Source: Ruegeria sp. A3M17 (GTDB lineage Bacteria > Pseudomonadota > Alphaproteobacteria > Rhodobacterales > Rhodobacteraceae). From it: a stretch of DNA of 64,000 nt. Shown in pieces: positions 1 through 64,000 of the stretch. The notes under the pieces are model-generated. The model was given only the letters and a program-made list of their open reading frames with translations. It was not told the origin of the DNA and ran no database searches. A program made the position numbers and the translations under genes. Each line of letters begins with the position of its first letter. Within the stretch, counting starts at the first letter, position 1. Location: the NCBI RefSeq assembly GCF_003318255.1, contig NZ_QOCF01000004.1, forward strand, positions 1 to 64,000. The letters run 5' to 3'.

Positions 1-224
1 AAGGAAAATGGGCTATCCAACCCAGCCAGATTGTCTTGGCCAATGAGGTCATGTCGCCATCAGATGCCGAAGTCACCAAAGCACAGCGCATACTCGTTGC
101 CATGTCCGAGGCTGAATCGGCTGGCAAAGGCGCTGTGTCTCTGGATGGTCGCCTGATCGACTATGCCTCGATCCGTCAGGCCGAAGTACTGGTCGAAAAG
201 GCTGGTCAGATTGCAGCGGCATAA
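1..224 (+). CDS. CoA ester lyase (malyl-CoA/citrate lyase beta family), C-terminal fragment
   Basis: The reading frame is open from the window edge (first full codon at base 3) to the TAA at 222-224, so only the last ~73 residues are present. They begin GKWAIQPSQI and continue ANEVMSPS, the pattern that follows the active-site barrel in HpcH/HpaI-type CoA ester lyases such as malyl-CoA / beta-methylmalyl-CoA lyase. The tail is helical and ends QIAAA. Such enzymes cleave or form C4-C5 hydroxyacyl-CoA esters in the cytoplasm. The fragment is too short to tell malyl-CoA lyase from citramalyl-CoA lyase. An in-frame TTG at 36 is internal and not the real start. Confidence 0.75.
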   Translation, partial: GKWAIQPSQIVLANEVMSPSDAEVTKAQRILVAMSEAESAGKGAVSLDGRLIDYASIRQAEVLVEKAGQIAAA

Positions 225-250
225 GCATCTGTATTACAAGCATTCCTTGG

Positions 251-273
251 CGCGGGGTCTTTTGGGTCCCGCG
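251..273 (+). terminator. Hairpin after the CoA ester lyase
   Basis: CGCGGG (251-256) pairs with CCCGCG (268-273) around an 11-base loop, 27 bases after the lyase stop. No clean T-run follows, so it is only a candidate terminator. The rest of 225-474 shows no coding signal. Confidence 0.35.
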
Positions 274-474
274 ATTGGGTCTTAACGTCTCGTGGTCTAC
301 ATATTATCGCCGCGACCGGCACCTTGGATTTGCGCGCGGACTTGCACCTTGCTTTCAATCTGATGATCGGTTCAAACTAAGCCCTCGCCAGTTGATTTAC
401 AGCTGCCCCAAAGACTGACCGGGTCTTGCAAAAAAGGGCTAACGTGCTGGCAAAGAACAACAAGAACTCATCGA

Positions 475-1440
475 ATGTTAGCACCTACAGACAGATCAAA
501 GACTGAACAGCGAATAACATTCGAGATCTTCGTGCAGGCCGAGTTTGCGTATCTTGAGCTGTCGTCCATCATTGCCGTTTTGCAAACGGCAAACGATGTT
601 ATCAATCGCGATCTCTTTCAGTGGCAGATCACGTCGGACACACCTGGTTTGGTGGCCAGTTGCTCCGACCTGATTGTTCGCGCGACACCCGCCATTGCGG
701 ACCAGTACCTGAGCGACTGCCTGTGTGTCGTTGGTGGTCAGCTGGGAGATGTCAGCGCATGGTCGCGGCGCGTCCGCGCGATGCAAAAGCTCAAACGACC
801 GGTTGCCTTGTTTTCGGACGCCGCGCGGGAATACATCAAGGCCACGGTGCCGCAAGCGGGGGCTGTCACTGCGCATTGGCGCGATATTGGTTTGCTACGT
901 GAGATTGGAGATTACCCGACGCTTTCTGAAAACCTTGTCGCCCGCAACGGATCGGTGATGACATGCGCCGGGCACGGGCATACTGCCGAGGCGATCATCG
1001 GCATTTTGGCAAATGTGCTGGAACCTCAGGACAGGGCGGAACTGGCCTGTCAATTGATGCTGAACGACGTTCGGGGCCACGCGCAAGAGCAACCCAAAGG
1101 TCTGAGCGCGAACCCGAATTTCCTGGAAAAGCGGCTGCAAAACGCGATCCGCATCATGGAAGAAAACACCGAACACCCGTTGCCAACGGCCAGCCTTGCC
1201 CGCCGCGTGGGCGTATCTACCCGGCAGTTAGAGCGTCAGTTCATGCTGCACCTGAGCACATCGCCTGGAAAATTTTATAGAAAGATCAGATTGAAAAAAG
1301 CGTTTACCCTGGTCTCGAACTCGCAAATGCCGATTATTGACATCGCCATTGCTTGCGGTTTTGCGTCAACCTCTACGCTTGCCCAAACATTCAAGGCCGA
1401 ATACGGCAAAACACCAAAACAACTGCGGCGCACAGAGTGA
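475..1440 (+). CDS. GlxA-family AraC-type transcriptional regulator
   Basis: A 321-residue protein with the two-part GlxA layout. Residues ~13-190 form a DJ-1/PfpI-like (class I amidotransferase-like) sensor domain, including the SCSDLIVRATPAI and CLCVVGGQLGDV segments. Residues ~220-318 form an AraC-type double helix-turn-helix (ASLARRVGVSTRQLERQF, then IIDIAIACGFASTSTLAQTFK). Relatives in alphaproteobacteria regulate glycine betaine, carnitine or amino-acid catabolism; the ligand here is unknown. The start is the ATG at 475; its ribosome binding site is weak. It is convergent with the cyclase gene, 31 bases away. Being AraC-type it is probably an activator, with targets outside the window or upstream. 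Confidence 0.85.
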   Translation: MLAPTDRSKTEQRITFEIFVQAEFAYLELSSIIAVLQTANDVINRDLFQWQITSDTPGLVASCSDLIVRATPAIADQYLSDCLCVVGGQLGDVSAWSRRVRAMQKLKRPVALFSDAAREYIKATVPQAGAVTAHWRDIGLLREIGDYPTLSENLVARNGSVMTCAGHGHTAEAIIGILANVLEPQDRAELACQLMLNDVRGHAQEQPKGLSANPNFLEKRLQNAIRIMEENTEHPLPTASLARRVGVSTRQLERQFMLHLSTSPGKFYRKIRLKKAFTLVSNSQMPIIDIAIACGFASTSTLAQTFKAEYGKTPKQLRRTE

Positions 1441-1471
1441 CCTTTATACGGCCTCCGGAATTTCTGGCAGG

Positions 1472-3340
1472 TTATGCTGAAGGGCCAAGGGTCTTATCTG
1501 CATCGCAAAGGCGGTAGACATTCACTTTCCTTGAACGTCCTTTGACAGTGAATTCGCCACAGTCGATCAGAGGAAAAGCCGGGCTGATCAGGCGCGCTGT
1601 GGCATCGCTGATCAAAATCCTGGTTTGCTCGTCACTTGGCAGTTCGCCAACCAGGGTCTCGATCCGGGCACAGGTGTTCACCGTGTCGCCGATCACCGTG
1701 TAATTCATCCTGTCGACGGCCCCGATATTGCCGACGATCAGCGGTCCGGTGTGCACCGCGATTTTGACGCCGTACTCGACGCCAGCCTCAGCCAGAGATC
1801 GCTTGATTGCCATTGCAGCCCGGCAGGCGCGCTCGGCATGATCCATCTGGTCCTGCGGTGCGCCCCAGAACGCCATCGCCGCGTCGCCGATGTATTTGTC
1901 GAGCGTTCCGCCCTCGGCCTCGATACAGCGGTTCAGGATCTCGAAATGCCGGTTCAGCATTGCTGCCGTGGCTTGTGGTGTCATGGCCTCGGATGCGGGT
2001 GTGAACTCCACGATATCGGCGAACATGACGGTCAGTTCGACTTCGCGCGGCAACACAAGGTTAGGGTCTCCGGTCTTTAGCATTTGCCGTACTAGGGTTC
2101 GGGGCAAATAAGTTTCAAACCAGCGCAGCCCGTCGAGCATCTTGTTGAAGGCCACAGCCTGAAGGTTCAGTTCTGAGACCCGAGACGGGGGCAGGTGGTC
2201 GATCTGGTTCAAATTCAGCTCGCTGATCTTGATGGCTTCTTCGGTCGACCTGTGTATGGGTGCCGCCAGTCGTCTTGCCAACACGAGCGCCGCAATGACC
2301 GAAGCGATCAGTAATCCAAGACTGACCAGGGCGGCATCACTCAGCCGGGACCATTGGTTGCTCCAATCGCTCAGGGGAGAATACTGCCCGATCACCCACG
2401 GCTCAGACCCGAAGCCGCTGACGATGCTAGTCAAAACCAGGTGTTCTCCGTCTAGCGCCTCGACCACATATCCGACAAATGTTCCATCGTTGCCCTGAAA
2501 CTCGGGTGGCTGCGTCAGCATTTGTGAGATGACCGCGTCATCAAGTGCTGCGACCGAATGCAAGGGGGCGTTTGAGCTTAACGTGTTTGCAGACAGGTTC
2601 AGCAATTTGGGATGGGCCAGAACGCGGTTGTCCCCGTACAGAACAAAACCGGTTGCCCCGTATTTGCCGCTTAACTCGTCGACCAGGCCCGAGAAATGGT
2701 GAACGGTAGAAGATACGAGCACGGCCCCGAGAAAAATACCGTCTTTATAGGCAGGTACAGTCGCTGAGATATGTGTCCGGCCCTGGTCAAAGAAGGGTTC
2801 GTTCCAGAACAATCCATCATAGCCTTTGACATCTTTAAGATACCGAAGCGTTCCTGCAGCCGGAGGCTCGTATGACGTTATAAAACGTGGCCCCTCAACG
2901 TCGGTGATATGTGTTGACATGAACAGGCTGCCGTCAGGATACACAACGGCCAGGTCGGTCAGATACGGGACCGAAGCCACCACGCCTTTGAAGTAGGCTT
3001 TCAGAAAATCGGTGTCGTGCAGATCGACTTCACCCGTGCTTGCGTCTTGTTGAAGAGACTGTGCCAATTCCTCAATCGGTGTTGTCAGGCTGAAGATATC
3101 GTCTTCGATGGATTCGACGATCATCGCGGCAGAGGTGTTCAATAATTCCGTCGTGTTCTGAACATTGGCATATGTCGAAACCAACAGCACGGCGCCAGCC
3201 GATATTGCCACCAGCCCGCCAATGGTCAGCGCCAGCAGAGTGGAAATCCGGATTTTCAACTTTGTCTGGCGGTTGCTTTGCGCCCGGGCGCTTTTGTCGA
3301 TCACGCCAGTGTGCTGTGTATGCTTGTCTTCGTTGACCAT
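1472..3340 (-). CDS. Membrane-bound class III adenylate cyclase with Cache-like sensor
   Basis: A 622-residue receptor-type cyclase. After a basic N-terminus there is a membrane segment (~32-55), a long periplasmic region (~56-335) resembling a double Cache ligand-binding domain, and a second membrane segment (~336-356). A short HAMP-like linker leads to the catalytic domain (~430-612). That domain shows VMFADIVEFT with the first metal Asp, DKYIGDAAMAFWGAP with the second metal Asp and an adenine-selecting Lys, and YTVIGDTVNTCARIE. These support ATP-to-cAMP conversion in response to an extracellular ligand. Ligand and downstream CRP are unknown. It reads toward the GlxA gene and is divergent from nothing obvious; thiQ ends 66 bases upstream. 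Confidence 0.88.
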   Translation of the reverse strand: MVNEDKHTQHTGVIDKSARAQSNRQTKLKIRISTLLALTIGGLVAISAGAVLLVSTYANVQNTTELLNTSAAMIVESIEDDIFSLTTPIEELAQSLQQDASTGEVDLHDTDFLKAYFKGVVASVPYLTDLAVVYPDGSLFMSTHITDVEGPRFITSYEPPAAGTLRYLKDVKGYDGLFWNEPFFDQGRTHISATVPAYKDGIFLGAVLVSSTVHHFSGLVDELSGKYGATGFVLYGDNRVLAHPKLLNLSANTLSSNAPLHSVAALDDAVISQMLTQPPEFQGNDGTFVGYVVEALDGEHLVLTSIVSGFGSEPWVIGQYSPLSDWSNQWSRLSDAALVSLGLLIASVIAALVLARRLAAPIHRSTEEAIKISELNLNQIDHLPPSRVSELNLQAVAFNKMLDGLRWFETYLPRTLVRQMLKTGDPNLVLPREVELTVMFADIVEFTPASEAMTPQATAAMLNRHFEILNRCIEAEGGTLDKYIGDAAMAFWGAPQDQMDHAERACRAAMAIKRSLAEAGVEYGVKIAVHTGPLIVGNIGAVDRMNYTVIGDTVNTCARIETLVGELPSDEQTRILISDATARLISPAFPLIDCGEFTVKGRSRKVNVYRLCDADKTLGPSA

Positions 3341-3406
3341 CTTTGAACGATATTTAGCTTGGCGACCCGTTACAACGCTTCGTTGACGTCTGAGGCGGGA
3401 TCGCCG

Positions 3407-4099
3407 CTAGCCGAGATAGGCACGCAGACTTGGCGGCGGGTTGTCAAAGAGTTTGGCTGTCTGAGCGGGGGCATGCACCGTTTTATCTGCAACAAGTACG
3501 GTTTGATCGGCAATACGGCGTGCATCCTGCGGATCGTGACTGACCATCAGCAGGGTCGTTTGGGTTTCGGCCACCAGATCGGCCACCAAATCCAGCATGT
3601 CAGCTTTCAAGGCTGGTCCAAGGGCGGCAAACGGCTCGTCCAAAAGCAACAGTTCACGTCGCTGAACAAGCACGCGGGCCAGCGCAACCCGGCTTTGCTG
3701 TCCTCCGGACAGTTCCGAGGGTTTGCGCGCCCCCATTCCATGCAAAGAAACCCGGCCCAGAGCGGACTGAACCTGTGCATCCTCGTCCCTTGACAGCCGA
3801 CCGTTTGGGCGCAAGCCCAGGGCTATGTTTTGTTCAGCCGTCAGATGCGGAAACAGGTTTCCGTCTTGAAACAGCATCGCCATAGGGCGCTTACCGGGAT
3901 GCAAATTGGAAATTTGTTGCCCACCCCAAAAAATCTGGCCCTTTTTTAGGTCTCGAAATCCGGCGATGGTCTCCAGCAAAGTGGATTTGCCCGCCCCGGA
4001 TGGGCCGATAATGGCAATGCTGCTGCCAACCTCGATCTGAATATCGGCGTTTAAGGTGAAATTTCCGTTTTCAATCACACAGTCGTCAAGATTCAGCAT
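3407..4099 (-). CDS. thiQ: Thiamine ABC transporter ATP-binding protein ThiQ
   Basis: A 230-residue ABC ATPase that energises thiamine/TPP import. Walker A GPSGAGKST lies at ~32-40, the LSGGQQSRVALAR signature at ~130-142 and Walker B LLLLDEPFAAL at ~150-160. I chose the ATG at 4099 (MLNLDD), because the upstream in-frame extension is Cys-rich and lies inside thiP. With this start thiQ overlaps thiP by 14 bases, as expected for translational coupling. It is the last gene of thiB-thiP-thiQ. Confidence 0.9.
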   Translation of the reverse strand: MLNLDDCVIENGNFTLNADIQIEVGSSIAIIGPSGAGKSTLLETIAGFRDLKKGQIFWGGQQISNLHPGKRPMAMLFQDGNLFPHLTAEQNIALGLRPNGRLSRDEDAQVQSALGRVSLHGMGARKPSELSGGQQSRVALARVLVQRRELLLLDEPFAALGPALKADMLDLVADLVAETQTTLLMVSHDPQDARRIADQTVLVADKTVHAPAQTAKLFDNPPPSLRAYLG

Positions 4100-5633
4100 G
4101 CCAGCGCCCTCCTCGGTCCAATAGCCAGAATGCGCCCATGGACAGCAGCAACAGCAGTAATGCCCCACCGGCGGCCGCCTGCATCTGATAGGCGCCCATC
4201 AATCGGTAGATTTGCAAGGGCAGGGTGGCGATTTGCGGGTCGGCGAACAGTGCGATCACGCCCAGATCACCCATCGACAGGGCAGCGCCAAGGCCCGCGG
4301 CGAACCCGATCTGCGGACGCATGCGTGGTAGCAATACGCGCGTGAAAAACGTCCATTTTGTCATATCCAACGAAAGCGCAAGACGTCCGTGCCTGGCGGT
4401 TATGTCGCGCGCTGCGGGGACCAGAATGCGTAAAGCAAAGGGCAGGGCCATCGCAGCATTCACCAAAGCAGTGACAGGCAGAGCCAATGTCGTCGGGTTT
4501 GCCAAAGGCCGGATTAGGATGAATAGGCCCGTACCGATGACCAGTGGTGATGCCGCCAAACCCAAAATGCCGCTGAGTTCCACAAGCCCGTACCGGCCGC
4601 TTGCGACGGCGGTGGCCATGGGCAAAGCAAGCAAAAGCAGGACTGCCGTACTTGCAGCAGCAACAAGGGCCGAAATCAACGCGGCCCGAAAAACGATTGC
4701 GGGCATGTCAAACAACCCGGCAACTCCGGAGATCACAACTGATGCCAAAGGAAGCAGCAAAAAGACGGCCGCTGCGATGATCCAGAATACATCTATTGTT
4801 GGCGCACCCCCGTCCCAGCGGCGCAAGGCGCGATCAAGGCCTGTTCCGAAACCGTCCCCGCGCGAAAACTTAAGCGCCACCAGAGCGGTCGCAGCTGTCA
4901 GGGCAAGTTGCAGGGCGGATAACAGGGCCGCGCGGCCAAGGTCGAAATCGTAGGTAAAGGCCTGATAGATTGCCAGTTCGATCGTTGTGGCCCGTGGACC
5001 TCCGCCCAAGGTGAGGGCAACGGCGAAGCTGGTCAGGCAGATGGCGAAGATCACGGCCAGAACCCCGGGCAGGGTCCGTTTGAGCATTGGCATCTCGATC
5101 AGTCGAAACATGGCCATACCGTTGCATCCCAGTTGTGCGGCAAGGCGAAACCGTTCGGCGGGTACTTCCTGCCAGGCTTGCAGCACAAGGCGCGTGGCCA
5201 GGGGCAGATTGAAGAACACATGCGCCAGTACGACCCCATGCAAGCCGTAGATGCGTATGGGCGGCAGGCCGAAAATGCCAAGGAAGTCTGAGATCCACCC
5301 CGACCGGCCAAAGACTTGCAGCAGACCCAGAATGGCAACGATGACCGGCAGGATGAAGGGCGCGCCCAGAAGGGCAATCAAAGCACGTCGGCCGGGGAAC
5401 CTCCGACGTGCCAAAGCCCGCGCAACCGGCACGGCCAACAATACGCTGAACAATGCTGACAGCGTGGCTTGAGTCAGTGTGAACCGTAGCGCAGCCCAGT
5501 CGGCTGGACTGAACCCGCCGCTGGCCTCAGCGCGCAGCGCGACTGCCGCGAGGGTGCCCAGGATCAGCGCGGCGACCAGGGCCGCTGCACCGATACCGGG
5601 CCATGGGCTTACTGGCTGAGCGCGTTCTGCCAT
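4086..5633 (-). CDS. thiP: Thiamine ABC transporter permease ThiP
   Basis: A 515-residue, strongly hydrophobic protein with about twelve predicted membrane segments. It is built as two tandem binding-protein-dependent permease domains (~60-250 and ~310-500), as in ThiP and the related iron permeases. Each half carries an EAA-type loop (for example QLGCNGMAMFRLIEMPML and DMTKWTFFTRVLLPRMR) for contact with ThiQ. The start at 5633 overlaps the end of thiB by 25 bases. The TPP riboswitch at the head of the operon supports thiamine rather than iron as substrate. Confidence 0.9.
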   Translation of the reverse strand: MAERAQPVSPWPGIGAAALVAALILGTLAAVALRAEASGGFSPADWAALRFTLTQATLSALFSVLLAVPVARALARRRFPGRRALIALLGAPFILPVIVAILGLLQVFGRSGWISDFLGIFGLPPIRIYGLHGVVLAHVFFNLPLATRLVLQAWQEVPAERFRLAAQLGCNGMAMFRLIEMPMLKRTLPGVLAVIFAICLTSFAVALTLGGGPRATTIELAIYQAFTYDFDLGRAALLSALQLALTAATALVALKFSRGDGFGTGLDRALRRWDGGAPTIDVFWIIAAAVFLLLPLASVVISGVAGLFDMPAIVFRAALISALVAAASTAVLLLLALPMATAVASGRYGLVELSGILGLAASPLVIGTGLFILIRPLANPTTLALPVTALVNAAMALPFALRILVPAARDITARHGRLALSLDMTKWTFFTRVLLPRMRPQIGFAAGLGAALSMGDLGVIALFADPQIATLPLQIYRLMGAYQMQAAAGGALLLLLLSMGAFWLLDRGGRWHAES

Positions 5634-6589
5634 TCTGCCAGAGCCTGATCCCGCACAGCGGCGGCTTCATCGGGAGAGAACAGAAGCGACTTTGCCGGCA
5701 CTGTCAGGGTGTCGAACCCTTTCGGCAAACCTTCTGCCGGCGTTACGGCCGGGTACATCCAGTTGGTTGTTGGAATGATCTGCTGGAACGCGTCCGAGAC
5801 CATGAATTCCAGAAACTGATCCGCCAGATCGGCCTGATCCGTCGCGGCCAGTTTTGCGGCGACCTCGACCTGCAAATAGTTGCCTTCGTCGAAAGCTGAC
5901 GCGGCTTTGCTGCCGTCATCCTCGGCGATCAGGTGATAGGCCGGAGATGTCGTGTAGCTGAGAACCATGTCCGACTCGCCCTCAAGGAACAGGCCGTATG
6001 CCTCGGACCAACCTTTGGTGACGGTCACGATATTGTCGGAAAGATCAGCCCAGATTACGGGTGCTTCGTCACCATAAGCCGCTTTGACCCACATTAGCAG
6101 ACCCAGACCGGGCGTGGACGAGCGAGGGTCCTGGATGATGATCTTTGTGTCGCTGTCCGCCAGCTCCCGGAAGTTCGCAGGCGCTGTCGCATCCGCTTTG
6201 TGAACAAAGGCGAAGTAGCCCCAGTCATACGGGGTGAACGTGTCATCGGACCACTCGATCGGCAGTGCGAAGTCGGCTGAGACGGAATTGGGCGCAAACA
6301 GGCCGGTTTCCCGGGCCGCTGCAATCAGATTGGTGTCCAATCCAAGCACGACGTCAGCATCGGAGTTTTCACCCTCAAGCCGGACACGCGACAACAGCGC
6401 GGCGCCGTCTTCGACGCCCACAAGGTTCAGCTCGCAGTCGCAGACCGCTTCAAAAGCTTCTTTGACCTGCGGGCCGGGGCCCCAGTCGGATACAAAGCTG
6501 TCATAGGTGTAAACGGTAAGCTGAGGCTTGTCGGCGGCGATAGCCGAAGTTGCACTCAGAAGTCCCGCAGCAATTAGCAGATGTTTCAT
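5609..6589 (-). CDS. thiB: Thiamine ABC transporter substrate-binding protein ThiB
   Basis: A 326-residue periplasmic binding protein. The ATG at 6589 starts a classical signal peptide (MKHLLIAAGLLSATSAIA) and is preceded by GGAGGATGAC. The mature part begins DKPQLTVYTYDSFVSDWGPG, typical of ThiB. It binds thiamine and its phosphates for ThiPQ. First gene of the operon, directly behind the TPP riboswitch, so it should be repressed when TPP is plentiful. Confidence 0.92.
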   Translation of the reverse strand: MKHLLIAAGLLSATSAIAADKPQLTVYTYDSFVSDWGPGPQVKEAFEAVCDCELNLVGVEDGAALLSRVRLEGENSDADVVLGLDTNLIAAARETGLFAPNSVSADFALPIEWSDDTFTPYDWGYFAFVHKADATAPANFRELADSDTKIIIQDPRSSTPGLGLLMWVKAAYGDEAPVIWADLSDNIVTVTKGWSEAYGLFLEGESDMVLSYTTSPAYHLIAEDDGSKAASAFDEGNYLQVEVAAKLAATDQADLADQFLEFMVSDAFQQIIPTTNWMYPAVTPAEGLPKGFDTLTVPAKSLLFSPDEAAAVRDQALAEWQNALSQ

Positions 6590-6635
6590 GTCATCCTCCA
6601 TTGCGGCGAGAGGGCAAGGATGGATGAAACCGAAA

Positions 6636-6722
6636 CCCTTCCCTCCGCCGGTTCTAGCCGGTTCAGGTTCTACGGGTTCGCTTGATAAGCATCTCAGCGC
6701 GGCAGGCCGTGCTCCCCGAGGT
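6636..6722 (-). promoter_or_regulatory. TPP riboswitch (THI element)
   Basis: Read on the minus strand this stretch has the conserved THI-box blocks in order: CTCGGGGAGC (P1/P2 side), GCTGAGA (pyrimidine-sensor J3/2-type block), ACCC...GAACCTGA, and the P4/P5 block CCGGCTAGAACCGGCGGAGGG. It lies ~47 bases upstream of thiB. In this family TPP binding typically blocks translation initiation or terminates transcription; the short distance to the thiB ribosome binding site favours translational control here. Confidence 0.92.
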
Positions 6723-6824
6723 GAGGCCGTCACTAGGGGGGATTGGCCAGAAAGACAACCAAATTCGGTGCCTCAGCGCGGTGCGTGTGGTATGTGGGCG
6801 AGGAAGCCTGTCCGGAACCGGATA

Positions 6825-6858
6825 CCCTTTGAACCTGCAGTACGCTTGGTTCAAAGGG
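6825..6858 (-). terminator. Perfect 11-bp hairpin after the ion transporter gene
   Basis: CCCTTTGAACC (6825-6835) and GGTTCAAAGGG (6848-6858) form a perfect stem with a 12-base loop. On the minus strand it begins 9 bases after the stop of the ion transporter gene. No T-run follows, so termination may need Rho or the hairpin may protect the mRNA end. Confidence 0.45.
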
Positions 6859-6866
6859 CAATTAGG

Positions 6867-8231
6867 TCAGAAGTAGCGCAGCCAGATGTAAACGTTCGCG
6901 ATCATCAAGGTCAGGATCATGATCGGGAATGCAATTTTGGCGAAGGCGATAAAGCCGATGGGCTGCTTGGCCTTTTCCGCAAAAGCGGCCACCGTAAGGT
7001 TGGCGCTTGCTCCCAACAGTGTGCCGTTGCCGCCCAGACAGGCCCCAAGCGCCAGCGACCACCACAGGGGTTCAATCGCGTCTTCGCCGCCAAATGTATC
7101 CGCGGTGGATTCGATCAGAGGGATCATCGTTGCCACAAACGGGATGTTGTCCAGAATGGCCGACAGGATGCCGGAGGCCCAGAAGATGAAGAACGCGGTC
7201 CACATCATGTCGCCTTGGGTCAGCTCCAGCACTTTCTCACCGAAGAATGCCAGCAGTCCAACATGTTCGACACCGGCAACAATGACGAACAGCCCGCCGA
7301 AGAAAAAGATTGTGACCCATTCAACTTCACCAAAGATGTGGTGAACCGACTCGGATTGTTCTTCACCGCTTTGGTGGCCATAGGCCAGCAGCATCAACAG
7401 GCCTGCACCGGCCAACGCTGACGTACCCGGCTGAATGCCGTAGCTGTGCCCCAGCGTGAACCCAAGCAAAACCAGAGCCAAAACGGCCAGAGACTTGATC
7501 ATCAAGACAACATCAGTGACCGCTTCGGATTCGTTGAACCCCATAATCCGGTCGCTGGCCGATTTCGGAATGCGGGCCAGTTCCTTGCGGTTCATCAGGT
7601 AAATGATGCCGGTCAGGACAACCAGACATATGGCCGAGATAGGTGCCAGGTTCACCACGAAATCGTTGAAGCTCAGCCCTGCGGCCGAGCCAATGATGAT
7701 GTTGGGCGGGTCACCGATCAGCGTCGCTGTTCCGCCCACGTTCGAGGCCAGGATCTCGGCGACAAAGAACGGGAACACCCGCGTTTCCAGGGCTTCGGTG
7801 ATCAGCAGCGTAATCGGGGCGATCAGCAAAACGGTCGTCACGTTGTCCAGCAGGGCCGAGAACACCGCCGTAATCAGCGTCAGCATGATCAGGATGCCGG
7901 TTGGATTGGCTTTCACCGCTTTTGCGGCTTTGATCGCTACGTATTGGAACAATCCGCATTTGCTGGTGATCCCCACGATGACCATCATGCCGATAAGCAG
8001 TGCCAGAGTGTTGGCGTCCACTCCCGCCACGGCCTGTTCCTGATTGATGATGCCAAACAGGACCATCAGGGACGCGCCCAGCATCGTCAGAATGGCGCGG
8101 TTGACCTTTTCGGTGATCAGGACCGCATACACCAAAATCAGAATTCCGGTCGCGATCCAAAGCGGATCAATGCCCAATAGTTGTGGAACAGAGAGAGCGG
8201 CCTCTCCGTGTGACGTCGAATGCGTAGCCAA
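6867..8231 (-). CDS. ArsB/NhaD-type (ion transporter superfamily) membrane transporter
   Basis: A ~454-residue polytopic protein with about eleven hydrophobic segments. The inverted-repeat halves each carry a conserved discontinuous-helix motif: SALLDNVTTVLLIAPITLLI in the first and SAILDNIPFVATMIPLIES in the second. GDPPNIIIGSAAGLSF is the anion/cation-transporter signature shared by NhaD, ArsB and P-protein relatives. A Na+/H+ antiport role is plausible and is my preferred reading, but specificity cannot be read from sequence. The first in-frame start is TTG at 8231, without a good ribosome binding site, so the N-terminus is uncertain. The CBS-domain gene upstream may be co-transcribed. Confidence 0.78.
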   Translation of the reverse strand: MATHSTSHGEAALSVPQLLGIDPLWIATGILILVYAVLITEKVNRAILTMLGASLMVLFGIINQEQAVAGVDANTLALLIGMMVIVGITSKCGLFQYVAIKAAKAVKANPTGILIMLTLITAVFSALLDNVTTVLLIAPITLLITEALETRVFPFFVAEILASNVGGTATLIGDPPNIIIGSAAGLSFNDFVVNLAPISAICLVVLTGIIYLMNRKELARIPKSASDRIMGFNESEAVTDVVLMIKSLAVLALVLLGFTLGHSYGIQPGTSALAGAGLLMLLAYGHQSGEEQSESVHHIFGEVEWVTIFFFGGLFVIVAGVEHVGLLAFFGEKVLELTQGDMMWTAFFIFWASGILSAILDNIPFVATMIPLIESTADTFGGEDAIEPLWWSLALGACLGGNGTLLGASANLTVAAFAEKAKQPIGFIAFAKIAFPIMILTLMIANVYIWLRYF

Positions 8232-8255
8232 GGTTTTAGTCCGGTTTGTATAGGG

Positions 8256-8744
8256 TTAGCTGAGTGCGCGATCCAAAAGCGAGTTGGCGCTTACGGTGCC
8301 AACAAAACGGTTGGTTTCGGGCTCAACAAGGATCACGTGCCGTTTGTATTTGTAGATTAGGAAGATACCTTCCATCACTGGCGTGTCGGGTGCAGCAACA
8401 GGGATGTTAGACGACCTCGACATGTTGTCGCGAACCTTTTCGGTCTTCAGCCGCTCCATCTGTTGTTCGAAATCTTCCCGCGTCAGGTTCATGAAGCTGA
8501 GCGAGTCGATCGCGACGCGCGACGCATCATCATTCAGACCGATTGTCGCCGCCTTCGGCAGAATCAGTTTCAGCAGCGTCGGGGCGGTAAAGACGCCAAC
8601 ATAAGTTCCGTCTTCAGCCACGACAGGCAGAAACCGTGCCCGGCTGCCCCTGATGATGTTGAAGGCCGTGGCGATGCTTTCATCCGGCAGAATGGTCTTT
8701 TGTACCTCTTGCGGTACCATCACGTCATAGCAGGTTAGGCCCAT
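8256..8744 (-). CDS. CBS-domain-pair protein
   Basis: A 162-residue cytoplasmic protein made of two CBS modules (~10-60 and ~95-155). The first contains TAFNIIRGSRARFLPVVAEDGTYVGVFTA and the second PVMEGIFLIYKYKRHVILVEPETNRFVGTVSA. CBS pairs bind adenosyl nucleotides and gate partner proteins. I chose the ATG at 8744, which follows AGAGGAAAAGC. It lies 24 bases upstream of the ion transporter gene on the same strand, so it may be a separately encoded regulatory subunit of that transporter (inference from adjacency). Confidence 0.75.
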   Translation of the reverse strand: MGLTCYDVMVPQEVQKTILPDESIATAFNIIRGSRARFLPVVAEDGTYVGVFTAPTLLKLILPKAATIGLNDDASRVAIDSLSFMNLTREDFEQQMERLKTEKVRDNMSRSSNIPVAAPDTPVMEGIFLIYKYKRHVILVEPETNRFVGTVSANSLLDRALS

Positions 8745-9064
8745 GCTTTTCCTCTGACTACACGCGGCTATCGGGTGAAACGCCATCCAATAGCCACAGG
8801 GCACGCCCTTTTTCGGCTTGTTAAAGCGTGTCAGGGCGAATCAAAATTTGTTGATGCGCACTGATTCCATTGCCGGGCGGAATTGACCAGCCCGGTAATG
8901 AAATTAAGTTGATAACCTTCCGTTATTCGCCATGTAGGCCAATAACGGAAGGTTGGTTTCAGCTTAGGTTTGCGCCAGCGACGCTTTGTGCCTCAGTTTT
9001 CGTTTCCGAAATTACCGGGGCTGCTTGCGAGGCGTGGAAAGCCGTAGTCCCTCAAAGGCGCGGG
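8745..9064. other. Intergenic region of 320 bases without a gene
   Basis: No convincing coding frame on either strand. It should hold the promoter of the CBS-transporter pair and the 3' end of the enoyl-CoA hydratase transcript. Its one clear structural element is the long perfect inverted repeat at 8914-8954. Confidence 0.6.
8914..8954. repeat. Perfect 14-bp inverted repeat with 13-base loop
   Basis: AACCTTCCGTTATT (8914-8927) and AATAACGGAAGGTT (8941-8954) are exact reverse complements. On the minus strand it lies ~110 bases beyond the enoyl-CoA hydratase stop, so it could be a terminator or mRNA-end stabiliser. It lacks a T-run on either strand, so an operator role is also possible. Confidence 0.6.
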
Positions 9065-9829
9065 TCAGCTGTAATTCGGTGCGCGTTTTTGCAGTTTGGC
9101 CGCAACGCTTTCGGCGAAATCTGGGGATTGTAGCTGCGCGGCAAAAATCTTGATTTCCGCGGCCATGTGTCTGGCCACTTCGTCACGCTGATTGCGAATC
9201 AGGGCCTTGGACTGTTTGAGCGCTACCGGGGATGAGGCCGCAATGGCTTGTGCTATCTCTTGGACTTTGCTCATCAACTCACCGTCGGCAAAGACGCGCG
9301 CGACCAACCCGTGGTTCAGGGCATCGGCTGCAGTCAGAACCCGCCCGGCCAGCAAGACGTCATTGGCGACAGCCATACCGAGGGACGCAGGCAGCAACAT
9401 CGAAGAACCGGCCTCGGGCACCAGACCCAGTTGGACAAATGGAGCGCTGAATGTAGCGCTGTTCGCGGAATAGACCAGATCGCAGTGCAGCAGCATGGTC
9501 AGGCCAACACCAATTGCAGAACCGTTGACTGCGGCGATCAGGGGTTTCGGACAATCCCGGATCGCATTCAGGAACCGAATAATCGGATTTTCAGCGTCAC
9601 CCGCCGGAAGACCGCCTGTCATAAAGTCCTGCAGGTCATTCCCGGCTGTGAACATATCGCCTTCACCAGTGATGACCAGCGCCCGGGCTTGATCGGTTTG
9701 ACCGTATTCTTCGATGGCTTCAGCTATCGCAGTATACATGGCAAAAGTGATCGCGTTTTTCTTGTCTGCGCGAGAAATTGTGACTGTTGTGACGCGATTC
9801 TGAGTGCTGACGATGATATGTTCGCTCAT
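9065..9829 (-). CDS. Enoyl-CoA hydratase/isomerase family protein
   Basis: A 254-residue crotonase-fold protein. The oxyanion-hole segments are GEGDMFTAGNDLQDF and AVNGSAIGVGLTMLLHCD. The position of the second catalytic Glu is kept in LGLVPEAGSS, but the first (usually G-E-L/A after the glycine run) is Leu in GLTMLL. This favours an isomerase or another crotonase activity over a classical hydratase. The ATG at 9829 follows GGAATAACGC; an upstream in-frame start adds an unfamily-like extension. No close operon partner. Confidence 0.8.
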   Translation of the reverse strand: MSEHIIVSTQNRVTTVTISRADKKNAITFAMYTAIAEAIEEYGQTDQARALVITGEGDMFTAGNDLQDFMTGGLPAGDAENPIIRFLNAIRDCPKPLIAAVNGSAIGVGLTMLLHCDLVYSANSATFSAPFVQLGLVPEAGSSMLLPASLGMAVANDVLLAGRVLTAADALNHGLVARVFADGELMSKVQEIAQAIAASSPVALKQSKALIRNQRDEVARHMAAEIKIFAAQLQSPDFAESVAAKLQKRAPNYS

Positions 9830-10017
9830 GGCGTTATTCCTTGGATGCCCGGCGGAATTTGTGCCGCGTCGGCTGTGAGTTTCCTGCATGTGGGCAAGTT
9901 CGTATGCGGGCAAATAGCCTGCGTCAACAAATCAGGGCGGTTACCTCACGTCGCCGGGTGAGTGTGCGGAGTTGATCCCGCCGCTCCGGTTTTTCTGCAC
10001 TCGGCGATCATTCAGGT

Positions 10018-10052
10018 CAGCCCGTTCTGGATTTCCATGTCAAAACGGGCTG
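10018..10052 (-). terminator. Hairpin downstream of znuA
   Basis: CAGCCCGTT (10018-10026) pairs with AACGGGCTG (10044-10052). On the minus strand it starts 10 bases after the znuA stop. Likely znuA terminator or 3'-end stabiliser; no strong T-run. The rest of 9830-10062 shows nothing further. Confidence 0.45.
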
Positions 10053-10062
10053 CCCGATCAGA

Positions 10063-11115
10063 TCATAGGCATTCCGCCAATGTTATTGCGATGTTCCGGA
10101 TCATTTGCGGGTACAGCTTAGTCCCGGGTTCAAGATCAGAACCTAGCGGATCTATCACACCGGTATTCGCTTCGGTTCCGTCCAAGACAGTGGCGACGAT
10201 ACCGGGGTTGTATTGCGGTTCCGACAGAACACAATTGATCCCTTCTTCGCGAATGCGCCCCTGAATCTCAGAAATCCGCGCCGGGCTTGGATCCGATGCG
10301 TCGCTGAGCGAAATTGCACCCGACGCGGGGATGTCGAAGGCGTTCTCGAAATACTGATAAGCATCGTGGAAGACGATGAAGTTGCTTCCGCGGACAGGTT
10401 CCAGAGTTGCACTCACTTCAGCAGAGAGGGTTGCCATCTCTTGGCTCGCAGCCGCCGCGTTTGCGAAATATGCACCCGCATTGTCCGGGTCCGCCGTGGA
10501 TAGCTGCGCGGCAACAACGTTCAGCCAGGTGTCGGCGTTTTTGGGCGAAAGCCAGGCATGCGGATCATGATCGCCATGCGTGTGGTCATGGTGGTCGTCG
10601 TGTTCTGCATGATCCTCGTGATCGTGGTCTGCGCCCTCGGCATGCTCTTCGTGGTCATGATCGTCGTGGTCTTTGTCGTCGGCATGATCCTCGTGACCAT
10701 GATCGTCATGGCCCTCCTCTTCAACGTGATCTTCATCGCCATGATCATGCGCTTCAAACAGCGCATCTTCGCGGAAATCCAGTAGGACGGTGCCATCCGC
10801 TTCCAGCAGGGGGGTGACTGTCGCGCCGTTGGCCAGGGTCTCGACCGCGCCTTCCATCCATGGGGTCAGATCCTCGCCCATCCAAAATACCAGATCCGCA
10901 TTCTGCAGGGCAGCCGCCTCAGACGGGCGGAGGTTGTATTCATGCGGGGACGCGCCGGTTTGTACGATCAGGTTCGGTGTGCCAACACCTTCCATCACGC
11001 GCGCCACCAACGAGTGCACCGGTGCAATATCAACTGCAACATTTGGGACATCGGCCATTGCCGTGCCCCCCATCAACACAACCGTGATCGAAACAGGAAG
11101 AAGCTTTCTGGACAT
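10063..11115 (-). CDS. znuA: Zinc ABC transporter substrate-binding protein ZnuA
   Basis: A 350-residue periplasmic zinc-binding protein of the cluster A-I family. It has a signal peptide (MSRKLLPVSITVVLMGGTAMA), then VAPVHSLVARVMEG-like zinc-ligand context (DIAPVHSLV) and a very long His/Asp/Glu-rich loop of ~65 residues (~125-190). DPHAWLSPKN and FIVFHDAYQYF provide the further His ligands. The His-rich loop is the hallmark of ZnuA and is thought to collect or sense Zn(II). The ATG at 11115 is preferred over an adjacent TTG. Transcribed away from zur-znuCB, with candidate Zur boxes between. Confidence 0.93.
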   Translation of the reverse strand: MSRKLLPVSITVVLMGGTAMADVPNVAVDIAPVHSLVARVMEGVGTPNLIVQTGASPHEYNLRPSEAAALQNADLVFWMGEDLTPWMEGAVETLANGATVTPLLEADGTVLLDFREDALFEAHDHGDEDHVEEEGHDDHGHEDHADDKDHDDHDHEEHAEGADHDHEDHAEHDDHHDHTHGDHDPHAWLSPKNADTWLNVVAAQLSTADPDNAGAYFANAAAASQEMATLSAEVSATLEPVRGSNFIVFHDAYQYFENAFDIPASGAISLSDASDPSPARISEIQGRIREEGINCVLSEPQYNPGIVATVLDGTEANTGVIDPLGSDLEPGTKLYPQMIRNIAITLAECL

Positions 11116-11130
11116 CAAACCCTCTATGTG

Positions 11131-11142
11131 ATTTTATAACGT
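11131..11142. promoter_or_regulatory. Candidate Zur operator 1
   Basis: ATTTTATAACGT matches 10 of 12 positions of the AT-rich palindrome ATGTTATAACAT that resembles known Zur sites. It lies 16 bases upstream of the znuA start in the divergent znuA/zur promoter region. Confidence 0.4.
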
Positions 11143-11161
11143 TGCGAGTGGCATATATGAT

Positions 11162-11173
11162 ATGGAATAACAT
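11162..11173. promoter_or_regulatory. Candidate Zur operator 2
   Basis: ATGGAATAACAT, again 10 of 12 to ATGTTATAACAT, lies in the same divergent region. It overlaps the zur start codon that I propose, so if it is a true operator the zur start may be the next ATG at 11184. Confidence 0.35.
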
Positions 11174-11684
11174 GACAAGTGAGATGAGACCTGCACCTGC
11201 TGAAGACTCCGCCCTTGTTGGATTCCAAAAGCATGATCATGCGCATTGTGTCGAAAGCAGCCTGGCCGTTGCCGAGACCCGGTGCAAAGACGAAGGTCTG
11301 CGGCTGACGCCTGTTCGGCGCAAAGTTTTGGAAATGCTGCTGCAGGAACATCGGGCCTTGGGTGCCTATACAATCCTTGATCGATTACGCGACGAAGGCT
11401 TCGGATCGCAGCCACCAGTGGCGTACCGCGCCCTCGATTTTCTTGTCGAGAACGGGTTTGTACACAAAATCGAACGGCTGAATGCATTTGTCGCCTGCGC
11501 GCATCCCGGGGCAACGCATTCCCCGGCCTTCATGATTTGCAGGAAATGTGATGCCGTGGCCGAGACCCACTCTGCACCTGCAAAAGGCGAGCTGGGTGCG
11601 GCGGCGCGGGCGGTGGGTTTCGAGATTGAGCGGACCGTTGTAGAAGCCGAAGGTGTTTGCCCCGACTGCACCGAAAAGGCGTAG
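11172..11684 (+). CDS. zur: Zinc uptake regulator Zur (Fur family)
   Basis: A ~170-residue Fur-family repressor. The winged-helix part includes LRLTPVRRKVLEMLLQEHRALGAYTILDRL. The C-terminal dimerisation/metal part has the structural zinc cysteines CRKC and CPDC, and His residues in CAHPGATHSP. Zur with Zn(II) represses zinc uptake genes. The context (znuA divergent, znuC 2 bases downstream) identifies it as Zur rather than Fur. Start uncertain: 11172 chosen, 11157 and 11184 possible, none with a strong ribosome binding site. Confidence 0.88.
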   Translation: MTSEMRPAPAEDSALVGFQKHDHAHCVESSLAVAETRCKDEGLRLTPVRRKVLEMLLQEHRALGAYTILDRLRDEGFGSQPPVAYRALDFLVENGFVHKIERLNAFVACAHPGATHSPAFMICRKCDAVAETHSAPAKGELGAAARAVGFEIERTVVEAEGVCPDCTEKA

Positions 11685-11686
11685 AA

Positions 11687-12439
11687 ATGAAACTGATTAC
11701 CGTAGAAGACGTCAGCGTTAGCTATGGGGCGAATACTGTGTTGCGGCATGTCAACATGGGGGTCGAGCCTGGCGAGATTGTGACAATTGTCGGCCCCAAC
11801 GGTTCCGGTAAGACAAGCCTATTGCGCGCCATAATCGGTGCGATCAAACCGGCTGTCGGGCAGGTAAAGCGAAAGCCGGGGCTGAAGATTGGTTATGTTC
11901 CGCAAAAGCTGCATATCGATCCGACCCTGCCGATCACGGTCGAACGGTTTATGCGACTGACCCATCGTGCGTCGAAGAAGGATTGTGCGAGCGCGTTGGA
12001 AACCGCCGGCGTGCCCAATCTGCTCAAGCGCCAGATGTCACAGCTTTCGGGCGGACAATTCCAGCGCGTGCTGCTGGCACGGGCTTTGATCAACCGGCCC
12101 GAAATCCTATTGCTGGATGAGGCCACGCAAGGGTTGGATCAGCCCGGTTCGGCTGCATTTTATCGCCAGATCGAAGACGTGCGCCAGGAAACAGGGTGTG
12201 CGATCATCATGATAAGCCACGAGCTCCATGTGGTGATGAGCGCCTCGGACCGGGTGATCTGCCTGAACGGCCATGTCTGCTGCGAAGGCTCACCTGCGGT
12301 TGTGGCCTCGGCACCCGAATACCGCGCGTTGTTCGGAACCGGAACAGGTGGTGCGCTTGCCCTTTACCGTCACGATCATGATCACAACCACGATCATCAT
12401 CATGACCATGGAACAGATTCTCAGGAAGCCGCAGAATAA
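11687..12439 (+). CDS. znuC: Zinc ABC transporter ATP-binding protein ZnuC
   Basis: A 250-residue ABC ATPase. Walker A GPNGSGKTS, signature LSGGQFQRVLLAR and Walker B EILLLDEATQGLD are intact, and ISHELHVV supplies the switch His. It ends in a striking His/Asp-rich tail (from ~residue 226, RHDHDHNHDHHHDHG). The start at 11687 is 2 bases after the zur stop; the stop overlaps the znuB start (TAATG). Powers zinc import with ZnuA and ZnuB. Confidence 0.92.
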   Translation: MKLITVEDVSVSYGANTVLRHVNMGVEPGEIVTIVGPNGSGKTSLLRAIIGAIKPAVGQVKRKPGLKIGYVPQKLHIDPTLPITVERFMRLTHRASKKDCASALETAGVPNLLKRQMSQLSGGQFQRVLLARALINRPEILLLDEATQGLDQPGSAAFYRQIEDVRQETGCAIIMISHELHVVMSASDRVICLNGHVCCEGSPAVVASAPEYRALFGTGTGGALALYRHDHDHNHDHHHDHGTDSQEAAE

Positions 12440-13236
12440 TGCTTGATGATTTCATGACCCGAGCCACGCTGGCCGGTGTAGGCGTGGCCTTTGCAGCAGC
12501 GCCGTTGGGGTGTTTTGTGGTGTGGCGCCGTATGGCCTATTTCGGCGATGCCACAGCGCACGCAGCCATTCTTGGCGTGGCCTTGTCGCTGACGTTTCAG
12601 ATGTCGGTTTTTACAGGTGCGCTGGCCGTCGCCTTGTTGATGGCGTTGACCGTGACGCTGTTGGCAGGTCGTGGGTACGCTATGGATACGTTGCTGGGGG
12701 TTATGGCACATTCCGCCTTGGCATTTGGTCTTGTGGCGGTCTCATTCCTCTCTGGTGTCCGGATTGATTTGATGGCCTATCTGTTTGGCGACATTCTGGC
12801 CGTTTCCCGTTCGGATTTGGCCGTCATCTGGGGCGGCGCTGCACTGGTCGTAATTTTGATTGCCTGGCGTTGGTCCCAGTTGTTGACAGCGACGTTGAAC
12901 GAGGAACTGGCCTATGCCAGCGGGTTCGACCCCAAGCGCGAACAACTGATATTGACGCTTGCACTGGCCATCACGGTGGCAGTCGCCATCAAAGTTGTGG
13001 GTGTTCTGCTAATAGCGGCGATGCTCATAATACCAGCCGCTGCGGCGCGCAATCTGGCGCGGTCACCGGAAACGATGGCCCTGATTGCAGCGGCAATCGG
13101 GGCGACGTCTGCTGTGGCCGGGTTGCGGGCAGCTTATGTCTTCGACACGCCGGCCGGGCCCTCGATTGTCTGTGTCGCCGCCATTTTGTTTGCCTGTTTT
13201 AGCCTGCTTGGTTGGCAGCGTCATACCAACTCCTGA
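12439..13236 (+). CDS. znuB: Zinc ABC transporter permease ZnuB
   Basis: A 265-residue inner-membrane permease of the ABC-3 family with about eight hydrophobic segments. FVVWRRMAYFGDATAHAAILGVAL near the N-terminus is the conserved coupling motif of zinc/manganese permeases. Its start overlaps the znuC stop by one base, so it is translationally coupled. Last gene of zur-znuC-znuB; convergent with the racemase gene. Confidence 0.92.
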   Translation: MLDDFMTRATLAGVGVAFAAAPLGCFVVWRRMAYFGDATAHAAILGVALSLTFQMSVFTGALAVALLMALTVTLLAGRGYAMDTLLGVMAHSALAFGLVAVSFLSGVRIDLMAYLFGDILAVSRSDLAVIWGGAALVVILIAWRWSQLLTATLNEELAYASGFDPKREQLILTLALAITVAVAIKVVGVLLIAAMLIIPAAAARNLARSPETMALIAAAIGATSAVAGLRAAYVFDTPAGPSIVCVAAILFACFSLLGWQRHTNS

Positions 13237-13301
13237 CAGTCGCCAAAAGACTGCAGCTTATGTGAGCGGGGCGTAGAAGTGCCACTTGCCTCCGCTGTTG
13301 A

Positions 13302-14039
13302 TCAAAGAGTGTCGAACAGACGCCCAAGTAACGTTTTGTGACGCGGTAGGTTCAGCGCTTTCAGCAGTCCAAAGACCATCGCTTGATTGGAGGTAATGAC
13401 GGGTTTGTTCAGCGCGGCCTCAATCCGTTCAATCGCCTCGACCGAGCGCATGTCTGTGCAGCTTAGGACGATTGCCTGCGCATCCGGGTCATCGGCTCTG
13501 CACGCCAGATCGAACACCTCGTCCGGGGTCAGTTCACCTTGCCCATAATTGCCAAGCTCGCGGCCGACATCGGCACATTTGACGGTTTCAATGCCGTTGA
13601 GGGCCATGAAATCCATCGCCAGGGCATTGATCTCGCCCAAATAAGGCGATGAAAAGCCGATCTTTGTTGCGCCGACCGCATTGATCCCAGCGATCAACGC
13701 CCCTGCAGCGGTCAGCGTAATTGCGCCCGAGCCCGCCTTGATCTGCCGGGCCAGCTCTGCGTCAAAGGACGGCCCGTGAGTCAGCGTCGCCGAAGTGCAC
13801 CCATACAGCACCACATCGGGGCGTATGCCCGAGATCATCCGCAGGTCGTGAGTGATATCTGATGCGCCCAACCCCGCCATCTGATCCGAGCCGGGGATTT
13901 CATCCACGTCATACCCACCCATGCGTTGAAAATGGACTGTGGTGTTGGGCGGCCTCAACAACTCCATATCCGGTTCGAGATTGGTGTTGGTGAAGGGTAC
14001 CAGAACACCGATTTTGGCTGCGGTTCGTGTTTCGGTCAC
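13302..14039 (-). CDS. Aspartate/glutamate racemase-superfamily protein (maleate isomerase / arylmalonate decarboxylase type)
   Basis: A 245-residue protein starting with GTG at 14039; the GTGA overlap with the aminotransferase stop decides this start. VLVPFTNTNLEPDME is the N-terminal phosphate/carboxylate-binding loop. Both catalytic cysteines of two-Cys members are present, in YGCTSATLTHG and LSCTDMRSVE. Such enzymes perform cofactor-independent racemisation or cis-trans isomerisation of small dicarboxylates or hydantoins. Being last in a hyuA-hyuB-aminotransferase operon, a role in handling a hydantoin, oxoproline or maleamate-like intermediate is plausible. Confidence 0.82.
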   Translation of the reverse strand: MTETRTAAKIGVLVPFTNTNLEPDMELLRPPNTTVHFQRMGGYDVDEIPGSDQMAGLGASDITHDLRMISGIRPDVVLYGCTSATLTHGPSFDAELARQIKAGSGAITLTAAGALIAGINAVGATKIGFSSPYLGEINALAMDFMALNGIETVKCADVGRELGNYGQGELTPDEVFDLACRADDPDAQAIVLSCTDMRSVEAIERIEAALNKPVITSNQAMVFGLLKALNLPRHKTLLGRLFDTL

Positions 14040-15103
14040 TTCAGTGCTCCCTTCAGGGTGGTCAGGCACCGATCCATGACTGGTGTCTCGCAGATTGTAG
14101 CGCGCAAGCAGTCGGTTAAGCCGTATCCTCCCATGCCGCGCATTAGTAGGTCGTCCGCCCGCAGCGCCGTGTCTGCCCGTTGCGCATCCTGCGTTGAGTC
14201 AAAGCGCAATAGCACAAAGTTTGTATGGCTTTGAGGAACGATCAGGCCCAACGCACGACATTCCACGGCAAATCGTTCACGGATTTCAGTCGTGCGGGCA
14301 ACCACATTTTGCATATGCGCCTGATCGCGGATCGCGGCAGTTGCCGCCGCCTGTGAAGCGATGGAAATATTGTTTGGATTAAGCAATTTACGCAGCTCTG
14401 CTGCGATTTCTGACGGGAAGTATCCCCATCCTGCGCGCACTCCCGCCAGGCCATGAGCCTTGGAAAAGGTGCGCATGATAACGGTATCCCCTCGATCGGT
14501 CAGCGCGAAGATGTCGGCCGGATCATGTATGTGATCGGAAAACTCGGCATAAGCCTGATCGACGACCAGCAGAACATCGGTGGGCAGCCCTTCTCGCAGA
14601 CGAGTGATTTCGGAATTCGAAATCAAGGTGCCGGTCGGGTTGCCAGGGTTGCAGACAAAGACGATCCGCGTTTCAGGTGTCACCGCGGCGATGATATCGT
14701 CGACGGATACGGTCAGATCCACTTCACGCGCCTTGACGTAATCGGCCTGAACCTGAGCTGCTGCTGAGGCGACAAACGCATATCCGTAATCCGTGCCAAG
14801 GACCCGATCACCGCGCCCGGCATAGGTGCGGATCAAGCAGCCGATCAGCTCCATCGAGCCCGCTCCGCACAGCACCCTTGCCGGATCGAGTCCATGCACA
14901 TCGGCAATTGCTGCGCGCAGTTCCGACCATTCCGGATCAGGATACAATTGCAGATCGGCCAGTGCGTGACGACCCGCCTTAATGGCTGCGGGACTTGCGG
15001 GAAAGGCACTTTCGTTCTGGGCCAACGAGACGGTGTTTTCGCCGCCGAGATCGGCCAGCGCATAGGCCGCCATTGCACTTATATGGGGAACCGGGCGGAT
15101 CAT
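14036..15103 (-). CDS. Class I/II (HisC-like) PLP-dependent aminotransferase
   Basis: A 355-residue fold-type I aminotransferase. The PLP lysine lies in MRTFSKAHGLAGVRAGWG, FVCNPGNPTGTLI is the Asn/Pro-Gly motif and VVDQAYAEFS holds the PLP-contacting Asp/Tyr. It resembles histidinol-phosphate aminotransferases, but its place in a hydantoinase operon suggests a catabolic transamination instead. ATGA overlap with hyuB upstream and GTGA overlap with the racemase downstream. Confidence 0.85.
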   Translation of the reverse strand: MIRPVPHISAMAAYALADLGGENTVSLAQNESAFPASPAAIKAGRHALADLQLYPDPEWSELRAAIADVHGLDPARVLCGAGSMELIGCLIRTYAGRGDRVLGTDYGYAFVASAAAQVQADYVKAREVDLTVSVDDIIAAVTPETRIVFVCNPGNPTGTLISNSEITRLREGLPTDVLLVVDQAYAEFSDHIHDPADIFALTDRGDTVIMRTFSKAHGLAGVRAGWGYFPSEIAAELRKLLNPNNISIASQAAATAAIRDQAHMQNVVARTTEIRERFAVECRALGLIVPQSHTNFVLLRFDSTQDAQRADTALRADDLLMRGMGGYGLTDCLRATICETPVMDRCLTTLKGALK

Positions 15104-16755
15104 GATGTGCCCCCATAGGATTTTGCGCCTTCTGCGCTGATCAGCCCGCGCTTGAGATCCAGTAAGATTGCCTGCGGGTCTCGCTCGGCCGGGTCGCCAA
15201 AACCACCGCCCCCAGGGGTTTCAAAGATCAGGTGGTCGTTAGCCTCAACGCGCAGCTCTCCTTTGCCCGGGATATCATTTTCGCCAACACGGAAACGAAT
15301 GCGCCCGGGTGCACCGGGTTTTCCACCCATGCGTCCAAGGGCGGGAAACTTGAGACGCTCAACCGACAGGAACACGATGAAAGGTGCGCCATTGGCCGAG
15401 GTCATCTCGATCCGTTGACCGAGACCACCACGATACTCGCCTGCACCTCCTGAATCCTGGCGAAGCTCGCGTTTCCATATTGTGACGGGGGCCACGCTTT
15501 CCGTGATTTCGACCTGAGATCCGAACACACCCGAAGGATAGGCCGTGGCAGACAAGCCGTCGGCGTGTGGCCGGGCACCGGTGCCGCCGTTGTGCACAGG
15601 CTCGACCGCGAATTCCCGACCTCCATCACGTGCCACTTCGGGTGCGTGCCGCATCGGCAGATCGAACATGCAGGATGCGCCCTCTGCGGGGACCTGATCC
15701 GGCAGGGCCTGATGAAGGCATCCAAGCACCAGATCCGGTGTTACCTGTCCTAGCGTGTGCCGCATTGCTACCGGGGCGGGGCGTTGTGCATTGAGGATGC
15801 AGCCTTTTGGCCCGTCCACTGTAAACGGCTCAAGCGATCCGGCGTTGTTGGGGATGTCGGACCCGACGATGCAGCGCAAGGCGAAGACGGTATAGGCGGT
15901 CGCATAGTTCAGCGGCACATTGATACCCTTGCCCGAACAGCCTGAAGTTCCGGTGAAATCCACATGCATGCCCGTTTTGCTGATCGTCAGGGTCGCGTGC
16001 AGTTCCAGTTCATTTTCATAACCGTCCATCTTAAGGGCATTTCGATAGACACCTGCGGGGACTTCGGCGATGGCCTCAAGCGTTCCGCGGCGCGAGGTGT
16101 CGATGATGTAGCTGCCCAGTCGATCCAGGTCGTCGATCCCGAACTCATCCATCATATCGAGCAGGCGGTTCACGCCCGCTTCGCAGCAAGCGATTAGTGC
16201 ATATATGTCGCCCTCATTCGCAATAGGCTCGCGGCTGTTGGCGCGGACAATGTCCAGAAGCAAGGCGTTCGGGACACCTTGTTCGACCAACTTGCAGGGT
16301 GGGATCAGCAGACCCTCATCATAGATATCCGACCCTTCGGGGCCCATTCCAAGGCCGCCCAGATCTACAAGATGCGAAGTGCATGAAGTAAAGCCAACGA
16401 CCTTGCCGTTTTTGAATGCGGGCATCATCAACAGAAAATCGTTCAGATGCCCCGAGGCCAGCCACGGATCATTGGTCATGTAGATATCGCCGGGCGTCAT
16501 GTGCTGAACCGGAAAACGACCGCGCAGATGCATCACGGCTTCGGCCATCGTGTTGATGTGCCCCGGTGTTCCTGTGACCGCCTGTGCCAGCATCCGACCC
16601 TCGGCGTCAAAAATCCCGGCAGAGATGTCGCCGCATTCGCGCACAATGGGTGAGAATGCCGCGCGGATCAGGGTCTGACCTTGTTCTTCGACCACTGCAA
16701 GCAGGCGGTTCCACATGACTTGCAGGCGGGCGGGGGACTGATCGGCAGTCATCAT
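15100..16755 (-). CDS. hyuB: Hydantoinase B / oxoprolinase family protein
   Basis: A 551-residue HyuB-type subunit. The start ATG at 16755 follows GGAGGTGT and overlaps the hyuA stop (ATGA); the upstream in-frame extension lies inside hyuA and is rejected. Family segments are SPIVRECGDISAGIFDAEGRMLAQA near the N-terminus, MTNDPWLASGHLNDFLLM, and a Gly-rich C-terminus ETPGGGGFGDP. With HyuA it forms an ATP-dependent enzyme that opens hydantoin, 5-oxoproline, N-methylhydantoin or related amide rings; the exact substrate is unknown. Confidence 0.9.
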   Translation of the reverse strand: MMTADQSPARLQVMWNRLLAVVEEQGQTLIRAAFSPIVRECGDISAGIFDAEGRMLAQAVTGTPGHINTMAEAVMHLRGRFPVQHMTPGDIYMTNDPWLASGHLNDFLLMMPAFKNGKVVGFTSCTSHLVDLGGLGMGPEGSDIYDEGLLIPPCKLVEQGVPNALLLDIVRANSREPIANEGDIYALIACCEAGVNRLLDMMDEFGIDDLDRLGSYIIDTSRRGTLEAIAEVPAGVYRNALKMDGYENELELHATLTISKTGMHVDFTGTSGCSGKGINVPLNYATAYTVFALRCIVGSDIPNNAGSLEPFTVDGPKGCILNAQRPAPVAMRHTLGQVTPDLVLGCLHQALPDQVPAEGASCMFDLPMRHAPEVARDGGREFAVEPVHNGGTGARPHADGLSATAYPSGVFGSQVEITESVAPVTIWKRELRQDSGGAGEYRGGLGQRIEMTSANGAPFIVFLSVERLKFPALGRMGGKPGAPGRIRFRVGENDIPGKGELRVEANDHLIFETPGGGGFGDPAERDPQAILLDLKRGLISAEGAKSYGGTS

Positions 16756-18848
16756 ACACCTCCTTTCTGATCTTGGATAAGGATGAGGTTTCCAATGGCA
16801 TCCACATGAGCCGAGAAGTCTGATGAGACCAAAGTCGTCGTCTGCGGTTCCGTGATCAGCGCCGGGCCGCAAACCCGGTCGCCGGGGTTCAGGCTGTCAC
16901 GTGGGACAAAACCAGCCTGCTTTGTCTGACCATCCACATCGCAGGTGATGGAGCAGGCCTGGGCCGGTGTGATCGTTGTCAGAGGCGGCGTTTCCGGCAA
17001 ATCTGGAACGTCTCTATCTGGGGTTGCGACGCGGACAGCCCAGTTCAGGATCTCGATTTGCATCCCCGGCACAGGACGTGAGAATTGTTTACGGTATTCC
17101 GCCTCGAACGCATCGGTCAGCGGTTCTATGTCTTCGAATGTTAGGTCGCGATCGGGCAGAGCAATCTCGATCTCGTGGCCCTGACCGTTATAGCGCATGA
17201 AGGCCGTACGGTGCGTTTCGGTGGGTGCATCATCCGCGCCTTGGGCAACCACGCGGCTTGCCTTGTTGATCATGTCGGAAAACAGGGCTTTGACCCGTTC
17301 CAGATCCAGGGATTCAAGTAGAGAGTAGCGTGATCTAACGATCTCAAAACTGACAGGGGCAAACAGAAACCCGACTGCGGATCCGACGCCCGGATTGGGT
17401 GGGATCACAACGCGACGGACCCCGGCGGATCGGGCCACACGGCTTGCGTGCAGGGGACCGTTTCCGCCGAAAGCGATCATTGTGCGCGAACCAAGGTCCT
17501 TGCCCGATTCCACCGCATGCATCCGACCCGCGCTGGCCATGCTTTCATCGACGATGTGACTGACGCCGTCCGCCGCCTTTGTGGCGTTCGTGTCCAAACG
17601 CGTGCCTATGACCCGGCACAACGCGGCTTCAGACGCTGCGGGGTCGATCTTTATAAATCCTTCAGCAAATGTGTCCGGCACAATATAGCCCAGAGTGATG
17701 TCGCTGTCGGTCACGGTTGGCTCGGTGCCACCCCGCCCAAAGGCTGCCGGACCGGGTTCTGATCCGGCCGATTTTGGACCCACGGTCAACCGACCCAGAC
17801 GGTCAACCCCGGCGATTGAACCGCCGCCCGCGCCGATCTCGATCATTTCGACCACAGGGATACGTACCGGCATGCCGGACCCTTTGATGAACCGCGCGGC
17901 CCGCGCGATTTCGAACTGGCGCGAGGTTTGCGGGCGTGCATTGTCAATCAGGCAGAGCTTCGCTGTCGTCCCGCCCATGTCGAAAGACAGCACCTCGTCA
18001 ATCCCAGCCCGCGCCGCGATTCGCGCGGCCAAAATGGCCCCACCTGCCGGGCCGCTTTCGACCAGTCGGATCGGAAAGCGTGAGGCGGTTTGAACGGTAC
18101 ACATGCCGCCACCTGCCGTCATCATCAGGATTGGGCAAGCCACGCCTTCCTCCTGAAACCGTGAAGCAAAGCGCGCCAAATAGCTTTCCATTAACGGTTG
18201 GATGTAGGCATTGGCGACCGTGGTACAAAGCCGGTCGAACTCGCGCGCCTCGGGGCTGACATCAGAGGAAATTGAAATAGTCATGCCTGGGCGCCGTTTG
18301 GCCAGTAAGTCGCGCAGCCTACGTTCGTGCGACGGGTTGGCGTAGGCATGCATCAAACAGATTGCGACCGCTTCCGCACCGGTGGCATCCAGTTCGGCCA
18401 ACAGCGCGTCTATCGAACCGGCGTCCAGCGGGATCAGCACATTCCCATCGGCAGCCATTCTTTCGCGAATGGTCAGAGCCCGATCGCGTGGTACCAGCAG
18501 GTCCGGCTTTTCCAGGTTGATGTCATATTGCGCATATCGCCGCTCATACGCGATTTCCAGAATGTCGCGAAACCCTTCGGTCGTCACGGTCGCCACAACA
18601 GCACCTCGGCGTTCGATTAGTGCATTGGTCGCCAGCGTCGTTCCGTGGATGAAACCTGTCACCTCATTCAACGACCGGCTCGATTCCGCCATGAGACGTT
18701 TTGCACCTTCCATCGCGCCATCTGCAGGATTTTGGTGCGTCGTGAGCGTCTTGGTCGAAGCCAATATGGTGTCATTGTCCGAGACGAGCACCGTATCGGT
18801 AAAGGTGCCGCCGATATCAATGGCCAAGCGTAAGGTTTGAGATGTCAT
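16752..18848 (-). CDS. hyuA: Hydantoinase A / oxoprolinase family protein
   Basis: A 698-residue ATP-binding subunit of the HyuA family. The N-terminus LAIDIGGTFTDTVLV is an actin-like/sugar-kinase phosphate-1 motif and DMGGTTAKLCLI the second. GAGGGSIAGVDRLGRLTVGPKSAGSEPGPA is the family's long glycine-rich segment (here given in two adjoining parts: GAGGGSIAG and VGPKSAGSEPGP). The ATG at 18848 puts the IDIGG motif at the usual N-terminal position. First gene of a four-gene operon whose members all overlap by 4 bases. It probably hydrolyses a cyclic amide at the cost of ATP. Confidence 0.9.
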   Translation of the reverse strand: MTSQTLRLAIDIGGTFTDTVLVSDNDTILASTKTLTTHQNPADGAMEGAKRLMAESSRSLNEVTGFIHGTTLATNALIERRGAVVATVTTEGFRDILEIAYERRYAQYDINLEKPDLLVPRDRALTIRERMAADGNVLIPLDAGSIDALLAELDATGAEAVAICLMHAYANPSHERRLRDLLAKRRPGMTISISSDVSPEAREFDRLCTTVANAYIQPLMESYLARFASRFQEEGVACPILMMTAGGGMCTVQTASRFPIRLVESGPAGGAILAARIAARAGIDEVLSFDMGGTTAKLCLIDNARPQTSRQFEIARAARFIKGSGMPVRIPVVEMIEIGAGGGSIAGVDRLGRLTVGPKSAGSEPGPAAFGRGGTEPTVTDSDITLGYIVPDTFAEGFIKIDPAASEAALCRVIGTRLDTNATKAADGVSHIVDESMASAGRMHAVESGKDLGSRTMIAFGGNGPLHASRVARSAGVRRVVIPPNPGVGSAVGFLFAPVSFEIVRSRYSLLESLDLERVKALFSDMINKASRVVAQGADDAPTETHRTAFMRYNGQGHEIEIALPDRDLTFEDIEPLTDAFEAEYRKQFSRPVPGMQIEILNWAVRVATPDRDVPDLPETPPLTTITPAQACSITCDVDGQTKQAGFVPRDSLNPGDRVCGPALITEPQTTTLVSSDFSAHVDAIGNLILIQDQKGGV

Positions 18849-19006
18849 GAGGGTGTCCGAATTGTCCGTTGTCTGGGCAGATGGCAAAGGGCGCAGAGCG
18901 CCTGCCATCATCCACTGACGACGAGGTCACAACCGGTTGCGCGGCGATCCAGAGGGTTTGGACTAGAGAGCGGTGTCATGTACGCAGTTTGACACGCCCA
19001 AGACGT

Positions 19007-19026
19007 GTCGCAAGTTGGTTTGCGAC
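19007..19026. repeat. Short inverted repeat upstream of hyuA
   Basis: GTCGCAA (19007-19013) and TTGCGAC (19020-19026) form an interrupted palindrome ~160 bases upstream of hyuA. The same word TTTGCGAC recurs ~30 bases further on. It could be a regulator site for the hyu operon. Nothing else was seen in 18849-19110. Confidence 0.3.
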
Positions 19027-19110
19027 CAAATCGCCCGGAAGCGACAGAGATTTGCGACTTGATTGCCTAAGCGTTTGTGCATCAGCAGTCTTGAGCGGTC
19101 GATGGTTCGC

Positions 19111-20097
19111 TCAGGATTTTTTGGAGAGAGCAGCCCTGATCAAAACGCCATCCATGATAAGCGCCTTCAGGCTGGTTCGGATCTCGCTTTCCGGGAACTT
19201 CCCGATGCTCCAATGCCGGAGAGACCAGACATTACAAAGGAAATACAGATAATTGGCCATTAGCTCTGTGTTCATGGGGCGGAACACTTTCTGCTCGACC
19301 CCTTTGTCCAGAATGCCTTTCCAGCGGCCCATGAACTCACGCTCCATATCAAATACACGCGCGCGGTTCTCGGCAGACATGGACCGTGTTTCCGAATAGA
19401 CCAGATTGATATAGCGGCGGTTTTCGCCAATGTAGTCGATGTACCGGTCAACCGCTTTTTCAAGGTTCTGATCGGCGGGGCCAGTGAACAGCTCTCCGGT
19501 ATCGAAAAAGTCGATGATGTCCTGCATGCACATCGTAGTGATCAAGTGCAGTATATCATCCTTGTCCTTGATGTATTTGTACATCAGCGGAACCGACAGC
19601 CCGGATGTTTTGGCAATCTCGCGCATCGAAGCATTGCCGAACCCATGCTTGGCAATCACCTTGCACGCGCCTTCAAAGATCTGTCGCCGCCGTTCCTCGG
19701 CGGTGTCGGACAGGGCGCGGGCCGGTTTTTCGACCTGTGTGGATTTCGGCGATTCCGCCAGTTGCGCTTCGACTGAGAAGGTGCAGGTCACTTCCATCAG
19801 CGTCGCGGCTTCACCGGGATTGTGCCCGGCCTGAACAATCGAGACACGGTATGAGGTCAGCAGCGAATCTTCAGGCGACATGCGCATGGCCTGGGCCTCG
19901 ATTTGCCCCTGTCCCGGGGTTGCCAGATTCGTTGCCGAGGTGTTGACCAGTGTTGGATGCAAAGTGTCGCCGAGGCGTCTGAGTTCCTCGCGCGCAGCAT
20001 CAATCGCCAGCGCAACGCACACGCCATCTAGCTGCGATTTATTAATAAATTCATCAACTTGCGCAGCGGAATACAAAAACACGTGGCTTGCCTCCAT
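19111..20097 (-). CDS. TetR-family regulator with an N-terminal hotdog-like domain
   Basis: A 328-residue protein, about 130 residues longer than a normal TetR regulator. The extra part is N-terminal. Residues ~24-110 (DGVCVALAIDAAREEL, then TLVNTSATNLATPGQGQIEA, then LLTSYRVSIVQ, then LMEVTCTFSV) read like the strand pattern of a hotdog thioesterase fold. The TetR helix-turn-helix follows at ~134-180 (IFEGACKVIAKHGFGNASMR, SGLSVPLMYKYIKDKDDIL), then a ligand/dimer domain. The ATG at 20097 is the only good start. It is divergent from the LLM operon and is the best candidate for the TetR-like operators in the island. The hotdog assignment is inferred from pattern only; an acyl-CoA ligand is a guess. 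Confidence 0.82.
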   Translation of the reverse strand: MEASHVFLYSAAQVDEFINKSQLDGVCVALAIDAAREELRRLGDTLHPTLVNTSATNLATPGQGQIEAQAMRMSPEDSLLTSYRVSIVQAGHNPGEAATLMEVTCTFSVEAQLAESPKSTQVEKPARALSDTAEERRRQIFEGACKVIAKHGFGNASMREIAKTSGLSVPLMYKYIKDKDDILHLITTMCMQDIIDFFDTGELFTGPADQNLEKAVDRYIDYIGENRRYINLVYSETRSMSAENRARVFDMEREFMGRWKGILDKGVEQKVFRPMNTELMANYLYFLCNVWSLRHWSIGKFPESEIRTSLKALIMDGVLIRAALSKKS

Positions 20098-20224
20098 AGG
20101 ACCCTACCTGAGGGCAACATGTTGAAATCCCTATGTGTTGTCCAGTTGGAAATCGTCGCAGTGTCGTTGCGACGTAGGGAAAAACAATTCGGGGCTTGAC
20201 GAAATTGCCGACCGTATGGGAATG

Positions 20225-20242
20225 TTAGTGAACGTTCAGTCA
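20225..20242. promoter_or_regulatory. TetR-type operator 1 (LLM1 operon promoter)
   Basis: TTAGTGAACGTTCAGTCA differs at two positions from the consensus I derive in this window, TTAGTGAnCGnTCACTAA. Its core TGAACGTTCA is a perfect palindrome. It lies 20 bases before the LLM1 start, a position suited to repression. Confidence 0.65.
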
Positions 20243-20261
20243 CACATCCGAGGACGCCTGC

Positions 20262-21395
20262 ATGAAGTTCAAGATTCTCGCCATTCCATTCGCACGCCAG
20301 CATGGCGAGGACACTCAGCTTGCTGGACGTGACCCTGCGCGGTTCAACAAGATGATGCACACGATGCGTGATCAGATGGTCCTTGCTGAGGAGCTTGGCT
20401 ATGACGGCTTCTGCCTGACTGAGCACCACATGCAGGTCGAAGGCGTTGAATGCACCACGAACCCGCTGTTCTGGAACATGTACATCGCCCAGCACACCAA
20501 GAACTTCAAAGTTGGTCAGTTGGGGATGAACCTGACCGCGATGAACCCGATCAAGACGGCCGAAGACATCGCCATGCTGGACCACATGACCGGCGGTCGA
20601 GTCTTCGCAGGCTTCTCGCGCGGGAACACGCCGCGCTGGACTGCGACCATGGGGCAGCACCTGGACATCACCTCGGCTGAATCCGACAAGTCCGAGGCCG
20701 ACCAGCGCAACCGTCGCGCGCTGTACGAAAACTGGCGTCTGATCAAATCGCTGTGGACCGACGACCTGACCGAACATCAGGGCGAGTTCTGGAACTTCCC
20801 GTCGAATGTCGAGTGGGAGTTCAACCCGACCAAACTCTGGGGCGGTGACAGTCCGGTTGATAGCAACAAGATCCTTCGCAAATCGGGTATCGTTCCCCGT
20901 CCACTGCAAAAGCCGCACCCAAAAGTATATGCGCCGTTCTCGTATTCGATGGAAACTGCCAAGTTCTGGGCATCGGAAGGAGCCAAGATGGTTTCTTTCG
21001 TGACCGCCGACAAAGAAGAGTTCATGCCGGTGATCCTGGAAAACTGCCTGAAGGCTGCGCATGAAAACGGGCTGCCTCAAACCACCAACAACGATGTTCT
21101 GGCTTTGGGTGCGCATCTGATGATGGGCAAGACCCCGGCAAAGGCCAAAGAATACCGCGAGAAGTTCGACAACCTGTGGTTCTCGGCCTACGACGCGCCG
21201 CCGTATCACGTTCCGCTCGGCCGCGTCTGGGATGGCTCGCGCCAACAGGTTCTGGATCAGGTCGGCGAGCTGGCCGAGCGGTATCAGATCGAAGAATTCT
21301 TTGTCTGGCACCACGTGAACTACTTTGGCGATGAGCTCGAGCAGGAAGCTTTGATCGAATTTGCCGAAGGCGTCATCAAGCCTCTGAACGGATAA
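20262..21395 (+). CDS. LLM class flavin-dependent monooxygenase (LLM1)
   Basis: A 377-residue bacterial-luciferase-like TIM-barrel oxidoreductase. Characteristic segments are GYDGFCLTEHHMQVEG at ~46-61, HMTGGRVFAGFSRGNTPRW in the flavin phosphate region and DAPPYHVPLG toward the C-terminus. Members use reduced FMN and O2, delivered by a separate flavin reductase, to oxygenate substrates; some open N-heterocycles. It is clearly paralogous to LLM2 at 31012. First gene of an eight-gene operon ending at ~30.9 kb, under a TetR-type operator. A flavin reductase gene lies at 62629 under the same operator type. Confidence 0.88.
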   Translation: MKFKILAIPFARQHGEDTQLAGRDPARFNKMMHTMRDQMVLAEELGYDGFCLTEHHMQVEGVECTTNPLFWNMYIAQHTKNFKVGQLGMNLTAMNPIKTAEDIAMLDHMTGGRVFAGFSRGNTPRWTATMGQHLDITSAESDKSEADQRNRRALYENWRLIKSLWTDDLTEHQGEFWNFPSNVEWEFNPTKLWGGDSPVDSNKILRKSGIVPRPLQKPHPKVYAPFSYSMETAKFWASEGAKMVSFVTADKEEFMPVILENCLKAAHENGLPQTTNNDVLALGAHLMMGKTPAKAKEYREKFDNLWFSAYDAPPYHVPLGRVWDGSRQQVLDQVGELAERYQIEEFFVWHHVNYFGDELEQEALIEFAEGVIKPLNG

Positions 21396-21405
21396 GGGGA
21401 AGGCC

Positions 21406-22053
21406 ATGTTCGACCTGCATGAAGTTTACCAGCTGTCGCCCATCGTAGAAATCATTACGGATTGCGAACAGGGCCGTATGGTAATTCTTGTCGACGATGA
21501 AAACCGCGAGAACGAGGGCGATCTGGTGATCCCCGCCGCCTGTGCGGATGCAGCCGCCGTAAACTTCATGGCGCGTTTTGGTAGGGGTTTGATCTGCATG
21601 GCCATTCCGCCCGAGCGGGCCGAGCAGTTCAGCCTTGGCCCCATGACAGCGTTAAACACGGATCCGCATCATACGGCGTTCACCATTTCGGTGGACGCGA
21701 AAGAAGGCACGACCACCGGCATTTCCGCCAGCGACCGGGCGCGGACCATTGCACTTTTGGCGTCCGACAACGGCTCTTCGGCAGATCTGGTTTCGCCCGG
21801 GCATCTGTTTCCATTGGTGGCGAAACCGCACGGTGTGCTGAACCGCGAAGGCCACACCGAAGCCGCAGTTGATCTGGCCCGGCTGTCTGGGCAGGGGGAT
21901 TCCGGTGTGATCTGCGAAATCATGAATGATGACGGTGAAATGGCGCGCCTGCCGGATCTGCTGGAATTTGGGGCCCGGCACGGCCTTAAGGTCGGCACGA
22001 TCGAAGACCTCAAACGGTATCGCCAGGACCTGCTTGCCGACAAGGCCGCCTGA
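21406..22053 (+). CDS. ribB: 3,4-dihydroxy-2-butanone 4-phosphate synthase (RibB), operon-embedded
   Basis: A 215-residue RibB-type enzyme that turns ribulose 5-phosphate into the four-carbon riboflavin precursor plus formate. VILVDDENRENEGDLVIPA is the signature acidic loop; TGISASDRARTI and SPGHLFPLVAKPHGVLNREGHTEA carry the substrate-binding Arg/His/Glu residues (quoted here in pieces: SPGHLFPLVA, REGHTEAAVDL). No GTP cyclohydrolase II domain follows. Start at 21406 with AAGGGGAAGG. Placed 10 bases after LLM1, it probably boosts flavin supply for the monooxygenases rather than serving as the only RibB of the cell (inference). Confidence 0.9.
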   Translation: MFDLHEVYQLSPIVEIITDCEQGRMVILVDDENRENEGDLVIPAACADAAAVNFMARFGRGLICMAIPPERAEQFSLGPMTALNTDPHHTAFTISVDAKEGTTTGISASDRARTIALLASDNGSSADLVSPGHLFPLVAKPHGVLNREGHTEAAVDLARLSGQGDSGVICEIMNDDGEMARLPDLLEFGARHGLKVGTIEDLKRYRQDLLADKAA

Positions 22054-22101
22054 CATCCAAACCCACCTGCGTTTCAAGACACTCATGACCGAGGATATCC
22101 T

Positions 22102-22479
22102 ATGACCGCATTTGCCGAGATCGAAACCCTGATGCAGGCGTATATCGAAAACCTGCATGATGGAGACATCAGCAAGACCGACCAGATGTTTCTGCCGGAA
22201 TGTGATCTTTGCTGCGCCAACGACGATGGCAGCTATATCCACATGACGCTTGAGAAGTACAAAGAGGTCATCGGCGGCCGCGAAAGCCCTAAATCCAAAG
22301 GCTATCCGGTCTACGGTCACACGATTTCGATCGACCAGTCGGGGCCAAACACGGCCTTTGTCAAGATCGACTGCGCCGTGCAGCCGCGATACTTCATCGA
22401 CTACCTGTCGCTGGTCCGCACCGGCGAGGGCTGGAAGATTGCGGCCAAGGTCTATTACGTTCAGCGCACCGAAGACTGA
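22102..22479 (+). CDS. NTF2-like (SnoaL / lumazine-binding-like) family protein
   Basis: A 125-residue cone-shaped-fold protein. MTAFAEIETLMQAYIENLHDGD opens with the usual N-terminal helix; the middle holds MTLEKYKEVIGGRESPKSKG and the C-terminus FIDYLSLVRTGEGWKIAAKVYY, the typical final strands. Members act as small hydrolases, isomerases, dehydratases or binding proteins; function cannot be set from sequence. Sits between ribB and the amidase in the LLM1 operon, so it may process an unstable oxygenation product or bind a flavin. Confidence 0.75.
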   Translation: MTAFAEIETLMQAYIENLHDGDISKTDQMFLPECDLCCANDDGSYIHMTLEKYKEVIGGRESPKSKGYPVYGHTISIDQSGPNTAFVKIDCAVQPRYFIDYLSLVRTGEGWKIAAKVYYVQRTED

Positions 22480-22505
22480 TCCCCTTTATCTGATCGAGCC
22501 CCCGA

Positions 22506-23894
22506 ATGACCGCCCCATATTCCCAACTTTCGGCGCGTGCCATGGTGCAGGCCTTTGCCCGGCTGGAGCTGTCTCCGGTCGAGGTCACGCAAGCTGCGCT
22601 GGCCCGTATTGAGTCGGTTAATCCTAGGATCAATGCGATTTACCATGTGGATGCCGAGGGTGCGCTTGAAGCGGCCCGGGCGTCCGAGAAACGTTGGCAC
22701 GACAACATACCAATGGGGCCGCTGGATGGCGTGCCGACGACAGTCAAAGACGCAATGGATTGCATCGGTATGCCTGCCTTTCGCGGATCAGCGGCGGGTG
22801 AGGCATCGGTGAGCACAACCGATCATCCCACGGTAGCACGCATGCGTGAGGCCGGTTCCGTGATCCTGGGCAAAAGTACCATGTGCGATTATGGCATTCT
22901 TGCAGGCGGAGTGAGCTCAAAGCACGGAGTTACCCGCAATCCATGGGATGTATCGCGCACAACAGGCGCATCATCTTCGGGCGCGTCGGCCAGTGTTGCC
23001 GCTGGGATCGAGCCGGTTTCGATTGGGACCGACATCGTGGGGTCCATCCGCCTGCCAGCCTCGTATTGTGGGCTGGCCGGGCTGAAACCCAGCCAGGGGC
23101 GGGTGCCCTATTACGTCTGCAACAGCCCGGCGATCACAGCGGGGCCGTTGGCCCGCAATTTTGGCGACGTCGCACTGCATATGAATGTTCTGACCGGTGA
23201 AGATACGCGCGATTTCGCGGCTTTGGCGCGGGACGGCGTGAACTATGTCTCGCGCCTGACACGCGGCGACCGCAAAGGCATGTCGGTTCTGGTTATCCCA
23301 GAGCTGGGCTTGGGCGAACCGGTGGCGGAAGATGTTCAGGCAGCGCTGGAACGGACGGCGCAAGTTCTGCGGGATATGGGTGTTCAGATCACCTATCTTG
23401 AAACCACACCGTTCAGCCGAACAGACTGGGAACCCGCCGAGGCGTTCTATAAAATACGTACCCTGTCCGAGCTGATGCGCCAACCCGATGCCGAACAGGC
23501 GAAAACGCCCTATATCCGCGACTGGACCAACGATGCACGCGAATTGTCTGCCGTTGAACATCAGCGGAATTTCGACCACACGCAGGCGTTGCGCGAACGT
23601 GCGTTGGCGCTGATTGACGGCCATGATTTTGTCCTGCTGCCATCGACACCGGACACTGCCTTTGCTGCCGAACTGCCAAGATCTGACCCCGCTAAGCCGT
23701 TCGAAAGCTGGGCTAATACATTCCTGTTCAACCTCACTGAACAACCGGCCTCCAGTATCCCGGTCGGACCAGACCGCAACGGGCTACCGATCGGTATGCA
23801 ACTGGTCGGACGCCGCTTTGACGATCTGGGCGTTTTGCAAATGTCGTGGCGGATCGAACAGGACATCGGGGAAATGCCGGCTGCACCTCTGTGA
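22506..23894 (+). CDS. Amidase-signature hydrolase
   Basis: A 462-residue amidase-signature enzyme with a complete Ser-cisSer-Lys triad: Lys81 in GVPTTVKDAMD, the cis-Ser in TTGASSSGASASVAAG (~157) and the nucleophile Ser180 in TDIVGSIRLPASYCGL. It hydrolyses a carboxamide in the cytoplasm. The glycine-rich loop is GASSSGAS rather than the common GGSSGGS, and Ile-Val replaces the usual Thr-Gly before the nucleophile, suggesting an unusual substrate pocket. In the LLM1 operon it is a natural candidate for cleaving an amide or formamide made when an N-ring is oxygenated. Confidence 0.88.
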   Translation: MTAPYSQLSARAMVQAFARLELSPVEVTQAALARIESVNPRINAIYHVDAEGALEAARASEKRWHDNIPMGPLDGVPTTVKDAMDCIGMPAFRGSAAGEASVSTTDHPTVARMREAGSVILGKSTMCDYGILAGGVSSKHGVTRNPWDVSRTTGASSSGASASVAAGIEPVSIGTDIVGSIRLPASYCGLAGLKPSQGRVPYYVCNSPAITAGPLARNFGDVALHMNVLTGEDTRDFAALARDGVNYVSRLTRGDRKGMSVLVIPELGLGEPVAEDVQAALERTAQVLRDMGVQITYLETTPFSRTDWEPAEAFYKIRTLSELMRQPDAEQAKTPYIRDWTNDARELSAVEHQRNFDHTQALRERALALIDGHDFVLLPSTPDTAFAAELPRSDPAKPFESWANTFLFNLTEQPASSIPVGPDRNGLPIGMQLVGRRFDDLGVLQMSWRIEQDIGEMPAAPL

Positions 23895-23933
23895 CGGACA
23901 CAGATGCAGAAAAACACATTGAGAGGCAAAATA

Positions 23934-25583
23934 ATGAGCGCAGAAAAAACGACGATTCCCGGTCAGATCATGACGATGCCACTGACGGTAACCAGCATTT
24001 TCCGTCATGGCATGCGCGCGCACTCCGAGGCGCAGATCGTCTGGCGCAACTCGGATATGACGATTGAACGCTACCGCTTTGCGGATATGGGGCGACGGAC
24101 CCAGCAACTGGCGCATGCTCTGACCGAACTGGGCGTGGGGCCGGGTGACCGCGTCGCGACGCTGGCCTGGAACAACAATCGGCATCTGGAACTCTATTAC
24201 GCCTTGGCTTGCATCGGTGCGATTTGCCACACGATCAATCCGCGCCTGCATCCCGATCAGATCGCGTTTATCATCAATGATGCCGAAGACACACATATGT
24301 TCTTCGACACAACTTTTGCGCCGCTGATCGATGCTGTCTCGGCCCGTTGCCCCAGCGTTCAGGGCTGGTTCAGCCTGACTGGCCCGGATCAGGTGCCGCA
24401 GATGAAGACCGCGGTAAATGACTATGAATCCCTGATCGCGGGCAAGCCCGAGGTTTATGACTGGCCCGAACTGCATGAAAACACGGCCATGGCGCTGTGC
24501 TACACATCTGGCACAACCGGCAATCCAAAAGGCGTTTTGTATTCCCATCGTGGGACCGTGCTGCACGCCATGGGCGTGTCCGGTGGCGACTGGCTGGCGC
24601 TCAGCTCGCGTGACGCCACTTTGCCGGTGGTGCCGATGTTCCACGCCTGTGCCTGGGGTATTCCCTATGCGGCCCTGATGAACGGCACCAAACTGGTCAT
24701 GCCCGGACCGGGCATGGATCCGGCCCCTCTGCGCGAACTTATGGACGACGAAGAGGTCACGATGATTTCGGGTGTGCCGACTGTCTGGCTGGGCTTGTTC
24801 GAATATCTGGATCAGCAGGGCGCCACGCTAAAGACGGTCAAACGCGCGATGATGGGTGGATCGGCGGCGCCGCTGTCTCTGATAGAGCAGATCGAAAAAG
24901 GCCACGGGATCGACGTGGTGCATGGCTGGGGCATGACTGAGCTGAGTCCGGTCGGCACGCTTTCGGTACCCAAATGGGGCGAGGATAAACTGCCAATCGA
25001 CGACCGTCTTGCGTTGAAAACCAAACAGGGCCGTGCGCTTTATGGGGTCGAGATGCGTATCGTTAATGATGATGGCGAGTTGCTACCACATGACGGCATT
25101 GCCTCGGGTATGTTGCAGGTGCGTGGTCACTGGGTTGCCGAAAGCTATTGGGGCGGGGCCGGTGCTGATGCCTTTACCGACGACGGCTGGTTCATCACCG
25201 GTGATGTCGCGGCGATCGACCCGAAAGGCTACCTGCGCCTGACCGACCGAACCAAGGACGTGGTCAAATCGGGCGGCGAGTGGATTTCCTCGATTGATCT
25301 GGAAAACATCGCGATGAGCCACCCGGACATTCTGGAGGCCGCCTGTATCGCCGCCAAGCACCGCAAATGGGATGAACGCCCGCTGATCGTTGCTGTCAAG
25401 CGTGAGGGATCGGATGTCAACCGCGAGGATGTCCTCGCGCTCTACGATGGTCAGATTGCCAAGTGGTGGACGCCCGACGACGTGGTGTTCCAGGCCGAGC
25501 TTCCGCACACCGCCACCGGCAAGGTTTCTAAACTGCATCTGCGTGAGCAATACGCGGACTACAAGCTTCCAACAGACAACTAA
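23934..25583 (+). CDS. Acyl-CoA ligase (AMP-binding, fatty-acid type)
   Basis: A 549-residue adenylate-forming ligase. The P-loop YTSGTTGNPKGVLYSH, the HGWGMTELSP motif, DDGWFITGDVAAID with the adenylate Asp, and the C-terminal catalytic Lys in HTATGKVSKLHL are all present. It activates a carboxylate with ATP and CoA, so that the following thiolase, FadB and ACAD gene products can act. The ATG at 23934 is preferred because GAGAGG precedes it; an ATG 30 bases upstream lacks such a site. Confidence 0.9.
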   Translation: MSAEKTTIPGQIMTMPLTVTSIFRHGMRAHSEAQIVWRNSDMTIERYRFADMGRRTQQLAHALTELGVGPGDRVATLAWNNNRHLELYYALACIGAICHTINPRLHPDQIAFIINDAEDTHMFFDTTFAPLIDAVSARCPSVQGWFSLTGPDQVPQMKTAVNDYESLIAGKPEVYDWPELHENTAMALCYTSGTTGNPKGVLYSHRGTVLHAMGVSGGDWLALSSRDATLPVVPMFHACAWGIPYAALMNGTKLVMPGPGMDPAPLRELMDDEEVTMISGVPTVWLGLFEYLDQQGATLKTVKRAMMGGSAAPLSLIEQIEKGHGIDVVHGWGMTELSPVGTLSVPKWGEDKLPIDDRLALKTKQGRALYGVEMRIVNDDGELLPHDGIASGMLQVRGHWVAESYWGGAGADAFTDDGWFITGDVAAIDPKGYLRLTDRTKDVVKSGGEWISSIDLENIAMSHPDILEAACIAAKHRKWDERPLIVAVKREGSDVNREDVLALYDGQIAKWWTPDDVVFQAELPHTATGKVSKLHLREQYADYKLPTDN

Positions 25584-25607
25584 ATTCTGCCATTAAGGAT
25601 CAAAACC

Positions 25608-26789
25608 ATGCGTTCTGCCGTTATCGTCTCGACCGCCCGTACCGCCATTGGCAAAGCCTTTCGCGGTGCCTTCAATGACACACACCCCGCCGTCTATGGT
25701 GGCCATGCCGTTGCCGAAGCGGTCAAACGCGCCGGTGTTGATCCGTCCGAGATCGAAGACGTGATCTTTGGCAATGCTGTGCCCGAAGGTGCGAACGGCG
25801 GCAACCTGGGCCGTCAGGTCGCCATGCGCGCCGGTCTGCCCGTGACCGCGTCGGGCCAAACCATCAACCGGTTCTGCTCGTCCGGTCTTGAAGCTCTGAC
25901 GCGCGCCTGTTCGCGGGTCATGGTGGATGGCTGTGACGTGGTTGTCGGGGGCGGTGCCGAGAGCATTTCGCTGGTTATGGGGCGCGACAACACCTATCGC
26001 CTGAAAGAAGAATGGATCGATCAGAACATCCGTGGCTTCTATAATCCGATGATCCAGACCGCCGATACAGTTGCCGAACGCTATGGTATCAGCCGCGAGG
26101 CGCAGGATGCGTTTGCCCTGCAATCGCAGCAGCGCACCGCCGCGGCGCAGGCTGCGGGCAAGTTCGATGACGAGATTGTGCCAATCACGGTCACCAAGGC
26201 AAACAAGAACAAGGAAACCGGCGAGATCACCTATGAAGAGGTCACGCTGACGCAGGACGAGTGCAACCGTCCTTCGACCACGCTGGAAAGCCTGCAGGGT
26301 CTTACCCCAGTGATGGGTGAGGACAAGTGGATCACCGCCGGCAACGCCTCGCAATTGTCCGATGGTGGCTCGGCCCAGGTCGTGATGGAAGAGAAGCTGG
26401 CCGAAAAGCGCGGGCTCGAGCCGCTGGGTCGCTATATGGGCTATGTCGTCGCGGGTTGTGAACCCGATGAGATGGGTATCGGGCCAGTGTTTGCAGTGCC
26501 TAAATTGCTGGAACGCAATGGCCTCAAGATGGATGATATCGGCCTTTGGGAATTGAACGAGGCCTTTGCATCGCAAGCCCTGTATTGCCGTGACAAGCTG
26601 GGCATCCCGAATGAGATCCTGAATGTCGATGGCGGCGCGATTTCCGTGGGCCACCCCTATGGCATGTCGGGCACGCGTATGGTCGGTCACGCGCTGATCG
26701 AGGGCAAGAAACGCGGCGCGAAGTACATCGTTGCCACCATGTGCATCGGCGGCGGCATGGGTGCTGCTGGTCTGTTCGAGGTACTGTAA
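25608..26789 (+). CDS. Acetyl-CoA acyltransferase (thiolase)
   Basis: A 393-residue thiolase with all catalytic residues: nucleophile Cys90 in [20 protein letters not shown] with the His, and the second Cys in [13 protein letters not shown] at the C-terminus. It cleaves 3-ketoacyl-CoA to acetyl-CoA and a shortened acyl-CoA. The stop is directly followed by the ATG of the FadB-like gene, the usual pairing of a beta-oxidation complex. Confidence 0.93.
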
Positions 26790-29087
26790 ATGACTGCGAT
26801 CAACAAAGTTGCTGTCATCGGCTCGGGCGTGATGGGGGCAGGCATTGCCGCCCATTTCGCCAATGCTGGTGCCGAAGTCGTTTTGCTGGACATCGTACCA
26901 AAGGATGCCGAAGACCGCTCGATGTTGGCCAAAGGTGCCATTGCACGGATGACCAAGGGCCGCGCGCCGCAACTGGCCGACCCGGCCTATGCGGCCCGTC
27001 TGACAGCGGGCAATCTGGACGATGATCTGGGTCAGCTTTCGACCTGTGATTGGGTGGTTGAGGTCGTTCTGGAAGACCTCTCCATCAAACACGCACTCTA
27101 TGCGAAAATTGCGCCTTTCCTGCGCGAGGACGCACTTCTGAGTTCGAACACCTCGACCATTCCGCTGGCCGACCTGGTCAGCCAGATGGATGAAAGCCTG
27201 CGCAAGCGCTTCGTGATCGTGCATTTCTTTAACCCGCCGCGCTATATGCGCCTGATCGAGCTGGTGACCGGTCCTGACACAGATCCGGCTGCTGCGGAAC
27301 GTGCACGTGCGTTCAGCGATGAATGCCTCGGCAAAACCGTCGTGCCCTGCAACGACCGCCCCGGGTTCATCGCTAACCGTCTGGGCGGGCTGTGGATGAA
27401 CGCCGCCGCCCGCGAGGCCGTAGCGCGTGGCATCACAGTCGAAGAGGCTGATACGGTGCTGGCCCGTCCCTTCGGCGTGCCCGGAACGGGTGTATTCGGG
27501 TTGATGGACCTGATCGGCATCGACCTAATGGGCAAATCGCGCCTGTCTATGCGCAATCTGCTCGAGGCTGATGATCCGCAGCAATTCCACACCGAAGGCC
27601 TGGAGCTGTTTGTCCAGATGGCCGCCAAGGGTTTGGCCGGTCGCAAGGTCGGTGCGGGTTTCTATCGCAGGTCCAAGGACGAAAATGGCAAACCAGTCGC
27701 CGAAGCCGTTGATCTGGCAACGCTGGAGTATCGTGCGCAGGCCAAGGGTCCGGAGTTGGCCAAAAGCTTTGGTGTCGACTTCATTGATCAGGCCGGTGAT
27801 CGGTTGGCTGATTTTGCCTGGGCCGTAATGGGGCCGACTTTGTCTTATGCCGCCTATTGCGTGCCCGAGATTACCGCCAACCCGGCGGATATCGATGCGG
27901 CGATGGAGCTGGGATACAATTGGCGCATGGGTCCATTCAAGCTGATCGACAAGATTGGTGCGGACAAGATTGTGGCTCGCTTGACGGCCGAGGGTCAGGA
28001 TGTGCCGCCCTTGCTGGTGCTGGCCGCTGAACGCGGCGGGATTTATTCAGGTCAGGGCCGTGACCGTAAGGTTCTGTTACCTTCGGGCGAACAGGCAGAC
28101 GTGCCGCGTGGGCCCGGGGTGATCTTTGCATCTGACCTGACGGATGCTCCGGTGTTCCAGACCGAGGCTGTTGTGCTGCGCGATATGGGTGATGGTGTCG
28201 CTCTGCTGACGATCACGGCACCTAATGCGGCTTTGGACGATCAGGTGATGACAGGTGTGAGCGAAGCACTGAACGTCGTGGGCCGAGATTTCAAAGCGAT
28301 GGTCATCGGGTCGGACAGCAACCACTTTTCGGTGGGCGCAAACCTGAAAAAAGCGCTGGATCGTGCTGATGCGGGGGAACTGGATCTGGTCGAAGGGCAA
28401 CTGGCCATCGGTCAGGCCACGATGCGCAAGATCAAGTACGCGCCGTTCCCGGTTGTCTCGGCCGCCTGTGGGCTTGCCCTTGGGGGCGGCTGCGAAATCC
28501 TGATGCATTCGGATCGGGTCATGGCGGCTCTGGAAAGCAATGTCGGATTGGTCGAGGCTAATGTCGGCCTGCTGCCTGCATGGGGCGGAACAACCGCCCT
28601 GTTGCTGCTCAAGGCGGCGGAACTGGGTGATGCTGTCAAAGGGGCCGAGGCAGCGTTCGATGTGATTTCAGTTGCTTTGATGACCGGCTCTGCCCCTATG
28701 GCGCGGCATGCGGGTTACTTGCGGCAAACCGATGGCGTGGTGATGAACCGCGACCGCCTTTTGGCCGAAGCTAAGGCCGCTGCTTTGGCATTGGCTGAAT
28801 CGTACAATCCAGCACCTAAGGCCGAGATCACGCTGGATGCCGCCGCAATCAATGCCGCGCTGAAGCCGAAGCTGACCGCGCTATCCGAGGCAATGCCCGA
28901 CGCACCCTACACAGTCGAGATTGCCCGTGAAACAGCGCGCGTTCTGGCTGGCGGTGACGGCGGCGTTCTGGACGAAGAGGCGCTGCACAGGCTGGAAGCC
29001 GAAGGCATGATGCGCCTGATCCGTCAGGATAAAACAATTGAACGGATGCGTCACACCATGACGACCGGCAAGCCGCTTAAAAACTGA
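26790..29087 (+). CDS. Bifunctional 3-hydroxyacyl-CoA dehydrogenase / enoyl-CoA hydratase (FadB/FadJ-like)
   Basis: A 765-residue fusion with the dehydrogenase first. VAVIGSGVMGAGIAAHFANAG is an NAD-binding Rossmann loop (glycine run GSGVMGAG, ~10-17), SNTSTIPL and VIVHFFNPPRYM are the 3HCDH active-site region. The hydratase part follows at ~465-640, with FSVGANLKKAL and LALGGGCEILMHSD plus EANVGLLPAWGG. This order (HAD then crotonase) is the reverse of E. coli FadB and common in alphaproteobacteria. It hydrates enoyl-CoA and oxidises 3-hydroxyacyl-CoA. Starts immediately after the thiolase stop. Confidence 0.92.
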   Translation: MTAINKVAVIGSGVMGAGIAAHFANAGAEVVLLDIVPKDAEDRSMLAKGAIARMTKGRAPQLADPAYAARLTAGNLDDDLGQLSTCDWVVEVVLEDLSIKHALYAKIAPFLREDALLSSNTSTIPLADLVSQMDESLRKRFVIVHFFNPPRYMRLIELVTGPDTDPAAAERARAFSDECLGKTVVPCNDRPGFIANRLGGLWMNAAAREAVARGITVEEADTVLARPFGVPGTGVFGLMDLIGIDLMGKSRLSMRNLLEADDPQQFHTEGLELFVQMAAKGLAGRKVGAGFYRRSKDENGKPVAEAVDLATLEYRAQAKGPELAKSFGVDFIDQAGDRLADFAWAVMGPTLSYAAYCVPEITANPADIDAAMELGYNWRMGPFKLIDKIGADKIVARLTAEGQDVPPLLVLAAERGGIYSGQGRDRKVLLPSGEQADVPRGPGVIFASDLTDAPVFQTEAVVLRDMGDGVALLTITAPNAALDDQVMTGVSEALNVVGRDFKAMVIGSDSNHFSVGANLKKALDRADAGELDLVEGQLAIGQATMRKIKYAPFPVVSAACGLALGGGCEILMHSDRVMAALESNVGLVEANVGLLPAWGGTTALLLLKAAELGDAVKGAEAAFDVISVALMTGSAPMARHAGYLRQTDGVVMNRDRLLAEAKAAALALAESYNPAPKAEITLDAAAINAALKPKLTALSEAMPDAPYTVEIARETARVLAGGDGGVLDEEALHRLEAEGMMRLIRQDKTIERMRHTMTTGKPLKN

Positions 29088-29099
29088 GGGATCATAGGT

Positions 29100-30869
29100 A
29101 TGGACTATCAACTCCCGCAGCGGGACATTACTTTTCTGTTGGACGAGGTTCTTGACCTCGACAAGACGCTGGCCCTGCCAGGGTATGAGCATTGCGACAA
29201 AGATACGTTCTGTGCGGTCGTTGACGCGATCAACGGGTTTGTGCGCGACAATCTGGCAACTTGCAATGAGGCGGGCGACAGCCCGGGCGCACGGCTTGAA
29301 GATGGTCAGGTCTATGCCGCGCCCGGATTTGGCGACGCCTACAAGGTATTCTGCGAAGACGGCTGGAACGCGCTGGCGCTGGAAGAAGAATATGGTGGCC
29401 AACAACTGCCCTTCGTCCTGCATGCCGCCCTGCGTGAAGGGATGGCCGGAACCAATCTGGCTTTTGCCCTGATCCACGAACTGAACTTTGGCGTTGTCGA
29501 AGCTTTGATGGCCTATGGCTCGGACGAACAAAAGGCGGTCTATTGCCCTCAGCTGACGTCCGGCAACTGGGTCGGAACCATGAACCTGACCGAGCCGCAT
29601 TGCGGCACCGATTTGGGCCTGATCCGCACGAAGGCCGTTCGCAATGATGACGGATCTTACGCCATCACTGGTAACAAGATTTTCATCACCTGGGGCGACC
29701 ATGACATGTCGGAAAATGTCGCCCATCTGATCCTCGCACGGATCGAGGGCGCTCAGCCCGGACCGCGCGGACTGTCACTGTTTTTGGCGCCGAAATACAT
29801 GCTGGATGCGGACAACAACACGACGGACGAGCAGAACACGATCACCATTGCCGGGATCGAGAACAAGATGGGTATCCACGGATCACCCACCTGCGCGATT
29901 TCGTTTGAAGACACTAAGGCCTGGATCGTCGGCGACGAGGGTAAGGGTTTGGCCGCGATGTTCGTGATGATGAACGCCGCGCGCCTGTCGGTCGGCCTGC
30001 AAGGGTTGGGCGTAGCTGAGGCCGCCGTGCAAACCGCGTCGGCATATGCCCACGAACGCCTTCAGGGTCGCGCGGATGGGAAACCTTTGAACCCGGACGG
30101 TCCTGCCGATCCGCTGATTGCCCATGCGGACGTACGCCGCCGCCTGCTGACCGCCCAAGGCGAAATGGACGCTGCCCGTGCGCTGGCCTATTTCGGAGCG
30201 GGCCTGCTGGATGAAGCTCATCGGGCAGCGACGCCCGAGCAGCGCAAAATGGCAGACGCGCGCCTTTCGCTACTGACTCCGGTCATCAAGTCCTACCTTT
30301 CGGACATGGGATCGCGAATGGCGAATGAGGCTGTGCAGATGCATGGCGGGCATGGCTTCATCAAAGATTATGGCGTCGAACAGCTGGTGCGTGATGTGCG
30401 GATCACCGAAATCTACGAAGGTACCAATGCCGTTCAGGCCCGCGATCTGGTTATGCGTAAGGTGTGCGGCGACAATGGTGCCGTCATCAAGGGTCTGGTG
30501 GCCGATATGCTGGACGAGGCGGGCAAACTGGGCGACGACCTCTCTGACTTAGAGAATAACTTGCGCGATGCGGCATCACGGCTTGGGCGTTCGACCGATT
30601 GGGTGCTGGGCACGGCGCAAGGTGACGTGCTTTCCGGTGCGTGCGACTATCTGGAAATCGTGGCGTTGAGCGTATCGGCCTGGATGTCCGCCCGGATTGC
30701 ACGGGTGGCCACCGCCGCAGCGGGCGCTCAATCGCCAGAATACTATTCGGATCGGGTGGATGCAGCACGCGCCTTTATGGCGCGGGCATTGCCCCGGGCT
30801 GTCAGCCACGAATTAATTATGCAGGCCGGTGAACCCGGCGTTGTATGTCGCGCTGATCGCTGTCTGTAA
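29100..30869 (+). CDS. Acyl-CoA dehydrogenase (DmdC-like, long form)
   Basis: A 589-residue FAD-dependent acyl-CoA dehydrogenase of the long subgroup that includes DmdC (methylmercaptopropionyl-CoA dehydrogenase). Motifs: GTMNLTEPHCGTDLGLIRTKA (FAD-contact strand, short form MNLTEPHCGTDLG), FITWGDHDM, and the catalytic Glu in ITEIYEGTNAVQARD. A C-terminal helical extension of ~130 residues follows. It makes 2-enoyl-CoA. Last gene of the LLM1 operon. I do not assign DMSP catabolism: DmdB/DmdD partners are not evident, and the neighbours suggest another acyl-CoA. Confidence 0.88.
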   Translation: MDYQLPQRDITFLLDEVLDLDKTLALPGYEHCDKDTFCAVVDAINGFVRDNLATCNEAGDSPGARLEDGQVYAAPGFGDAYKVFCEDGWNALALEEEYGGQQLPFVLHAALREGMAGTNLAFALIHELNFGVVEALMAYGSDEQKAVYCPQLTSGNWVGTMNLTEPHCGTDLGLIRTKAVRNDDGSYAITGNKIFITWGDHDMSENVAHLILARIEGAQPGPRGLSLFLAPKYMLDADNNTTDEQNTITIAGIENKMGIHGSPTCAISFEDTKAWIVGDEGKGLAAMFVMMNAARLSVGLQGLGVAEAAVQTASAYAHERLQGRADGKPLNPDGPADPLIAHADVRRRLLTAQGEMDAARALAYFGAGLLDEAHRAATPEQRKMADARLSLLTPVIKSYLSDMGSRMANEAVQMHGGHGFIKDYGVEQLVRDVRITEIYEGTNAVQARDLVMRKVCGDNGAVIKGLVADMLDEAGKLGDDLSDLENNLRDAASRLGRSTDWVLGTAQGDVLSGACDYLEIVALSVSAWMSARIARVATAAAGAQSPEYYSDRVDAARAFMARALPRAVSHELIMQAGEPGVVCRADRCL

Positions 30870-30891
30870 CTCCTCCTTCTTCACAGACAGC
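30859..30891 (+). repeat. Hairpin overlapping the acyl-CoA dehydrogenase stop
   Basis: GCTGTCTGT (30859-30867) and ACAGACAGC (30883-30891) form a perfect 9-bp stem spanning the stop codon. It stands directly before the main terminator and may protect the transcript end or add to termination. Confidence 0.55.
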
Positions 30892-30897
30892 GGTGCT

Positions 30898-30930
30898 AAA
30901 GGGCGTTCTGGTAACAGGGCGCCCTTTTTT
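30898..30930 (+). terminator. Rho-independent terminator of the LLM1 operon
   Basis: AAAGGGCG (30898-30905) pairs with CGCCCTTT (30920-30927), followed by a T-run to 30930. A textbook intrinsic terminator, marking the end of the 20.2-30.9 kb operon and separating it from LLM2. Confidence 0.9.
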
Positions 30931-30937
30931 GCGTTTC

Positions 30938-30951
30938 TTGACCCAAATCAA
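30938..30951 (+). promoter_or_regulatory. Candidate FNR/FnrL-type box upstream of LLM2
   Basis: TTGACCCAAATCAA matches the FNR-family consensus TTGATnnnnATCAA at all but one position. It is 60 bases upstream of LLM2. The 12-mer CTTGACCCAAAT recurs at 41946-41957 in the ferredoxin/CoA-transferase promoter region. Could also be just a -35 element (TTGACC). Confidence 0.35.
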
Positions 30952-30979
30952 GTTTTGTTGAGGCGTCAGTGGATAGAAT

Positions 30980-30997
30980 TTAGTGAACGATTACTAA
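30980..30997. promoter_or_regulatory. TetR-type operator 2 (LLM2 promoter)
   Basis: TTAGTGAACGATTACTAA, two differences from TTAGTGAnCGnTCACTAA. The flanks extend the symmetry: GAATTTAGT (30976-30984) and ACTAAATTC (30993-31001) are perfect inverted halves. Located 15 bases before the LLM2 start. Confidence 0.7.
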
Positions 30998-31011
30998 ATT
31001 CAGGTAATACC

Positions 31012-32148
31012 ATGAAAACACATATCCTTGTGCAACCTTATATGCGTTCAAAGGGCGAAGATGTCGTGCTGCCCGGCTCGGACCCGGATCGGTATGAAAC
31101 GCTATTGGAGCGGACAACCGAGCAGATGAAGTTTGCCGACGAAAACGGGTACGCCGGATTTTGCATGACCGAGCATCACTTTCAGGTGGAAGGGATCGAA
31201 ACCACGACCAATCCGCTTTTGTGGAACATGCACATCGCTGCAAACACCAAGAACCTGATGGTGGGGCAGGTGGGTATGGCGCTGACGGCGCATCACCCGA
31301 TGCGTCTGGCCGAGGATCTGGCAATGATCGATCACATGTCCGGTGGCCGATTGTTCTGTGGTTTTGTTCGTGGCAACACGCCGCGCTGGCTGAATACACT
31401 TGCGCAGCATCTGGATATCACGACAACCCAATCTGACCGGTCCAAGGAAGATGCCCGGAACCGTCGATTGATGGAGGAAAGCTGGGCCGTGGTCAAAAAG
31501 GCCTGGACCAACGAAACCTTCAGTCATCATGGCGAATTTTGGAACATCCCCGCCGACAACATCACATGGCCCTTCCCCCCGACCGCAAAGTATGGCGGCG
31601 AAGGTGCAGTTGACGACAACGGTAGGTTGCGCAAAATGGGCATTGTTCCGCGCCCGCGCAAGCGAACAGATGGTCGAGATTTTCCGCCGCTCTATGTGCC
31701 GTTCTCGTGGTCGATGGAGACGGCAAAGTTCTGGGCCAAGGAAGGTGCCAAGCTGGTGTCTTTTGTGTCCAAGGATGAGTTCATGGATATGACAATGCCG
31801 ATCTATCTGGAAGAAGCGCACCACCATGGCCATACCGATCTGACGGTCGGAAACACTCTGGTTTTGGGCGGGCATCTGACCATCGGATCGACCGAAGCGC
31901 AGGCCGAGCAGCACTATCGCGATTTTGAGGAGTTGTTCAATTTCGCCTATAACGCCCCGCCATATCATGTGCCGATGGGGCGCGTCTGGAAAGGCACCGT
32001 AAACCAGGTGATTGATCAGGTTGGTGCGTTGAAAGAGAAATATGGGACCGAAGAATTCGTCGTCTGGCATCACGTCGGTTACTTCACGCAAGATGAAGAG
32101 CTTGAGATGCTGGACAACTACGCCAAAGTCATCAAGGCGTTTTCCTGA
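31012..32148 (+). CDS. LLM class flavin-dependent monooxygenase (LLM2)
   Basis: A 378-residue luciferase-like monooxygenase, paralogous to LLM1 along its whole length: GYAGFCMTEHHFQVEG against GYDGFCLTEHHMQVEG, SGGRLFCGFVRGNTPRW against TGGRVFAGFSRGNTPRW, NAPPYHVPMGRVW against DAPPYHVPLGRVW. The ATG at 31012 is chosen because it aligns with the LLM1 start; the upstream in-frame extension runs through the terminator and operator. Transcribed alone, with its own TetR-type operator. It could act on a later intermediate or form a heterodimer with LLM1 as LuxA/LuxB do. Confidence 0.88.
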   Translation: MKTHILVQPYMRSKGEDVVLPGSDPDRYETLLERTTEQMKFADENGYAGFCMTEHHFQVEGIETTTNPLLWNMHIAANTKNLMVGQVGMALTAHHPMRLAEDLAMIDHMSGGRLFCGFVRGNTPRWLNTLAQHLDITTTQSDRSKEDARNRRLMEESWAVVKKAWTNETFSHHGEFWNIPADNITWPFPPTAKYGGEGAVDDNGRLRKMGIVPRPRKRTDGRDFPPLYVPFSWSMETAKFWAKEGAKLVSFVSKDEFMDMTMPIYLEEAHHHGHTDLTVGNTLVLGGHLTIGSTEAQAEQHYRDFEELFNFAYNAPPYHVPMGRVWKGTVNQVIDQVGALKEKYGTEEFVVWHHVGYFTQDEELEMLDNYAKVIKAFS

Positions 32149-32174
32149 GCCGAGGCAATTGAGGCAACAGCGCC

Positions 32175-32201
32175 CAAGCCGCGGTACTAAACGGCGGCTT
32201 G
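32175..32201 (+). terminator. Hairpin after LLM2
   Basis: CAAGCCGC (32175-32182) pairs with GCGGCTTG (32194-32201), 27 bases after the LLM2 stop. No T-run; candidate terminator only. Confidence 0.4.
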
Positions 32202-32324
32202 ACGACTGCAGGTTTCTTACTAGCGGGCGAGGATTGGTCGGCTCTGGTCATTCAACCGCACAAGGGTCAGCAATTCCCGGCGTCGCACCAATTAGAAGGT
32301 CTTGACACAGGCTTTCTAATATCG

Positions 32325-32340
32325 CTTGTATACTAATGAA
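32325..32340. promoter_or_regulatory. MarR-type operator A (enamidase promoter)
   Basis: Reverse strand TTCATTAGTATACAAG matches 13 of 16 positions of the near-palindrome TTCGTTAGTATACGAA found at 41861. It overlaps a possible -10 (TATACT, 32329-32334); a TTGACA lies at 32302-32307 but with a long 21-base spacer. Confidence 0.55.
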
Positions 32341-32423
32341 AATGGATGAATGAAGCGCGACGGTCGAACGGCTTCTTGGCGTGCTTTTTTTGATCCGAAA
32401 AGGAACCAGAAATCACACGCTAA

Positions 32424-33605
32424 ATGGGGGATCAGATGGCTGACGCACCAAAAGACACACCGGAACAGGGTCGCACACTAATCCGTAACATCGGTTTGCT
32501 TCTGACCGGTGATCTGGACTCGCCTATTGCGGACAGTGATTGCCTTCTCATCGAAGACGGGGTGATTGTGGGCCTTGAAGCCGGAGACGCGGATCGCATC
32601 ATCGATGCCTCTGGTTGTGCGGTCGCACCGGGCCTGATTGATGGCCATTGCCACCCGGTTTTCGGCGATTGGACCCCACGCCAAAGCCAGATCGGCTGGA
32701 TCGAAATGAATGTTAACGGAGGCGTCACAAGCTTTATTTCCGCAGGCGAAGTCCATCTGCCCGGTCGCCCCAAGGATGCCGAAGGCGTCAAGGCGTTGGC
32801 AATGGTGGCACAACGTTGCTATTCAAATTTCCGACCGTCCGGTGCCAAGGTTTTGGCGGGCGCACCGGTGCCGGAACTTGATTTCGATCGCGATTTTTAT
32901 GTCGCCGTCAAAGCGGCCGGTATCCGACATATTGGTGAGATCGGTCTTGGGACAGTTGCCAAGGGCCCGGACGCGGCACGCGTCACTGGCTGGTGTCGGG
33001 AATTGGGAATTGAAACCATTATGCATACTGGCGGCCCTTCGATTGCGGGCTCTCACGATGTTCGAGCAGCAGATGTGCTAGAGGCGCAACCGGATGTAGT
33101 CAGTCATATCAATGGTGGACCAACCTCAATTTCGCAGGATGAAATCCGAGAGCTTTGCCGCCACGCGAAAGGGGCGCTTGAAGCGGTACACAATGGCAAC
33201 GAGAAATCGGTAATTGTGACATTGGAGGGCGCGCTGGCCGAAGGCCGCCTTGCCGATTTCCTGATTGGAACAGATGCCCCGGCAGGTTCCGGCGTACAAC
33301 CGAACGGAATGCTGCGGATGGCAACTCTGCTGGCCAGTATTGGCGGATTGCCTGCTGAACAGGCGTGGTGCTGTGGCACCGGAAACGTGGCAAAGAGACG
33401 GGATCTTGCACAAGGGATCGTCGCACCAGGCCGCCCAGCCGATCTGGTTTTCATGGACCGCCCCGAAGGATCGGACGGTAAGAACGTTTTGGAGGGTATG
33501 GCGGTCGGCAACATCCCCGGAGTTGGGGCTGTTATGATTGATGGTAAGATGCGTACCGGACGGTCACGTTCGACCCCTCCTGCTGCGCGCGTGCCTGTAC
33601 TTTAA
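32424..33605 (+). CDS. ena: Enamidase-like metal-dependent amidohydrolase
   Basis: A 393-residue amidohydrolase that I recognise as close to enamidase of Eubacterium barkeri, which opens 1,4,5,6-tetrahydro-6-oxonicotinate to 2-formylglutarate. Binuclear-metal ligands are in place: His71 and His73 (DGHCHPVFGDWTPRQ), bridging Glu168 (GEIGLGTV), His197 (MHTGGPSIAGS), His224 (VVSHINGGPTSIS) and Asp280 (GTDAPAGSG). The C-terminus (GNIPGVGAVMIDG and SRSTPPAARVPVL) also follows enamidase rather than generic dihydroorotases. Single transcription unit with a MarR-type operator. The Hnr-like reductase that would make its substrate is 18 kb away. Match made from memory of the family, not by search. Confidence 0.85.
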   Translation: MGDQMADAPKDTPEQGRTLIRNIGLLLTGDLDSPIADSDCLLIEDGVIVGLEAGDADRIIDASGCAVAPGLIDGHCHPVFGDWTPRQSQIGWIEMNVNGGVTSFISAGEVHLPGRPKDAEGVKALAMVAQRCYSNFRPSGAKVLAGAPVPELDFDRDFYVAVKAAGIRHIGEIGLGTVAKGPDAARVTGWCRELGIETIMHTGGPSIAGSHDVRAADVLEAQPDVVSHINGGPTSISQDEIRELCRHAKGALEAVHNGNEKSVIVTLEGALAEGRLADFLIGTDAPAGSGVQPNGMLRMATLLASIGGLPAEQAWCCGTGNVAKRRDLAQGIVAPGRPADLVFMDRPEGSDGKNVLEGMAVGNIPGVGAVMIDGKMRTGRSRSTPPAARVPVL

Positions 33606-33627
33606 AGACACGGGAAACGTAAGTTTG

Positions 33628-33672
33628 AAGCCTAAGCCCGACTGCAAGATAGGCGGTCGGGCCTAGGGCTTT
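33628..33672. terminator. Terminator between enamidase and thiolase-like gene
   Basis: GCCCGAC (33636-33642) pairs with GTCGGGC (33656-33662); outer CCTA/TAGG extend the stem and CTTT follows. It sits 30 bases after the enamidase stop in a convergent intergenic region. Confidence 0.55.
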
Positions 33673-33810
33673 ACCAACAATACGAATTTGGATTGCCTGC
33701 TTTTGCCGCTGACTGACCCTTGTCGATAGTTCGTATTCCGCAGGTTGCGTTCTATTGCACTGGCAAAATCTCAAGCTTTGGGGCGCGCATTTGCCCCCCA
33801 TTTTGATCGC

Positions 33811-34959
33811 TTAAAGCGCAGCTTCGCTGCCCAGAACGGTCGTGAACTCGTTCGAGAACGTGCCGCCGTTGCCGTGGGCAATTGCAATATTCACATCGTC
33901 GATCTGACGATCGCCGCCGTCGCCCCGGATTTGGGTCGCAGCCTCGATCAGACAGAACAGGCCGTACATGCCGGGGTGTACGCAACTTAACCCGCCGCCA
34001 TTGGTATTTACCGGCAGCGAGCCACCCGGTGCGATGTTGCCATCGGCCACAAAGGCCCCGGCCTCGCCTTTTTTCACAAAGCCCATGTCCTCGAGGAACA
34101 GCAGCGTGTTGATCGTGAAGGCGTCATACAGCTCGACCACGTCAACGTCTTCGGTGGTGACGCCGGCCATCTCGAACGCGCGTTTCGAACTTTCGGTGGC
34201 ACAGGTAGTGGTCAGCGTGGCGGCCTGACTGATCTCGCGGTGGGAAATGGCGTTGCCGCCGCCCAGGAAATAGGCGGGCTTCTCTTGATAATCCTTTGCG
34301 CGGTCGGCCGAGGTAACGATGATCGCGGCCCCGCCATCCGACATCAGGCAACAATCCAGAACCGCCAGTGGATCGGCAACCATGGGCGAGTTCAGATACT
34401 CCTCCATGGTCAGGTCATCCTGCATTGTCGCATCGGGGTTCAGCTGAGCCCATTTTCGGGCCGAGATGGCGACATGGCCGAAATGCTCTTTGGGTACGTT
34501 GAACTCATGCATATAGCGTTGCGCGGTAAAGGCATATCCCGGCACCGGCACCATCGGTTCATAGGCGCGTTCCCATTGCGGGGTTTCGATCAGACCATTG
34601 AGGTCGCGCGCGGATTTAGCGTTCGAGCCGTAGCAGATCAGAACGTTTTTACACAGACCAGCCTGAATCGCCATGGTCGCCTCGACCAGATAGGACATGA
34701 AAGACGATCCGCCCACCATGTCCGAGTTCGCCCAGGTTGGTTTGATGCCCAGATACTCAGCGATCGAGAGGGTGGGGAAGAAGTGGTAGAAGGTGCCGCC
34801 ACAGACGCCGTCGATCTCGGACAGGTCCATACCTGCATCGGTCAGCGCGTTCTGCGTGGCTTTGGCGATCAGTTCCATTGGTGAGGTGTTGGGCGTTTTG
34901 CCCAGACCCCAATAGCCTTTGCCAACGATTGCGGATTTGCCGCGAAGTGAATGTGCCAT
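33811..34959 (-). CDS. Ltp2/SCP-x-type thiolase-like protein lacking the nucleophile Cys
   Basis: A 382-residue thiolase-fold protein. Where classical thiolases have the nucleophilic Cys it shows DMVGGSSFMSYLVEA, with no Cys. The C-terminal His motif is kept as LSCVHPGMYG. This pattern, with a DUF35 partner encoded 11 bases upstream, is that of Ltp2-type retro-aldolases from sterol side-chain degradation, which split tertiary 3-hydroxyacyl-CoA. It is annotated in relatives as acetyl-CoA acetyltransferase, but thiolysis seems unlikely. Last gene of ligase-ACAD-DUF35-thiolase. Confidence 0.85.
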   Translation of the reverse strand: MAHSLRGKSAIVGKGYWGLGKTPNTSPMELIAKATQNALTDAGMDLSEIDGVCGGTFYHFFPTLSIAEYLGIKPTWANSDMVGGSSFMSYLVEATMAIQAGLCKNVLICYGSNAKSARDLNGLIETPQWERAYEPMVPVPGYAFTAQRYMHEFNVPKEHFGHVAISARKWAQLNPDATMQDDLTMEEYLNSPMVADPLAVLDCCLMSDGGAAIIVTSADRAKDYQEKPAYFLGGGNAISHREISQAATLTTTCATESSKRAFEMAGVTTEDVDVVELYDAFTINTLLFLEDMGFVKKGEAGAFVADGNIAPGGSLPVNTNGGGLSCVHPGMYGLFCLIEAATQIRGDGGDRQIDDVNIAIAHGNGGTFSNEFTTVLGSEAAL

Positions 34960-34970
34960 GATTGAATTCC

Positions 34971-35384
34971 TTATTCCGCGGGCTTGAAGAACACGGCGGC
35001 TTCGCCGGATTTTGCGTTGGGTCCGAAGTCGGGGGTCATGACAACGGCCTGTACTTTCATACCGATGGTGATCGCTTCGTTGTCCACGTCGATGATGCGG
35101 CTGAACATGCGCGGGCCTTCATCCAGATCAATCAGCACGTTGTTGATGTCACCGCCGTATTTTGCCGGGCGCCGGATGATGGTCGAGGCAAAGACAGTGC
35201 CGCGGCCCGAGGCTTCGACCCATTCCAGATCGTCTGCTCCGGTGGTGGGGGACAGGGCGCGTGGGTAGAAGTTGTATTCACCCGTGGTTTTTGAGCGCTG
35301 GATCAGAAATTTCCCAGCGGCCAGGCCGGAACGGAATGCCGCGTCGGCCTGAGGGCTGGCTTCGGGAAGAGTAAAGTCAGTCAT
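34971..35384 (-). CDS. DUF35 OB-fold protein (acyl-CoA-associated), zinc ribbon lost
   Basis: A 137-residue partner protein. The OB-fold part is clear (DLEWVEASGRGTVFASTII, then VLIDLDEGPRMFSRI and IGMKVQAVVM). The N-terminal rubredoxin-like zinc ribbon normally carries four Cys, but here the segment reads GEYNFYPRALSPTTGADDLEW with no Cys. It therefore probably does not bind zinc. DUF35 proteins form complexes with thiolase-like or MaoC proteins. Start ATG at 35384, as the longer frame adds a Cys/Pro-rich stretch overlapping the ACAD gene. Confidence 0.85.
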   Translation of the reverse strand: MTDFTLPEASPQADAAFRSGLAAGKFLIQRSKTTGEYNFYPRALSPTTGADDLEWVEASGRGTVFASTIIRRPAKYGGDINNVLIDLDEGPRMFSRIIDVDNEAITIGMKVQAVVMTPDFGPNAKSGEAAVFFKPAE

Positions 35385-35400
35385 GTGTCGTCCTTGATGT

Positions 35401-37029
35401 TCACGCGGCAAAGATCGCCACAGAATGTGTGGGTTCTGGATTAAGGATGCGGTGCCGCAGCAAACCGGCTTCGGGCAGGATGCGCGCCCGGACATGGGCG
35501 GCAGTGGCGCGCAACAATTCGGGTTCCGGGGCGTTGTCCGCGGCGGCCTCGAGATCCGCCCAAACGCGACCAAAATATACCAGCCCGGTCAGGCGCATAT
35601 AGTCCGAGACCGACGGACCGATATCCATATAGCTTTGCATGGCTCGGGTTGCGGTTTTCCAGGCGTCGATCGCATCGGCCAACTCGATCGAGCTGGGGCC
35701 CGTTGAGGCCAAATCGGCAAAAGCCTGCGCTGCCGCACCGCCATTAGCGCGGATCGCGCGGCGGGCCACTCCGGTCGCCAAAACGCCGTTGGTGCCCTCG
35801 TAAATTGCCATGATGCGGCTGTCGCGCATGATCTGCTCAACGCGGTATTCCTTGCAGAATCCATAGCCGCCGTGGATTTGCACCGCCTGGCTTGAGGCCG
35901 CGTTGACTGCGTCGGTCGCGAAGGCCTTGCAGGTCGGAGTAAGGATATCCAGCAACCCCTGATCGGCGCCCAGGTCCATATCCACAAAGGTGCGATAAAC
36001 CATCGCCCGGCATCCCAGGGTGTAGGCGTAGATATCCAGCAACATCCGCTGAACGTCACCGTGTTTGGTGATCAGCGCCGAGCCTTCTGATGTTGTGCCC
36101 TGGCGCCGACCTGCGGCATGCAAACGCGAACGCTGAAAGGCCACGTCCATTTGGCCCACGGCCTGCAGGGCCACATCCAGACGCTCGGCATTCATCATAG
36201 TGAACATGGCGGCCAAACCCTGGCCTTCCTGGCCCAACAATTCGGCCTTTGCGCCGTCGAACGCCATCTGACAGGTGGGCGAGGCATGCATCCCCATCTT
36301 TTCTTCGATACGGACGGTTTGCACCTGATTGCGCATACCGTCCGGCAAAACGGCGGGGCAGGCAAACAGGCTCAGCCCCCGCACACCCGGCGCTGCGTCC
36401 GGAGTGCGGGCGAGCACCAGATGCAATACGTTGTCGGTATAGTCGTGGTCACCGCCCGAGATGAAGATTTTAGTGCCGCTGAGCACATAACCTTCGCCAT
36501 CGTGTGTAGCGGTTGTTTTGATCCGACCCAGATCTGACCCCGCATCCGGTTCGGTCAGGCACATCGATGCCATCCATTCGCCCGACACCAGCGGCGGCAA
36601 CAGCCGCGCCTTTTGATCGTCATTGCCCGAGGCATTCAGGGTTCGAATGCAGCCCTGCGCAAGACTCAGCACCATCTCATAGGAAATACACGCGCCAGCC
36701 AGCATATCCGCCAGAACCGCGCCCAGAATGTGCGGCAGTTCTTGCCCGCCATATTCTTCAGGCGCACAAAGGCCCGGCCAACCGGCATCGGCATAGCGTT
36801 TATAGGCGGCGACCATGCCTGGTGGCATCCGCACACGGCCATTTTCCAGACGCGCGCCTTGTTCCTCGCCGATCATGTCCAAAGGGGCAATCTCGGTATT
36901 GATGAAGCGACCCAATGCTGGGATTACGGCCTCGGCCAGATCGTCGCTCCAACCCGGCAGCCGCTCTGGCCGGCCAATATGCTTGAGGATAAATGCAATC
37001 TCGGCTTCAGAGGCGGTGTAGTCGATCAT
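35401..37029 (-). CDS. Acyl-CoA dehydrogenase (DmdC-like)
   Basis: A 542-residue FAD-dependent dehydrogenase of the same long subgroup as the one at 29100. MCLTEPDAGSDLGRIKT is the FAD-contact motif, FISGGDHDY the substrate-side loop, VQIHGGYGF and IMAIYEGTNGV (with the catalytic Glu) the C-terminal half. It should introduce a 2,3 double bond into the acyl-CoA formed by the ligase gene upstream, with which it overlaps by four bases (ATGA). Confidence 0.9.
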   Translation of the reverse strand: MIDYTASEAEIAFILKHIGRPERLPGWSDDLAEAVIPALGRFINTEIAPLDMIGEEQGARLENGRVRMPPGMVAAYKRYADAGWPGLCAPEEYGGQELPHILGAVLADMLAGACISYEMVLSLAQGCIRTLNASGNDDQKARLLPPLVSGEWMASMCLTEPDAGSDLGRIKTTATHDGEGYVLSGTKIFISGGDHDYTDNVLHLVLARTPDAAPGVRGLSLFACPAVLPDGMRNQVQTVRIEEKMGMHASPTCQMAFDGAKAELLGQEGQGLAAMFTMMNAERLDVALQAVGQMDVAFQRSRLHAAGRRQGTTSEGSALITKHGDVQRMLLDIYAYTLGCRAMVYRTFVDMDLGADQGLLDILTPTCKAFATDAVNAASSQAVQIHGGYGFCKEYRVEQIMRDSRIMAIYEGTNGVLATGVARRAIRANGGAAAQAFADLASTGPSSIELADAIDAWKTATRAMQSYMDIGPSVSDYMRLTGLVYFGRVWADLEAAADNAPEPELLRATAAHVRARILPEAGLLRHRILNPEPTHSVAIFAA

Positions 37030-38870
37030 GTGGCGGCCTTTCCTGATACGATCACATCCTCGGACCCTTCATACAATCCAGTGACCGCTTCAGCCCTAAG
37101 CTCTAGCGCAAGACGTTGATTGATATAGCCTTTGTCGGTGATTTCATTCTTTTCAATCGACGGGGCGTCACGTTCGATTCCAACGCGCTTCACGCGTGTA
37201 GCGCTGCCGGTTTGCCCGGCATTGTATGCAGCCAAACGTTCGGTGATGAAGGCGCGCACAGTCGGATCATCGGCGTAACCCGCCAATGTGCCGCCCTGTC
37301 CGGTCAGGGCTTTGCATTCATCTGCGTTCAGGAACAGCAGCGCACCAATTTCGGTCCGGTCATGGCCGGTAATGACGGCATCCGAGGCAATCGGGCTGAG
37401 GGCCTGCAACAACGCAACACGTAAGTTGCCCACTGCGACCCAAGTGCCGGTCATCAGTTTGAAGTTCTCAGAGATGCGGCCATCGAATACGATGCCCTTT
37501 GATGGATCATCTGGATCTTGCAGGCGACCCGCGTCGCCAGTCAGGAAGTACCCTTCCTCGTCAAACACCTCGGCGGTTTTTTCGACGTTGTTCAGATAAC
37601 CTGTTGTCACATGCGGTCCGCGGACCCGCATTTCCAGCTTGCCACCATTGGGCAGAAACTTCAGCTCGGATCCCGGACCCGGCACCCCGATGACGCCTGC
37701 CTTGTCGATGGGGAAGTGCACACAGGTGGCCATCATCGCCTCGGTCAGGCCCCAGGCGCTTACAAACGGGATTTTCTCGCCCCGTTCCTGCACGCCCAAT
37801 TGTTCCAAACCTTTCCAAAGATGGTCGGGTAGCCCCGCACCAGAGAAAAAGATCAGATCAAGCCGCTTGAAAAAAGCGTAGCGAAAGGCTGCGTCCTCGC
37901 GCAGGACCGGCAAAAGCATGTCAAAGCCGCGCGGGACGTTGAAGAACAGAGTGGGTGAAACGTCGCGCACGTTGCGAATTGTCTTTTCGATTTCACCGGG
38001 CACGGGTTTGCCATCATCGACATAGAAGCTGCCGCCGTTGCGCAGCATCATGTTGAAGTTGAAATTGCCGCCGAACGTATGGTTCCAGGGCAGCCAATCA
38101 ACCACGACAGGTGGGGCACTTTCCAGAAACGGCCAAATCTGCACCACGGCTTCTTGAGTGGCCAACATCATGCGCTGCGTTACGATGACGCCCTTGGGCA
38201 ACCCGGTTGAGCCAGAGGTGAACAGGATCTTGGCCAGCGTGTCATGGTCAATCGTGGCCCGCGCTTGGGCAATGGGTTCGCCAGCTGTGGCTTCCAGGGC
38301 GTGCTCAAAGGTCAGTGCGCCATTGTCCGACAGCTGTTCGATGCCTTCCGAGGCGAGAAACTCAAAAGCATGGGCAAAGCCCTTGGCGTCATCGGCATAG
38401 GCCATGCCGGGATTTGTGGTCCGGACGATATGGCGCAGTTTGGCCAGAGACTCGTCGAACAGAGAGTAAGGAACAGAAACCGGCACCACCGGAATGCCCA
38501 CATGCATAGCAGCCAGCATCAGCAAACCGTGCCGGACCGAATTGCCCGACAGAATCAAAAGCGGGCGGTCTTGACCCAGTCCCTTGTTCAGAAGAAACGC
38601 TGCCAGTGAGCGGGTTTGCGCCAAAGCCTCGGAATAGGTGACGCTGATCCATTCTCCGTCTGGCCCACGTTCGGCCAGGAACAGGCGATCGGGTGCTTCT
38701 TCCGCCCAACGTTCCAGATATTCGGAAACGCACTGTAAATCCATATTCAGCGGGTATGGGCTGCGCAAAACAAAGGCTCCATCGCCCAGGTCTTCACGCA
38801 ACACCTTTGAGGGCGCGAATTTTTGGATAGGCACTACGCCGTCTTCACTTTGCCGGGCTGAAATGCTCAT
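37026..38870 (-). CDS. Feruloyl-CoA-synthase-like acyl-CoA ligase
   Basis: A 614-residue adenylate-forming ligase. Motifs: FTSGSTGLPKGVIVTQ (P-loop), VSAWGLTEAMMATC, GYFLTGDAGRLQDPDD and RISENFKLMTGTWVAVGNLR. The last, a modified hinge with FKLMTGTWV, is typical of the feruloyl-CoA synthase subgroup. It activates an aromatic, cyclic or branched acid. The ATG at 38870 follows GGGAGAGGAAAG. First gene of a four-gene leftward operon; the promoter region shared with the SDR gene holds one TetR-type and one MarR-type operator. Confidence 0.88.
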   Translation of the reverse strand: MSISARQSEDGVVPIQKFAPSKVLREDLGDGAFVLRSPYPLNMDLQCVSEYLERWAEEAPDRLFLAERGPDGEWISVTYSEALAQTRSLAAFLLNKGLGQDRPLLILSGNSVRHGLLMLAAMHVGIPVVPVSVPYSLFDESLAKLRHIVRTTNPGMAYADDAKGFAHAFEFLASEGIEQLSDNGALTFEHALEATAGEPIAQARATIDHDTLAKILFTSGSTGLPKGVIVTQRMMLATQEAVVQIWPFLESAPPVVVDWLPWNHTFGGNFNFNMMLRNGGSFYVDDGKPVPGEIEKTIRNVRDVSPTLFFNVPRGFDMLLPVLREDAAFRYAFFKRLDLIFFSGAGLPDHLWKGLEQLGVQERGEKIPFVSAWGLTEAMMATCVHFPIDKAGVIGVPGPGSELKFLPNGGKLEMRVRGPHVTTGYLNNVEKTAEVFDEEGYFLTGDAGRLQDPDDPSKGIVFDGRISENFKLMTGTWVAVGNLRVALLQALSPIASDAVITGHDRTEIGALLFLNADECKALTGQGGTLAGYADDPTVRAFITERLAAYNAGQTGSATRVKRVGIERDAPSIEKNEITDKGYINQRLALELRAEAVTGLYEGSEDVIVSGKAAT

Positions 38871-38943
38871 CTTTCCTCTCCCTGTCATCTGGTCGCCATG
38901 GGCGCGACATGATGCATATTTTGAAAATCAGGCTATCCAAATA

Positions 38944-38961
38944 TTTGTTAGTATGCAAATG
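38944..38961. promoter_or_regulatory. MarR-type operator B (ligase / SDR divergent promoter)
   Basis: TTTGTTAGTATGCAAATG, 13 of 16 over the core to TTCGTTAGTATACGAA. It lies 74 bases upstream of the ligase start and next to the TetR-type site. Confidence 0.5.
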
Positions 38962-38963
38962 TA

Positions 38964-38981
38964 TTATTGACCGTTCACTAA
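38964..38981. promoter_or_regulatory. TetR-type operator 3 (ligase / SDR divergent promoter)
   Basis: TTATTGACCGTTCACTAA, two differences from TTAGTGAnCGnTCACTAA. It is 3 bases from MarR-type operator B, so two regulators may compete or cooperate here. Confidence 0.6.
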
Positions 38982-39086
38982 GTTCCGAATTAACGGGTAT
39001 GATGCATCAGGAAATCGCGCAAGACCGAAGCCTGATTTCGTTGCGTCGTTGCGTCATGGCGTTCGGGGCACACAGGGAGACATGAA

Positions 39087-39848
39087 ATGAGAATCGAAAA
39101 CGCATCCGCAATCGTGACTGGCGGTGCTTCGGGGTTGGGGTTTGCGACGGCCGAATATCTTGCATCATGCGGGGCGAAAGTGGCCCTGTTCGACTTGCCC
39201 GGCGACAAGCTGGACGAGGCCGCAAAGCAACTGGGGGCAATAGCCGCGCCTTGCGACGTCACCAATGAGGCCCAGGTTACTGCGGCGCTGGACACGGCCA
39301 TTGCCGCCAATGGTTTGCCCCGTATTGTCGTCAATTGCGCTGGCGTCACGCATGGCGAGCGGATTGTGGGGCGCAACGGCCCGGCGGCGTTGGACGGGTT
39401 CGCCAGAACGGTTCAGATCAACCTGATCGGCACCTTTAACGTCATGCGCCTGGCGGCTGAGCGGATCATGCTAAATGAACCGCTTAAGGATAACGAGCGG
39501 GGGATTATCATCAACACCGCGTCGGCGGCGGCTTTTGAGGGACAGATCGGGCAAGCGGCCTATTCTGCCTCGAAAGGTGGGGTGGCCAGCCTGACCTTGC
39601 CTGCGGCGCGGGAATTTGCGCGCTCGGGCGTTCGGGTCATGGCAATTGCGCCGGGTATCTTCTCGACCCCGATGATGGATTTGCTGCCGCAAGAGATTCA
39701 GGACAGTCTGGGTGCCAAGGTTCCCTTCCCGTCGCGCCTTGGACAGCCGGCTGAGTTTGCGCGCCTGGCAGGGCACATGATCGAAAACACTATGCTGAAC
39801 GGTGAATGCGTACGTCTGGACGGCGCTATCCGTCTGGAACCCAAGTAG
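39087..39848 (+). CDS. Short-chain dehydrogenase (3-hydroxyacyl-CoA dehydrogenase type 2-like)
   Basis: A 253-residue [18 protein letters not shown] is the cofactor loop, [13 protein letters not shown] the Asn-Ala-Gly motif, and the catalytic Ser-Tyr-Lys triad is in [10 protein letters not shown] and [15 protein letters not shown] after the second strand points to NAD. The long insert between Gly loop and active site (including [15 protein letters not shown]) resembles HSD10-type 3-hydroxyacyl-CoA dehydrogenases. It likely oxidises the hydroxyacyl-CoA made by the following crotonase. Divergent from the ligase operon. Confidence 0.88.
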
Positions 39849-39857
39849 GGCTTTGCA

Positions 39858-40628
39858 ATGGAATACACACATATCACTCCAGAGACAGACGACCCGGTCG
39901 GTATCCTGACGCTGGACCGACCTGCCAAGTTTAATGCGATCAATCACGGGCTGCTGTTCGAGATCGAGCACTATTTCGACACCCTTCCCGATGAGATCGG
40001 CGCCGTTGTGATCCGCAGTTCCGGTCAGCATTTCTGTGCCGGGCTGGACCTGTTGGAACATTCGATGCGCGACGCCGCAGGGGCGATGCATGAATGCCGC
40101 CTGTGGCACCGGATTTTCGACAAAATCGAATACGGACGGGTTCCGGTTGTCGCCGCAATGAACGGTGGTGTTTTGGGCGGCGGGATGGAGCTGGCGATGA
40201 CCGCCCACATTCGGGTCTCGCAGCAAGATACGTTCTATGAACTGCCCGAAGGACGCCGCGCGATCTTTGTCGGCGGCGGCGCAACGGTACGTGTTGGCCG
40301 GATCATCGGGGCTAGCCGGATGATGGAGATGATGCTGACCGGTCGCCGTTATGACTCGGACGAAGGGTTGCAACTGGGGCTGGCGCATTATGTCGAGCCG
40401 GACGGAACCGTGTTCGACAAGGCGATGGAACTGGCCAAGCGCGTGACCGAGAATGCGCCGCTGTCAAACTACATGATGATGCAGGCGATCACGCGCATCA
40501 ATGACATGTCGGCCAGTGATGGCTTCTTTACCGAAAGTCTGGCGGCAGCAATTGCCCAATCCTCACCCGAAGCGAAGGCCGGGATGGAGGCGTTTCTGAA
40601 CAAGACGGGAAAGCGGGACAATCAGTAA
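39858..40628 (+). CDS. Crotonase-family enoyl-CoA hydratase
   Basis: A 256-residue crotonase. SSGQHFCAGLDLLEHS and AAMNGGVLGGGMELAMTAHI supply the oxyanion hole and the first catalytic Glu (GGGMELAM). The second Glu position lies in FYELPEGRRAIFVGGG and is displaced relative to standard hydratases, so lyase or hydrolase activity is possible. Starts 9 bases after the SDR stop. Together with ligase, ACAD, SDR and DUF35/thiolase-like proteins it completes one beta-oxidation-like cycle. Confidence 0.87.
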   Translation: MEYTHITPETDDPVGILTLDRPAKFNAINHGLLFEIEHYFDTLPDEIGAVVIRSSGQHFCAGLDLLEHSMRDAAGAMHECRLWHRIFDKIEYGRVPVVAAMNGGVLGGGMELAMTAHIRVSQQDTFYELPEGRRAIFVGGGATVRVGRIIGASRMMEMMLTGRRYDSDEGLQLGLAHYVEPDGTVFDKAMELAKRVTENAPLSNYMMMQAITRINDMSASDGFFTESLAAAIAQSSPEAKAGMEAFLNKTGKRDNQ

Positions 40629-40641
40629 GTCCCGAGACACG

Positions 40642-40676
40642 CGGGATCTGGTGTGAGAGCGTTTCACCAGATCCCG
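40642..40676. terminator. Bidirectional terminator-like hairpin
   Basis: CGGGATCTGGTG (40642-40653) and CACCAGATCCCG (40665-40676) form a perfect 12-bp stem between the convergent crotonase and ferredoxin reductase genes. No T-run, but position and strength support a shared transcription end. Confidence 0.6.
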
Positions 40677-40704
40677 GTGTAGGGCGGGGCAGAGCCCCGG
40701 TTGG

Positions 40705-41511
40705 TCAATCGACAAAGGCGCGTTCGACCACAAAAGTTGAAGGTTTGTTGTTCGCGCCTTCTTCCAGACCGAACCCTTCTAGCGCGGCCTTGGTATCCTG
40801 CAGCATCGCCATCGAGCCGCAAATCATTTCGCGATCTGTTTCAGGTGAGATTGGCGGCAGGTCCAAATCATCGAATACTTTGCCTGATGCCATAAGATCG
40901 GTGATCCGACCTTTGAACGGATAATCCTCACGCGTGAGGGTGCAGTAGTGCCGCAAATTCTGCGCCATCTCGCCCACCAACGGATCGGATTTGAGCGCCG
41001 CAACCAGTTCTTTGCCATAGTCCAGCTCGCCTTTTTCCCGACAGGTATGGGTCAGGATTACTTCGTCGAACTTCTCATAAGTTTCGGGGTCGCGGATCAG
41101 CGATGCAAAGGGCGCAATGCCGGTGCCGGTCGAAAACATCCAAAGCCGTTTACCCGGCAACAGCGCGTCATTGACCAGCGTGCCTGTGGGCTTTTTGCGC
41201 ATCAGAACCGTATCACCTTCGCGAATTTTCTGCAGGTGTTCGGTCAGCGGACCGTCGGGGACCTTGATCGAATAGAACTCGATCTCTTCGTCCCAACTAG
41301 GCGATGCGATGGAATAGGCGCGGCACACGGGTTTTTCTGCGTTCGGCAGGCCAATCATCACAAACTCACCTGACCGAAACCGGAAGGAAGCCGGGCGAGT
41401 GATGCGGAATTTGAACAGCCGGTCGGTATAATGCTTCACTTCGGTCACGGTTTGGGCGAACACGCCCGCCGGAATGGGGAATTCAGTTTTGGTCGTAGAA
41501 TCCAGCGACAT
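40705..41511 (-). CDS. fpr: Ferredoxin-NADP+ reductase
   Basis: A 268-residue FAD flavoprotein. RAYSIASPSWDEEIEFYSI has the RxYS FAD motif, WMFSTGTGIAPFASLIRDPE the NADPH phosphate loop (short: STGTGIAPFASL), MICGSMAML the nicotinamide-side Cys-Gly, and the terminus VERAFVD is that of bacterial Fpr. It passes electrons between NADPH and ferredoxin. It follows the ferredoxin gene by 9 bases, so the pair is a dedicated NADPH-to-ferredoxin chain, probably for the Hnr-like reductase (inference). Confidence 0.92.
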   Translation of the reverse strand: MSLDSTTKTEFPIPAGVFAQTVTEVKHYTDRLFKFRITRPASFRFRSGEFVMIGLPNAEKPVCRAYSIASPSWDEEIEFYSIKVPDGPLTEHLQKIREGDTVLMRKKPTGTLVNDALLPGKRLWMFSTGTGIAPFASLIRDPETYEKFDEVILTHTCREKGELDYGKELVAALKSDPLVGEMAQNLRHYCTLTREDYPFKGRITDLMASGKVFDDLDLPPISPETDREMICGSMAMLQDTKAALEGFGLEEGANNKPSTFVVERAFVD

Positions 41512-41520
41512 ATTAGTCTC

Positions 41521-41850
41521 CTATTCTGCCGGGGCTTCAGACAAGAACGCCAGCTTACCTTCTTTCCCGTTCCAGTCATCTGCGTCAGGCATCGGGTCTT
41601 TCTTTTCGGTGATGACGGGCCACGCCTCTGCGTATTTGCCGTTTAGTTCGACCCACGTCTCCATCCCGTCCTCGGTGTCCGGGCGGATTGCGTCGGCGGG
41701 GCATTCCGGTTCACACACGCCGCAGTCGATGCATTCGTCCGGATGGATGACCAGAGTATTTTCCCCTTCGTAGAAGCAATCCACGGGGCAAACCTCCACA
41801 CAATCGGTGAATTTGCAGTTGATGCAGTTTTCGGTGACGACGTAAGTCAT
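41521..41850 (-). CDS. fdxA: 7Fe ferredoxin FdxA
   Basis: A 109-residue ferredoxin with the FdxA pattern: Cys9, Cys17 and Cys50 around a 3Fe-4S cluster, Cys21, Cys40, Cys43 and Cys46 for the 4Fe-4S cluster ([17 protein letters not shown] and [11 protein letters not shown]). The ATG at 41850 gives the invariant [10 protein letters not shown] start; the longer frame reads through its promoter. The promoter shows TTGACA (41902-41907), a 17-base spacer and AATATT (41879-41884) with the MarR-type operator covering the -10 region. Low-potential carrier for a reductase. Confidence 0.93.
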
Positions 41851-41859
41851 GGAGCGCCT

Positions 41860-41887
41860 ATTCGTTAGTATACGAACGAATATTCGT
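41860..41887. promoter_or_regulatory. MarR-type operator C (ferredoxin promoter), best-formed site
   Basis: 41860-41881 is a near-perfect 22-base palindrome with core CGTTAGTATACGAACG; 20 of 22 positions are symmetric. A second perfect palindrome ACGAATATTCGT (41876-41887) overlaps its right arm. The site covers the fdxA -10 element, which fits repression. Confidence 0.7.
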
Positions 41888-41964
41888 GAGAAATACCTGC
41901 CTGTCAATACGTTTCTGTACGAATGAAATATACCTGGGTCGGACTCTTGACCCAAATGTGAAAA

Positions 41965-41983
41965 AAGTTAGTGTACTAACGAA
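41965..41983. promoter_or_regulatory. MarR-type operator D (CoA-transferase promoter)
   Basis: AAGTTAGTGTACTAACGAA has inverted halves GTTAGT and ACTAAC around GT. It overlaps a plausible -10 (TAGTGT, 41969-41974) that is 16 bases after TTGACC (41947-41952), pointing rightward to the CoA transferase. Confidence 0.6.
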
Positions 41984-42120
41984 AATAATGTGCTTTGGCA
42001 GGGTGGTATGACAGACAATCTGGTTGTTGAAATATCGGGCTCATGCTGTTGGGCAACATGTAGGATTCGATCCCGGACGTAAACTGGCTGATCGCAACAG
42101 AGTTTTGAAAGGTTCAGACC

Positions 42121-43233
42121 ATGAGCACACCCTTGCACGGATTGAAGGTGATCGAGCTGGCCCGCATTCTGGCCGGACCCTGGATCGGGCAGACCTTGGC
42201 GGATCTGGGGGCAGACGTGCTCAAGATCGAAAGCCCCGAGGGTGACGATACGCGCAAATGGGGCCCTCCGTTTATCGAGCGTGCTGGCGACAAGACAGCT
42301 GCATATTTCCACGCGGCCAATCGGGGCAAAGACAGTATCGCATTGGATTTCCGGGATGAGGGTGATCGGGCTAAGTTGCTGGATCTGATCCGCGATGCGG
42401 ATGTGCTGATCGAAAACTTCAAGGTTGGGGGGCTGAAGAAATTCGGTCTGGATTATGACAGCGTCAAACAGATCAACCCCCGGCTGGTGTACGCGTCCGT
42501 CACAGGGTTTGGTCAGGATGGGCCCTATGCCCATCGGGCGGGGTACGATTTTCTGATTCAGGGCATGAGCGGGATCATGGACCTGACGGGCGACCCCGAG
42601 GGAGAGCCGCAAAAGATCGGCGTTGCCTTTGCCGATATATTCACGGGCCTCTACGGGGTGATCGGCATTCAGGCTGCACTTGCTGAACGTGAGCGCTCGG
42701 GGCAGGGACAGCACGTGGATCTGAGCCTGCTGGATTGCATGACGGGCGTTTTGGCCAATCAGGCGATGAATTATCTGGCCTCGGGTACGTGCCCAACGCG
42801 ACTGGGTAACGCCCATCCCAATATCGTGCCTTATCAGGTGTTTCCGGTGGCGGATGGACACATCATCATCGCCTGTGGGAACGACCGGCAATATGCAAGC
42901 CTGTGCGAAATACTAGGCCTGCCGGGGTTGATCAACGATACACGGTTCATGTCCAACGCGGATCGTGTGGAAAATCGCGCTGCGTTGACTGAATTGCTGA
43001 CGAGTTCCTGTCTGGAATGGACCAAGACCGATCTGTTGGCGTCCCTTGAACAATACGGTGTGCCCGGTGGTCCGATCAATTCAGTGCAAGAGGCGCTGAA
43101 CGACCCGCAGGTTCAGCATCGCGAGATGCAGATTAACCCGGAAGGCGTGCCCGGTCTGCGCACTCCGATCCGGTTTTCCCGGTCTGAATTGCAGTTGGAC
43201 AAGGCGTCGGCCAAACGGCCTGTCAAATCATGA
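42121..43233 (+). CDS. CaiB/BaiF-type (class III) CoA transferase
   Basis: A 370-residue family III CoA transferase. GLKVIELARILAGPWIGQ at the N-terminus, LADLGADVLKIESPEGDDTR, NRGKDSIALDF and the catalytic Asp in HVDLSLLDCMTGV are all standard. It moves CoA between carboxylates, for example from succinyl-CoA to a dicarboxylate such as glutarate. It would be a way to activate the acid released by ring opening. The leader between operator D and the ATG is ~140 bases. Its 3' end overlaps the convergent marR gene by 6 bases. Confidence 0.9.
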   Translation: MSTPLHGLKVIELARILAGPWIGQTLADLGADVLKIESPEGDDTRKWGPPFIERAGDKTAAYFHAANRGKDSIALDFRDEGDRAKLLDLIRDADVLIENFKVGGLKKFGLDYDSVKQINPRLVYASVTGFGQDGPYAHRAGYDFLIQGMSGIMDLTGDPEGEPQKIGVAFADIFTGLYGVIGIQAALAERERSGQGQHVDLSLLDCMTGVLANQAMNYLASGTCPTRLGNAHPNIVPYQVFPVADGHIIIACGNDRQYASLCEILGLPGLINDTRFMSNADRVENRAALTELLTSSCLEWTKTDLLASLEQYGVPGGPINSVQEALNDPQVQHREMQINPEGVPGLRTPIRFSRSELQLDKASAKRPVKS

Positions 43234-43653
43234 GATTTTTCGCAGAATACGGACAAGGTTGCGCTGTTCAGCGGCCGTCAGCGGTTTGAGCGTTTCGTTG
43301 GTGATCTGCTGACCGACATCTTTCATGCGCGCGACCATGGCCTCGCCTTCGGGGGATAGCGAAATCAGCGTGCGTCGCTTGTCGTCCGGATCGGGTTCGA
43401 CGACCGCAAATCCTTTTTGGCGCAGGCGATCAACCACCCCTTTGATCGTGGCGACATCCATTGCCGCCAGCCGCCCCAACCGGTTTTGAGAGCATTTGCC
43501 CAAATCGGCAATTCGGATCAGGGCCGCAAATTGCGTGGGCGTCAGACCTTCCAATGTGTGTGACTGGAAAATCGACGCGTGGCGCTGATTGGCCAGCCGC
43601 AAAAGATAGCCGACCTGCTCGTCAAGCGCATAGCTTTCAATGGATTCCGTCAT
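43228..43653 (-). CDS. MarR-family transcriptional regulator
   Basis: A 141-residue winged-helix protein. LTPTQFAALIRIADLGKCSQ, the recognition region RLAAMDVATIKGVVDRLRQKG and the wing EPDPDDKRRTLISLSPEG are typical MarR. The ATG at 43653 follows CAGGAG and is preferred over an upstream in-frame TTG. MarR proteins of catabolic islands usually repress until an acyl-CoA or aromatic ligand binds. It lies between the CoA transferase and the first Liv transporter, and is my candidate for the MarR-type operators A-F. Confidence 0.88.
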   Translation of the reverse strand: MTESIESYALDEQVGYLLRLANQRHASIFQSHTLEGLTPTQFAALIRIADLGKCSQNRLGRLAAMDVATIKGVVDRLRQKGFAVVEPDPDDKRRTLISLSPEGEAMVARMKDVGQQITNETLKPLTAAEQRNLVRILRKIS

Positions 43654-43674
43654 GACGGCTCCTGCCTGATTCAA

Positions 43675-43697
43675 TTGTTTGTACTATAATAAACAAA
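43675..43697. promoter_or_regulatory. Inverted repeat in the marR promoter
   Basis: TTGTTT (43675-43680) and AAACAA (43691-43696) flank GTACTATAAT, 22 bases upstream of the marR start. Related in style, but diverged, to the MarR-type operators; a possible autoregulatory site. Confidence 0.4.
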
Positions 43698-43725
43698 GCC
43701 CAGTCCCTCCCACAAGACCAAGGTA

Positions 43726-44427
43726 TTAGACGGCAAGATAGGTGTTTGAAATTTCTGGGTTTTCGTCGAGGTCAGTAAAGCTGCCTTCGAACCGCATTTC
43801 GCCTTTTTCGATGATATAAGCCCGGTCCGACACGATACGCGCAAAGTGCAGGTTCTGTTCGCTGATCAGCACCGACAGCCCTTCTCGTTTCAGTTCCGCA
43901 ATCACGCGGGCCATCTGTTCAACAATGACCGGCGCGATCCCTTCTGATGGTTCGTCCAACAGGACCAGCTTGGGATTTCCCATCAACGTACGGGCGATGG
44001 TCAGCATCTGTTGTTCCCCACCCGAAAGTTGCTTGCCCAGGTTCTTGCGACGCTCAGCCAGATTTGGGAACAGATCGAACAAGTGTTCCTGTGTCCATTC
44101 GGGTGCATCTGGACGTGGTTCGCGGCGTCCGACTTCGAGGTTTTCTTCGATGGTCAGATCTCCGAAAATCCGACGGTCTTCGGGGACATAACCCATGCCA
44201 AGGCGACAGATCACATGAGGGGTATTCCTCTGAACCTCGCGTTCGGCATAGCGGATGGTGCCATCAATGTGACGCACCAATCCCATGATGGACTTCATGG
44301 TGGTTGATTTGCCGGCACCATTCCGGCCCATGAGCGCAACCACCTCGTTCTTGCCGACGCTCAGCGAAACACCGTTGAGGATTTGCGCACGGCCGTACCA
44401 GGCCCCAAGGTTCTTGACATCAAGCAT
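43726..44427 (-). CDS. livF: Branched-chain-type ABC transporter ATPase LivF (transporter 1)
   Basis: A 233-residue ATPase. Walker A GRNGAGKST at 34-42 with Lys40, LSGGEQQMLTIAR signature, Walker B LVLLDEPSEGIAP. The ATG at 44427 (MLDVKN) overlaps the livG stop by 8 bases. Energises import by LivHM/LivK of transporter 1. Confidence 0.92.
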   Translation of the reverse strand: MLDVKNLGAWYGRAQILNGVSLSVGKNEVVALMGRNGAGKSTTMKSIMGLVRHIDGTIRYAEREVQRNTPHVICRLGMGYVPEDRRIFGDLTIEENLEVGRREPRPDAPEWTQEHLFDLFPNLAERRKNLGKQLSGGEQQMLTIARTLMGNPKLVLLDEPSEGIAPVIVEQMARVIAELKREGLSVLISEQNLHFARIVSDRAYIIEKGEMRFEGSFTDLDENPEISNTYLAV

Positions 44428-45193
44428 GGGCGCTCTCCGCTTCAAAGACTGAGCCACCGCCCAGATATACTTCTTGGACCAACGGGTTGGTGCGGATTTC
44501 AGACCCTGTGCCTTCGGCGATCAACTCACCCCGGTTCAGGACCAGAATACGATGGGCATGGGCAAATACGACGTCCATGTCATGTTCGGTGAACACAACG
44601 CTTACGCCGCCTTTAGCCACGATTTCGGCAGTCAGCGCCATCAGCGCAAACCGTTCGGACGGTGCCATGCCCGCCGTCGGTTCGTCCATCAGCAGAAGGG
44701 CGGGCTCATGCGCCAATGCAATCGCCAGTTCCAGCCGTTTTAGATCGCCATAAGCCAGTTCTGAACATGCCCGCCCAGCCTGATCCTGCATCGAGACCAG
44801 TTCCAGCAACGCCATTGCTTCGTCCACAAACATCCGCGTCGCCCGGGAAAACAGGTCGAACACCCGCCGGTGATGCGAGATCAGCGCCATCTGGACGTTT
44901 TCCACAACGGTCATAGACAGGAAGGTCGCAGTAATCTGGAACGTTCGACCGACGCCCATACGCCAGATCTTGCGCGGTGGATGGCCGATCAAGGCCTGAC
45001 CGCGCAAGGATACCGAACCAGTATTCGGTTTATGATAGCCGCTCAACATGTTGAAGCATGTGGTTTTTCCTGCACCGTTGGGGCCGATCAAGGCAAGGAA
45101 TTCCCCTTCCTTCAGATCGAAATTCACATCCTTCACGGCCTGCACGCCGCCAAAGGACTTGGACAGGTTGCGGACTTCGAGAACGTTGGTCAT
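44420..45193 (-). CDS. livG: Branched-chain-type ABC transporter ATPase LivG (transporter 1)
   Basis: A 257-residue ATPase with Walker A GPNGAGKTT, the LivG-type ITATFLSMTVVENV segment, SELAYGDLKRLELAIAL as a degenerate signature and Walker B ALLLMDEPTAGMAP. The ATG at 45193 overlaps the permease stop (ATGA). The C-terminal helix carries the LivG tail. Confidence 0.92.
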   Translation of the reverse strand: MTNVLEVRNLSKSFGGVQAVKDVNFDLKEGEFLALIGPNGAGKTTCFNMLSGYHKPNTGSVSLRGQALIGHPPRKIWRMGVGRTFQITATFLSMTVVENVQMALISHHRRVFDLFSRATRMFVDEAMALLELVSMQDQAGRACSELAYGDLKRLELAIALAHEPALLLMDEPTAGMAPSERFALMALTAEIVAKGGVSVVFTEHDMDVVFAHAHRILVLNRGELIAEGTGSEIRTNPLVQEVYLGGGSVFEAESAHA

Positions 45194-47034
45194 GCCCGGC
45201 CTCCTTTCAGACCGCGCAACAGGCGTTGAATACCGCCCGCAATTCCGTCCGGTGCCACTAGGACAACGATTAGAATGATGGCCCCGAAGATGAAGCGCCA
45301 ATAGTCCAACCGCGTGACCCAATCCTCGATCAGGACAAAGGCACCGGCCCCCAGGATCGGACCCGCCAGCGCGTGAATGCCACCCAGAAGAACCATGATC
45401 AAACCGTCGATACTCAGCGCGATGCCGAGGCTGTCAGGAAAGACGCTGCCCTTCGAGAATGCAAAGACGACCCCGGCCAAACCGGCAAAGCCACCCGCCA
45501 GCACAAAGCCCATCCATTGATGAAACCGGGTATCGATGCCGATCGATTCAGCCCGGGTCTGGCTGTCGCGTATGCCGCGCAGGATATAGCCGAACGGAGA
45601 GAATGCCACACGACGCAGCGCCAATATTCCGCCGACACAAAGGACGAAGGCGATATAAAAGTATACCTTGTCAGAGCTGGCCCACTTCGCAGGCCATACG
45701 CCAAGGATGCCATCATCCCCGCCGGTAAATCGCTGCCATTGGAACGTGACACCCCATAGGATCTGGGCCGCGGCCAAGGTCAACATGGCAAGGTAAACGC
45801 CCGACAGCCGAACACAGAACCAGCCGAAGAACAGCGCTGCCATAGCCGCACAAACCGGGCCGAAAAGCATGGCCGAGATCATGCCGAGCCCAAGGAATTT
45901 GACCGCCATCGCGGCACCATAGGCACCAACGCCGAAATAGGCGGCATGTCCGAAACTGACCATTCCGCCAACACCCATCATAAAATGCAGCGACACGGCA
46001 AATAGCGTCGCGACCATCACATCGACCATCAGGACCGAGGTGAAATCAGCAGTTAACAATGGGCTAAGGGCCAGAACCAGTAGCGCAGCCATCAGCACCA
46101 TTGCTGATTTCTGATCCATTAGCGCCAGTGGTTGGTCCGGTTCTTCCGGCGCGCCTTTTTCGCTGCCTGGTTTGCCAAACAGCCCATGCGGGCGGAAGAT
46201 CAGGACAATCGCCATGATGATGAAGGGCAGTACGATTGAGATCTGCGGGAAGATCAGGATGGCAAACGCGTTCAGGACTGAGATCAGAACCGCCGCCACA
46301 AACGCGCCGGACACGCTGCCCATACCGCCAATGACAACGACGACGAAGGCCTCACCGATGATGGACAGATCCATCTGTAGCGACACCGCCTCGCGTGGGA
46401 TTTGCAGCGCGCCGCCCAATCCAGCCAGGAATGAGCCAAGAACGAATGCTGCCGAAAACAACCAGGCTTGATTGACGCCAAGCGCCCCGACCATCTCGCG
46501 GTCTTGGGTTGCAGCACGCACCAGAACACCCCATCGCGTTTTGTGAAACAGCAGCCAGATTGCCAACAGGACGACCGGCCCGATAGCAATCAAGGCGAGG
46601 TCATATTCGGGAATTGGTTCTCCCATGATGCGAACCGCACTATCCAACCCCGGCGCGCGCGGGCCCAGAAGGTCCTCTGCGCCCCAGATCGCCAGCGTGC
46701 CATCCTGAAAGATCAATACGACGCCAAACGTTGCGACCAGTTGGAACAGCTCGGGTGCGTGGTAAATGCGGCGTAGGATAGTGAGTTCGATGATCAGGCC
46801 GATCACCCCGACGATCATTGCCGCCAAAATGACGCTGACCCAAAAGCCAAGGATGCTGCCGCTCCAGAGCGTGACCAATGTGTAAGCGAGATAAGCGCCG
46901 ACCATGTAAAACGAGCCATGCGCAAAGTTCACGATCCGCGTGACACCGAAGATGATCGAAAGCCCGGATGCAATCAGGAAAAGCGAGGAAGCGTTCGCCA
47001 ATCCAGTCAGAAGCTGTGCAAAATAGAACCCCAT
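45190..47034 (-). CDS. Fused LivH-LivM permease (transporter 1)
   Basis: A 614-residue permease that joins both subunits in one chain. The LivH part (~1-290) has GLSIIFGVTRIVNFAHGSFYM and FVVVVIGGMGSVSGAFV. The LivM part (~310-614) has GVGGMVSFGHAAYFGVGAYG, ESIGIDTRFHQWMGF and MVLLGGIHALAGPILGA. Between them is an acidic, Pro/Glu-rich cytoplasmic linker (EKGAPEEPDQPL). About 16-18 membrane segments in all. The second transporter in this window keeps the two permeases separate. Confidence 0.92.
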   Translation of the reverse strand: MGFYFAQLLTGLANASSLFLIASGLSIIFGVTRIVNFAHGSFYMVGAYLAYTLVTLWSGSILGFWVSVILAAMIVGVIGLIIELTILRRIYHAPELFQLVATFGVVLIFQDGTLAIWGAEDLLGPRAPGLDSAVRIMGEPIPEYDLALIAIGPVVLLAIWLLFHKTRWGVLVRAATQDREMVGALGVNQAWLFSAAFVLGSFLAGLGGALQIPREAVSLQMDLSIIGEAFVVVVIGGMGSVSGAFVAAVLISVLNAFAILIFPQISIVLPFIIMAIVLIFRPHGLFGKPGSEKGAPEEPDQPLALMDQKSAMVLMAALLVLALSPLLTADFTSVLMVDVMVATLFAVSLHFMMGVGGMVSFGHAAYFGVGAYGAAMAVKFLGLGMISAMLFGPVCAAMAALFFGWFCVRLSGVYLAMLTLAAAQILWGVTFQWQRFTGGDDGILGVWPAKWASSDKVYFYIAFVLCVGGILALRRVAFSPFGYILRGIRDSQTRAESIGIDTRFHQWMGFVLAGGFAGLAGVVFAFSKGSVFPDSLGIALSIDGLIMVLLGGIHALAGPILGAGAFVLIEDWVTRLDYWRFIFGAIILIVVLVAPDGIAGGIQRLLRGLKGGRA

Positions 47035-47101
47035 CGGGCCACCGTCCCTTGTTCGTGTTCTTTTTGAGGGGAGGGGCAGCTATTGCCCCGCCAAAGTCGG
47101 C

Positions 47102-48316
47102 TTATTCCGCCGGACGCAAGGCTGCTGCGTCGTCTTCGCTGGGCAAGTAATCAGCCCCGTCGGCATAGGACCAGTCGACCATAGACGGTTTGCCGTCGAC
47201 CGTTCCCGTCTTGCCGACATAGGCGCCCATCGTGGACTGATGGTCAGCCGCGCGGAAGGTGAAGGGGCCGGTTGGGCTGCTGTCGACGGTCAGGCCCTCC
47301 ATCGCGGCCAGCAGGGCGTCAGTGTCCGTGGAATCGGCTTTTTCCAACGCTGCGGCGATGGCGAGGATCGAGTTATATCCAACGATAGAACCGGTTTTGG
47401 GCGCTTCGCCGAACTTCTCGATATATGCATCAGCAAACGCCTTATGCTCGTCCGTTGTGATGTCGGTCGAAGGGTATCCGGTGACAATCCAACCCTCAGG
47501 AGCCTCAGCCCCCAGCGGGTCAAGATATTCTGGTTCTCCGGTCAGCAATGATGCAACGTCGCGATCCTCGAACAGGAACCGCAGCGAACCTTCGCGAACA
47601 AATTTGGCCAGATCGCCGCCGAAGGTCACGTTGTAAATCGCATCCGGTTTCGAGGCCTCAAGTGCGCGAACGGTGGAACCCGCGTCGATCTTGAACAGTG
47701 GTGGCCATTGTTCTTCGACAAATTCCACATCGGGGCGCAATTTGGTCAGTTCGGATTTGAAGGCCTTCACCGCATCCTGCCCGTAGGCGTAGTTCGGCGC
47801 GACAGTCGCCCATTTCACGGCGTCCAGCTTGGCTGCCTGTTCGGCCAGCATCGCGGCCTGCATGTGGGTCGAGGGGCGCAGACGATAGGTGAATTTGTTG
47901 CCTTTGGACCAGACAATCGCGTCGGACAGAGGCTCGGACGCGATGAACAGGACTTCTTTCTGCTTGGCAAAATCGGAAACGGCCAGACCGATATTGGACA
48001 GGAAGGTGCCAAAGATCAGAACTGCACCGTCTTTTGAGACCAGCTCCTCGGCGATCCGGATTGCGGTGGCTGGATCACCGGTATCATCCCGGCTGATCAC
48101 TTCCAGTTGCTTGCCGTCGATCCCGCCTGCGGCGTTGATCTGTTCGACCGCCAGTTGCCAACCTTTCTTGTAGGGCTCGGTAAAGGCGGGCAGACGGGTA
48201 TAGCTGTTCACCTCACCCAACACGATTGTGTCCTGGGCCAGGCTGACCCCAGCCGTCAAACCGGTGAAGGGCAGCGCCGCCAGCGCGCCCAGTACCGTGC
48301 GTCTGATCAGATTCAT
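47102..48316 (-). CDS. Liv-type ABC transporter substrate-binding protein (transporter 1)
   Basis: A 404-residue periplasmic binding protein (peripla_BP_6 type). The signal sequence MNLIRRTVLGALAALPFTG looks Tat-like (RR) or Sec; mature QDTIVLGEVNSYTRLPAFTEP. The ATG at 48316 follows GGGAGGAATTTGAA. Liv-type proteins bind amino acids, but also aromatic and heterocyclic acids. It sits 88 bases below the AA_synth genes on the same strand, so the ring-degradation genes and transporter 1 may be one transcript. Confidence 0.9.
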   Translation of the reverse strand: MNLIRRTVLGALAALPFTGLTAGVSLAQDTIVLGEVNSYTRLPAFTEPYKKGWQLAVEQINAAGGIDGKQLEVISRDDTGDPATAIRIAEELVSKDGAVLIFGTFLSNIGLAVSDFAKQKEVLFIASEPLSDAIVWSKGNKFTYRLRPSTHMQAAMLAEQAAKLDAVKWATVAPNYAYGQDAVKAFKSELTKLRPDVEFVEEQWPPLFKIDAGSTVRALEASKPDAIYNVTFGGDLAKFVREGSLRFLFEDRDVASLLTGEPEYLDPLGAEAPEGWIVTGYPSTDITTDEHKAFADAYIEKFGEAPKTGSIVGYNSILAIAAALEKADSTDTDALLAAMEGLTVDSSPTGPFTFRAADHQSTMGAYVGKTGTVDGKPSMVDWSYADGADYLPSEDDAAALRPAE

Positions 48317-48404
48317 TTCAAATTCCTCCCAATGATCATTGTTCACGGCCAGTTATCCCGGCTTCTTAATGTGTTGTCAGCCCTAAAGAGCGTAGCTGCT
48401 ACAT

Positions 48405-48986
48405 TCAGCGTAGCCCGTCTTTGCCTTCTGCCTCCTCATTCGTCAGTCCGCCTACACGCGGCAACGGTCGTCCGCTGTCGGTGACCGCAACTGCCACCAT
48501 GATCTCATTCGCACGGGGCGCGTCGTTCAACTGCACTTCGATGCCGTCAAAATGGCTGCGCACATAGGCCGCGTCCTTGTGACCAAGCGGTACGTCCAGT
48601 ACCTGCCCAGGGCTGCCCATCTTCTTTGACGAGGGCACCAAAGCGGCGCCTTTTTCGACTTCCTTGCGCAATGGCGCACCCAGTTTGGGGTGCAGAATGG
48701 CGGCGGCATGTTCCAGCTCGCCGTTCTCACCGACCATCGCCGATTTTCCATAACTTTCAGCCTGTTCCGGCGTGATGTTAAGGGCCTCGACGCAGCGGCG
48801 GCCCAGTAAAGCGCCCAACTCAGCCCCGGTTTCCATCAGCGGTGTCAGATCCTCGACATATTGCCCGGCAAAGGGGTTTTCGATCACGGCCACGGCCACC
48901 GCCTTGCGCGTGGCGGGCGAGATCGGGCGCCCTGCCTCGATATGGGTTTCTTCAACGTTGACTGCGATTTTGCGGATCTTTGTCAT
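48405..48986 (-). CDS. AA_synth (DUF1185, PF06684) family protein, copy 1
   Basis: A 193-residue protein of a family named amino acid synthesis but without proven reaction. Shared with the neighbouring copy are ENPFAGQYVEDL, GKSAMVGENGELEHAAA, LVPSSKKMGSPG, YVRSHFDGIEVQLNDAPRANE and the C-terminal GKDGLR (each also in copy 2 with changes). The conserved Glu-His, Ser-Ser-Lys-Lys and Arg-Ser-His-Phe clusters could line an active site. ATGA overlap with copy 2. Family co-occurrence with Hnr-like reductases suggests a step in heterocycle breakdown (inference). Confidence 0.85.
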   Translation of the reverse strand: MTKIRKIAVNVEETHIEAGRPISPATRKAVAVAVIENPFAGQYVEDLTPLMETGAELGALLGRRCVEALNITPEQAESYGKSAMVGENGELEHAAAILHPKLGAPLRKEVEKGAALVPSSKKMGSPGQVLDVPLGHKDAAYVRSHFDGIEVQLNDAPRANEIMVAVAVTDSGRPLPRVGGLTNEEAEGKDGLR

Positions 48987-49564
48987 CTTAGGCCGTCCTC
49001 TCCTTTGATGTCCCACGCCTCAAGCCCGCCCGAACGAGAATGCACCCGTGGTCCGGTTGTCATGACCAGTGAAAAAGCCAGCTCGCCCGCCCGGGGGGCG
49101 TCATTGCAGCCCACTTCCATGCTGTCGAAATGGCTACGCACATATGAGGCGTTGATATGCGTGATTGGCACATCCAGCCGCGCACCCACGCCGCCAACTT
49201 TTTTCGATGAAGGCACAATCGCGTTGGCTGTACCCAGCAACTGCCGCATCGCGTAACCACCAGGGGCGTGCCACAGCGCACCGTGTTCCAGTTCGCCGCC
49301 TTCGCCAACCAAGGACCCTTTGCCATACCCTTGGACGTTTTCCGGACCGCCTAACATGTCGATCAGGGTTTGCGCCATTTCCAAACCCAAAGGTTTGAGG
49401 TCTTCCATAAAGCCCTGAATCTCGGGTTCGTACCGGCCTGCAAACGGGTTGGCGATCACGGCCATTGCGGCCACCCGCACCAGCGGCGTGTCGGACAGCG
49501 GTCCGCCTTCGTGATAGATTTCTTCAAGCGAAAACAGCTTTTTTCGCAGCTGAACGTCAGGCAT
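48983..49564 (-). CDS. AA_synth (DUF1185, PF06684) family protein, copy 2
   Basis: A 193-residue paralogue of copy 1, with IANPFAGRYEPEIQGF, GKGSLVGEGGELEHGA, IVPSSKKVGGVG, YVRSHFDSMEVGCNDAPRAGE and GEDGLR. The two have the same length and are arranged head to tail, so they may form a hetero-oligomer or have split roles after duplication. Start at 49564 overlaps the UPF0280 stop by 8 bases. No signal peptide; cytoplasmic. Confidence 0.85.
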   Translation of the reverse strand: MPDVQLRKKLFSLEEIYHEGGPLSDTPLVRVAAMAVIANPFAGRYEPEIQGFMEDLKPLGLEMAQTLIDMLGGPENVQGYGKGSLVGEGGELEHGALWHAPGGYAMRQLLGTANAIVPSSKKVGGVGARLDVPITHINASYVRSHFDSMEVGCNDAPRAGELAFSLVMTTGPRVHSRSGGLEAWDIKGEDGLR

Positions 49565-50420
49565 ATTGTGGAACCTTCTGAGTGGTTGAGATCACCAATC
49601 GGGACGCGCCCGACTGGCAGGAGTGAGAGCCAAGAGACAGATGGGCGGCAGAGATCAAACCGCGCCCAAGCATGGTCTCGGCAGTGTTCAGGCCGTCTGA
49701 AATGGCATCTTGAATATCTTGGGCAGAGAGTTGGCCGACAGAAACCGGAACGGGCAGGTCGCCCAAATCGCTGTCATCGCGCAGTTGATTGGCCGGAAGG
49801 CGCCGGATGGCCGGATGCCCGGGCAGATCAACCGCATTGGCGATCAGCGTCGCTGCCACATCGGCCATTGCTGCGTTGCTGGCCAGCACTGTAACGCTGT
49901 CGGCGATGCCAAGGCTCAAGCTGCGTCCGCCGCGACCCGACGTGGCAATGCCACCAATCTTGTCGCTTGCACGGATAGCAATGCGGCCCAAGCTGCACCC
50001 GTCAAGCCCGCTCATGGCGACGCGGTAATTCTGGTCCGAACTCAGATGGACAGCAATATCTCCACCATTATTGACTGACGCGCGATCCAGAGGTGTGGCC
50101 TGAAGCATGGTTGCCAGTACTTCGTCCGCGACAGCTCCGGCAACGGCGGCCATGCGTGTAACAAACACGTTGGTATGAGGGCGCGCAGCCTCATCCATAC
50201 GGCGCGCCACCCGTCCGTGAGGGCGGGCGCATTCAGCGGTCATGGGCGTTTTCAACAAAGCCAGTTCATCCACCAAGCCCTGCAGCAAGGATTGGAACCG
50301 TAACTGGGCAGCCTCAAATGCAATATCTCGTGCCCCATCTGCCTCGACGATCAGGTCGATTGGGCCGTGTTGCAGATGCAATCTGCGACCACACGGCAAT
50401 ATGGCAGAGATGGGGTGCAT
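49557..50420 (-). CDS. UPF0280 (ApbE-like) family protein
   Basis: A 287-residue protein of the uncharacterised UPF0280 family, related in fold to the FMN transferase ApbE. Visible segments: GPIDLIVEADGARDIAFEAA, RMDEAARPHTNVFVTRMAAVAGAVADEVL (given in parts: HTNVFVTRMA, VAGAVADEVL), VNNGGDIAVHLSSDQ and SSHTAST-like GGRSLSLGIADSVTVLA. NNGGDIA is close to the ApbE flavin/metal motif. Starts at 50420, 6 bases after the Hnr-like stop. A role in flavin attachment or cofactor maturation of the reductase is a guess. Confidence 0.8.
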   Translation of the reverse strand: MHPISAILPCGRRLHLQHGPIDLIVEADGARDIAFEAAQLRFQSLLQGLVDELALLKTPMTAECARPHGRVARRMDEAARPHTNVFVTRMAAVAGAVADEVLATMLQATPLDRASVNNGGDIAVHLSSDQNYRVAMSGLDGCSLGRIAIRASDKIGGIATSGRGGRSLSLGIADSVTVLASNAAMADVAATLIANAVDLPGHPAIRRLPANQLRDDSDLGDLPVPVSVGQLSAQDIQDAISDGLNTAETMLGRGLISAAHLSLGSHSCQSGASRLVISTTQKVPQYA

Positions 50421-50426
50421 CTGACC

Positions 50427-51920
50427 TTATGCTCCTTTCGCCCAGCGGTAATTTTTCGAAGACATGGGGTCGGGCTGGTTGTCGAACTGATCTACCTTGC
50501 GGGTTTCGTCCGAGATGACATCTGTAACTGGCTTGATCTCATCCATGTGCCCGCCCAGTGTGCCATAGTCGCTGACACGCATCGTGAATTCGATGGGGGC
50601 GACCAGCGCCGGGGTCGGAACGTATCCGAACGATCCCGTGGGCATGTCCAGAATGTCCACCATCACGGTGATGCCGCCACCGGGCCAAACATAGGCCTCA
50701 GCCCCACCGCAGGATACGAAGGTCAGCGAGTCCTTGACCGATTTCGTGAGGCGAACCGGGTTTTCCGTGACCCCCGCCCGCAGGCTGCCGCCTGCGCCGC
50801 CCATGAACAGAACCGAGCAAACCGAAGGTTCGCAGTTTTCGGCAATCAGCTCTGCAGATGCCTTCAGCGCCGGGGGAATCTCGACGGGCTGAGGTTGCAG
50901 CTCGGCATCCAGTTCAAAATAGCCATATTGTTCACCCGTGGTGGATACCATCAACAGGCTCATACCCTCACGCGAGAATTTAGGATTGAAATCGCCCAGA
51001 ATTTTCAGCGGATCCTCGATGTTTGTACCGCCCCAACCGGTGCCGGGCTCTGCGACCTGAAAATACCGACCCGGGGTGGAACGGCGGCCATTGATCTTGA
51101 TGCCCGTAGGTTCGACATCCAACAATTTACCGGCCTGATGTTCGGACAGAACGCCGGTGATGTGGTCGTCGACCACCACCACGTCATCCACGTGTTCAAT
51201 CCATTGCTTGGCGAACATCCCGATTGTGGCCGAGCCACAGCCCACCCGCATCAGTTTTTCTTCGACCCCATTGATGATGGGTGCTTTGCCGGCCTGAACA
51301 ACCACCGTGGTCTCATGTCTTTCATCGCCGATCACCATCTCGACGGCCTCTCGATTGCACAACCGAAGCAGGGCATCGCAGGTGATCCGGCCTTCTTTCT
51401 TTGTACCGCCGGTCAGGTGTTCCACACCGCCCAGCGACAACATCTTGGATCCGTATTCCGAGGTCATGACGTGCCCGACCGGCTCACCATTTACGCGGAC
51501 GACATCGCGTTCGTGGCCGATATGACGGTCGGTATCGATCTTCACCTTTACGCCGCAATACGAGAATATCCCCTCGGTCACGACGGTGACCATATCCACG
51601 CCCGCCACATCTTGGCTGACGATGAAGGGCGCGGGTTTGTAGTCGGGATAGGTCGTGCCGGCACCAACGGCGGTCACAAAGGGCCGTTTGCCCTGCACGA
51701 TGTCGCCGTCCCAATCTTCGGGGTCTTTGCCATCCTTTAAAAAGGGGACCAGGCGTGTGTCTTCTGTGCTTTCGATGATGGTCAGCGCATCCAGACGAAC
51801 CAGATCGCCACCATGGTTGGCATAGCGGTCGCAGGCCCCGATTTTTCCGTCTGCGATATAGCACATCACCGGGCAGGCGTCGCAGCGGATTTTTTCCGGT
51901 GTCGTGCGCTCAGTTGCCAT
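50427..51920 (-). CDS. hnr: 6-hydroxynicotinate reductase-like iron-sulfur protein
   Basis: A 497-residue protein of the family called 6-hydroxynicotinate reductase after the Eubacterium barkeri enzyme, which uses reduced ferredoxin to make 1,4,5,6-tetrahydro-6-oxonicotinate. The N-terminus has Cys13, Cys16, Cys20 and Cys30 (CxxCxxxCx9C), suited to a 4Fe-4S cluster. Gly-rich segments include VGCGSATIGMF, GWGGTNIEDP and FMGGAGGSLRAGVT. It overlaps the Mo-hydroxylase gene by 11 bases. A ferredoxin/FNR pair elsewhere in the island could feed it. Which ring it reduces is not known from sequence. Confidence 0.85.
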   Translation of the reverse strand: MATERTTPEKIRCDACPVMCYIADGKIGACDRYANHGGDLVRLDALTIIESTEDTRLVPFLKDGKDPEDWDGDIVQGKRPFVTAVGAGTTYPDYKPAPFIVSQDVAGVDMVTVVTEGIFSYCGVKVKIDTDRHIGHERDVVRVNGEPVGHVMTSEYGSKMLSLGGVEHLTGGTKKEGRITCDALLRLCNREAVEMVIGDERHETTVVVQAGKAPIINGVEEKLMRVGCGSATIGMFAKQWIEHVDDVVVVDDHITGVLSEHQAGKLLDVEPTGIKINGRRSTPGRYFQVAEPGTGWGGTNIEDPLKILGDFNPKFSREGMSLLMVSTTGEQYGYFELDAELQPQPVEIPPALKASAELIAENCEPSVCSVLFMGGAGGSLRAGVTENPVRLTKSVKDSLTFVSCGGAEAYVWPGGGITVMVDILDMPTGSFGYVPTPALVAPIEFTMRVSDYGTLGGHMDEIKPVTDVISDETRKVDQFDNQPDPMSSKNYRWAKGA

Positions 51921-54660
51921 CTGTCAATTCCTTGATTGCTGCGCGCATTTTTGCTGGCGTGGCGGGACTTTGGGTCAGTCGAACGCCGCAGGCGCGCTTG
52001 ATTGCGTTGAATAGGGCCGGGGCCGTGGGGATCAGCACGTGCTCTCCCAGGCCTTTGGCGCCATAGGGACCGTGGGCATCCTCTTCTTCGATGATCAGGG
52101 TTTCAATCGGAGGGATGTCACCAATGGTCGGGATCAGATAGTCATGCAGGTTCTCGGTGCGGCCGGGCAGGTACTCTTCCATTAGCGCCATGCCAAGACC
52201 CTGCGCGATACCGCCCTGTACCTGACCTTCGACCAGCATCGGGTTGATCGCCTTGCCAACGTCATGGGCGGCCACGAATTTAATCGGTTTCACCGTGCCA
52301 AGCTTTGTGTCCACCTCGACAACCGCCAGATGCGCAGCATAACCAAATTGAGCATAAGGTATCCCCTGACCGTTGTCGTCCAGCGGCTTTGTGGGCGGGT
52401 CATAGGTTTCTTCGGCGCGCAGCACGTAACCTTCTGCGTCGGGCTCCAGCACGGTCAGGTCGATAGAGTGTTGTTGCCCGTTGTCGTCCACCCCAATCGT
52501 TCCTGGGGTCAGGGTGATCACGGCGGCAGGACCGGCGTTCACGCGGGACAGAATCTGCGCGCGCATCGCTTCGCCCGACAGACGTGATGCACTGCCAGAG
52601 ACATAGGTCTGACGCGAGGCCGAGGTTTTGCCGGCATCCGGCGTGACATCCGTATCGGCCCCGATGATTTCGATCTGCGCAACCGGAACACCAAGCGCAG
52701 TGGCAAAGATCTGCGTGATTACCGTGTTTGCCCCTTGGCCAATATCCATAGCCCCTTGGTGCAGGACCAAACTGCCATCTGATCGGATGCCCGATTTGAT
52801 CGTCGACGGGTTGGGCAACGAAGTGTTGCCGCACCCGTACCAGCCGGCCGCCAGTCCAACGCCGCGCTTCAAGGTATTGTTTTGTGAGTTGAATGCTTGA
52901 ACCGATGCATTTTCTTCGACCCACGCGGGACGCAGCGCTTCGAGGCAGGCGCGAATGCCGACGCCCTGATCGAAGATCTGTCCGCAAACGGTGGGTACAC
53001 CGTTTTCCAGCGCATTGTTGATGCGGAATTCAAGCGCGTCGATGCCCAGCTTGTCCGCCAACTCGTCGAACAGGCATTCCTGCGCGATGGCCGATTGCGG
53101 AACGCCAAAGCCACGGAATGCGCCCGATGGCGGGCAATGCGTATGGATGCCTTTGGCTTCGGCGCGGTAGTCTGTGATTTTGTAGGGGCCTGAGGCATGC
53201 ACGGGCACCCGGTTGGCTACGGTCGGACCCCAGCTGGCATAGGCGCCTGTGTTGAACAGCCCGTCAAAAGTCATCCCACTGATACGACCGTCTTTGGTTG
53301 CCCCGATCTTGACCCGCAGGTCGGAAGGGTGGCGTTTGGTGGTGGACTGCATCGACTCGGTTCGGGAATAGGTCAGCCGCACCGGCTTGCCGGTTTTGAG
53401 CGCGGCAAGAGCCAGGTAAGGCTGCACCGAAATATCCAGTTTTGAGCCGAACCCGCCGCCGACTCCGGTCGGGGCAATACGGATCTGATCGCGCGGTATC
53501 CCCAGAATGATCTCCAGCGCGTCCAGGTCCATCACCGGAGCTTGCGTGCAGGCATGGACTTCGACCCGCCCGTTCACGATCTCGGCGAAACCGGCCTCGG
53601 GCTCGATATAGCCATGTTCGACAAAGCCCGAGCGGAAATGGCCTTCGACCACAACATCTGCGTTGTCCAACGCGGTTTCTGGTGTTCCGCATTTCACGAA
53701 ACCGGCACACATAACGTTTCCGTCGCGATCTGGGTGCAGCTGCTCGGCTTGAGGCGTCATGGCGTCGAGGGAGTCCAGCGCTGCGGGGCGTTCTTCCCAC
53801 GTTACCGGAAAATCTGCTGGATCGAATGTCGCCAGAACCTCGGGCAGCCCAATGATGGCGGCGACAGCCTCGCCACGGAACCGAGCCTCGGTTTCCGCAA
53901 AGACAGGTTGGTCGGCAAAGTCGGGAATGACGCCAAAGTTGTTGCGCCCGGAAATGTCGGCCGCGGTCAGGACTGCTTCGATCCCTGGGATCTTATTGGC
54001 CCAAGCGTCCAGATCGCCAAGTGTAAACCCGGCACGGTGGTAAGGGGAACGGATGACATGGATTTCCAACGTACCTGCCGGGGCAACATCATCGCCAAAA
54101 AGCTCCGTGCCTGTGACCTTGTCGTGCCCGTCCACGCGCCAGATGGCGTCGCCCGCGTGTCCCAGTGTTGCTTCGGGCAAAGCAGGCGCACCAGCGGCAA
54201 CAACGGCGTCGATAATCTTGCGATACCCGGTGCAGCGGCACAATACGCCGCCAAGGGCATCCTGGACCTGCTCATTGTTTGGCTCAGGTGTCTCGCGCAG
54301 CAAAGCGACAGCGGCGGTCATCATGCCGGGTGTGCAAATTCCGCACTGCGCCGCACCGTGGTTCTGGAAGCTGTCTGCCAAACGTTTGGCAATCTGGTCA
54401 TCCTGCGTCAGCCCGGACACCGTTTCCACAGACCGCCCAGTAGCCTGTTGTGCCGGAACCAGACAGGCGCAGACCGGATCACCATCGACCAGTACAGTGC
54501 AAGCACCGCAGTCGCCGGCATTGCACCCGATCTTGACGTCGCGTGCTGACAGCCGCTCGCGCAGCATTTCCGACAGGCGCTCACCCACGCGCGGCACCGC
54601 ACTGACGGGGTGGCCGTTCAGAGTGAATTCGGTCGTGAATTCATCAGCGCGTTTATCCAT
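51910..54660 (-). CDS. Molybdenum hydroxylase, fused [2Fe-2S] and molybdopterin subunits
   Basis: A 916-residue fusion of CoxS-like and CoxL-like parts of the xanthine dehydrogenase family. Residues ~8-160 bind two [2Fe-2S] clusters: Cys46, 51, 54, 66 (CNAGDCGACTV) and Cys106, 109, 141, 143 (CGICTPGM, CRCTGY). The rest is the Moco domain: GVGGGFGSKLD, GAFRGFGVPQ, QGAMDIGQGANTVI and the catalytic Glu in YGAKGLGEHVL. Such enzymes hydroxylate N-heteroaromatics with water, as in nicotinate to 6-hydroxynicotinate. The ATG at 54660 gives the normal N-terminus. It overlaps the FAD subunit gene by 8 bases. Confidence 0.9.
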   Translation of the reverse strand: MDKRADEFTTEFTLNGHPVSAVPRVGERLSEMLRERLSARDVKIGCNAGDCGACTVLVDGDPVCACLVPAQQATGRSVETVSGLTQDDQIAKRLADSFQNHGAAQCGICTPGMMTAAVALLRETPEPNNEQVQDALGGVLCRCTGYRKIIDAVVAAGAPALPEATLGHAGDAIWRVDGHDKVTGTELFGDDVAPAGTLEIHVIRSPYHRAGFTLGDLDAWANKIPGIEAVLTAADISGRNNFGVIPDFADQPVFAETEARFRGEAVAAIIGLPEVLATFDPADFPVTWEERPAALDSLDAMTPQAEQLHPDRDGNVMCAGFVKCGTPETALDNADVVVEGHFRSGFVEHGYIEPEAGFAEIVNGRVEVHACTQAPVMDLDALEIILGIPRDQIRIAPTGVGGGFGSKLDISVQPYLALAALKTGKPVRLTYSRTESMQSTTKRHPSDLRVKIGATKDGRISGMTFDGLFNTGAYASWGPTVANRVPVHASGPYKITDYRAEAKGIHTHCPPSGAFRGFGVPQSAIAQECLFDELADKLGIDALEFRINNALENGVPTVCGQIFDQGVGIRACLEALRPAWVEENASVQAFNSQNNTLKRGVGLAAGWYGCGNTSLPNPSTIKSGIRSDGSLVLHQGAMDIGQGANTVITQIFATALGVPVAQIEIIGADTDVTPDAGKTSASRQTYVSGSASRLSGEAMRAQILSRVNAGPAAVITLTPGTIGVDDNGQQHSIDLTVLEPDAEGYVLRAEETYDPPTKPLDDNGQGIPYAQFGYAAHLAVVEVDTKLGTVKPIKFVAAHDVGKAINPMLVEGQVQGGIAQGLGMALMEEYLPGRTENLHDYLIPTIGDIPPIETLIIEEEDAHGPYGAKGLGEHVLIPTAPALFNAIKRACGVRLTQSPATPAKMRAAIKELTDGN

Positions 54661-55486
54661 GGTGTTGTCCCGCCTCTGCGATTGCTCGGACACATTGCTC
54701 TGCCACCGCGTCCAGTCGGAATGCGGCGTCCCCACGGACGTCATCAATGGGGCTGAGCGGTGCTAAATGCTCGGATGAAACTTCAACCGTTTCAGGGGAT
54801 TTCCCGATCAAATCGGCTTCGAGCTGATCCAGCCTTTGTGCCACGGCTGACGCGGCCCCCACTGCGACGCGCGCATAGTTGATCCGGCGGTTTTCATTCA
54901 GGCCGATGATGACAGAAGTCATCGTGATCGAGATCACGAGGTACCGCCGCGCGCCGAGTTTTTCGAAATGTCCAACAGTCCCTTTGGGCGGATCGGGCAG
55001 GTAAATCGCGGTCACAATCTCATCGTCGGACAACGCCGTTTTGCGCACGCCAGTGATGAACTCTGACAGCGGAACCTCGCGAAAGCCACGGGCCGAGCCG
55101 AGCTCAACGCTGGCCTCCAGCGTCAGCAGCGGCGGCACGCCGTCAGCGGCAGGCGAGGCATTGCACAGGTTCCCTGCAATCGTGCCGCTGTTTTGGATCT
55201 GCAGGCTACCGACTTCCCGCGCAGCCATTTGCAGACCCCTAAATGCGACGGGCAGATCGGCCCGGGCAATGTCTGTCCAGCTTGTTGCGGCCCCGATTCT
55301 CCAACGGCCATCCACAAGGTTGATGCCCGAAAGACCATTGATGCGTGTGACGTCCAATATGTCAGTGTGCAGCTCATGACGCTGCCGGGATGGGAAAAAG
55401 TCAGTTCCGCCAGCGACAACCGTCAGATCATTGCTTGTCAGCAAATCAAATGCATCATCGAGCGTGTTGGGAGAGAGATACCGCAA
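54653..55486 (-). CDS. FAD-binding subunit of the molybdenum hydroxylase (CoxM-like)
   Basis: A ~277-residue FAD subunit. FAD motifs are LTVVAGGTDFFPSR and SGTIAGNLCNASPAADG; PLSEFITGVRKTAL and the C-terminal CO-dehydrogenase flavin domain follow. No ATG suits the N-terminus. I choose the TTG at 55486 (MRYLSPNTLDDAF), which has AGGA seven bases upstream. The longer TTG frame at 55525 would start inside MarR-type operator E. It passes electrons from the Fe-S clusters to NAD or another acceptor. First gene of the long leftward series. Confidence 0.86.
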   Translation of the reverse strand: MRYLSPNTLDDAFDLLTSNDLTVVAGGTDFFPSRQRHELHTDILDVTRINGLSGINLVDGRWRIGAATSWTDIARADLPVAFRGLQMAAREVGSLQIQNSGTIAGNLCNASPAADGVPPLLTLEASVELGSARGFREVPLSEFITGVRKTALSDDEIVTAIYLPDPPKGTVGHFEKLGARRYLVISITMTSVIIGLNENRRINYARVAVGAASAVAQRLDQLEADLIGKSPETVEVSSEHLAPLSPIDDVRGDAAFRLDAVAEQCVRAIAEAGQHHG

Positions 55487-55510
55487 AGTGTCTATCCTGA
55501 TGGGAAATTT

Positions 55511-55529
55511 CTCGTTAGTACACAAATGA
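55511..55529. promoter_or_regulatory. MarR-type operator E (Mo-hydroxylase promoter)
   Basis: CTCGTTAGTACACAAATGA, 14 of 18 to the site-C core. It ends 25 bases from the proposed TTG start of the FAD subunit. Confidence 0.55.
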
Positions 55530-55758
55530 TATTACGCGAACAAAAAAAATGTCAACGATTTGTTTGGGCTGGTTCTTGTTTATCAAGAGCGCCGGCGGAG
55601 GATTGGGTCACGGATATTCAGTCGATTGATCTTTCCCCTTATTTTCAAAGCCAATTGAGGAGCACGCACTTTAGTCGCGATAAAATTGAGCGATATGACA
55701 GCGCATTGCCCGAATTGTTTCACGAACGTCCAGAAGTTCTAAAATTCGTCAGTAATTC

Positions 55759-55777
55759 GTTGACACACTAACAAACA
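55759..55777. promoter_or_regulatory. MarR-type operator F (transporter 2 promoter)
   Basis: Reverse strand GTTTGTTAGTGTGTCAACG, about 13 of 18 to the site-C core; the weakest of the set. It overlaps the TTGACA of the transporter 2 promoter. Confidence 0.4.
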
Positions 55778-55787
55778 GCCATGAATA

Positions 55788-55805
55788 TAGTGATCGATCA
55801 CTCAC
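55788..55805. promoter_or_regulatory. TetR-type operator 4 (transporter 2 promoter)
   Basis: ATAGTGATCGATCACTCA; its core AGTGATCGATCACT is a perfect 14-base palindrome. It overlaps the TATAGT -10 element, 60 bases before the substrate-binding gene. Confidence 0.65.
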
Positions 55806-55865
55806 CCATGTGTGGATCTTACAACGGGCTGAAACCTACCGCCTGGTGTCAATAGGGAGGAAGAA

Positions 55866-57110
55866 ATGAACAAGTTCAATTTGATGATGGCGACCGCACT
55901 TGCTGCTGGTCTTGTTGCAGGGGCCGCTGCAGCACAGGAAAAAGTACGAATCGCTTTCATTGATCCGCTATCCGGGCCATTTGCGACGACGGGCACACAA
56001 GGCCTGGCGATCTATCGCCACAGCGTCAAAGAGCTGGTGAACGAACCTGGCGCGCTGTTGGATGGGAATGCCGAATTCGAGATGGTGCCTTTCGACAACA
56101 AGATCAGCGCAAAGGAATCACTCATCCAGTTGCAGGTTGCCATGGATCAGGGTATTCGCGTTATCGCTCAGGGCGCATCATCCGGTGTGGCAAACGCGCT
56201 GACCGAAGCCGTTGCCAAGCACAATCGTCGCAATCCTGATGATCCGGTCATCTTCCTCAACCACTCGGCCGTTGACCCGGCGTTGACCAATGACAAGTGC
56301 CAGTTCTGGCATTTCCGCTTTGACGCCAATGCTGACATCAAAATGGACGCGTTGACCGATGATATTGCGGCCAATCCGGATATCAAAAAAGTCTATGTGA
56401 TCGGTCAGGACTATTCGTTCGGTAAGGCTGTTGCTGCGGCAGCGCAGCGGTTCCTTCAGGAAAAGCGCCCCGATATTGAGATTGTCGGGAACGAGTTGCA
56501 TCCGATCGGCAAAGTCAAAGACTTCACGCCTTATGCGCGCAAGATTGTTGGTTCGGGCGCAGATGCCGTGATCACCGGTAACTGGGGCGGCGATATGGTC
56601 GGTCTGGGCAAGGCGGTTATGGGTGCCGGTTTCGACAAGCCGATCTACACCTACTATGGCGCGACCTCGGGCATCACCGCGGCCTTTGGTGAAGAAGGCG
56701 ACGGTATCGTCAAGCTGGTTGGCGCAGGTCAGGTAAACCCCGCCCCAACACTGGAAGCGCAAGAGTTCATCGAAGCCTTCTATGTAAGCTTCCCGGATCT
56801 GGACTTTGGTCAGCCTCAGATGGCGAATGTTGCACCGATGCTTGCAGCCGCGATCAACGAAGTTGGCAATGCCACGGATATCAAGGCGATCGCCTACGCG
56901 CTGGAAGGCATGGAGTACGACAGCATTGTCACAGGCAAGACATTGATGCGCGAAAGCGATCACCAGACGATCCAGACAGTGACGGTGCAAGGGCAAACAC
57001 CCGAGGCTGCATTCGACTATGACAATTCTGGCCGTGGTATGGTTGCAGAAACGGTTGTCGAACTGGCGTCGAATGACTCGGCCACCACATGCGAAATGAA
57101 GCGCCCATAA
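55866..57110 (+). CDS. Liv-type ABC transporter substrate-binding protein (transporter 2)
   Basis: A 414-residue periplasmic binding protein. Signal peptide MNKFNLMMATALAAGLVAGAAAA is followed by QEKVRIAFIDPLSGPFATTG, the opening of the peripla_BP_6 family (signal given as MNKFNLMMATALAAGLVAG). The start follows GGAGGAAGAA. Near its C-terminus NDSATTCEMKRP contains a Cys that could pair with Cys in NDKCQFWHF. Ligand unknown; context suggests an aromatic or heterocyclic acid. First gene of a five-gene transporter operon. Confidence 0.9.
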   Translation: MNKFNLMMATALAAGLVAGAAAAQEKVRIAFIDPLSGPFATTGTQGLAIYRHSVKELVNEPGALLDGNAEFEMVPFDNKISAKESLIQLQVAMDQGIRVIAQGASSGVANALTEAVAKHNRRNPDDPVIFLNHSAVDPALTNDKCQFWHFRFDANADIKMDALTDDIAANPDIKKVYVIGQDYSFGKAVAAAAQRFLQEKRPDIEIVGNELHPIGKVKDFTPYARKIVGSGADAVITGNWGGDMVGLGKAVMGAGFDKPIYTYYGATSGITAAFGEEGDGIVKLVGAGQVNPAPTLEAQEFIEAFYVSFPDLDFGQPQMANVAPMLAAAINEVGNATDIKAIAYALEGMEYDSIVTGKTLMRESDHQTIQTVTVQGQTPEAAFDYDNSGRGMVAETVVELASNDSATTCEMKRP

Positions 57111-57123
57111 CCCTCTAACCACT

Positions 57124-57158
57124 CTGGTGGTCCGTCCGAAATCCGGGCGGGCCGCCAG
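57124..57158 (+). repeat. Strong intercistronic hairpin between binding-protein and permease genes
   Basis: CTGGTGGTCCGTCCG (57124-57138) pairs with CGGGCGGGCCGCCAG (57144-57158) over 15 bp including G-U pairs, loop of five. No T-run. Such hairpins after binding-protein genes commonly stabilise that mRNA section or thin out readthrough, giving more binding protein than permease. Confidence 0.65.
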
Positions 57159-57191
57159 GTTACCACTCAATAAAATGCAGGGAGACACGTA

Positions 57192-58148
57192 ATGGCGCTG
57201 TTCCTCGTGAACGTGTTGGATGGATTTGTGACTGGTTTGTTGCTGTTCATGCTATGCAGCGGTCTGACACTGATCTTTTCCATGATGGGCGTTCTGAACT
57301 TTGCTCATGCCAGTTTTTACATGCTGGGTGCCTATTTCGCCTATCAGATCAGCCTCGTCACCGGGTTCTGGATCGGCTTGCTTGTTGCGCCATTGATTGT
57401 TGGTTTGATCGGAGCTCTGATCGAGCGATACGGGTTAAGGCGAGTTCACAAATACGGGCATGTGCCGGAATTGATCTTTACCTTTGGTCTTGCGCTGCTG
57501 ATTGAAGAAACGATTCAATTCTTTTGGGGCAAAAGTCAGCTTCCATTCTCGGAACCTGCCGCGCTGGATTTTGCAGCTTTCGCCATCGCCGGAAATGCAT
57601 TTCCTGCCTACAAGGTTTTCATGATCGCTGTCGCCATGGGGATCTTCCTGACGCTGCTATACATTCTGACCAAGACCCGTATTGGCATGACCATTCAGGC
57701 TGCACTCAGCTATCCCGAAACCGTGCAGAACCTGGGTCACAACGTACCGTTGGTCTTTATGTGCGTGTTTGGCGTAGGAACCGCGATGGCCGGTCTGGCT
57801 GGCGTCATTGCTGGTCCGGTTTTGGGGGTTTTCCCTGGCATGGCCTTACAGCTTGGTTCAATCGTTTTTGTGACCATTGTGATCGGCGGCCTGGGTTCGC
57901 TTTGGGGCGCTTTGGTTGCATCCCTGATTATCGGTTGGCTTCAGACCTTCGCCACCGCCTATGACGTCACAGCCGAACAGGTGCTAACCGCGATCGGCTT
58001 TACCAAGCCAGAAATGATCTGGGATCATCCGCTGCAGGACCTGTGGACGCTGACGCTGCCTCAGCTTGGCCCGATCCTGCCTTACCTGCTGATGGTCATC
58101 GTTCTTGTCCTGCGCCCGCAGGGTCTTATGGGAAACCGTGAATCATGA
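57192..58148 (+). CDS. livH: Liv-type ABC transporter permease LivH (transporter 2)
   Basis: A 318-residue permease with about eight membrane segments. GLTLIFSMMGVLNFAHASFYMLG is the LivH signature (short: NFAHASFYMLG), and IVFVTIVIGGLGSLWGALVA the conserved coupling region (short: IVIGGLGSLWGAL). Follows the hairpin after the binding-protein gene and overlaps livM by 4 bases. Confidence 0.92.
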   Translation: MALFLVNVLDGFVTGLLLFMLCSGLTLIFSMMGVLNFAHASFYMLGAYFAYQISLVTGFWIGLLVAPLIVGLIGALIERYGLRRVHKYGHVPELIFTFGLALLIEETIQFFWGKSQLPFSEPAALDFAAFAIAGNAFPAYKVFMIAVAMGIFLTLLYILTKTRIGMTIQAALSYPETVQNLGHNVPLVFMCVFGVGTAMAGLAGVIAGPVLGVFPGMALQLGSIVFVTIVIGGLGSLWGALVASLIIGWLQTFATAYDVTAEQVLTAIGFTKPEMIWDHPLQDLWTLTLPQLGPILPYLLMVIVLVLRPQGLMGNRES

Positions 58149-59431
58149 CTATCGCAAGCAAGACGCCCCTGACGGCGGGCTCAACACGCCTGATTTCGCT
58201 GTCAAACGCGATGCCATGGGCGTTTGCCGCACTGTTCCTGTTGTGCCTGCCGTTTGTGTTTCAGTCGAACTCGGCGCTGACGATCATGAACCAGATGGCA
58301 ATCACCATCGTCTTTGCGCTGAGCTACAACATGTTGCTGGGGCAGGGCGGGATGCTGTCCTTTGGTCATGCGGTCTATATGGGTCTTGGCGGCTTCTTCG
58401 CCATGCACGTGATGAACATGGTCGAGGACGGGCTATGGTTGCCATTGCCGTTTCTGCCGATTGTCGGAGGCTTGTTCGGCATGGTCTTCGCCTTCCTGAT
58501 CGGCAGCTTTTCGACCCGACGCGCAGGCACCGTATTCGCCATGATCTCGCTGGGTGTCGGAGAGCTGATCGCCGCCTGTTCCGTCATCATCGTCGTGTTC
58601 TTTGGTGGCGAAGAAGGCATCTCGGGCGACCGGACCATGGGTCCGCCAGTGTTCGGATATGAATTTCTTACGCAGCAAGAGGTCTATTACCTAACGGTCG
58701 TGTGGCTTTTGCTGGCAGCACTGCTGATGTATCTGTTCTCGCGCACGCCGATCGGGCGGATCGCCAACGCGGTACGCGACAACGAGGAACGCGCCGAGTT
58801 TCTGGGTTATTCCCAGCGCAACGTTCGCTGGATTTCCTTCTGTGCCTCGGGCTTCTTTGCCGGTGTTGCCGGGTCGTTGTTCGCAATCAACTTTGAGATT
58901 TTGACCGAGGAAAACCTGAATCTTGCAACCTCAGGCTCGATCCTGCTGATCACTTTCATAGGTGGGGCGGGTTTCTTTGTCGGACCGATCATCGGGGCGA
59001 TTGTGTTCACCTTGCTTCAAACGGTTCTTGGCCTGCATACCGAATTGTGGGCGCTGTATCTGGGCATTTTGTTCGTGTCTTGCGTGATGTTCTTCCCGTC
59101 TGGTTTTGCCGGGTTGATCGCGATGCATCGACGTCCACTTGCCCTGGGAAAAATGAAATTGCTGATCAAGCCGTATCTCAAGGTGGCGATTCCGGCGATC
59201 ACAAGTGTCTTGTCGCTGGCCGCCGTTCTGGAGATTCTGTTCCACAAGCGCCACGGATACGGTGGAGATCACGAGATGCACCTCTATGGTATTGCCTTTG
59301 ACAGTGGCGGCTATCAGGCCGTAGCGTTTGCAACAATCATAGCCGCGATCTCACTAATCCTTGTGTCCCGCGTTTTGCCAGAAATCCGTGAAGCCTGGGA
59401 CAATGCCAACCATGCGGAGGATCGGGCATGA
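58145..59431 (+). CDS. livM: Liv-type ABC transporter permease LivM (transporter 2)
   Basis: A 428-residue permease. GQGGMLSFGHAVYMGLGGFF, DNEERAEFLGYSQRNVRWISF and LITFIGGAGFFVGPIIGA are LivM motifs (second motif short: ERAEFLGYSQRNVRW). It is ~100 residues longer than usual: the C-terminus has two extra hydrophobic segments (~350-370 and ~390-412) separated by KRHGYGGDHEMHLYG. Overlaps livH and livG by 4 bases each. Confidence 0.9.
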   Translation: MTIASKTPLTAGSTRLISLSNAMPWAFAALFLLCLPFVFQSNSALTIMNQMAITIVFALSYNMLLGQGGMLSFGHAVYMGLGGFFAMHVMNMVEDGLWLPLPFLPIVGGLFGMVFAFLIGSFSTRRAGTVFAMISLGVGELIAACSVIIVVFFGGEEGISGDRTMGPPVFGYEFLTQQEVYYLTVVWLLLAALLMYLFSRTPIGRIANAVRDNEERAEFLGYSQRNVRWISFCASGFFAGVAGSLFAINFEILTEENLNLATSGSILLITFIGGAGFFVGPIIGAIVFTLLQTVLGLHTELWALYLGILFVSCVMFFPSGFAGLIAMHRRPLALGKMKLLIKPYLKVAIPAITSVLSLAAVLEILFHKRHGYGGDHEMHLYGIAFDSGGYQAVAFATIIAAISLILVSRVLPEIREAWDNANHAEDRA

Positions 59432-60183
59432 GCGCTCCTGCTATTGAGCTGAAAAACCTCGAAAAAAGCTTTGGTCTGGCCAGGATTATTCAGGGCGTGA
59501 ACCTGCAGATCGCCAAGGGTGAACGCCACGCGGTCATTGGGCCAAACGGGGCCGGGAAATCGACCCTATTCAACCTGATCACCGGGCGGTTTGCGCCGAC
59601 CTCGGGCGGGGTGTTTCTGCACGGCGAAGATGTCACCGGATTGAAGCCCTTCGAGATCAACCGCCGTGGCCTCAGCCGATCTTTCCAGATCACCAACATT
59701 TTTCCCAACATGACCGTGTTTGAAAACATTCGTTGCGGGTTGTTGTGGACAATGGGGTATCGCTATTCGTTTTGGCATATGATTGGTCGGCAGCAGGACG
59801 TGACTGAAAAGGCCGAAGAAATTCTGGCGCAAATCAATCTGAGCTCGCGCAGGAATGAACTGGCGGGCACGCTGGCTTATGCCGAGCAGCGCGCGCTTGA
59901 GATCGGGATCACGATCGCAGGCGGAGCCGATATCATTCTGCTGGACGAGCCCTGCGCCGGGATGAGTCATTCGGAAACCGATCTGATCGTCGACCTGATC
60001 CGCAAAGTGACCGAGGATAAGACGCTACTGATTGTTGAGCATGACATGGGCGTGATTTTCGATTTGGCGGACCAAATCTCGGTCCTTGTGTATGGCGAGG
60101 TGATCGAATCCGACACGCCGGACGTTGTGCGCGCGTCGGCGAAAGTGAAAGAAGCCTATCTGGGCGCAAGTTTGGAAGCGTAG
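59428..60183 (+). CDS. livG: Liv-type ABC transporter ATPase LivG (transporter 2)
   Basis: A 251-residue ATPase with Walker A GPNGAGKST, the segment FQITNIFPNMTVFENIRCG, degenerate signature TLAYAEQRALEIGI and Walker B IILLDEPCAGMSHSE. DEPCAGM carries Cys where LivG usually has Thr. Overlaps livM by 4 bases. Confidence 0.92.
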   Translation: MSAPAIELKNLEKSFGLARIIQGVNLQIAKGERHAVIGPNGAGKSTLFNLITGRFAPTSGGVFLHGEDVTGLKPFEINRRGLSRSFQITNIFPNMTVFENIRCGLLWTMGYRYSFWHMIGRQQDVTEKAEEILAQINLSSRRNELAGTLAYAEQRALEIGITIAGGADIILLDEPCAGMSHSETDLIVDLIRKVTEDKTLLIVEHDMGVIFDLADQISVLVYGEVIESDTPDVVRASAKVKEAYLGASLEA

Positions 60184-60191
60184 GCGGTGTA

Positions 60192-60893
60192 ATGCTTCAG
60201 GTTACCGACTTGCACGCATTTTATGGCAAAAGTCACATTCTTCAGGGTGTGAATCTTGAAGTGGGCGAGGGCGAAATCGTCTCGCTATTGGGGCGCAACG
60301 GGGTTGGGCGATCAACCACTTGCAAGGCTATCATGGGCGAAGTCGCACCCCATGGGTCGATCCAGTTCCGCGGCCAAGAGATTGCAGGCCGCAAAAGCTT
60401 TGAGATTGCCAAGGCCGGGATTGGCTACGTGCCTGAAAACCGGGACATTTTTCCAGGTCTCACAACGCGCCAAAACCTGATGCTGGGGTTGAAACCTGGC
60501 CAAAAGGACGGCGATGGTCGCTGGTGCATGGAGGACATGTTCGAGATGTTTCCCAACCTGCGCAACCGTGCGGATGTGGATGCCTCGGTCATGTCGGGCG
60601 GCGAAAAGCAGATGCTGACCATATGCCGTGCCTTGATGGGCAACCCCGACTTCATCATGATCGACGAACCTACCGAGGGCCTTGCCCCGAAGATTGTTGA
60701 GCATGTTGGGGATTTGCTGCTGCAAATTGCCGAGCGTGGCGTCTCGATCCTGTTGGTCGAGCAAAAGCTGACCATTGCTTTGCGTGTGACCAATCGGGTT
60801 TACGTCATGGGTCACGGGCACATAGTTTACGAAGGCACCCCGCAGGCATTGCGCGAAAATGACGAAATCCGGAAGGAATGGCTGGAGGTCTGA
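60192..60893 (+). CDS. livF: Liv-type ABC transporter ATPase LivF with Arg in Walker A (transporter 2)
   Basis: A 233-residue LivF. Its P-loop reads GRNGVGRST (34-42): the ATP-binding Lys40 is Arg (codon CGA). The MSGGEKQMLTICRALMG signature and FIMIDEPTEGLAP Walker B are intact, as is VEQKLTIAL with an atypical switch region (Lys for the usual Asn/His). The ATPase pair could thus be asymmetric, with LivG as the main active site. Last gene of transporter 2; strong terminator follows. Confidence 0.9.
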   Translation: MLQVTDLHAFYGKSHILQGVNLEVGEGEIVSLLGRNGVGRSTTCKAIMGEVAPHGSIQFRGQEIAGRKSFEIAKAGIGYVPENRDIFPGLTTRQNLMLGLKPGQKDGDGRWCMEDMFEMFPNLRNRADVDASVMSGGEKQMLTICRALMGNPDFIMIDEPTEGLAPKIVEHVGDLLLQIAERGVSILLVEQKLTIALRVTNRVYVMGHGHIVYEGTPQALRENDEIRKEWLEV

Positions 60894-60957
60894 GGCATCG
60901 CTGCAGGCATTTCGCTATAGCAAGCCGTGTTGTCAGCTATACCGCAAAAAAATTGAA

Positions 60958-60991
60958 GGGAACTCCGTACATGCGGAGTTCCCATCTTTTT
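60958..60991. terminator. Bidirectional Rho-independent terminator
   Basis: GGGAACTCCG (60958-60967) pairs perfectly with CGGAGTTCCC (60974-60983). Rightward it is followed by ATCTTTTT; leftward by TTCAATTTTTTT. It ends both the transporter 2 operon and the aldehyde dehydrogenase gene. Confidence 0.92.
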
Positions 60992-61002
60992 GGTGCACCA
61001 GA

Positions 61003-62442
61003 TTATTTTTTTAGGAACGGCGCCATTGTCTTAAAGAACTTCTCGCCATAGGGCGGGCGAAGAGCCTTGAAGACGCCGTCCATGTTGATTTGCTTGAAAA
61101 TAGCCTTTGCGTGACTGAACCGTTTGAAGCCGTGCAGGCCGTGATAAGCGCCCATGCCACTATTTCCGACGCCGCCAAAGGGCAGGGTGTTCTGGGTCGA
61201 ATGCATGATGGTCTCGTTGATGCACGCTCCGCCGGAAATGGTGCTTTCCATCACCTGCTCCTGCTCGCCCGTGTCTTTAGCAAATACGTAAGCCGCCAGA
61301 GGGCGCGGACGGGCGTTGGCAAAGCTTATGGCCTGATCCAGCGAGTCGTAAGGCAGGATTGGCAGGATCGGCCCAAAGATTTCATCCTGCATGACGTCCA
61401 GCGCCGGATCGGCGTCGACGATCAATGTCGGAGGCAGAATTTTCTCATTCGTGGCTGAGAGATCTTCGTTGGCGGGATTGACCTGAACGACTCGCGCCCC
61501 TGCCGAGCGTGCCTGCTCCACAAGGCCCTTGAGCCGGTCGAATTGGCGGTCGGTCACGATATGGGTGACATCTGGGTTGCCGGACAGTGTCGGGAAGGCC
61601 TCGGCAAGTTTTGCCGCAAGCTGGGTGGCGAATTCTTCCATCTTTGCGCGTGGGACCAAGACATAGTCCGGTGCCAGGCAAACCTGACCCGCATTGAATC
61701 CTTTGCCCGCGGCGATCCGGGCGACCGCAAGATTCATATCTGCGCTGGGGGCGATGATGGCAGGGTTCTTGCCGCCAAGTTCCAGTGTTGTCGGCACCAT
61801 ATGTTCTGCTGCTGCACGAAGAACGTGCGGGCCAATGGTGCTGGCACCGGTAAACAGCAGGTGGTCAAAAGGCAGGGCGGTGAACGCCTGTGCGACGTCG
61901 ACGCCACCGGTTACAACCACGGCTTCGTGCGGGGCGAAGTTTGCTTCTATCAGCGCTTTCAAAAGGTCGGATGTGCGGGATGTGAACTCTGACGGCTTCA
62001 GCATGACCGAGTTGCCTGCCGCAAAGGCTTCGGCCATTGGGCCAATGGCCAGATAGATCGGAAAGTTCCAGGGGCTAACAATCCCAATGACACCCAGGGG
62101 TTGATAATGGATGCGACCGCGCGCGCCCAGCAATCCCAGGGGAAACTCGACTTTCGCCTTCTCAGGGCGCATCCAGCGATCCAGGTTGTCCCGCGCGAAT
62201 TTTAGCTGTTTTACCGTGCCAGCGATGTCGGCCGCGATCGTCTCGTGTTGTGACCGGTTGCCAAAATCAGCCGAGATTGCGTCAATCAGGGCATCGCGAT
62301 TATCCAATACCAGGTCGATTAGCCGCGCGATGCGATCCTTGCGTTCAGCCGCGTTTGGCGCGCCATGCTCTGCCTGGTGGGCTTTTTGGGTCTCCAAAAG
62401 CGTCGCGAGGCTCTCGGCGGGGTTGGGGCTATGCTGGTTCAA
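61003..62442 (-). CDS. Aldehyde dehydrogenase (coniferyl-aldehyde type)
   Basis: A ~479-residue NAD(P)-dependent aldehyde dehydrogenase. GIVSPWNFPIY, FTGASTIGPHV, Glu221 in TTLELGGKNPA and the nucleophile Cys255 in FNAGQVCLAPDY are present. The C-terminal FGGVGNSGMGAYHG and short tail match the coniferyl-aldehyde / class 3-like subgroup. I chose the TTG at 62442 because AGGAGA precedes it and the upstream part of the frame is basic and low-complexity. It may oxidise an aldehyde such as that left by ring opening. TetR-type operator 5 lies in its promoter. Confidence 0.87.
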   Translation of the reverse strand: MNQHSPNPAESLATLLETQKAHQAEHGAPNAAERKDRIARLIDLVLDNRDALIDAISADFGNRSQHETIAADIAGTVKQLKFARDNLDRWMRPEKAKVEFPLGLLGARGRIHYQPLGVIGIVSPWNFPIYLAIGPMAEAFAAGNSVMLKPSEFTSRTSDLLKALIEANFAPHEAVVVTGGVDVAQAFTALPFDHLLFTGASTIGPHVLRAAAEHMVPTTLELGGKNPAIIAPSADMNLAVARIAAGKGFNAGQVCLAPDYVLVPRAKMEEFATQLAAKLAEAFPTLSGNPDVTHIVTDRQFDRLKGLVEQARSAGARVVQVNPANEDLSATNEKILPPTLIVDADPALDVMQDEIFGPILPILPYDSLDQAISFANARPRPLAAYVFAKDTGEQEQVMESTISGGACINETIMHSTQNTLPFGGVGNSGMGAYHGLHGFKRFSHAKAIFKQINMDGVFKALRPPYGEKFFKTMAPFLKK

Positions 62443-62594
62443 TACGCGTCTCCTGCGGTTGGTTTTGCGGTGTGCAACCGTCGTCCTGTTGGTCTGTGTG
62501 CCCGTTCTGGTCCCTTGGTCACAAGGGTCGGGTTTCGTTTCTTTCCCGCCGGGCTGCGAAGTCTGCATTGACATTTGTCCGGCGATGTGGAAGG

Positions 62595-62612
62595 TAAGTG
62601 ATCGTTCACTAA
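62595..62612. promoter_or_regulatory. TetR-type operator 5 (aldehyde dehydrogenase / flavin reductase)
   Basis: TAAGTGATCGTTCACTAA, arms AGTGA and TCACT around TCGT; close to TTAGTGAnCGnTCACTAA. It lies 16 bases before the flavin reductase start and in the promoter region of the divergent aldehyde dehydrogenase. Confidence 0.65.
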
Positions 62613-62628
62613 TTAGCAAGAGCGCAGT

Positions 62629-63126
62629 ATGACCCTGACCACAGAAGACAGGTTCAAGACCGGCATGCAGTTGCTGGCGGCCTCAACGACCATCATCACA
62701 TCAGAATTCGAGGATTCGCGCGCCGGGATGGCGGCGACAGCGGTATGTTCGCTAACTGCCGATCCGCCAGCTTTGTTGGTTTGCATCAATCGAACAGCGC
62801 GAACATATGGCGTCGTGATAGATAGCCGAAAGTTTGCCGTAAACCTCATTCCTGATGACATGACCGAGGTTGTCGGTGCCTTTTCGTCGAAAATGGACAA
62901 GGAACAACAATTCCAGGCAGCCGGGACATGGATCAAAGGAGATCTGGGTCTGCCTGTTTTGAAAGAGTCCGTCGTGTCCTTTGAATGCGTGGTCGACAAC
63001 TGGGCCAACACGAAGACACATGCGGTGTTCTTCGGTATGGTGAAAGAAGTTCACCTGAACCCGGAAAAATCGGCGCTTATTTATGGGCGCAAGGGATTTC
63101 ACAAACTCACACCGCTGGAAGGCTGA
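62629..63126 (+). CDS. Flavin reductase (two-component monooxygenase reductase type)
   Basis: A 165-residue FMN-binding split-barrel protein of the DIM6/HpaC flavin reductase family. MAATAVCSLTADPPALLVCI is the FMN-binding strand pair, FAVNLIPDDM and FGMVKEVHLN follow, and the C-terminus LIYGRKGFHKL is usual. It would reduce FMN or FAD with NAD(P)H and supply LLM1 and LLM2, which need free reduced flavin. Shares the TetR-type operator with both LLM units, though it is 30 kb from them. Confidence 0.9.
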   Translation: MTLTTEDRFKTGMQLLAASTTIITSEFEDSRAGMAATAVCSLTADPPALLVCINRTARTYGVVIDSRKFAVNLIPDDMTEVVGAFSSKMDKEQQFQAAGTWIKGDLGLPVLKESVVSFECVVDNWANTKTHAVFFGMVKEVHLNPEKSALIYGRKGFHKLTPLEG

Positions 63127-63246
63127 TGCAGGGTCAAAGTGAATTTTCACCTGACTCCGCACGCCTTACACCACCAAAAACCGCCACTAAAAACGACCAT
63201 CACGTAACTAATAATTTGCCGTGATGATGCCCGGGAGGAGACACCA

Positions 63247-64000
63247 ATGCCGACGCTTGGACAGCTGATCGACCGAAACGCCGACCGCTTTGGGGATCAA
63301 GATGCTTATGTGGAACTGGACCGCCGTCGCAGTTGGCGCGAGTTAGGCCAGCGAACAGATGCGTTGGCGCATGCGTTGCGGTCGCTGGATGTCCGCAAGG
63401 GTGACAGGGTCGGCGTGATCCTACCCGACTGCATCGAGGTCGCAGAAACCATCGGCGCTTGCGCCAAGGCCGGTGCGATTCGAGTGGGCCTGAACTATCG
63501 CCTCGCCCCGCGCGAAATCGGCGCGCTGATTGACGACGCTGGCTTGGATGTTCTGATCGTGCAGGACACGAAAGTTGCAATTGCCCAAAAGGCGTTGACC
63601 TTCAGCAAGCGTCAGCCGGTGCTGGTGGGTGTCGGTGCCCAGCATGCGCTGGAGCGGGATTATGAAACCCTTATCGCAGCAGCATCTGATCGCGGGGCCT
63701 TCACCCATACCCCACATGAGCAATTGATGATCTGCTACACCACCGGTTCAACCGGTTTGCCGAAAGGTGCGATCTATCCTCACGCGTTGATGATCGAGTC
63801 GATGGGTGTAATCGCGCTGACAGAAGGTGCGGGTCCGGACGATGTCTGGTTGCACGCGATGCCGGCATCGGGCGTTCCGATCATTCACCTACTGCGCAAC
63901 ATGTTCCACGGTACCAAATGCGCCATTGTCGGCGAATGGGATGCAGAAACGGCGCTTAAGCTTATTGACCGTGAGCAGGCGACGATCTGCGTTCTCGTGC
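63247..64000 (+). CDS. Acyl-CoA ligase (AMP-binding), N-terminal part
   Basis: The frame starts with ATG at 63247 after GGGAGGAGACACC and stays open to the window end (251 codons). MPTLGQLIDRNADRFGDQDAYVELD begins like other fatty-acid/aromatic-acid ligases (short: MPTLGQLIDRNADRFGDQ), GDRVGVILPDCIEVAETIGA follows, and the P-loop is YTTGSTGLPKGAIYPH. The C-terminal half lies outside. Third adenylate-forming ligase of the island. Confidence 0.9.
   Translation, partial: MPTLGQLIDRNADRFGDQDAYVELDRRRSWRELGQRTDALAHALRSLDVRKGDRVGVILPDCIEVAETIGACAKAGAIRVGLNYRLAPREIGALIDDAGLDVLIVQDTKVAIAQKALTFSKRQPVLVGVGAQHALERDYETLIAAASDRGAFTHTPHEQLMICYTTGSTGLPKGAIYPHALMIESMGVIALTEGAGPDDVWLHAMPASGVPIIHLLRNMFHGTKCAIVGEWDAETALKLIDREQATICVLV

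Follow-up and report, generated by a model that had tools for sequence, protein, structure and literature searches.

Hnr of Eubacterium barkeri holds a covalent flavin. The enzyme belongs to a nicotinate fermentation cluster (Ndh, Hnr, Ena) that Alhapel et al. are said to have described in 2006. The accessible part of PMC3511419 lists reduction to 1,4,5,6-tetrahydro-6-oxonicotinate as route 3, first known from E. barkeri and later also reported for the aerobe Azorhizobium; a homologous cluster is described there for another aerobe, Bradyrhizobiaceae SG-6C, which degrades nicotinate with transient 6-hydroxynicotinate and whose Hnr is 42% identical to that of E. barkeri.

Here we analysed a stretch of 64,000 nucleotides from Ruegeria sp. 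A3M17 (the window; contig C1:1-64000 in a genome of 4.44 Mb and 40 contigs), for which the initial annotation had proposed a ferredoxin-driven reductive opening of an N-heteroaromatic ring in an oxygen-using bacterium. Comparisons were made with 398 genomes from the phylum (213 genera) and with 100 Hnr loci, comprising 80 named loci, the top-ranked of 592 confirmed candidates, and 20 further regions, a set in which related species recur. A Mo hydroxylase, Hnr and a lactam-opening enzyme occur together in this one genome, and homology and gene neighbourhood support the predicted pathway type; the initial interpretation is thereby borne out in part. The surprise value is lower than first claimed, since the aerobic reductive route has already been reported for Azorhizobium and SG-6C (accessible part of PMC3511419). 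The route is already known; the new content lies in the orphan partners UPF0280 and PF06684, which the initial annotation did not mention, nor did it mention the MarR regulator and the HAAT-type ABC transporter.

Organization of the cluster and its predicted ring-reducing enzymes

The core operon (minus strand, 55525-43726) comprises genes for an FAD subunit and a fused Fe-S/Moco subunit, followed by those for Hnr, UPF0280 and two PF06684 proteins; its last genes specify a HAAT-type transporter. The latter consists of a LivJ-like substrate-binding protein (47102..48346, minus strand), a fused LivH/LivM-like permease (45190..47034, minus strand) and LivG-like and LivF-like ATPases (44420..45322 and 43726..44457, both minus strand). 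All four are open reading frames; the ATPases were assigned by synteny, while in L180 and L191 annotated counterparts of the binding protein come after the cluster and an ABC transporter permease is likewise annotated at the equivalent place. The transporter genes are followed by a MarR-family regulator (43228..43674, minus strand; MarR 42.3 bits), a family III CoA-transferase on the opposite strand (42121..43233, plus strand; CoA_transf_3 413.5 bits, NF052585 527.6 bits), a 7Fe-type ferredoxin (41521..41955, minus strand; Fer4 and DUF3470) and a ferredoxin--NADP reductase, FNR (40705..41511, minus strand; NF008178 125.1 bits, with the cut-off of 390 not reached). The ferredoxin/FNR pair had been recognized from the outset, and both open frames are confirmed. 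They are second copies in the genome, the other copies on contig C23 being 77% and 62% identical, respectively. Of the 80 named Hnr loci (best 80 of 592), 23 include an FNR gene and 53 include a MarR homologue (at least 35% identity over at least 80 aa); FNR stands beside Hnr in L035 and L037 and within the loci of L180 and L191. In a Sulfitobacter mediterraneus plasmid (L179:15535-16062), a RibD_C/dihydrofolate-reductase family gene is located inside the Hnr cluster.

Upstream of the operon there are a second HAAT transporter and an aldehyde dehydrogenase (61003..62619, minus strand; Aldedh 297.5 bits), a candidate glutarate-semialdehyde dehydrogenase, in the same order as in Ruegeria arenilitoris (L058), which carries an 81% homologue of the dehydrogenase at the equivalent position. 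This enzyme had been predicted, and its open frame and Aldedh match are there, but it falls outside the region to which it had been assigned. The initial annotation had also counted a beta-oxidation block (33811-40628) as part of the pathway. We rejected this, as the block does not track the pathway: at a threshold of at least 45% identity, the thiolase, acyl-CoA dehydrogenase, acyl-CoA synthetase and SDR were each matched in 1 of 111 loci, that of R. arenilitoris, and the enoyl-CoA hydratase in 2 of 111, the second match being weak-tracking. We delimit the actual unit as the minus-strand operon 55525-43726 together with MarR, the glutarate-type CoA-transferase and ferredoxin/FNR.

The Mo hydroxylase is composed, as first described, of a FAD subunit (MoM; 54653..55525, minus strand; FAD_binding_5 139.9 bits, CO_deh_flav_C 33.9 bits) and a fused 2x[2Fe-2S]/Moco subunit (MoL; 51910..54747, minus strand) with Fer2, Fer2_2, MoCoBD_1 and MoCoBD_2 domains. 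Inspection of the translation makes ATG 54660 a likelier start for MoL than that of the longest open reading frame. A G-x-KG-x-GE motif, which we take to have a catalytic role, is kept in all 65 aligned MoL homologues. The best PDB match of MoL was aldehyde oxidoreductase (381.2 bits), compared with 240.5 bits for the large subunit of E. barkeri nicotinate dehydrogenase. With its fused two-subunit build and the better score to aldehyde oxidoreductase, the enzyme is not of the proven nicotinate-dehydrogenase type, which weakens the claim on the substrate, not that on the chemistry.

Hnr (50427..51920, minus strand) is 92% identical to its R. arenilitoris homologue, with which it groups in a quick tree (SH-aLRT 99), and 67-70% identical to those of Bradyrhizobium and Afipia. 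The CxxCxxxCx9C cluster site noted earlier was located as C13-xx-C16-xxx-C20-x9-C30, and every one of the 96 aligned homologues keeps these four cysteines as well as Cys 122, 228 and 363; Cys 181 is found in 94 of the 96. These eight near-invariant cysteines are fewer than the 12 that would be needed for all-Cys ligation of three Fe-S clusters, the number that we take the E. barkeri enzyme to hold. No Pfam or NCBIfam model matched Hnr at E<=0.001, and Foldseek gave no match at the same threshold with a poor query model (pLDDT 61.0, 12 sequences). In the genome survey, Hnr (E<=1e-20) was detected in 32 of 398 genomes and 16 of 213 genera. One locus (G016:C1:2969811-2971207, L054) matches hnr as two pieces in adjacent frames, so the gene is apparently split or frameshifted. 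Neighbourhood and annotation anchor the predicted tie of the Hnr family to 6-hydroxynicotinate, because 17 of the 26 plasmid records with Hnr name it 6-hydroxynicotinate reductase (3 call it 'hypothetical protein' and 6 leave it unannotated), because of the SG-6C physiology, and because the Hnr-UPF0280-PF06684 core adjoins genes annotated nicB (nicotinate dehydrogenase subunit B) and fpr in Neorhizobium and a gene annotated nicR in Pleomorphomonas.

A genome-wide search returned one Hnr and one enamidase, both of the families originally named. The enamidase, EnaB (32424..33605, plus strand), is the single match in the genome at E<=1e-10 and belongs to a divergent clade; residues 16-390 align with the solved E. 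barkeri enzyme 2VUN at 320.8 bits (E=1.2e-94). It contains the motifs HxH, GE-I-GLGT, HTGG, HINGG and GTDAP, which presumably hold the metal ligands. HxH, HTGG and HINGG are present in 52 of 52 aligned enamidases and a motif of the D-A/G-P type in 48 of 52.

UPF0280 and PF06684 as candidate partners of Hnr

The UPF0280 gene (49557..50420, minus strand) encodes a protein of ApbE-like fold, a candidate flavin-handling partner of Hnr. The two genes occur in the identical 32 of 398 genomes, spaced within about 0.5 kb in each; among the Hnr loci, at least L124 (21 kb) lacks UPF0280. A fold search showed the ApbE double T-fold; with the UPF0280 profile, 2O34 was the sole clear match among PDB sequences, and the ApbE link depends on the fold search. 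In Vibrio cholerae ApbE, the triad consists of Ser241, His257 and Asp285 and the target motif is D-x-x-[ST]-G-A-[ST], as given in the accessible part of PMC12052999. Like the ApbE/Ftp/FmnB flavin transferases, UPF0280 has this fold and keeps the FAD-site Ser161 and Asp187 by motif. It differs from them in that there is no general-base His in region 162-174 of five aligned rows, no signal peptide in its 287 aa (judged by eye), and no target motif in any of 96 Hnr sequences. As the Ser-His-Asp triad is incomplete, we did not class UPF0280 as an ApbE flavin transferase. In our preferred reading it would nevertheless probably install or guard the Hnr flavin. The absent His and target motif also suit an alternative to which we give considerable weight, if short of an even chance, namely that UPF0280 is not a flavin transferase and uses its ApbE-like fold otherwise, e.g., for nucleotide binding or Hnr stabilisation; a relative in Methanosarcina acetivorans, below the curated cut-off, is in line with this. 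If UPF0280 does flavinate Hnr, this would be a new kind of flavin attachment.

Two PF06684 proteins, AA1 (48983..49564, minus strand) and AA2 (48405..49016, minus strand), exceed the PF06684 (AA_synth) gathering score of 27 with 219.2 and 245.3 bits, respectively. For AA2, ATG 48986 is a likelier start than that of the longest open reading frame, as judged from the translation. Matches to solved members of the family reached 371.6 bits for 2QTP (with AA2) and 116.3 bits for 3BYQ. We take 2QTP to be SPO0826 of Ruegeria pomeroyi, by length and by a primer sequence in PMC2954203; the same paper places SPO0826 beside the ABC transporter genes SPO0822-0825. For SPO0826/BB2672 (PF06684 = DUF1185), a role in amino-acid metabolism was proposed from an adjoining BCAA-type transporter, whereas in our data the occurrence of the family follows that of enamidase and Hnr. 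AA2 (at least 60% identity) was found in 19 of 398 genomes, i.e., all 18 with enamidase (at least 50%) plus G386, which has HyuA/HyuB beside Hnr (L042). A strict AA2-enamidase link was rejected, as 4 of 25 named genomes (L095, L099, L104, L107) have AA2 and no enamidase, all four with HyuA/HyuB. In G123 and G194, the AA2-enamidase pair is on a different contig from Hnr, and in three stretches with no Hnr nearby (L175, L176, L178) a PF06684 gene adjoins an enamidase relative. The family as a whole is present in 59 of 398 genomes, so most of its members do other things. Our guess is that PF06684 proteins serve a step after ring opening, e.g., decarboxylation of 2-formylglutarate.

In L175:4080-7662 (G289, a genome without Hnr), PF06684 and a 41% enamidase relative stand beside an HpaB-type monooxygenase, MarR and a HAAT transporter, possibly another N-heterocycle route. 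Within the literature searched, we found no paper linking UPF0280 or PF06684 to Hnr; the accessible parts of PMC12746152 (riboflavin catabolism) and PMC7356986 have no bearing on Hnr. For two orphan families, UPF0280 (structure 2O34, dating from 2006) and PF06684 (structures from 2010), the cluster offers concrete roles to test.

Proposed pathway and its substrate

From the sequence data, we consider it rather probable that the cluster serves the reductive catabolism of a pyridine carboxylic acid, with nicotinate the most likely one, in an oxygen-using marine bacterium. The HAAT transporter would import the acid, and the Mo hydroxylase would hydroxylate it beside the ring nitrogen. Electrons would pass from NADPH via the cluster's own FNR and ferredoxin to Hnr, which, by homology, would convert 6-hydroxynicotinate to 1,4,5,6-tetrahydro-6-oxonicotinate; the latter would be opened by the enamidase, again by homology, to 2-formylglutarate and ammonia. 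Loss of CO2, with the PF06684 pair as candidates for the decarboxylation, may then be followed by aldehyde dehydrogenase and CoA-transferase steps to glutaryl-CoA, and MarR probably regulates the cluster. An outlet over glutarate and the CoA-transferase fits because the closest NCBIfam model of the latter is succinate--glutarate CoA-transferase (527.6 bits, under the cut-off of 750). This part of the outlet proposed earlier was retained, while the beta-oxidation genes were not.

Nicotinate is the most likely substrate; trigonelline or homarine are possible. The nicB and nicR neighbours in rhizobia, the physiology of SG-6C and the glutarate-type CoA-transferase point to nicotinate. Against this explanation stand the build of the Mo hydroxylase and its higher score to aldehyde oxidoreductase, the low number of near-invariant Cys in Hnr, the missing ApbE-type His of UPF0280 and missing ApbE target motif of Hnr, the UPF0280-free locus L124, the enamidase, which is remote and of another clade, and the FNR and CoA-transferase scores under the curated cut-offs. 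We regard it as possible, but rather unlikely, that the substrate is instead an N-methylated phytoplankton pyridine acid, homarine or trigonelline. The enzymes would then act on an N-methyl pyridone, ring opening would free methylamine for the N-methylglutamate pathway, and in some relatives a Rieske oxygenase would strip the methyl group first. The named Hnr loci (best 80 of 592) are mostly from marine Rhodobacterales, judging by their titles, and 12 of these 80 contain a VanA-type Rieske oxygenase, a candidate for the N-demethylation of trigonelline or homarine; the genome studied here gave no close Rieske match (best 37%). R. pomeroyi, which carries the AA2 homologue SPO0826 beside SPO0822-0825 (PMC2954203), draws down homarine rapidly according to the accessible part of PMC12817926, and the accessible part of PMC13390433 reports an involvement of N-methylglutamate dehydrogenase in the breakdown of homarine. 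A gmaS-type synthetase is encoded in our genome (653.3 bits, against a cut-off of 469.6), and the genes around it resemble mgsABC by eye. The same nicB and nicR genes, which adjoin the Hnr core in rhizobia, argue against an N-methylated substrate, as does the glutarate CoA-transferase, which suits a nicotinate route better than 2-oxoadipate. The homarine operon is reportedly named homABCDER in a 2026 study of the pathway. L046-type operons (MoM-MoL-Hnr-UPF0280-AA1-MarR) have five genes plus a regulator, so an overlap is plausible, and the published operon may correspond to ours or to its form without enamidase.

In marine Rhodobacterales, a VanA-type Rieske oxygenase adjoins the Hnr cluster at L180:16064-17131 and L191:14532-15602. 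The stretch L046:5685-12761 (G194) holds MoM, MoL, Hnr, UPF0280, AA1 and MarR and no enamidase.

A wider scheme, which we hold to be unlikely on present sequence evidence, would combine these elements: UPF0280 as a cytosolic ApbE-fold enzyme flavinating Hnr by a chemistry that does not use the Thr/Ser motif, the PF06684 pair processing the opened ring, and interchangeable openers (enamidase or ATP-dependent HyuA/HyuB), in a modular aerobic trigonelline/homarine pathway of marine Rhodobacterales. If the marine form does act on homarine or trigonelline, it would explain an oxygenase-free ring opening of abundant phytoplankton pyridine betaines.

Exchange of the ring opener and comparison with known systems

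EnaB is part of a separate insertion of about 2.9 kb relative to R. arenilitoris (30933..33814, plus strand), at a distance of about 17 kb from Hnr. The DNA match to that species stops at 30932 and restarts at 33815, and the relative (L172) has 27 bp in between. At the site of the usual enamidase, EnaA (41927..42120), the window has 194 bp vs. about 1.3 kb in R. arenilitoris (blastn to L058), and tblastn found no trace of EnaA there. In a quick tree, EnaB forms a clade (SH-aLRT 100) with sequences from Pararhodobacter oceanensis and one metagenome genome, and this clade has a long stem of 2.57 changes per column. EnaB matches the E. barkeri enamidase somewhat less well than EnaA does (320.8 vs. 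355.3 bits). The original enamidase was probably replaced by a foreign copy, because EnaB sits in an insertion, the EnaA site is empty and the tree placements of EnaB and Hnr differ. Hnr groups with R. arenilitoris, and the enamidase has an ancestry different from the rest of the cluster. A luciferase-like monooxygenase (30829-32148) shares the insertion with EnaB. It is improbable that EnaB serves a separate pathway with this monooxygenase, as the distance from Hnr, the common insertion and the long stem might suggest, since EnaB is the only enamidase found in a genome whose usual copy is gone from its syntenic place and since its clade mates L128 and L137 also carry the Hnr cluster, with the enamidase there adjoining an AA2-type PF06684 gene.

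Among the 398 genomes, 18 have an enamidase (at least 50%), all with Hnr, and 2 further genomes have a 41-42% relative and no Hnr; four candidates were scored per genome, so misses are possible. The 100 Hnr loci contain an enamidase in 54 cases, Hyu in 13, neither in the stretch covered in 33, and both in none, Pfam confirming Hydantoinase_A and Hydantoinase_B for the Hyu genes. On the Hnr tree, the ring opener changes at least four times. The exchange of enamidase and HyuAB makes ring opening a swappable module. Hydantoinase-type HyuA/HyuB genes stand beside enamidase-free Hnr at L099:13636-17447, L190:14650-18443 and L191:2522-6261 and in L104 and L107. Enamidase and Hyu exclude each other per locus only; an absolute exclusion was rejected, as R. 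rhizogenes (L115) combines Hyu next to Hnr with an enamidase at another place in the genome.

The window shares the Mo hydroxylase, Hnr and enamidase families with the E. barkeri fermentation cluster. It differs in its two-subunit fused Mo hydroxylase (four subunits in E. barkeri), its aerobic host, its UPF0280 and PF06684 genes and an outlet that probably runs over glutarate. The gene number and order of L046 fit the name homABCDER, and this may be the same operon type. With the Azorhizobium caulinodans/SG-6C route, as far as the part of the source at hand describes it, the window shares the cluster type. That route has a different Mo hydroxylase, of which only the small Fe-S part matches ours (31-37%), an enamidase of the canonical clade and, in the Bradyrhizobium loci examined, one PF06684 gene instead of two.
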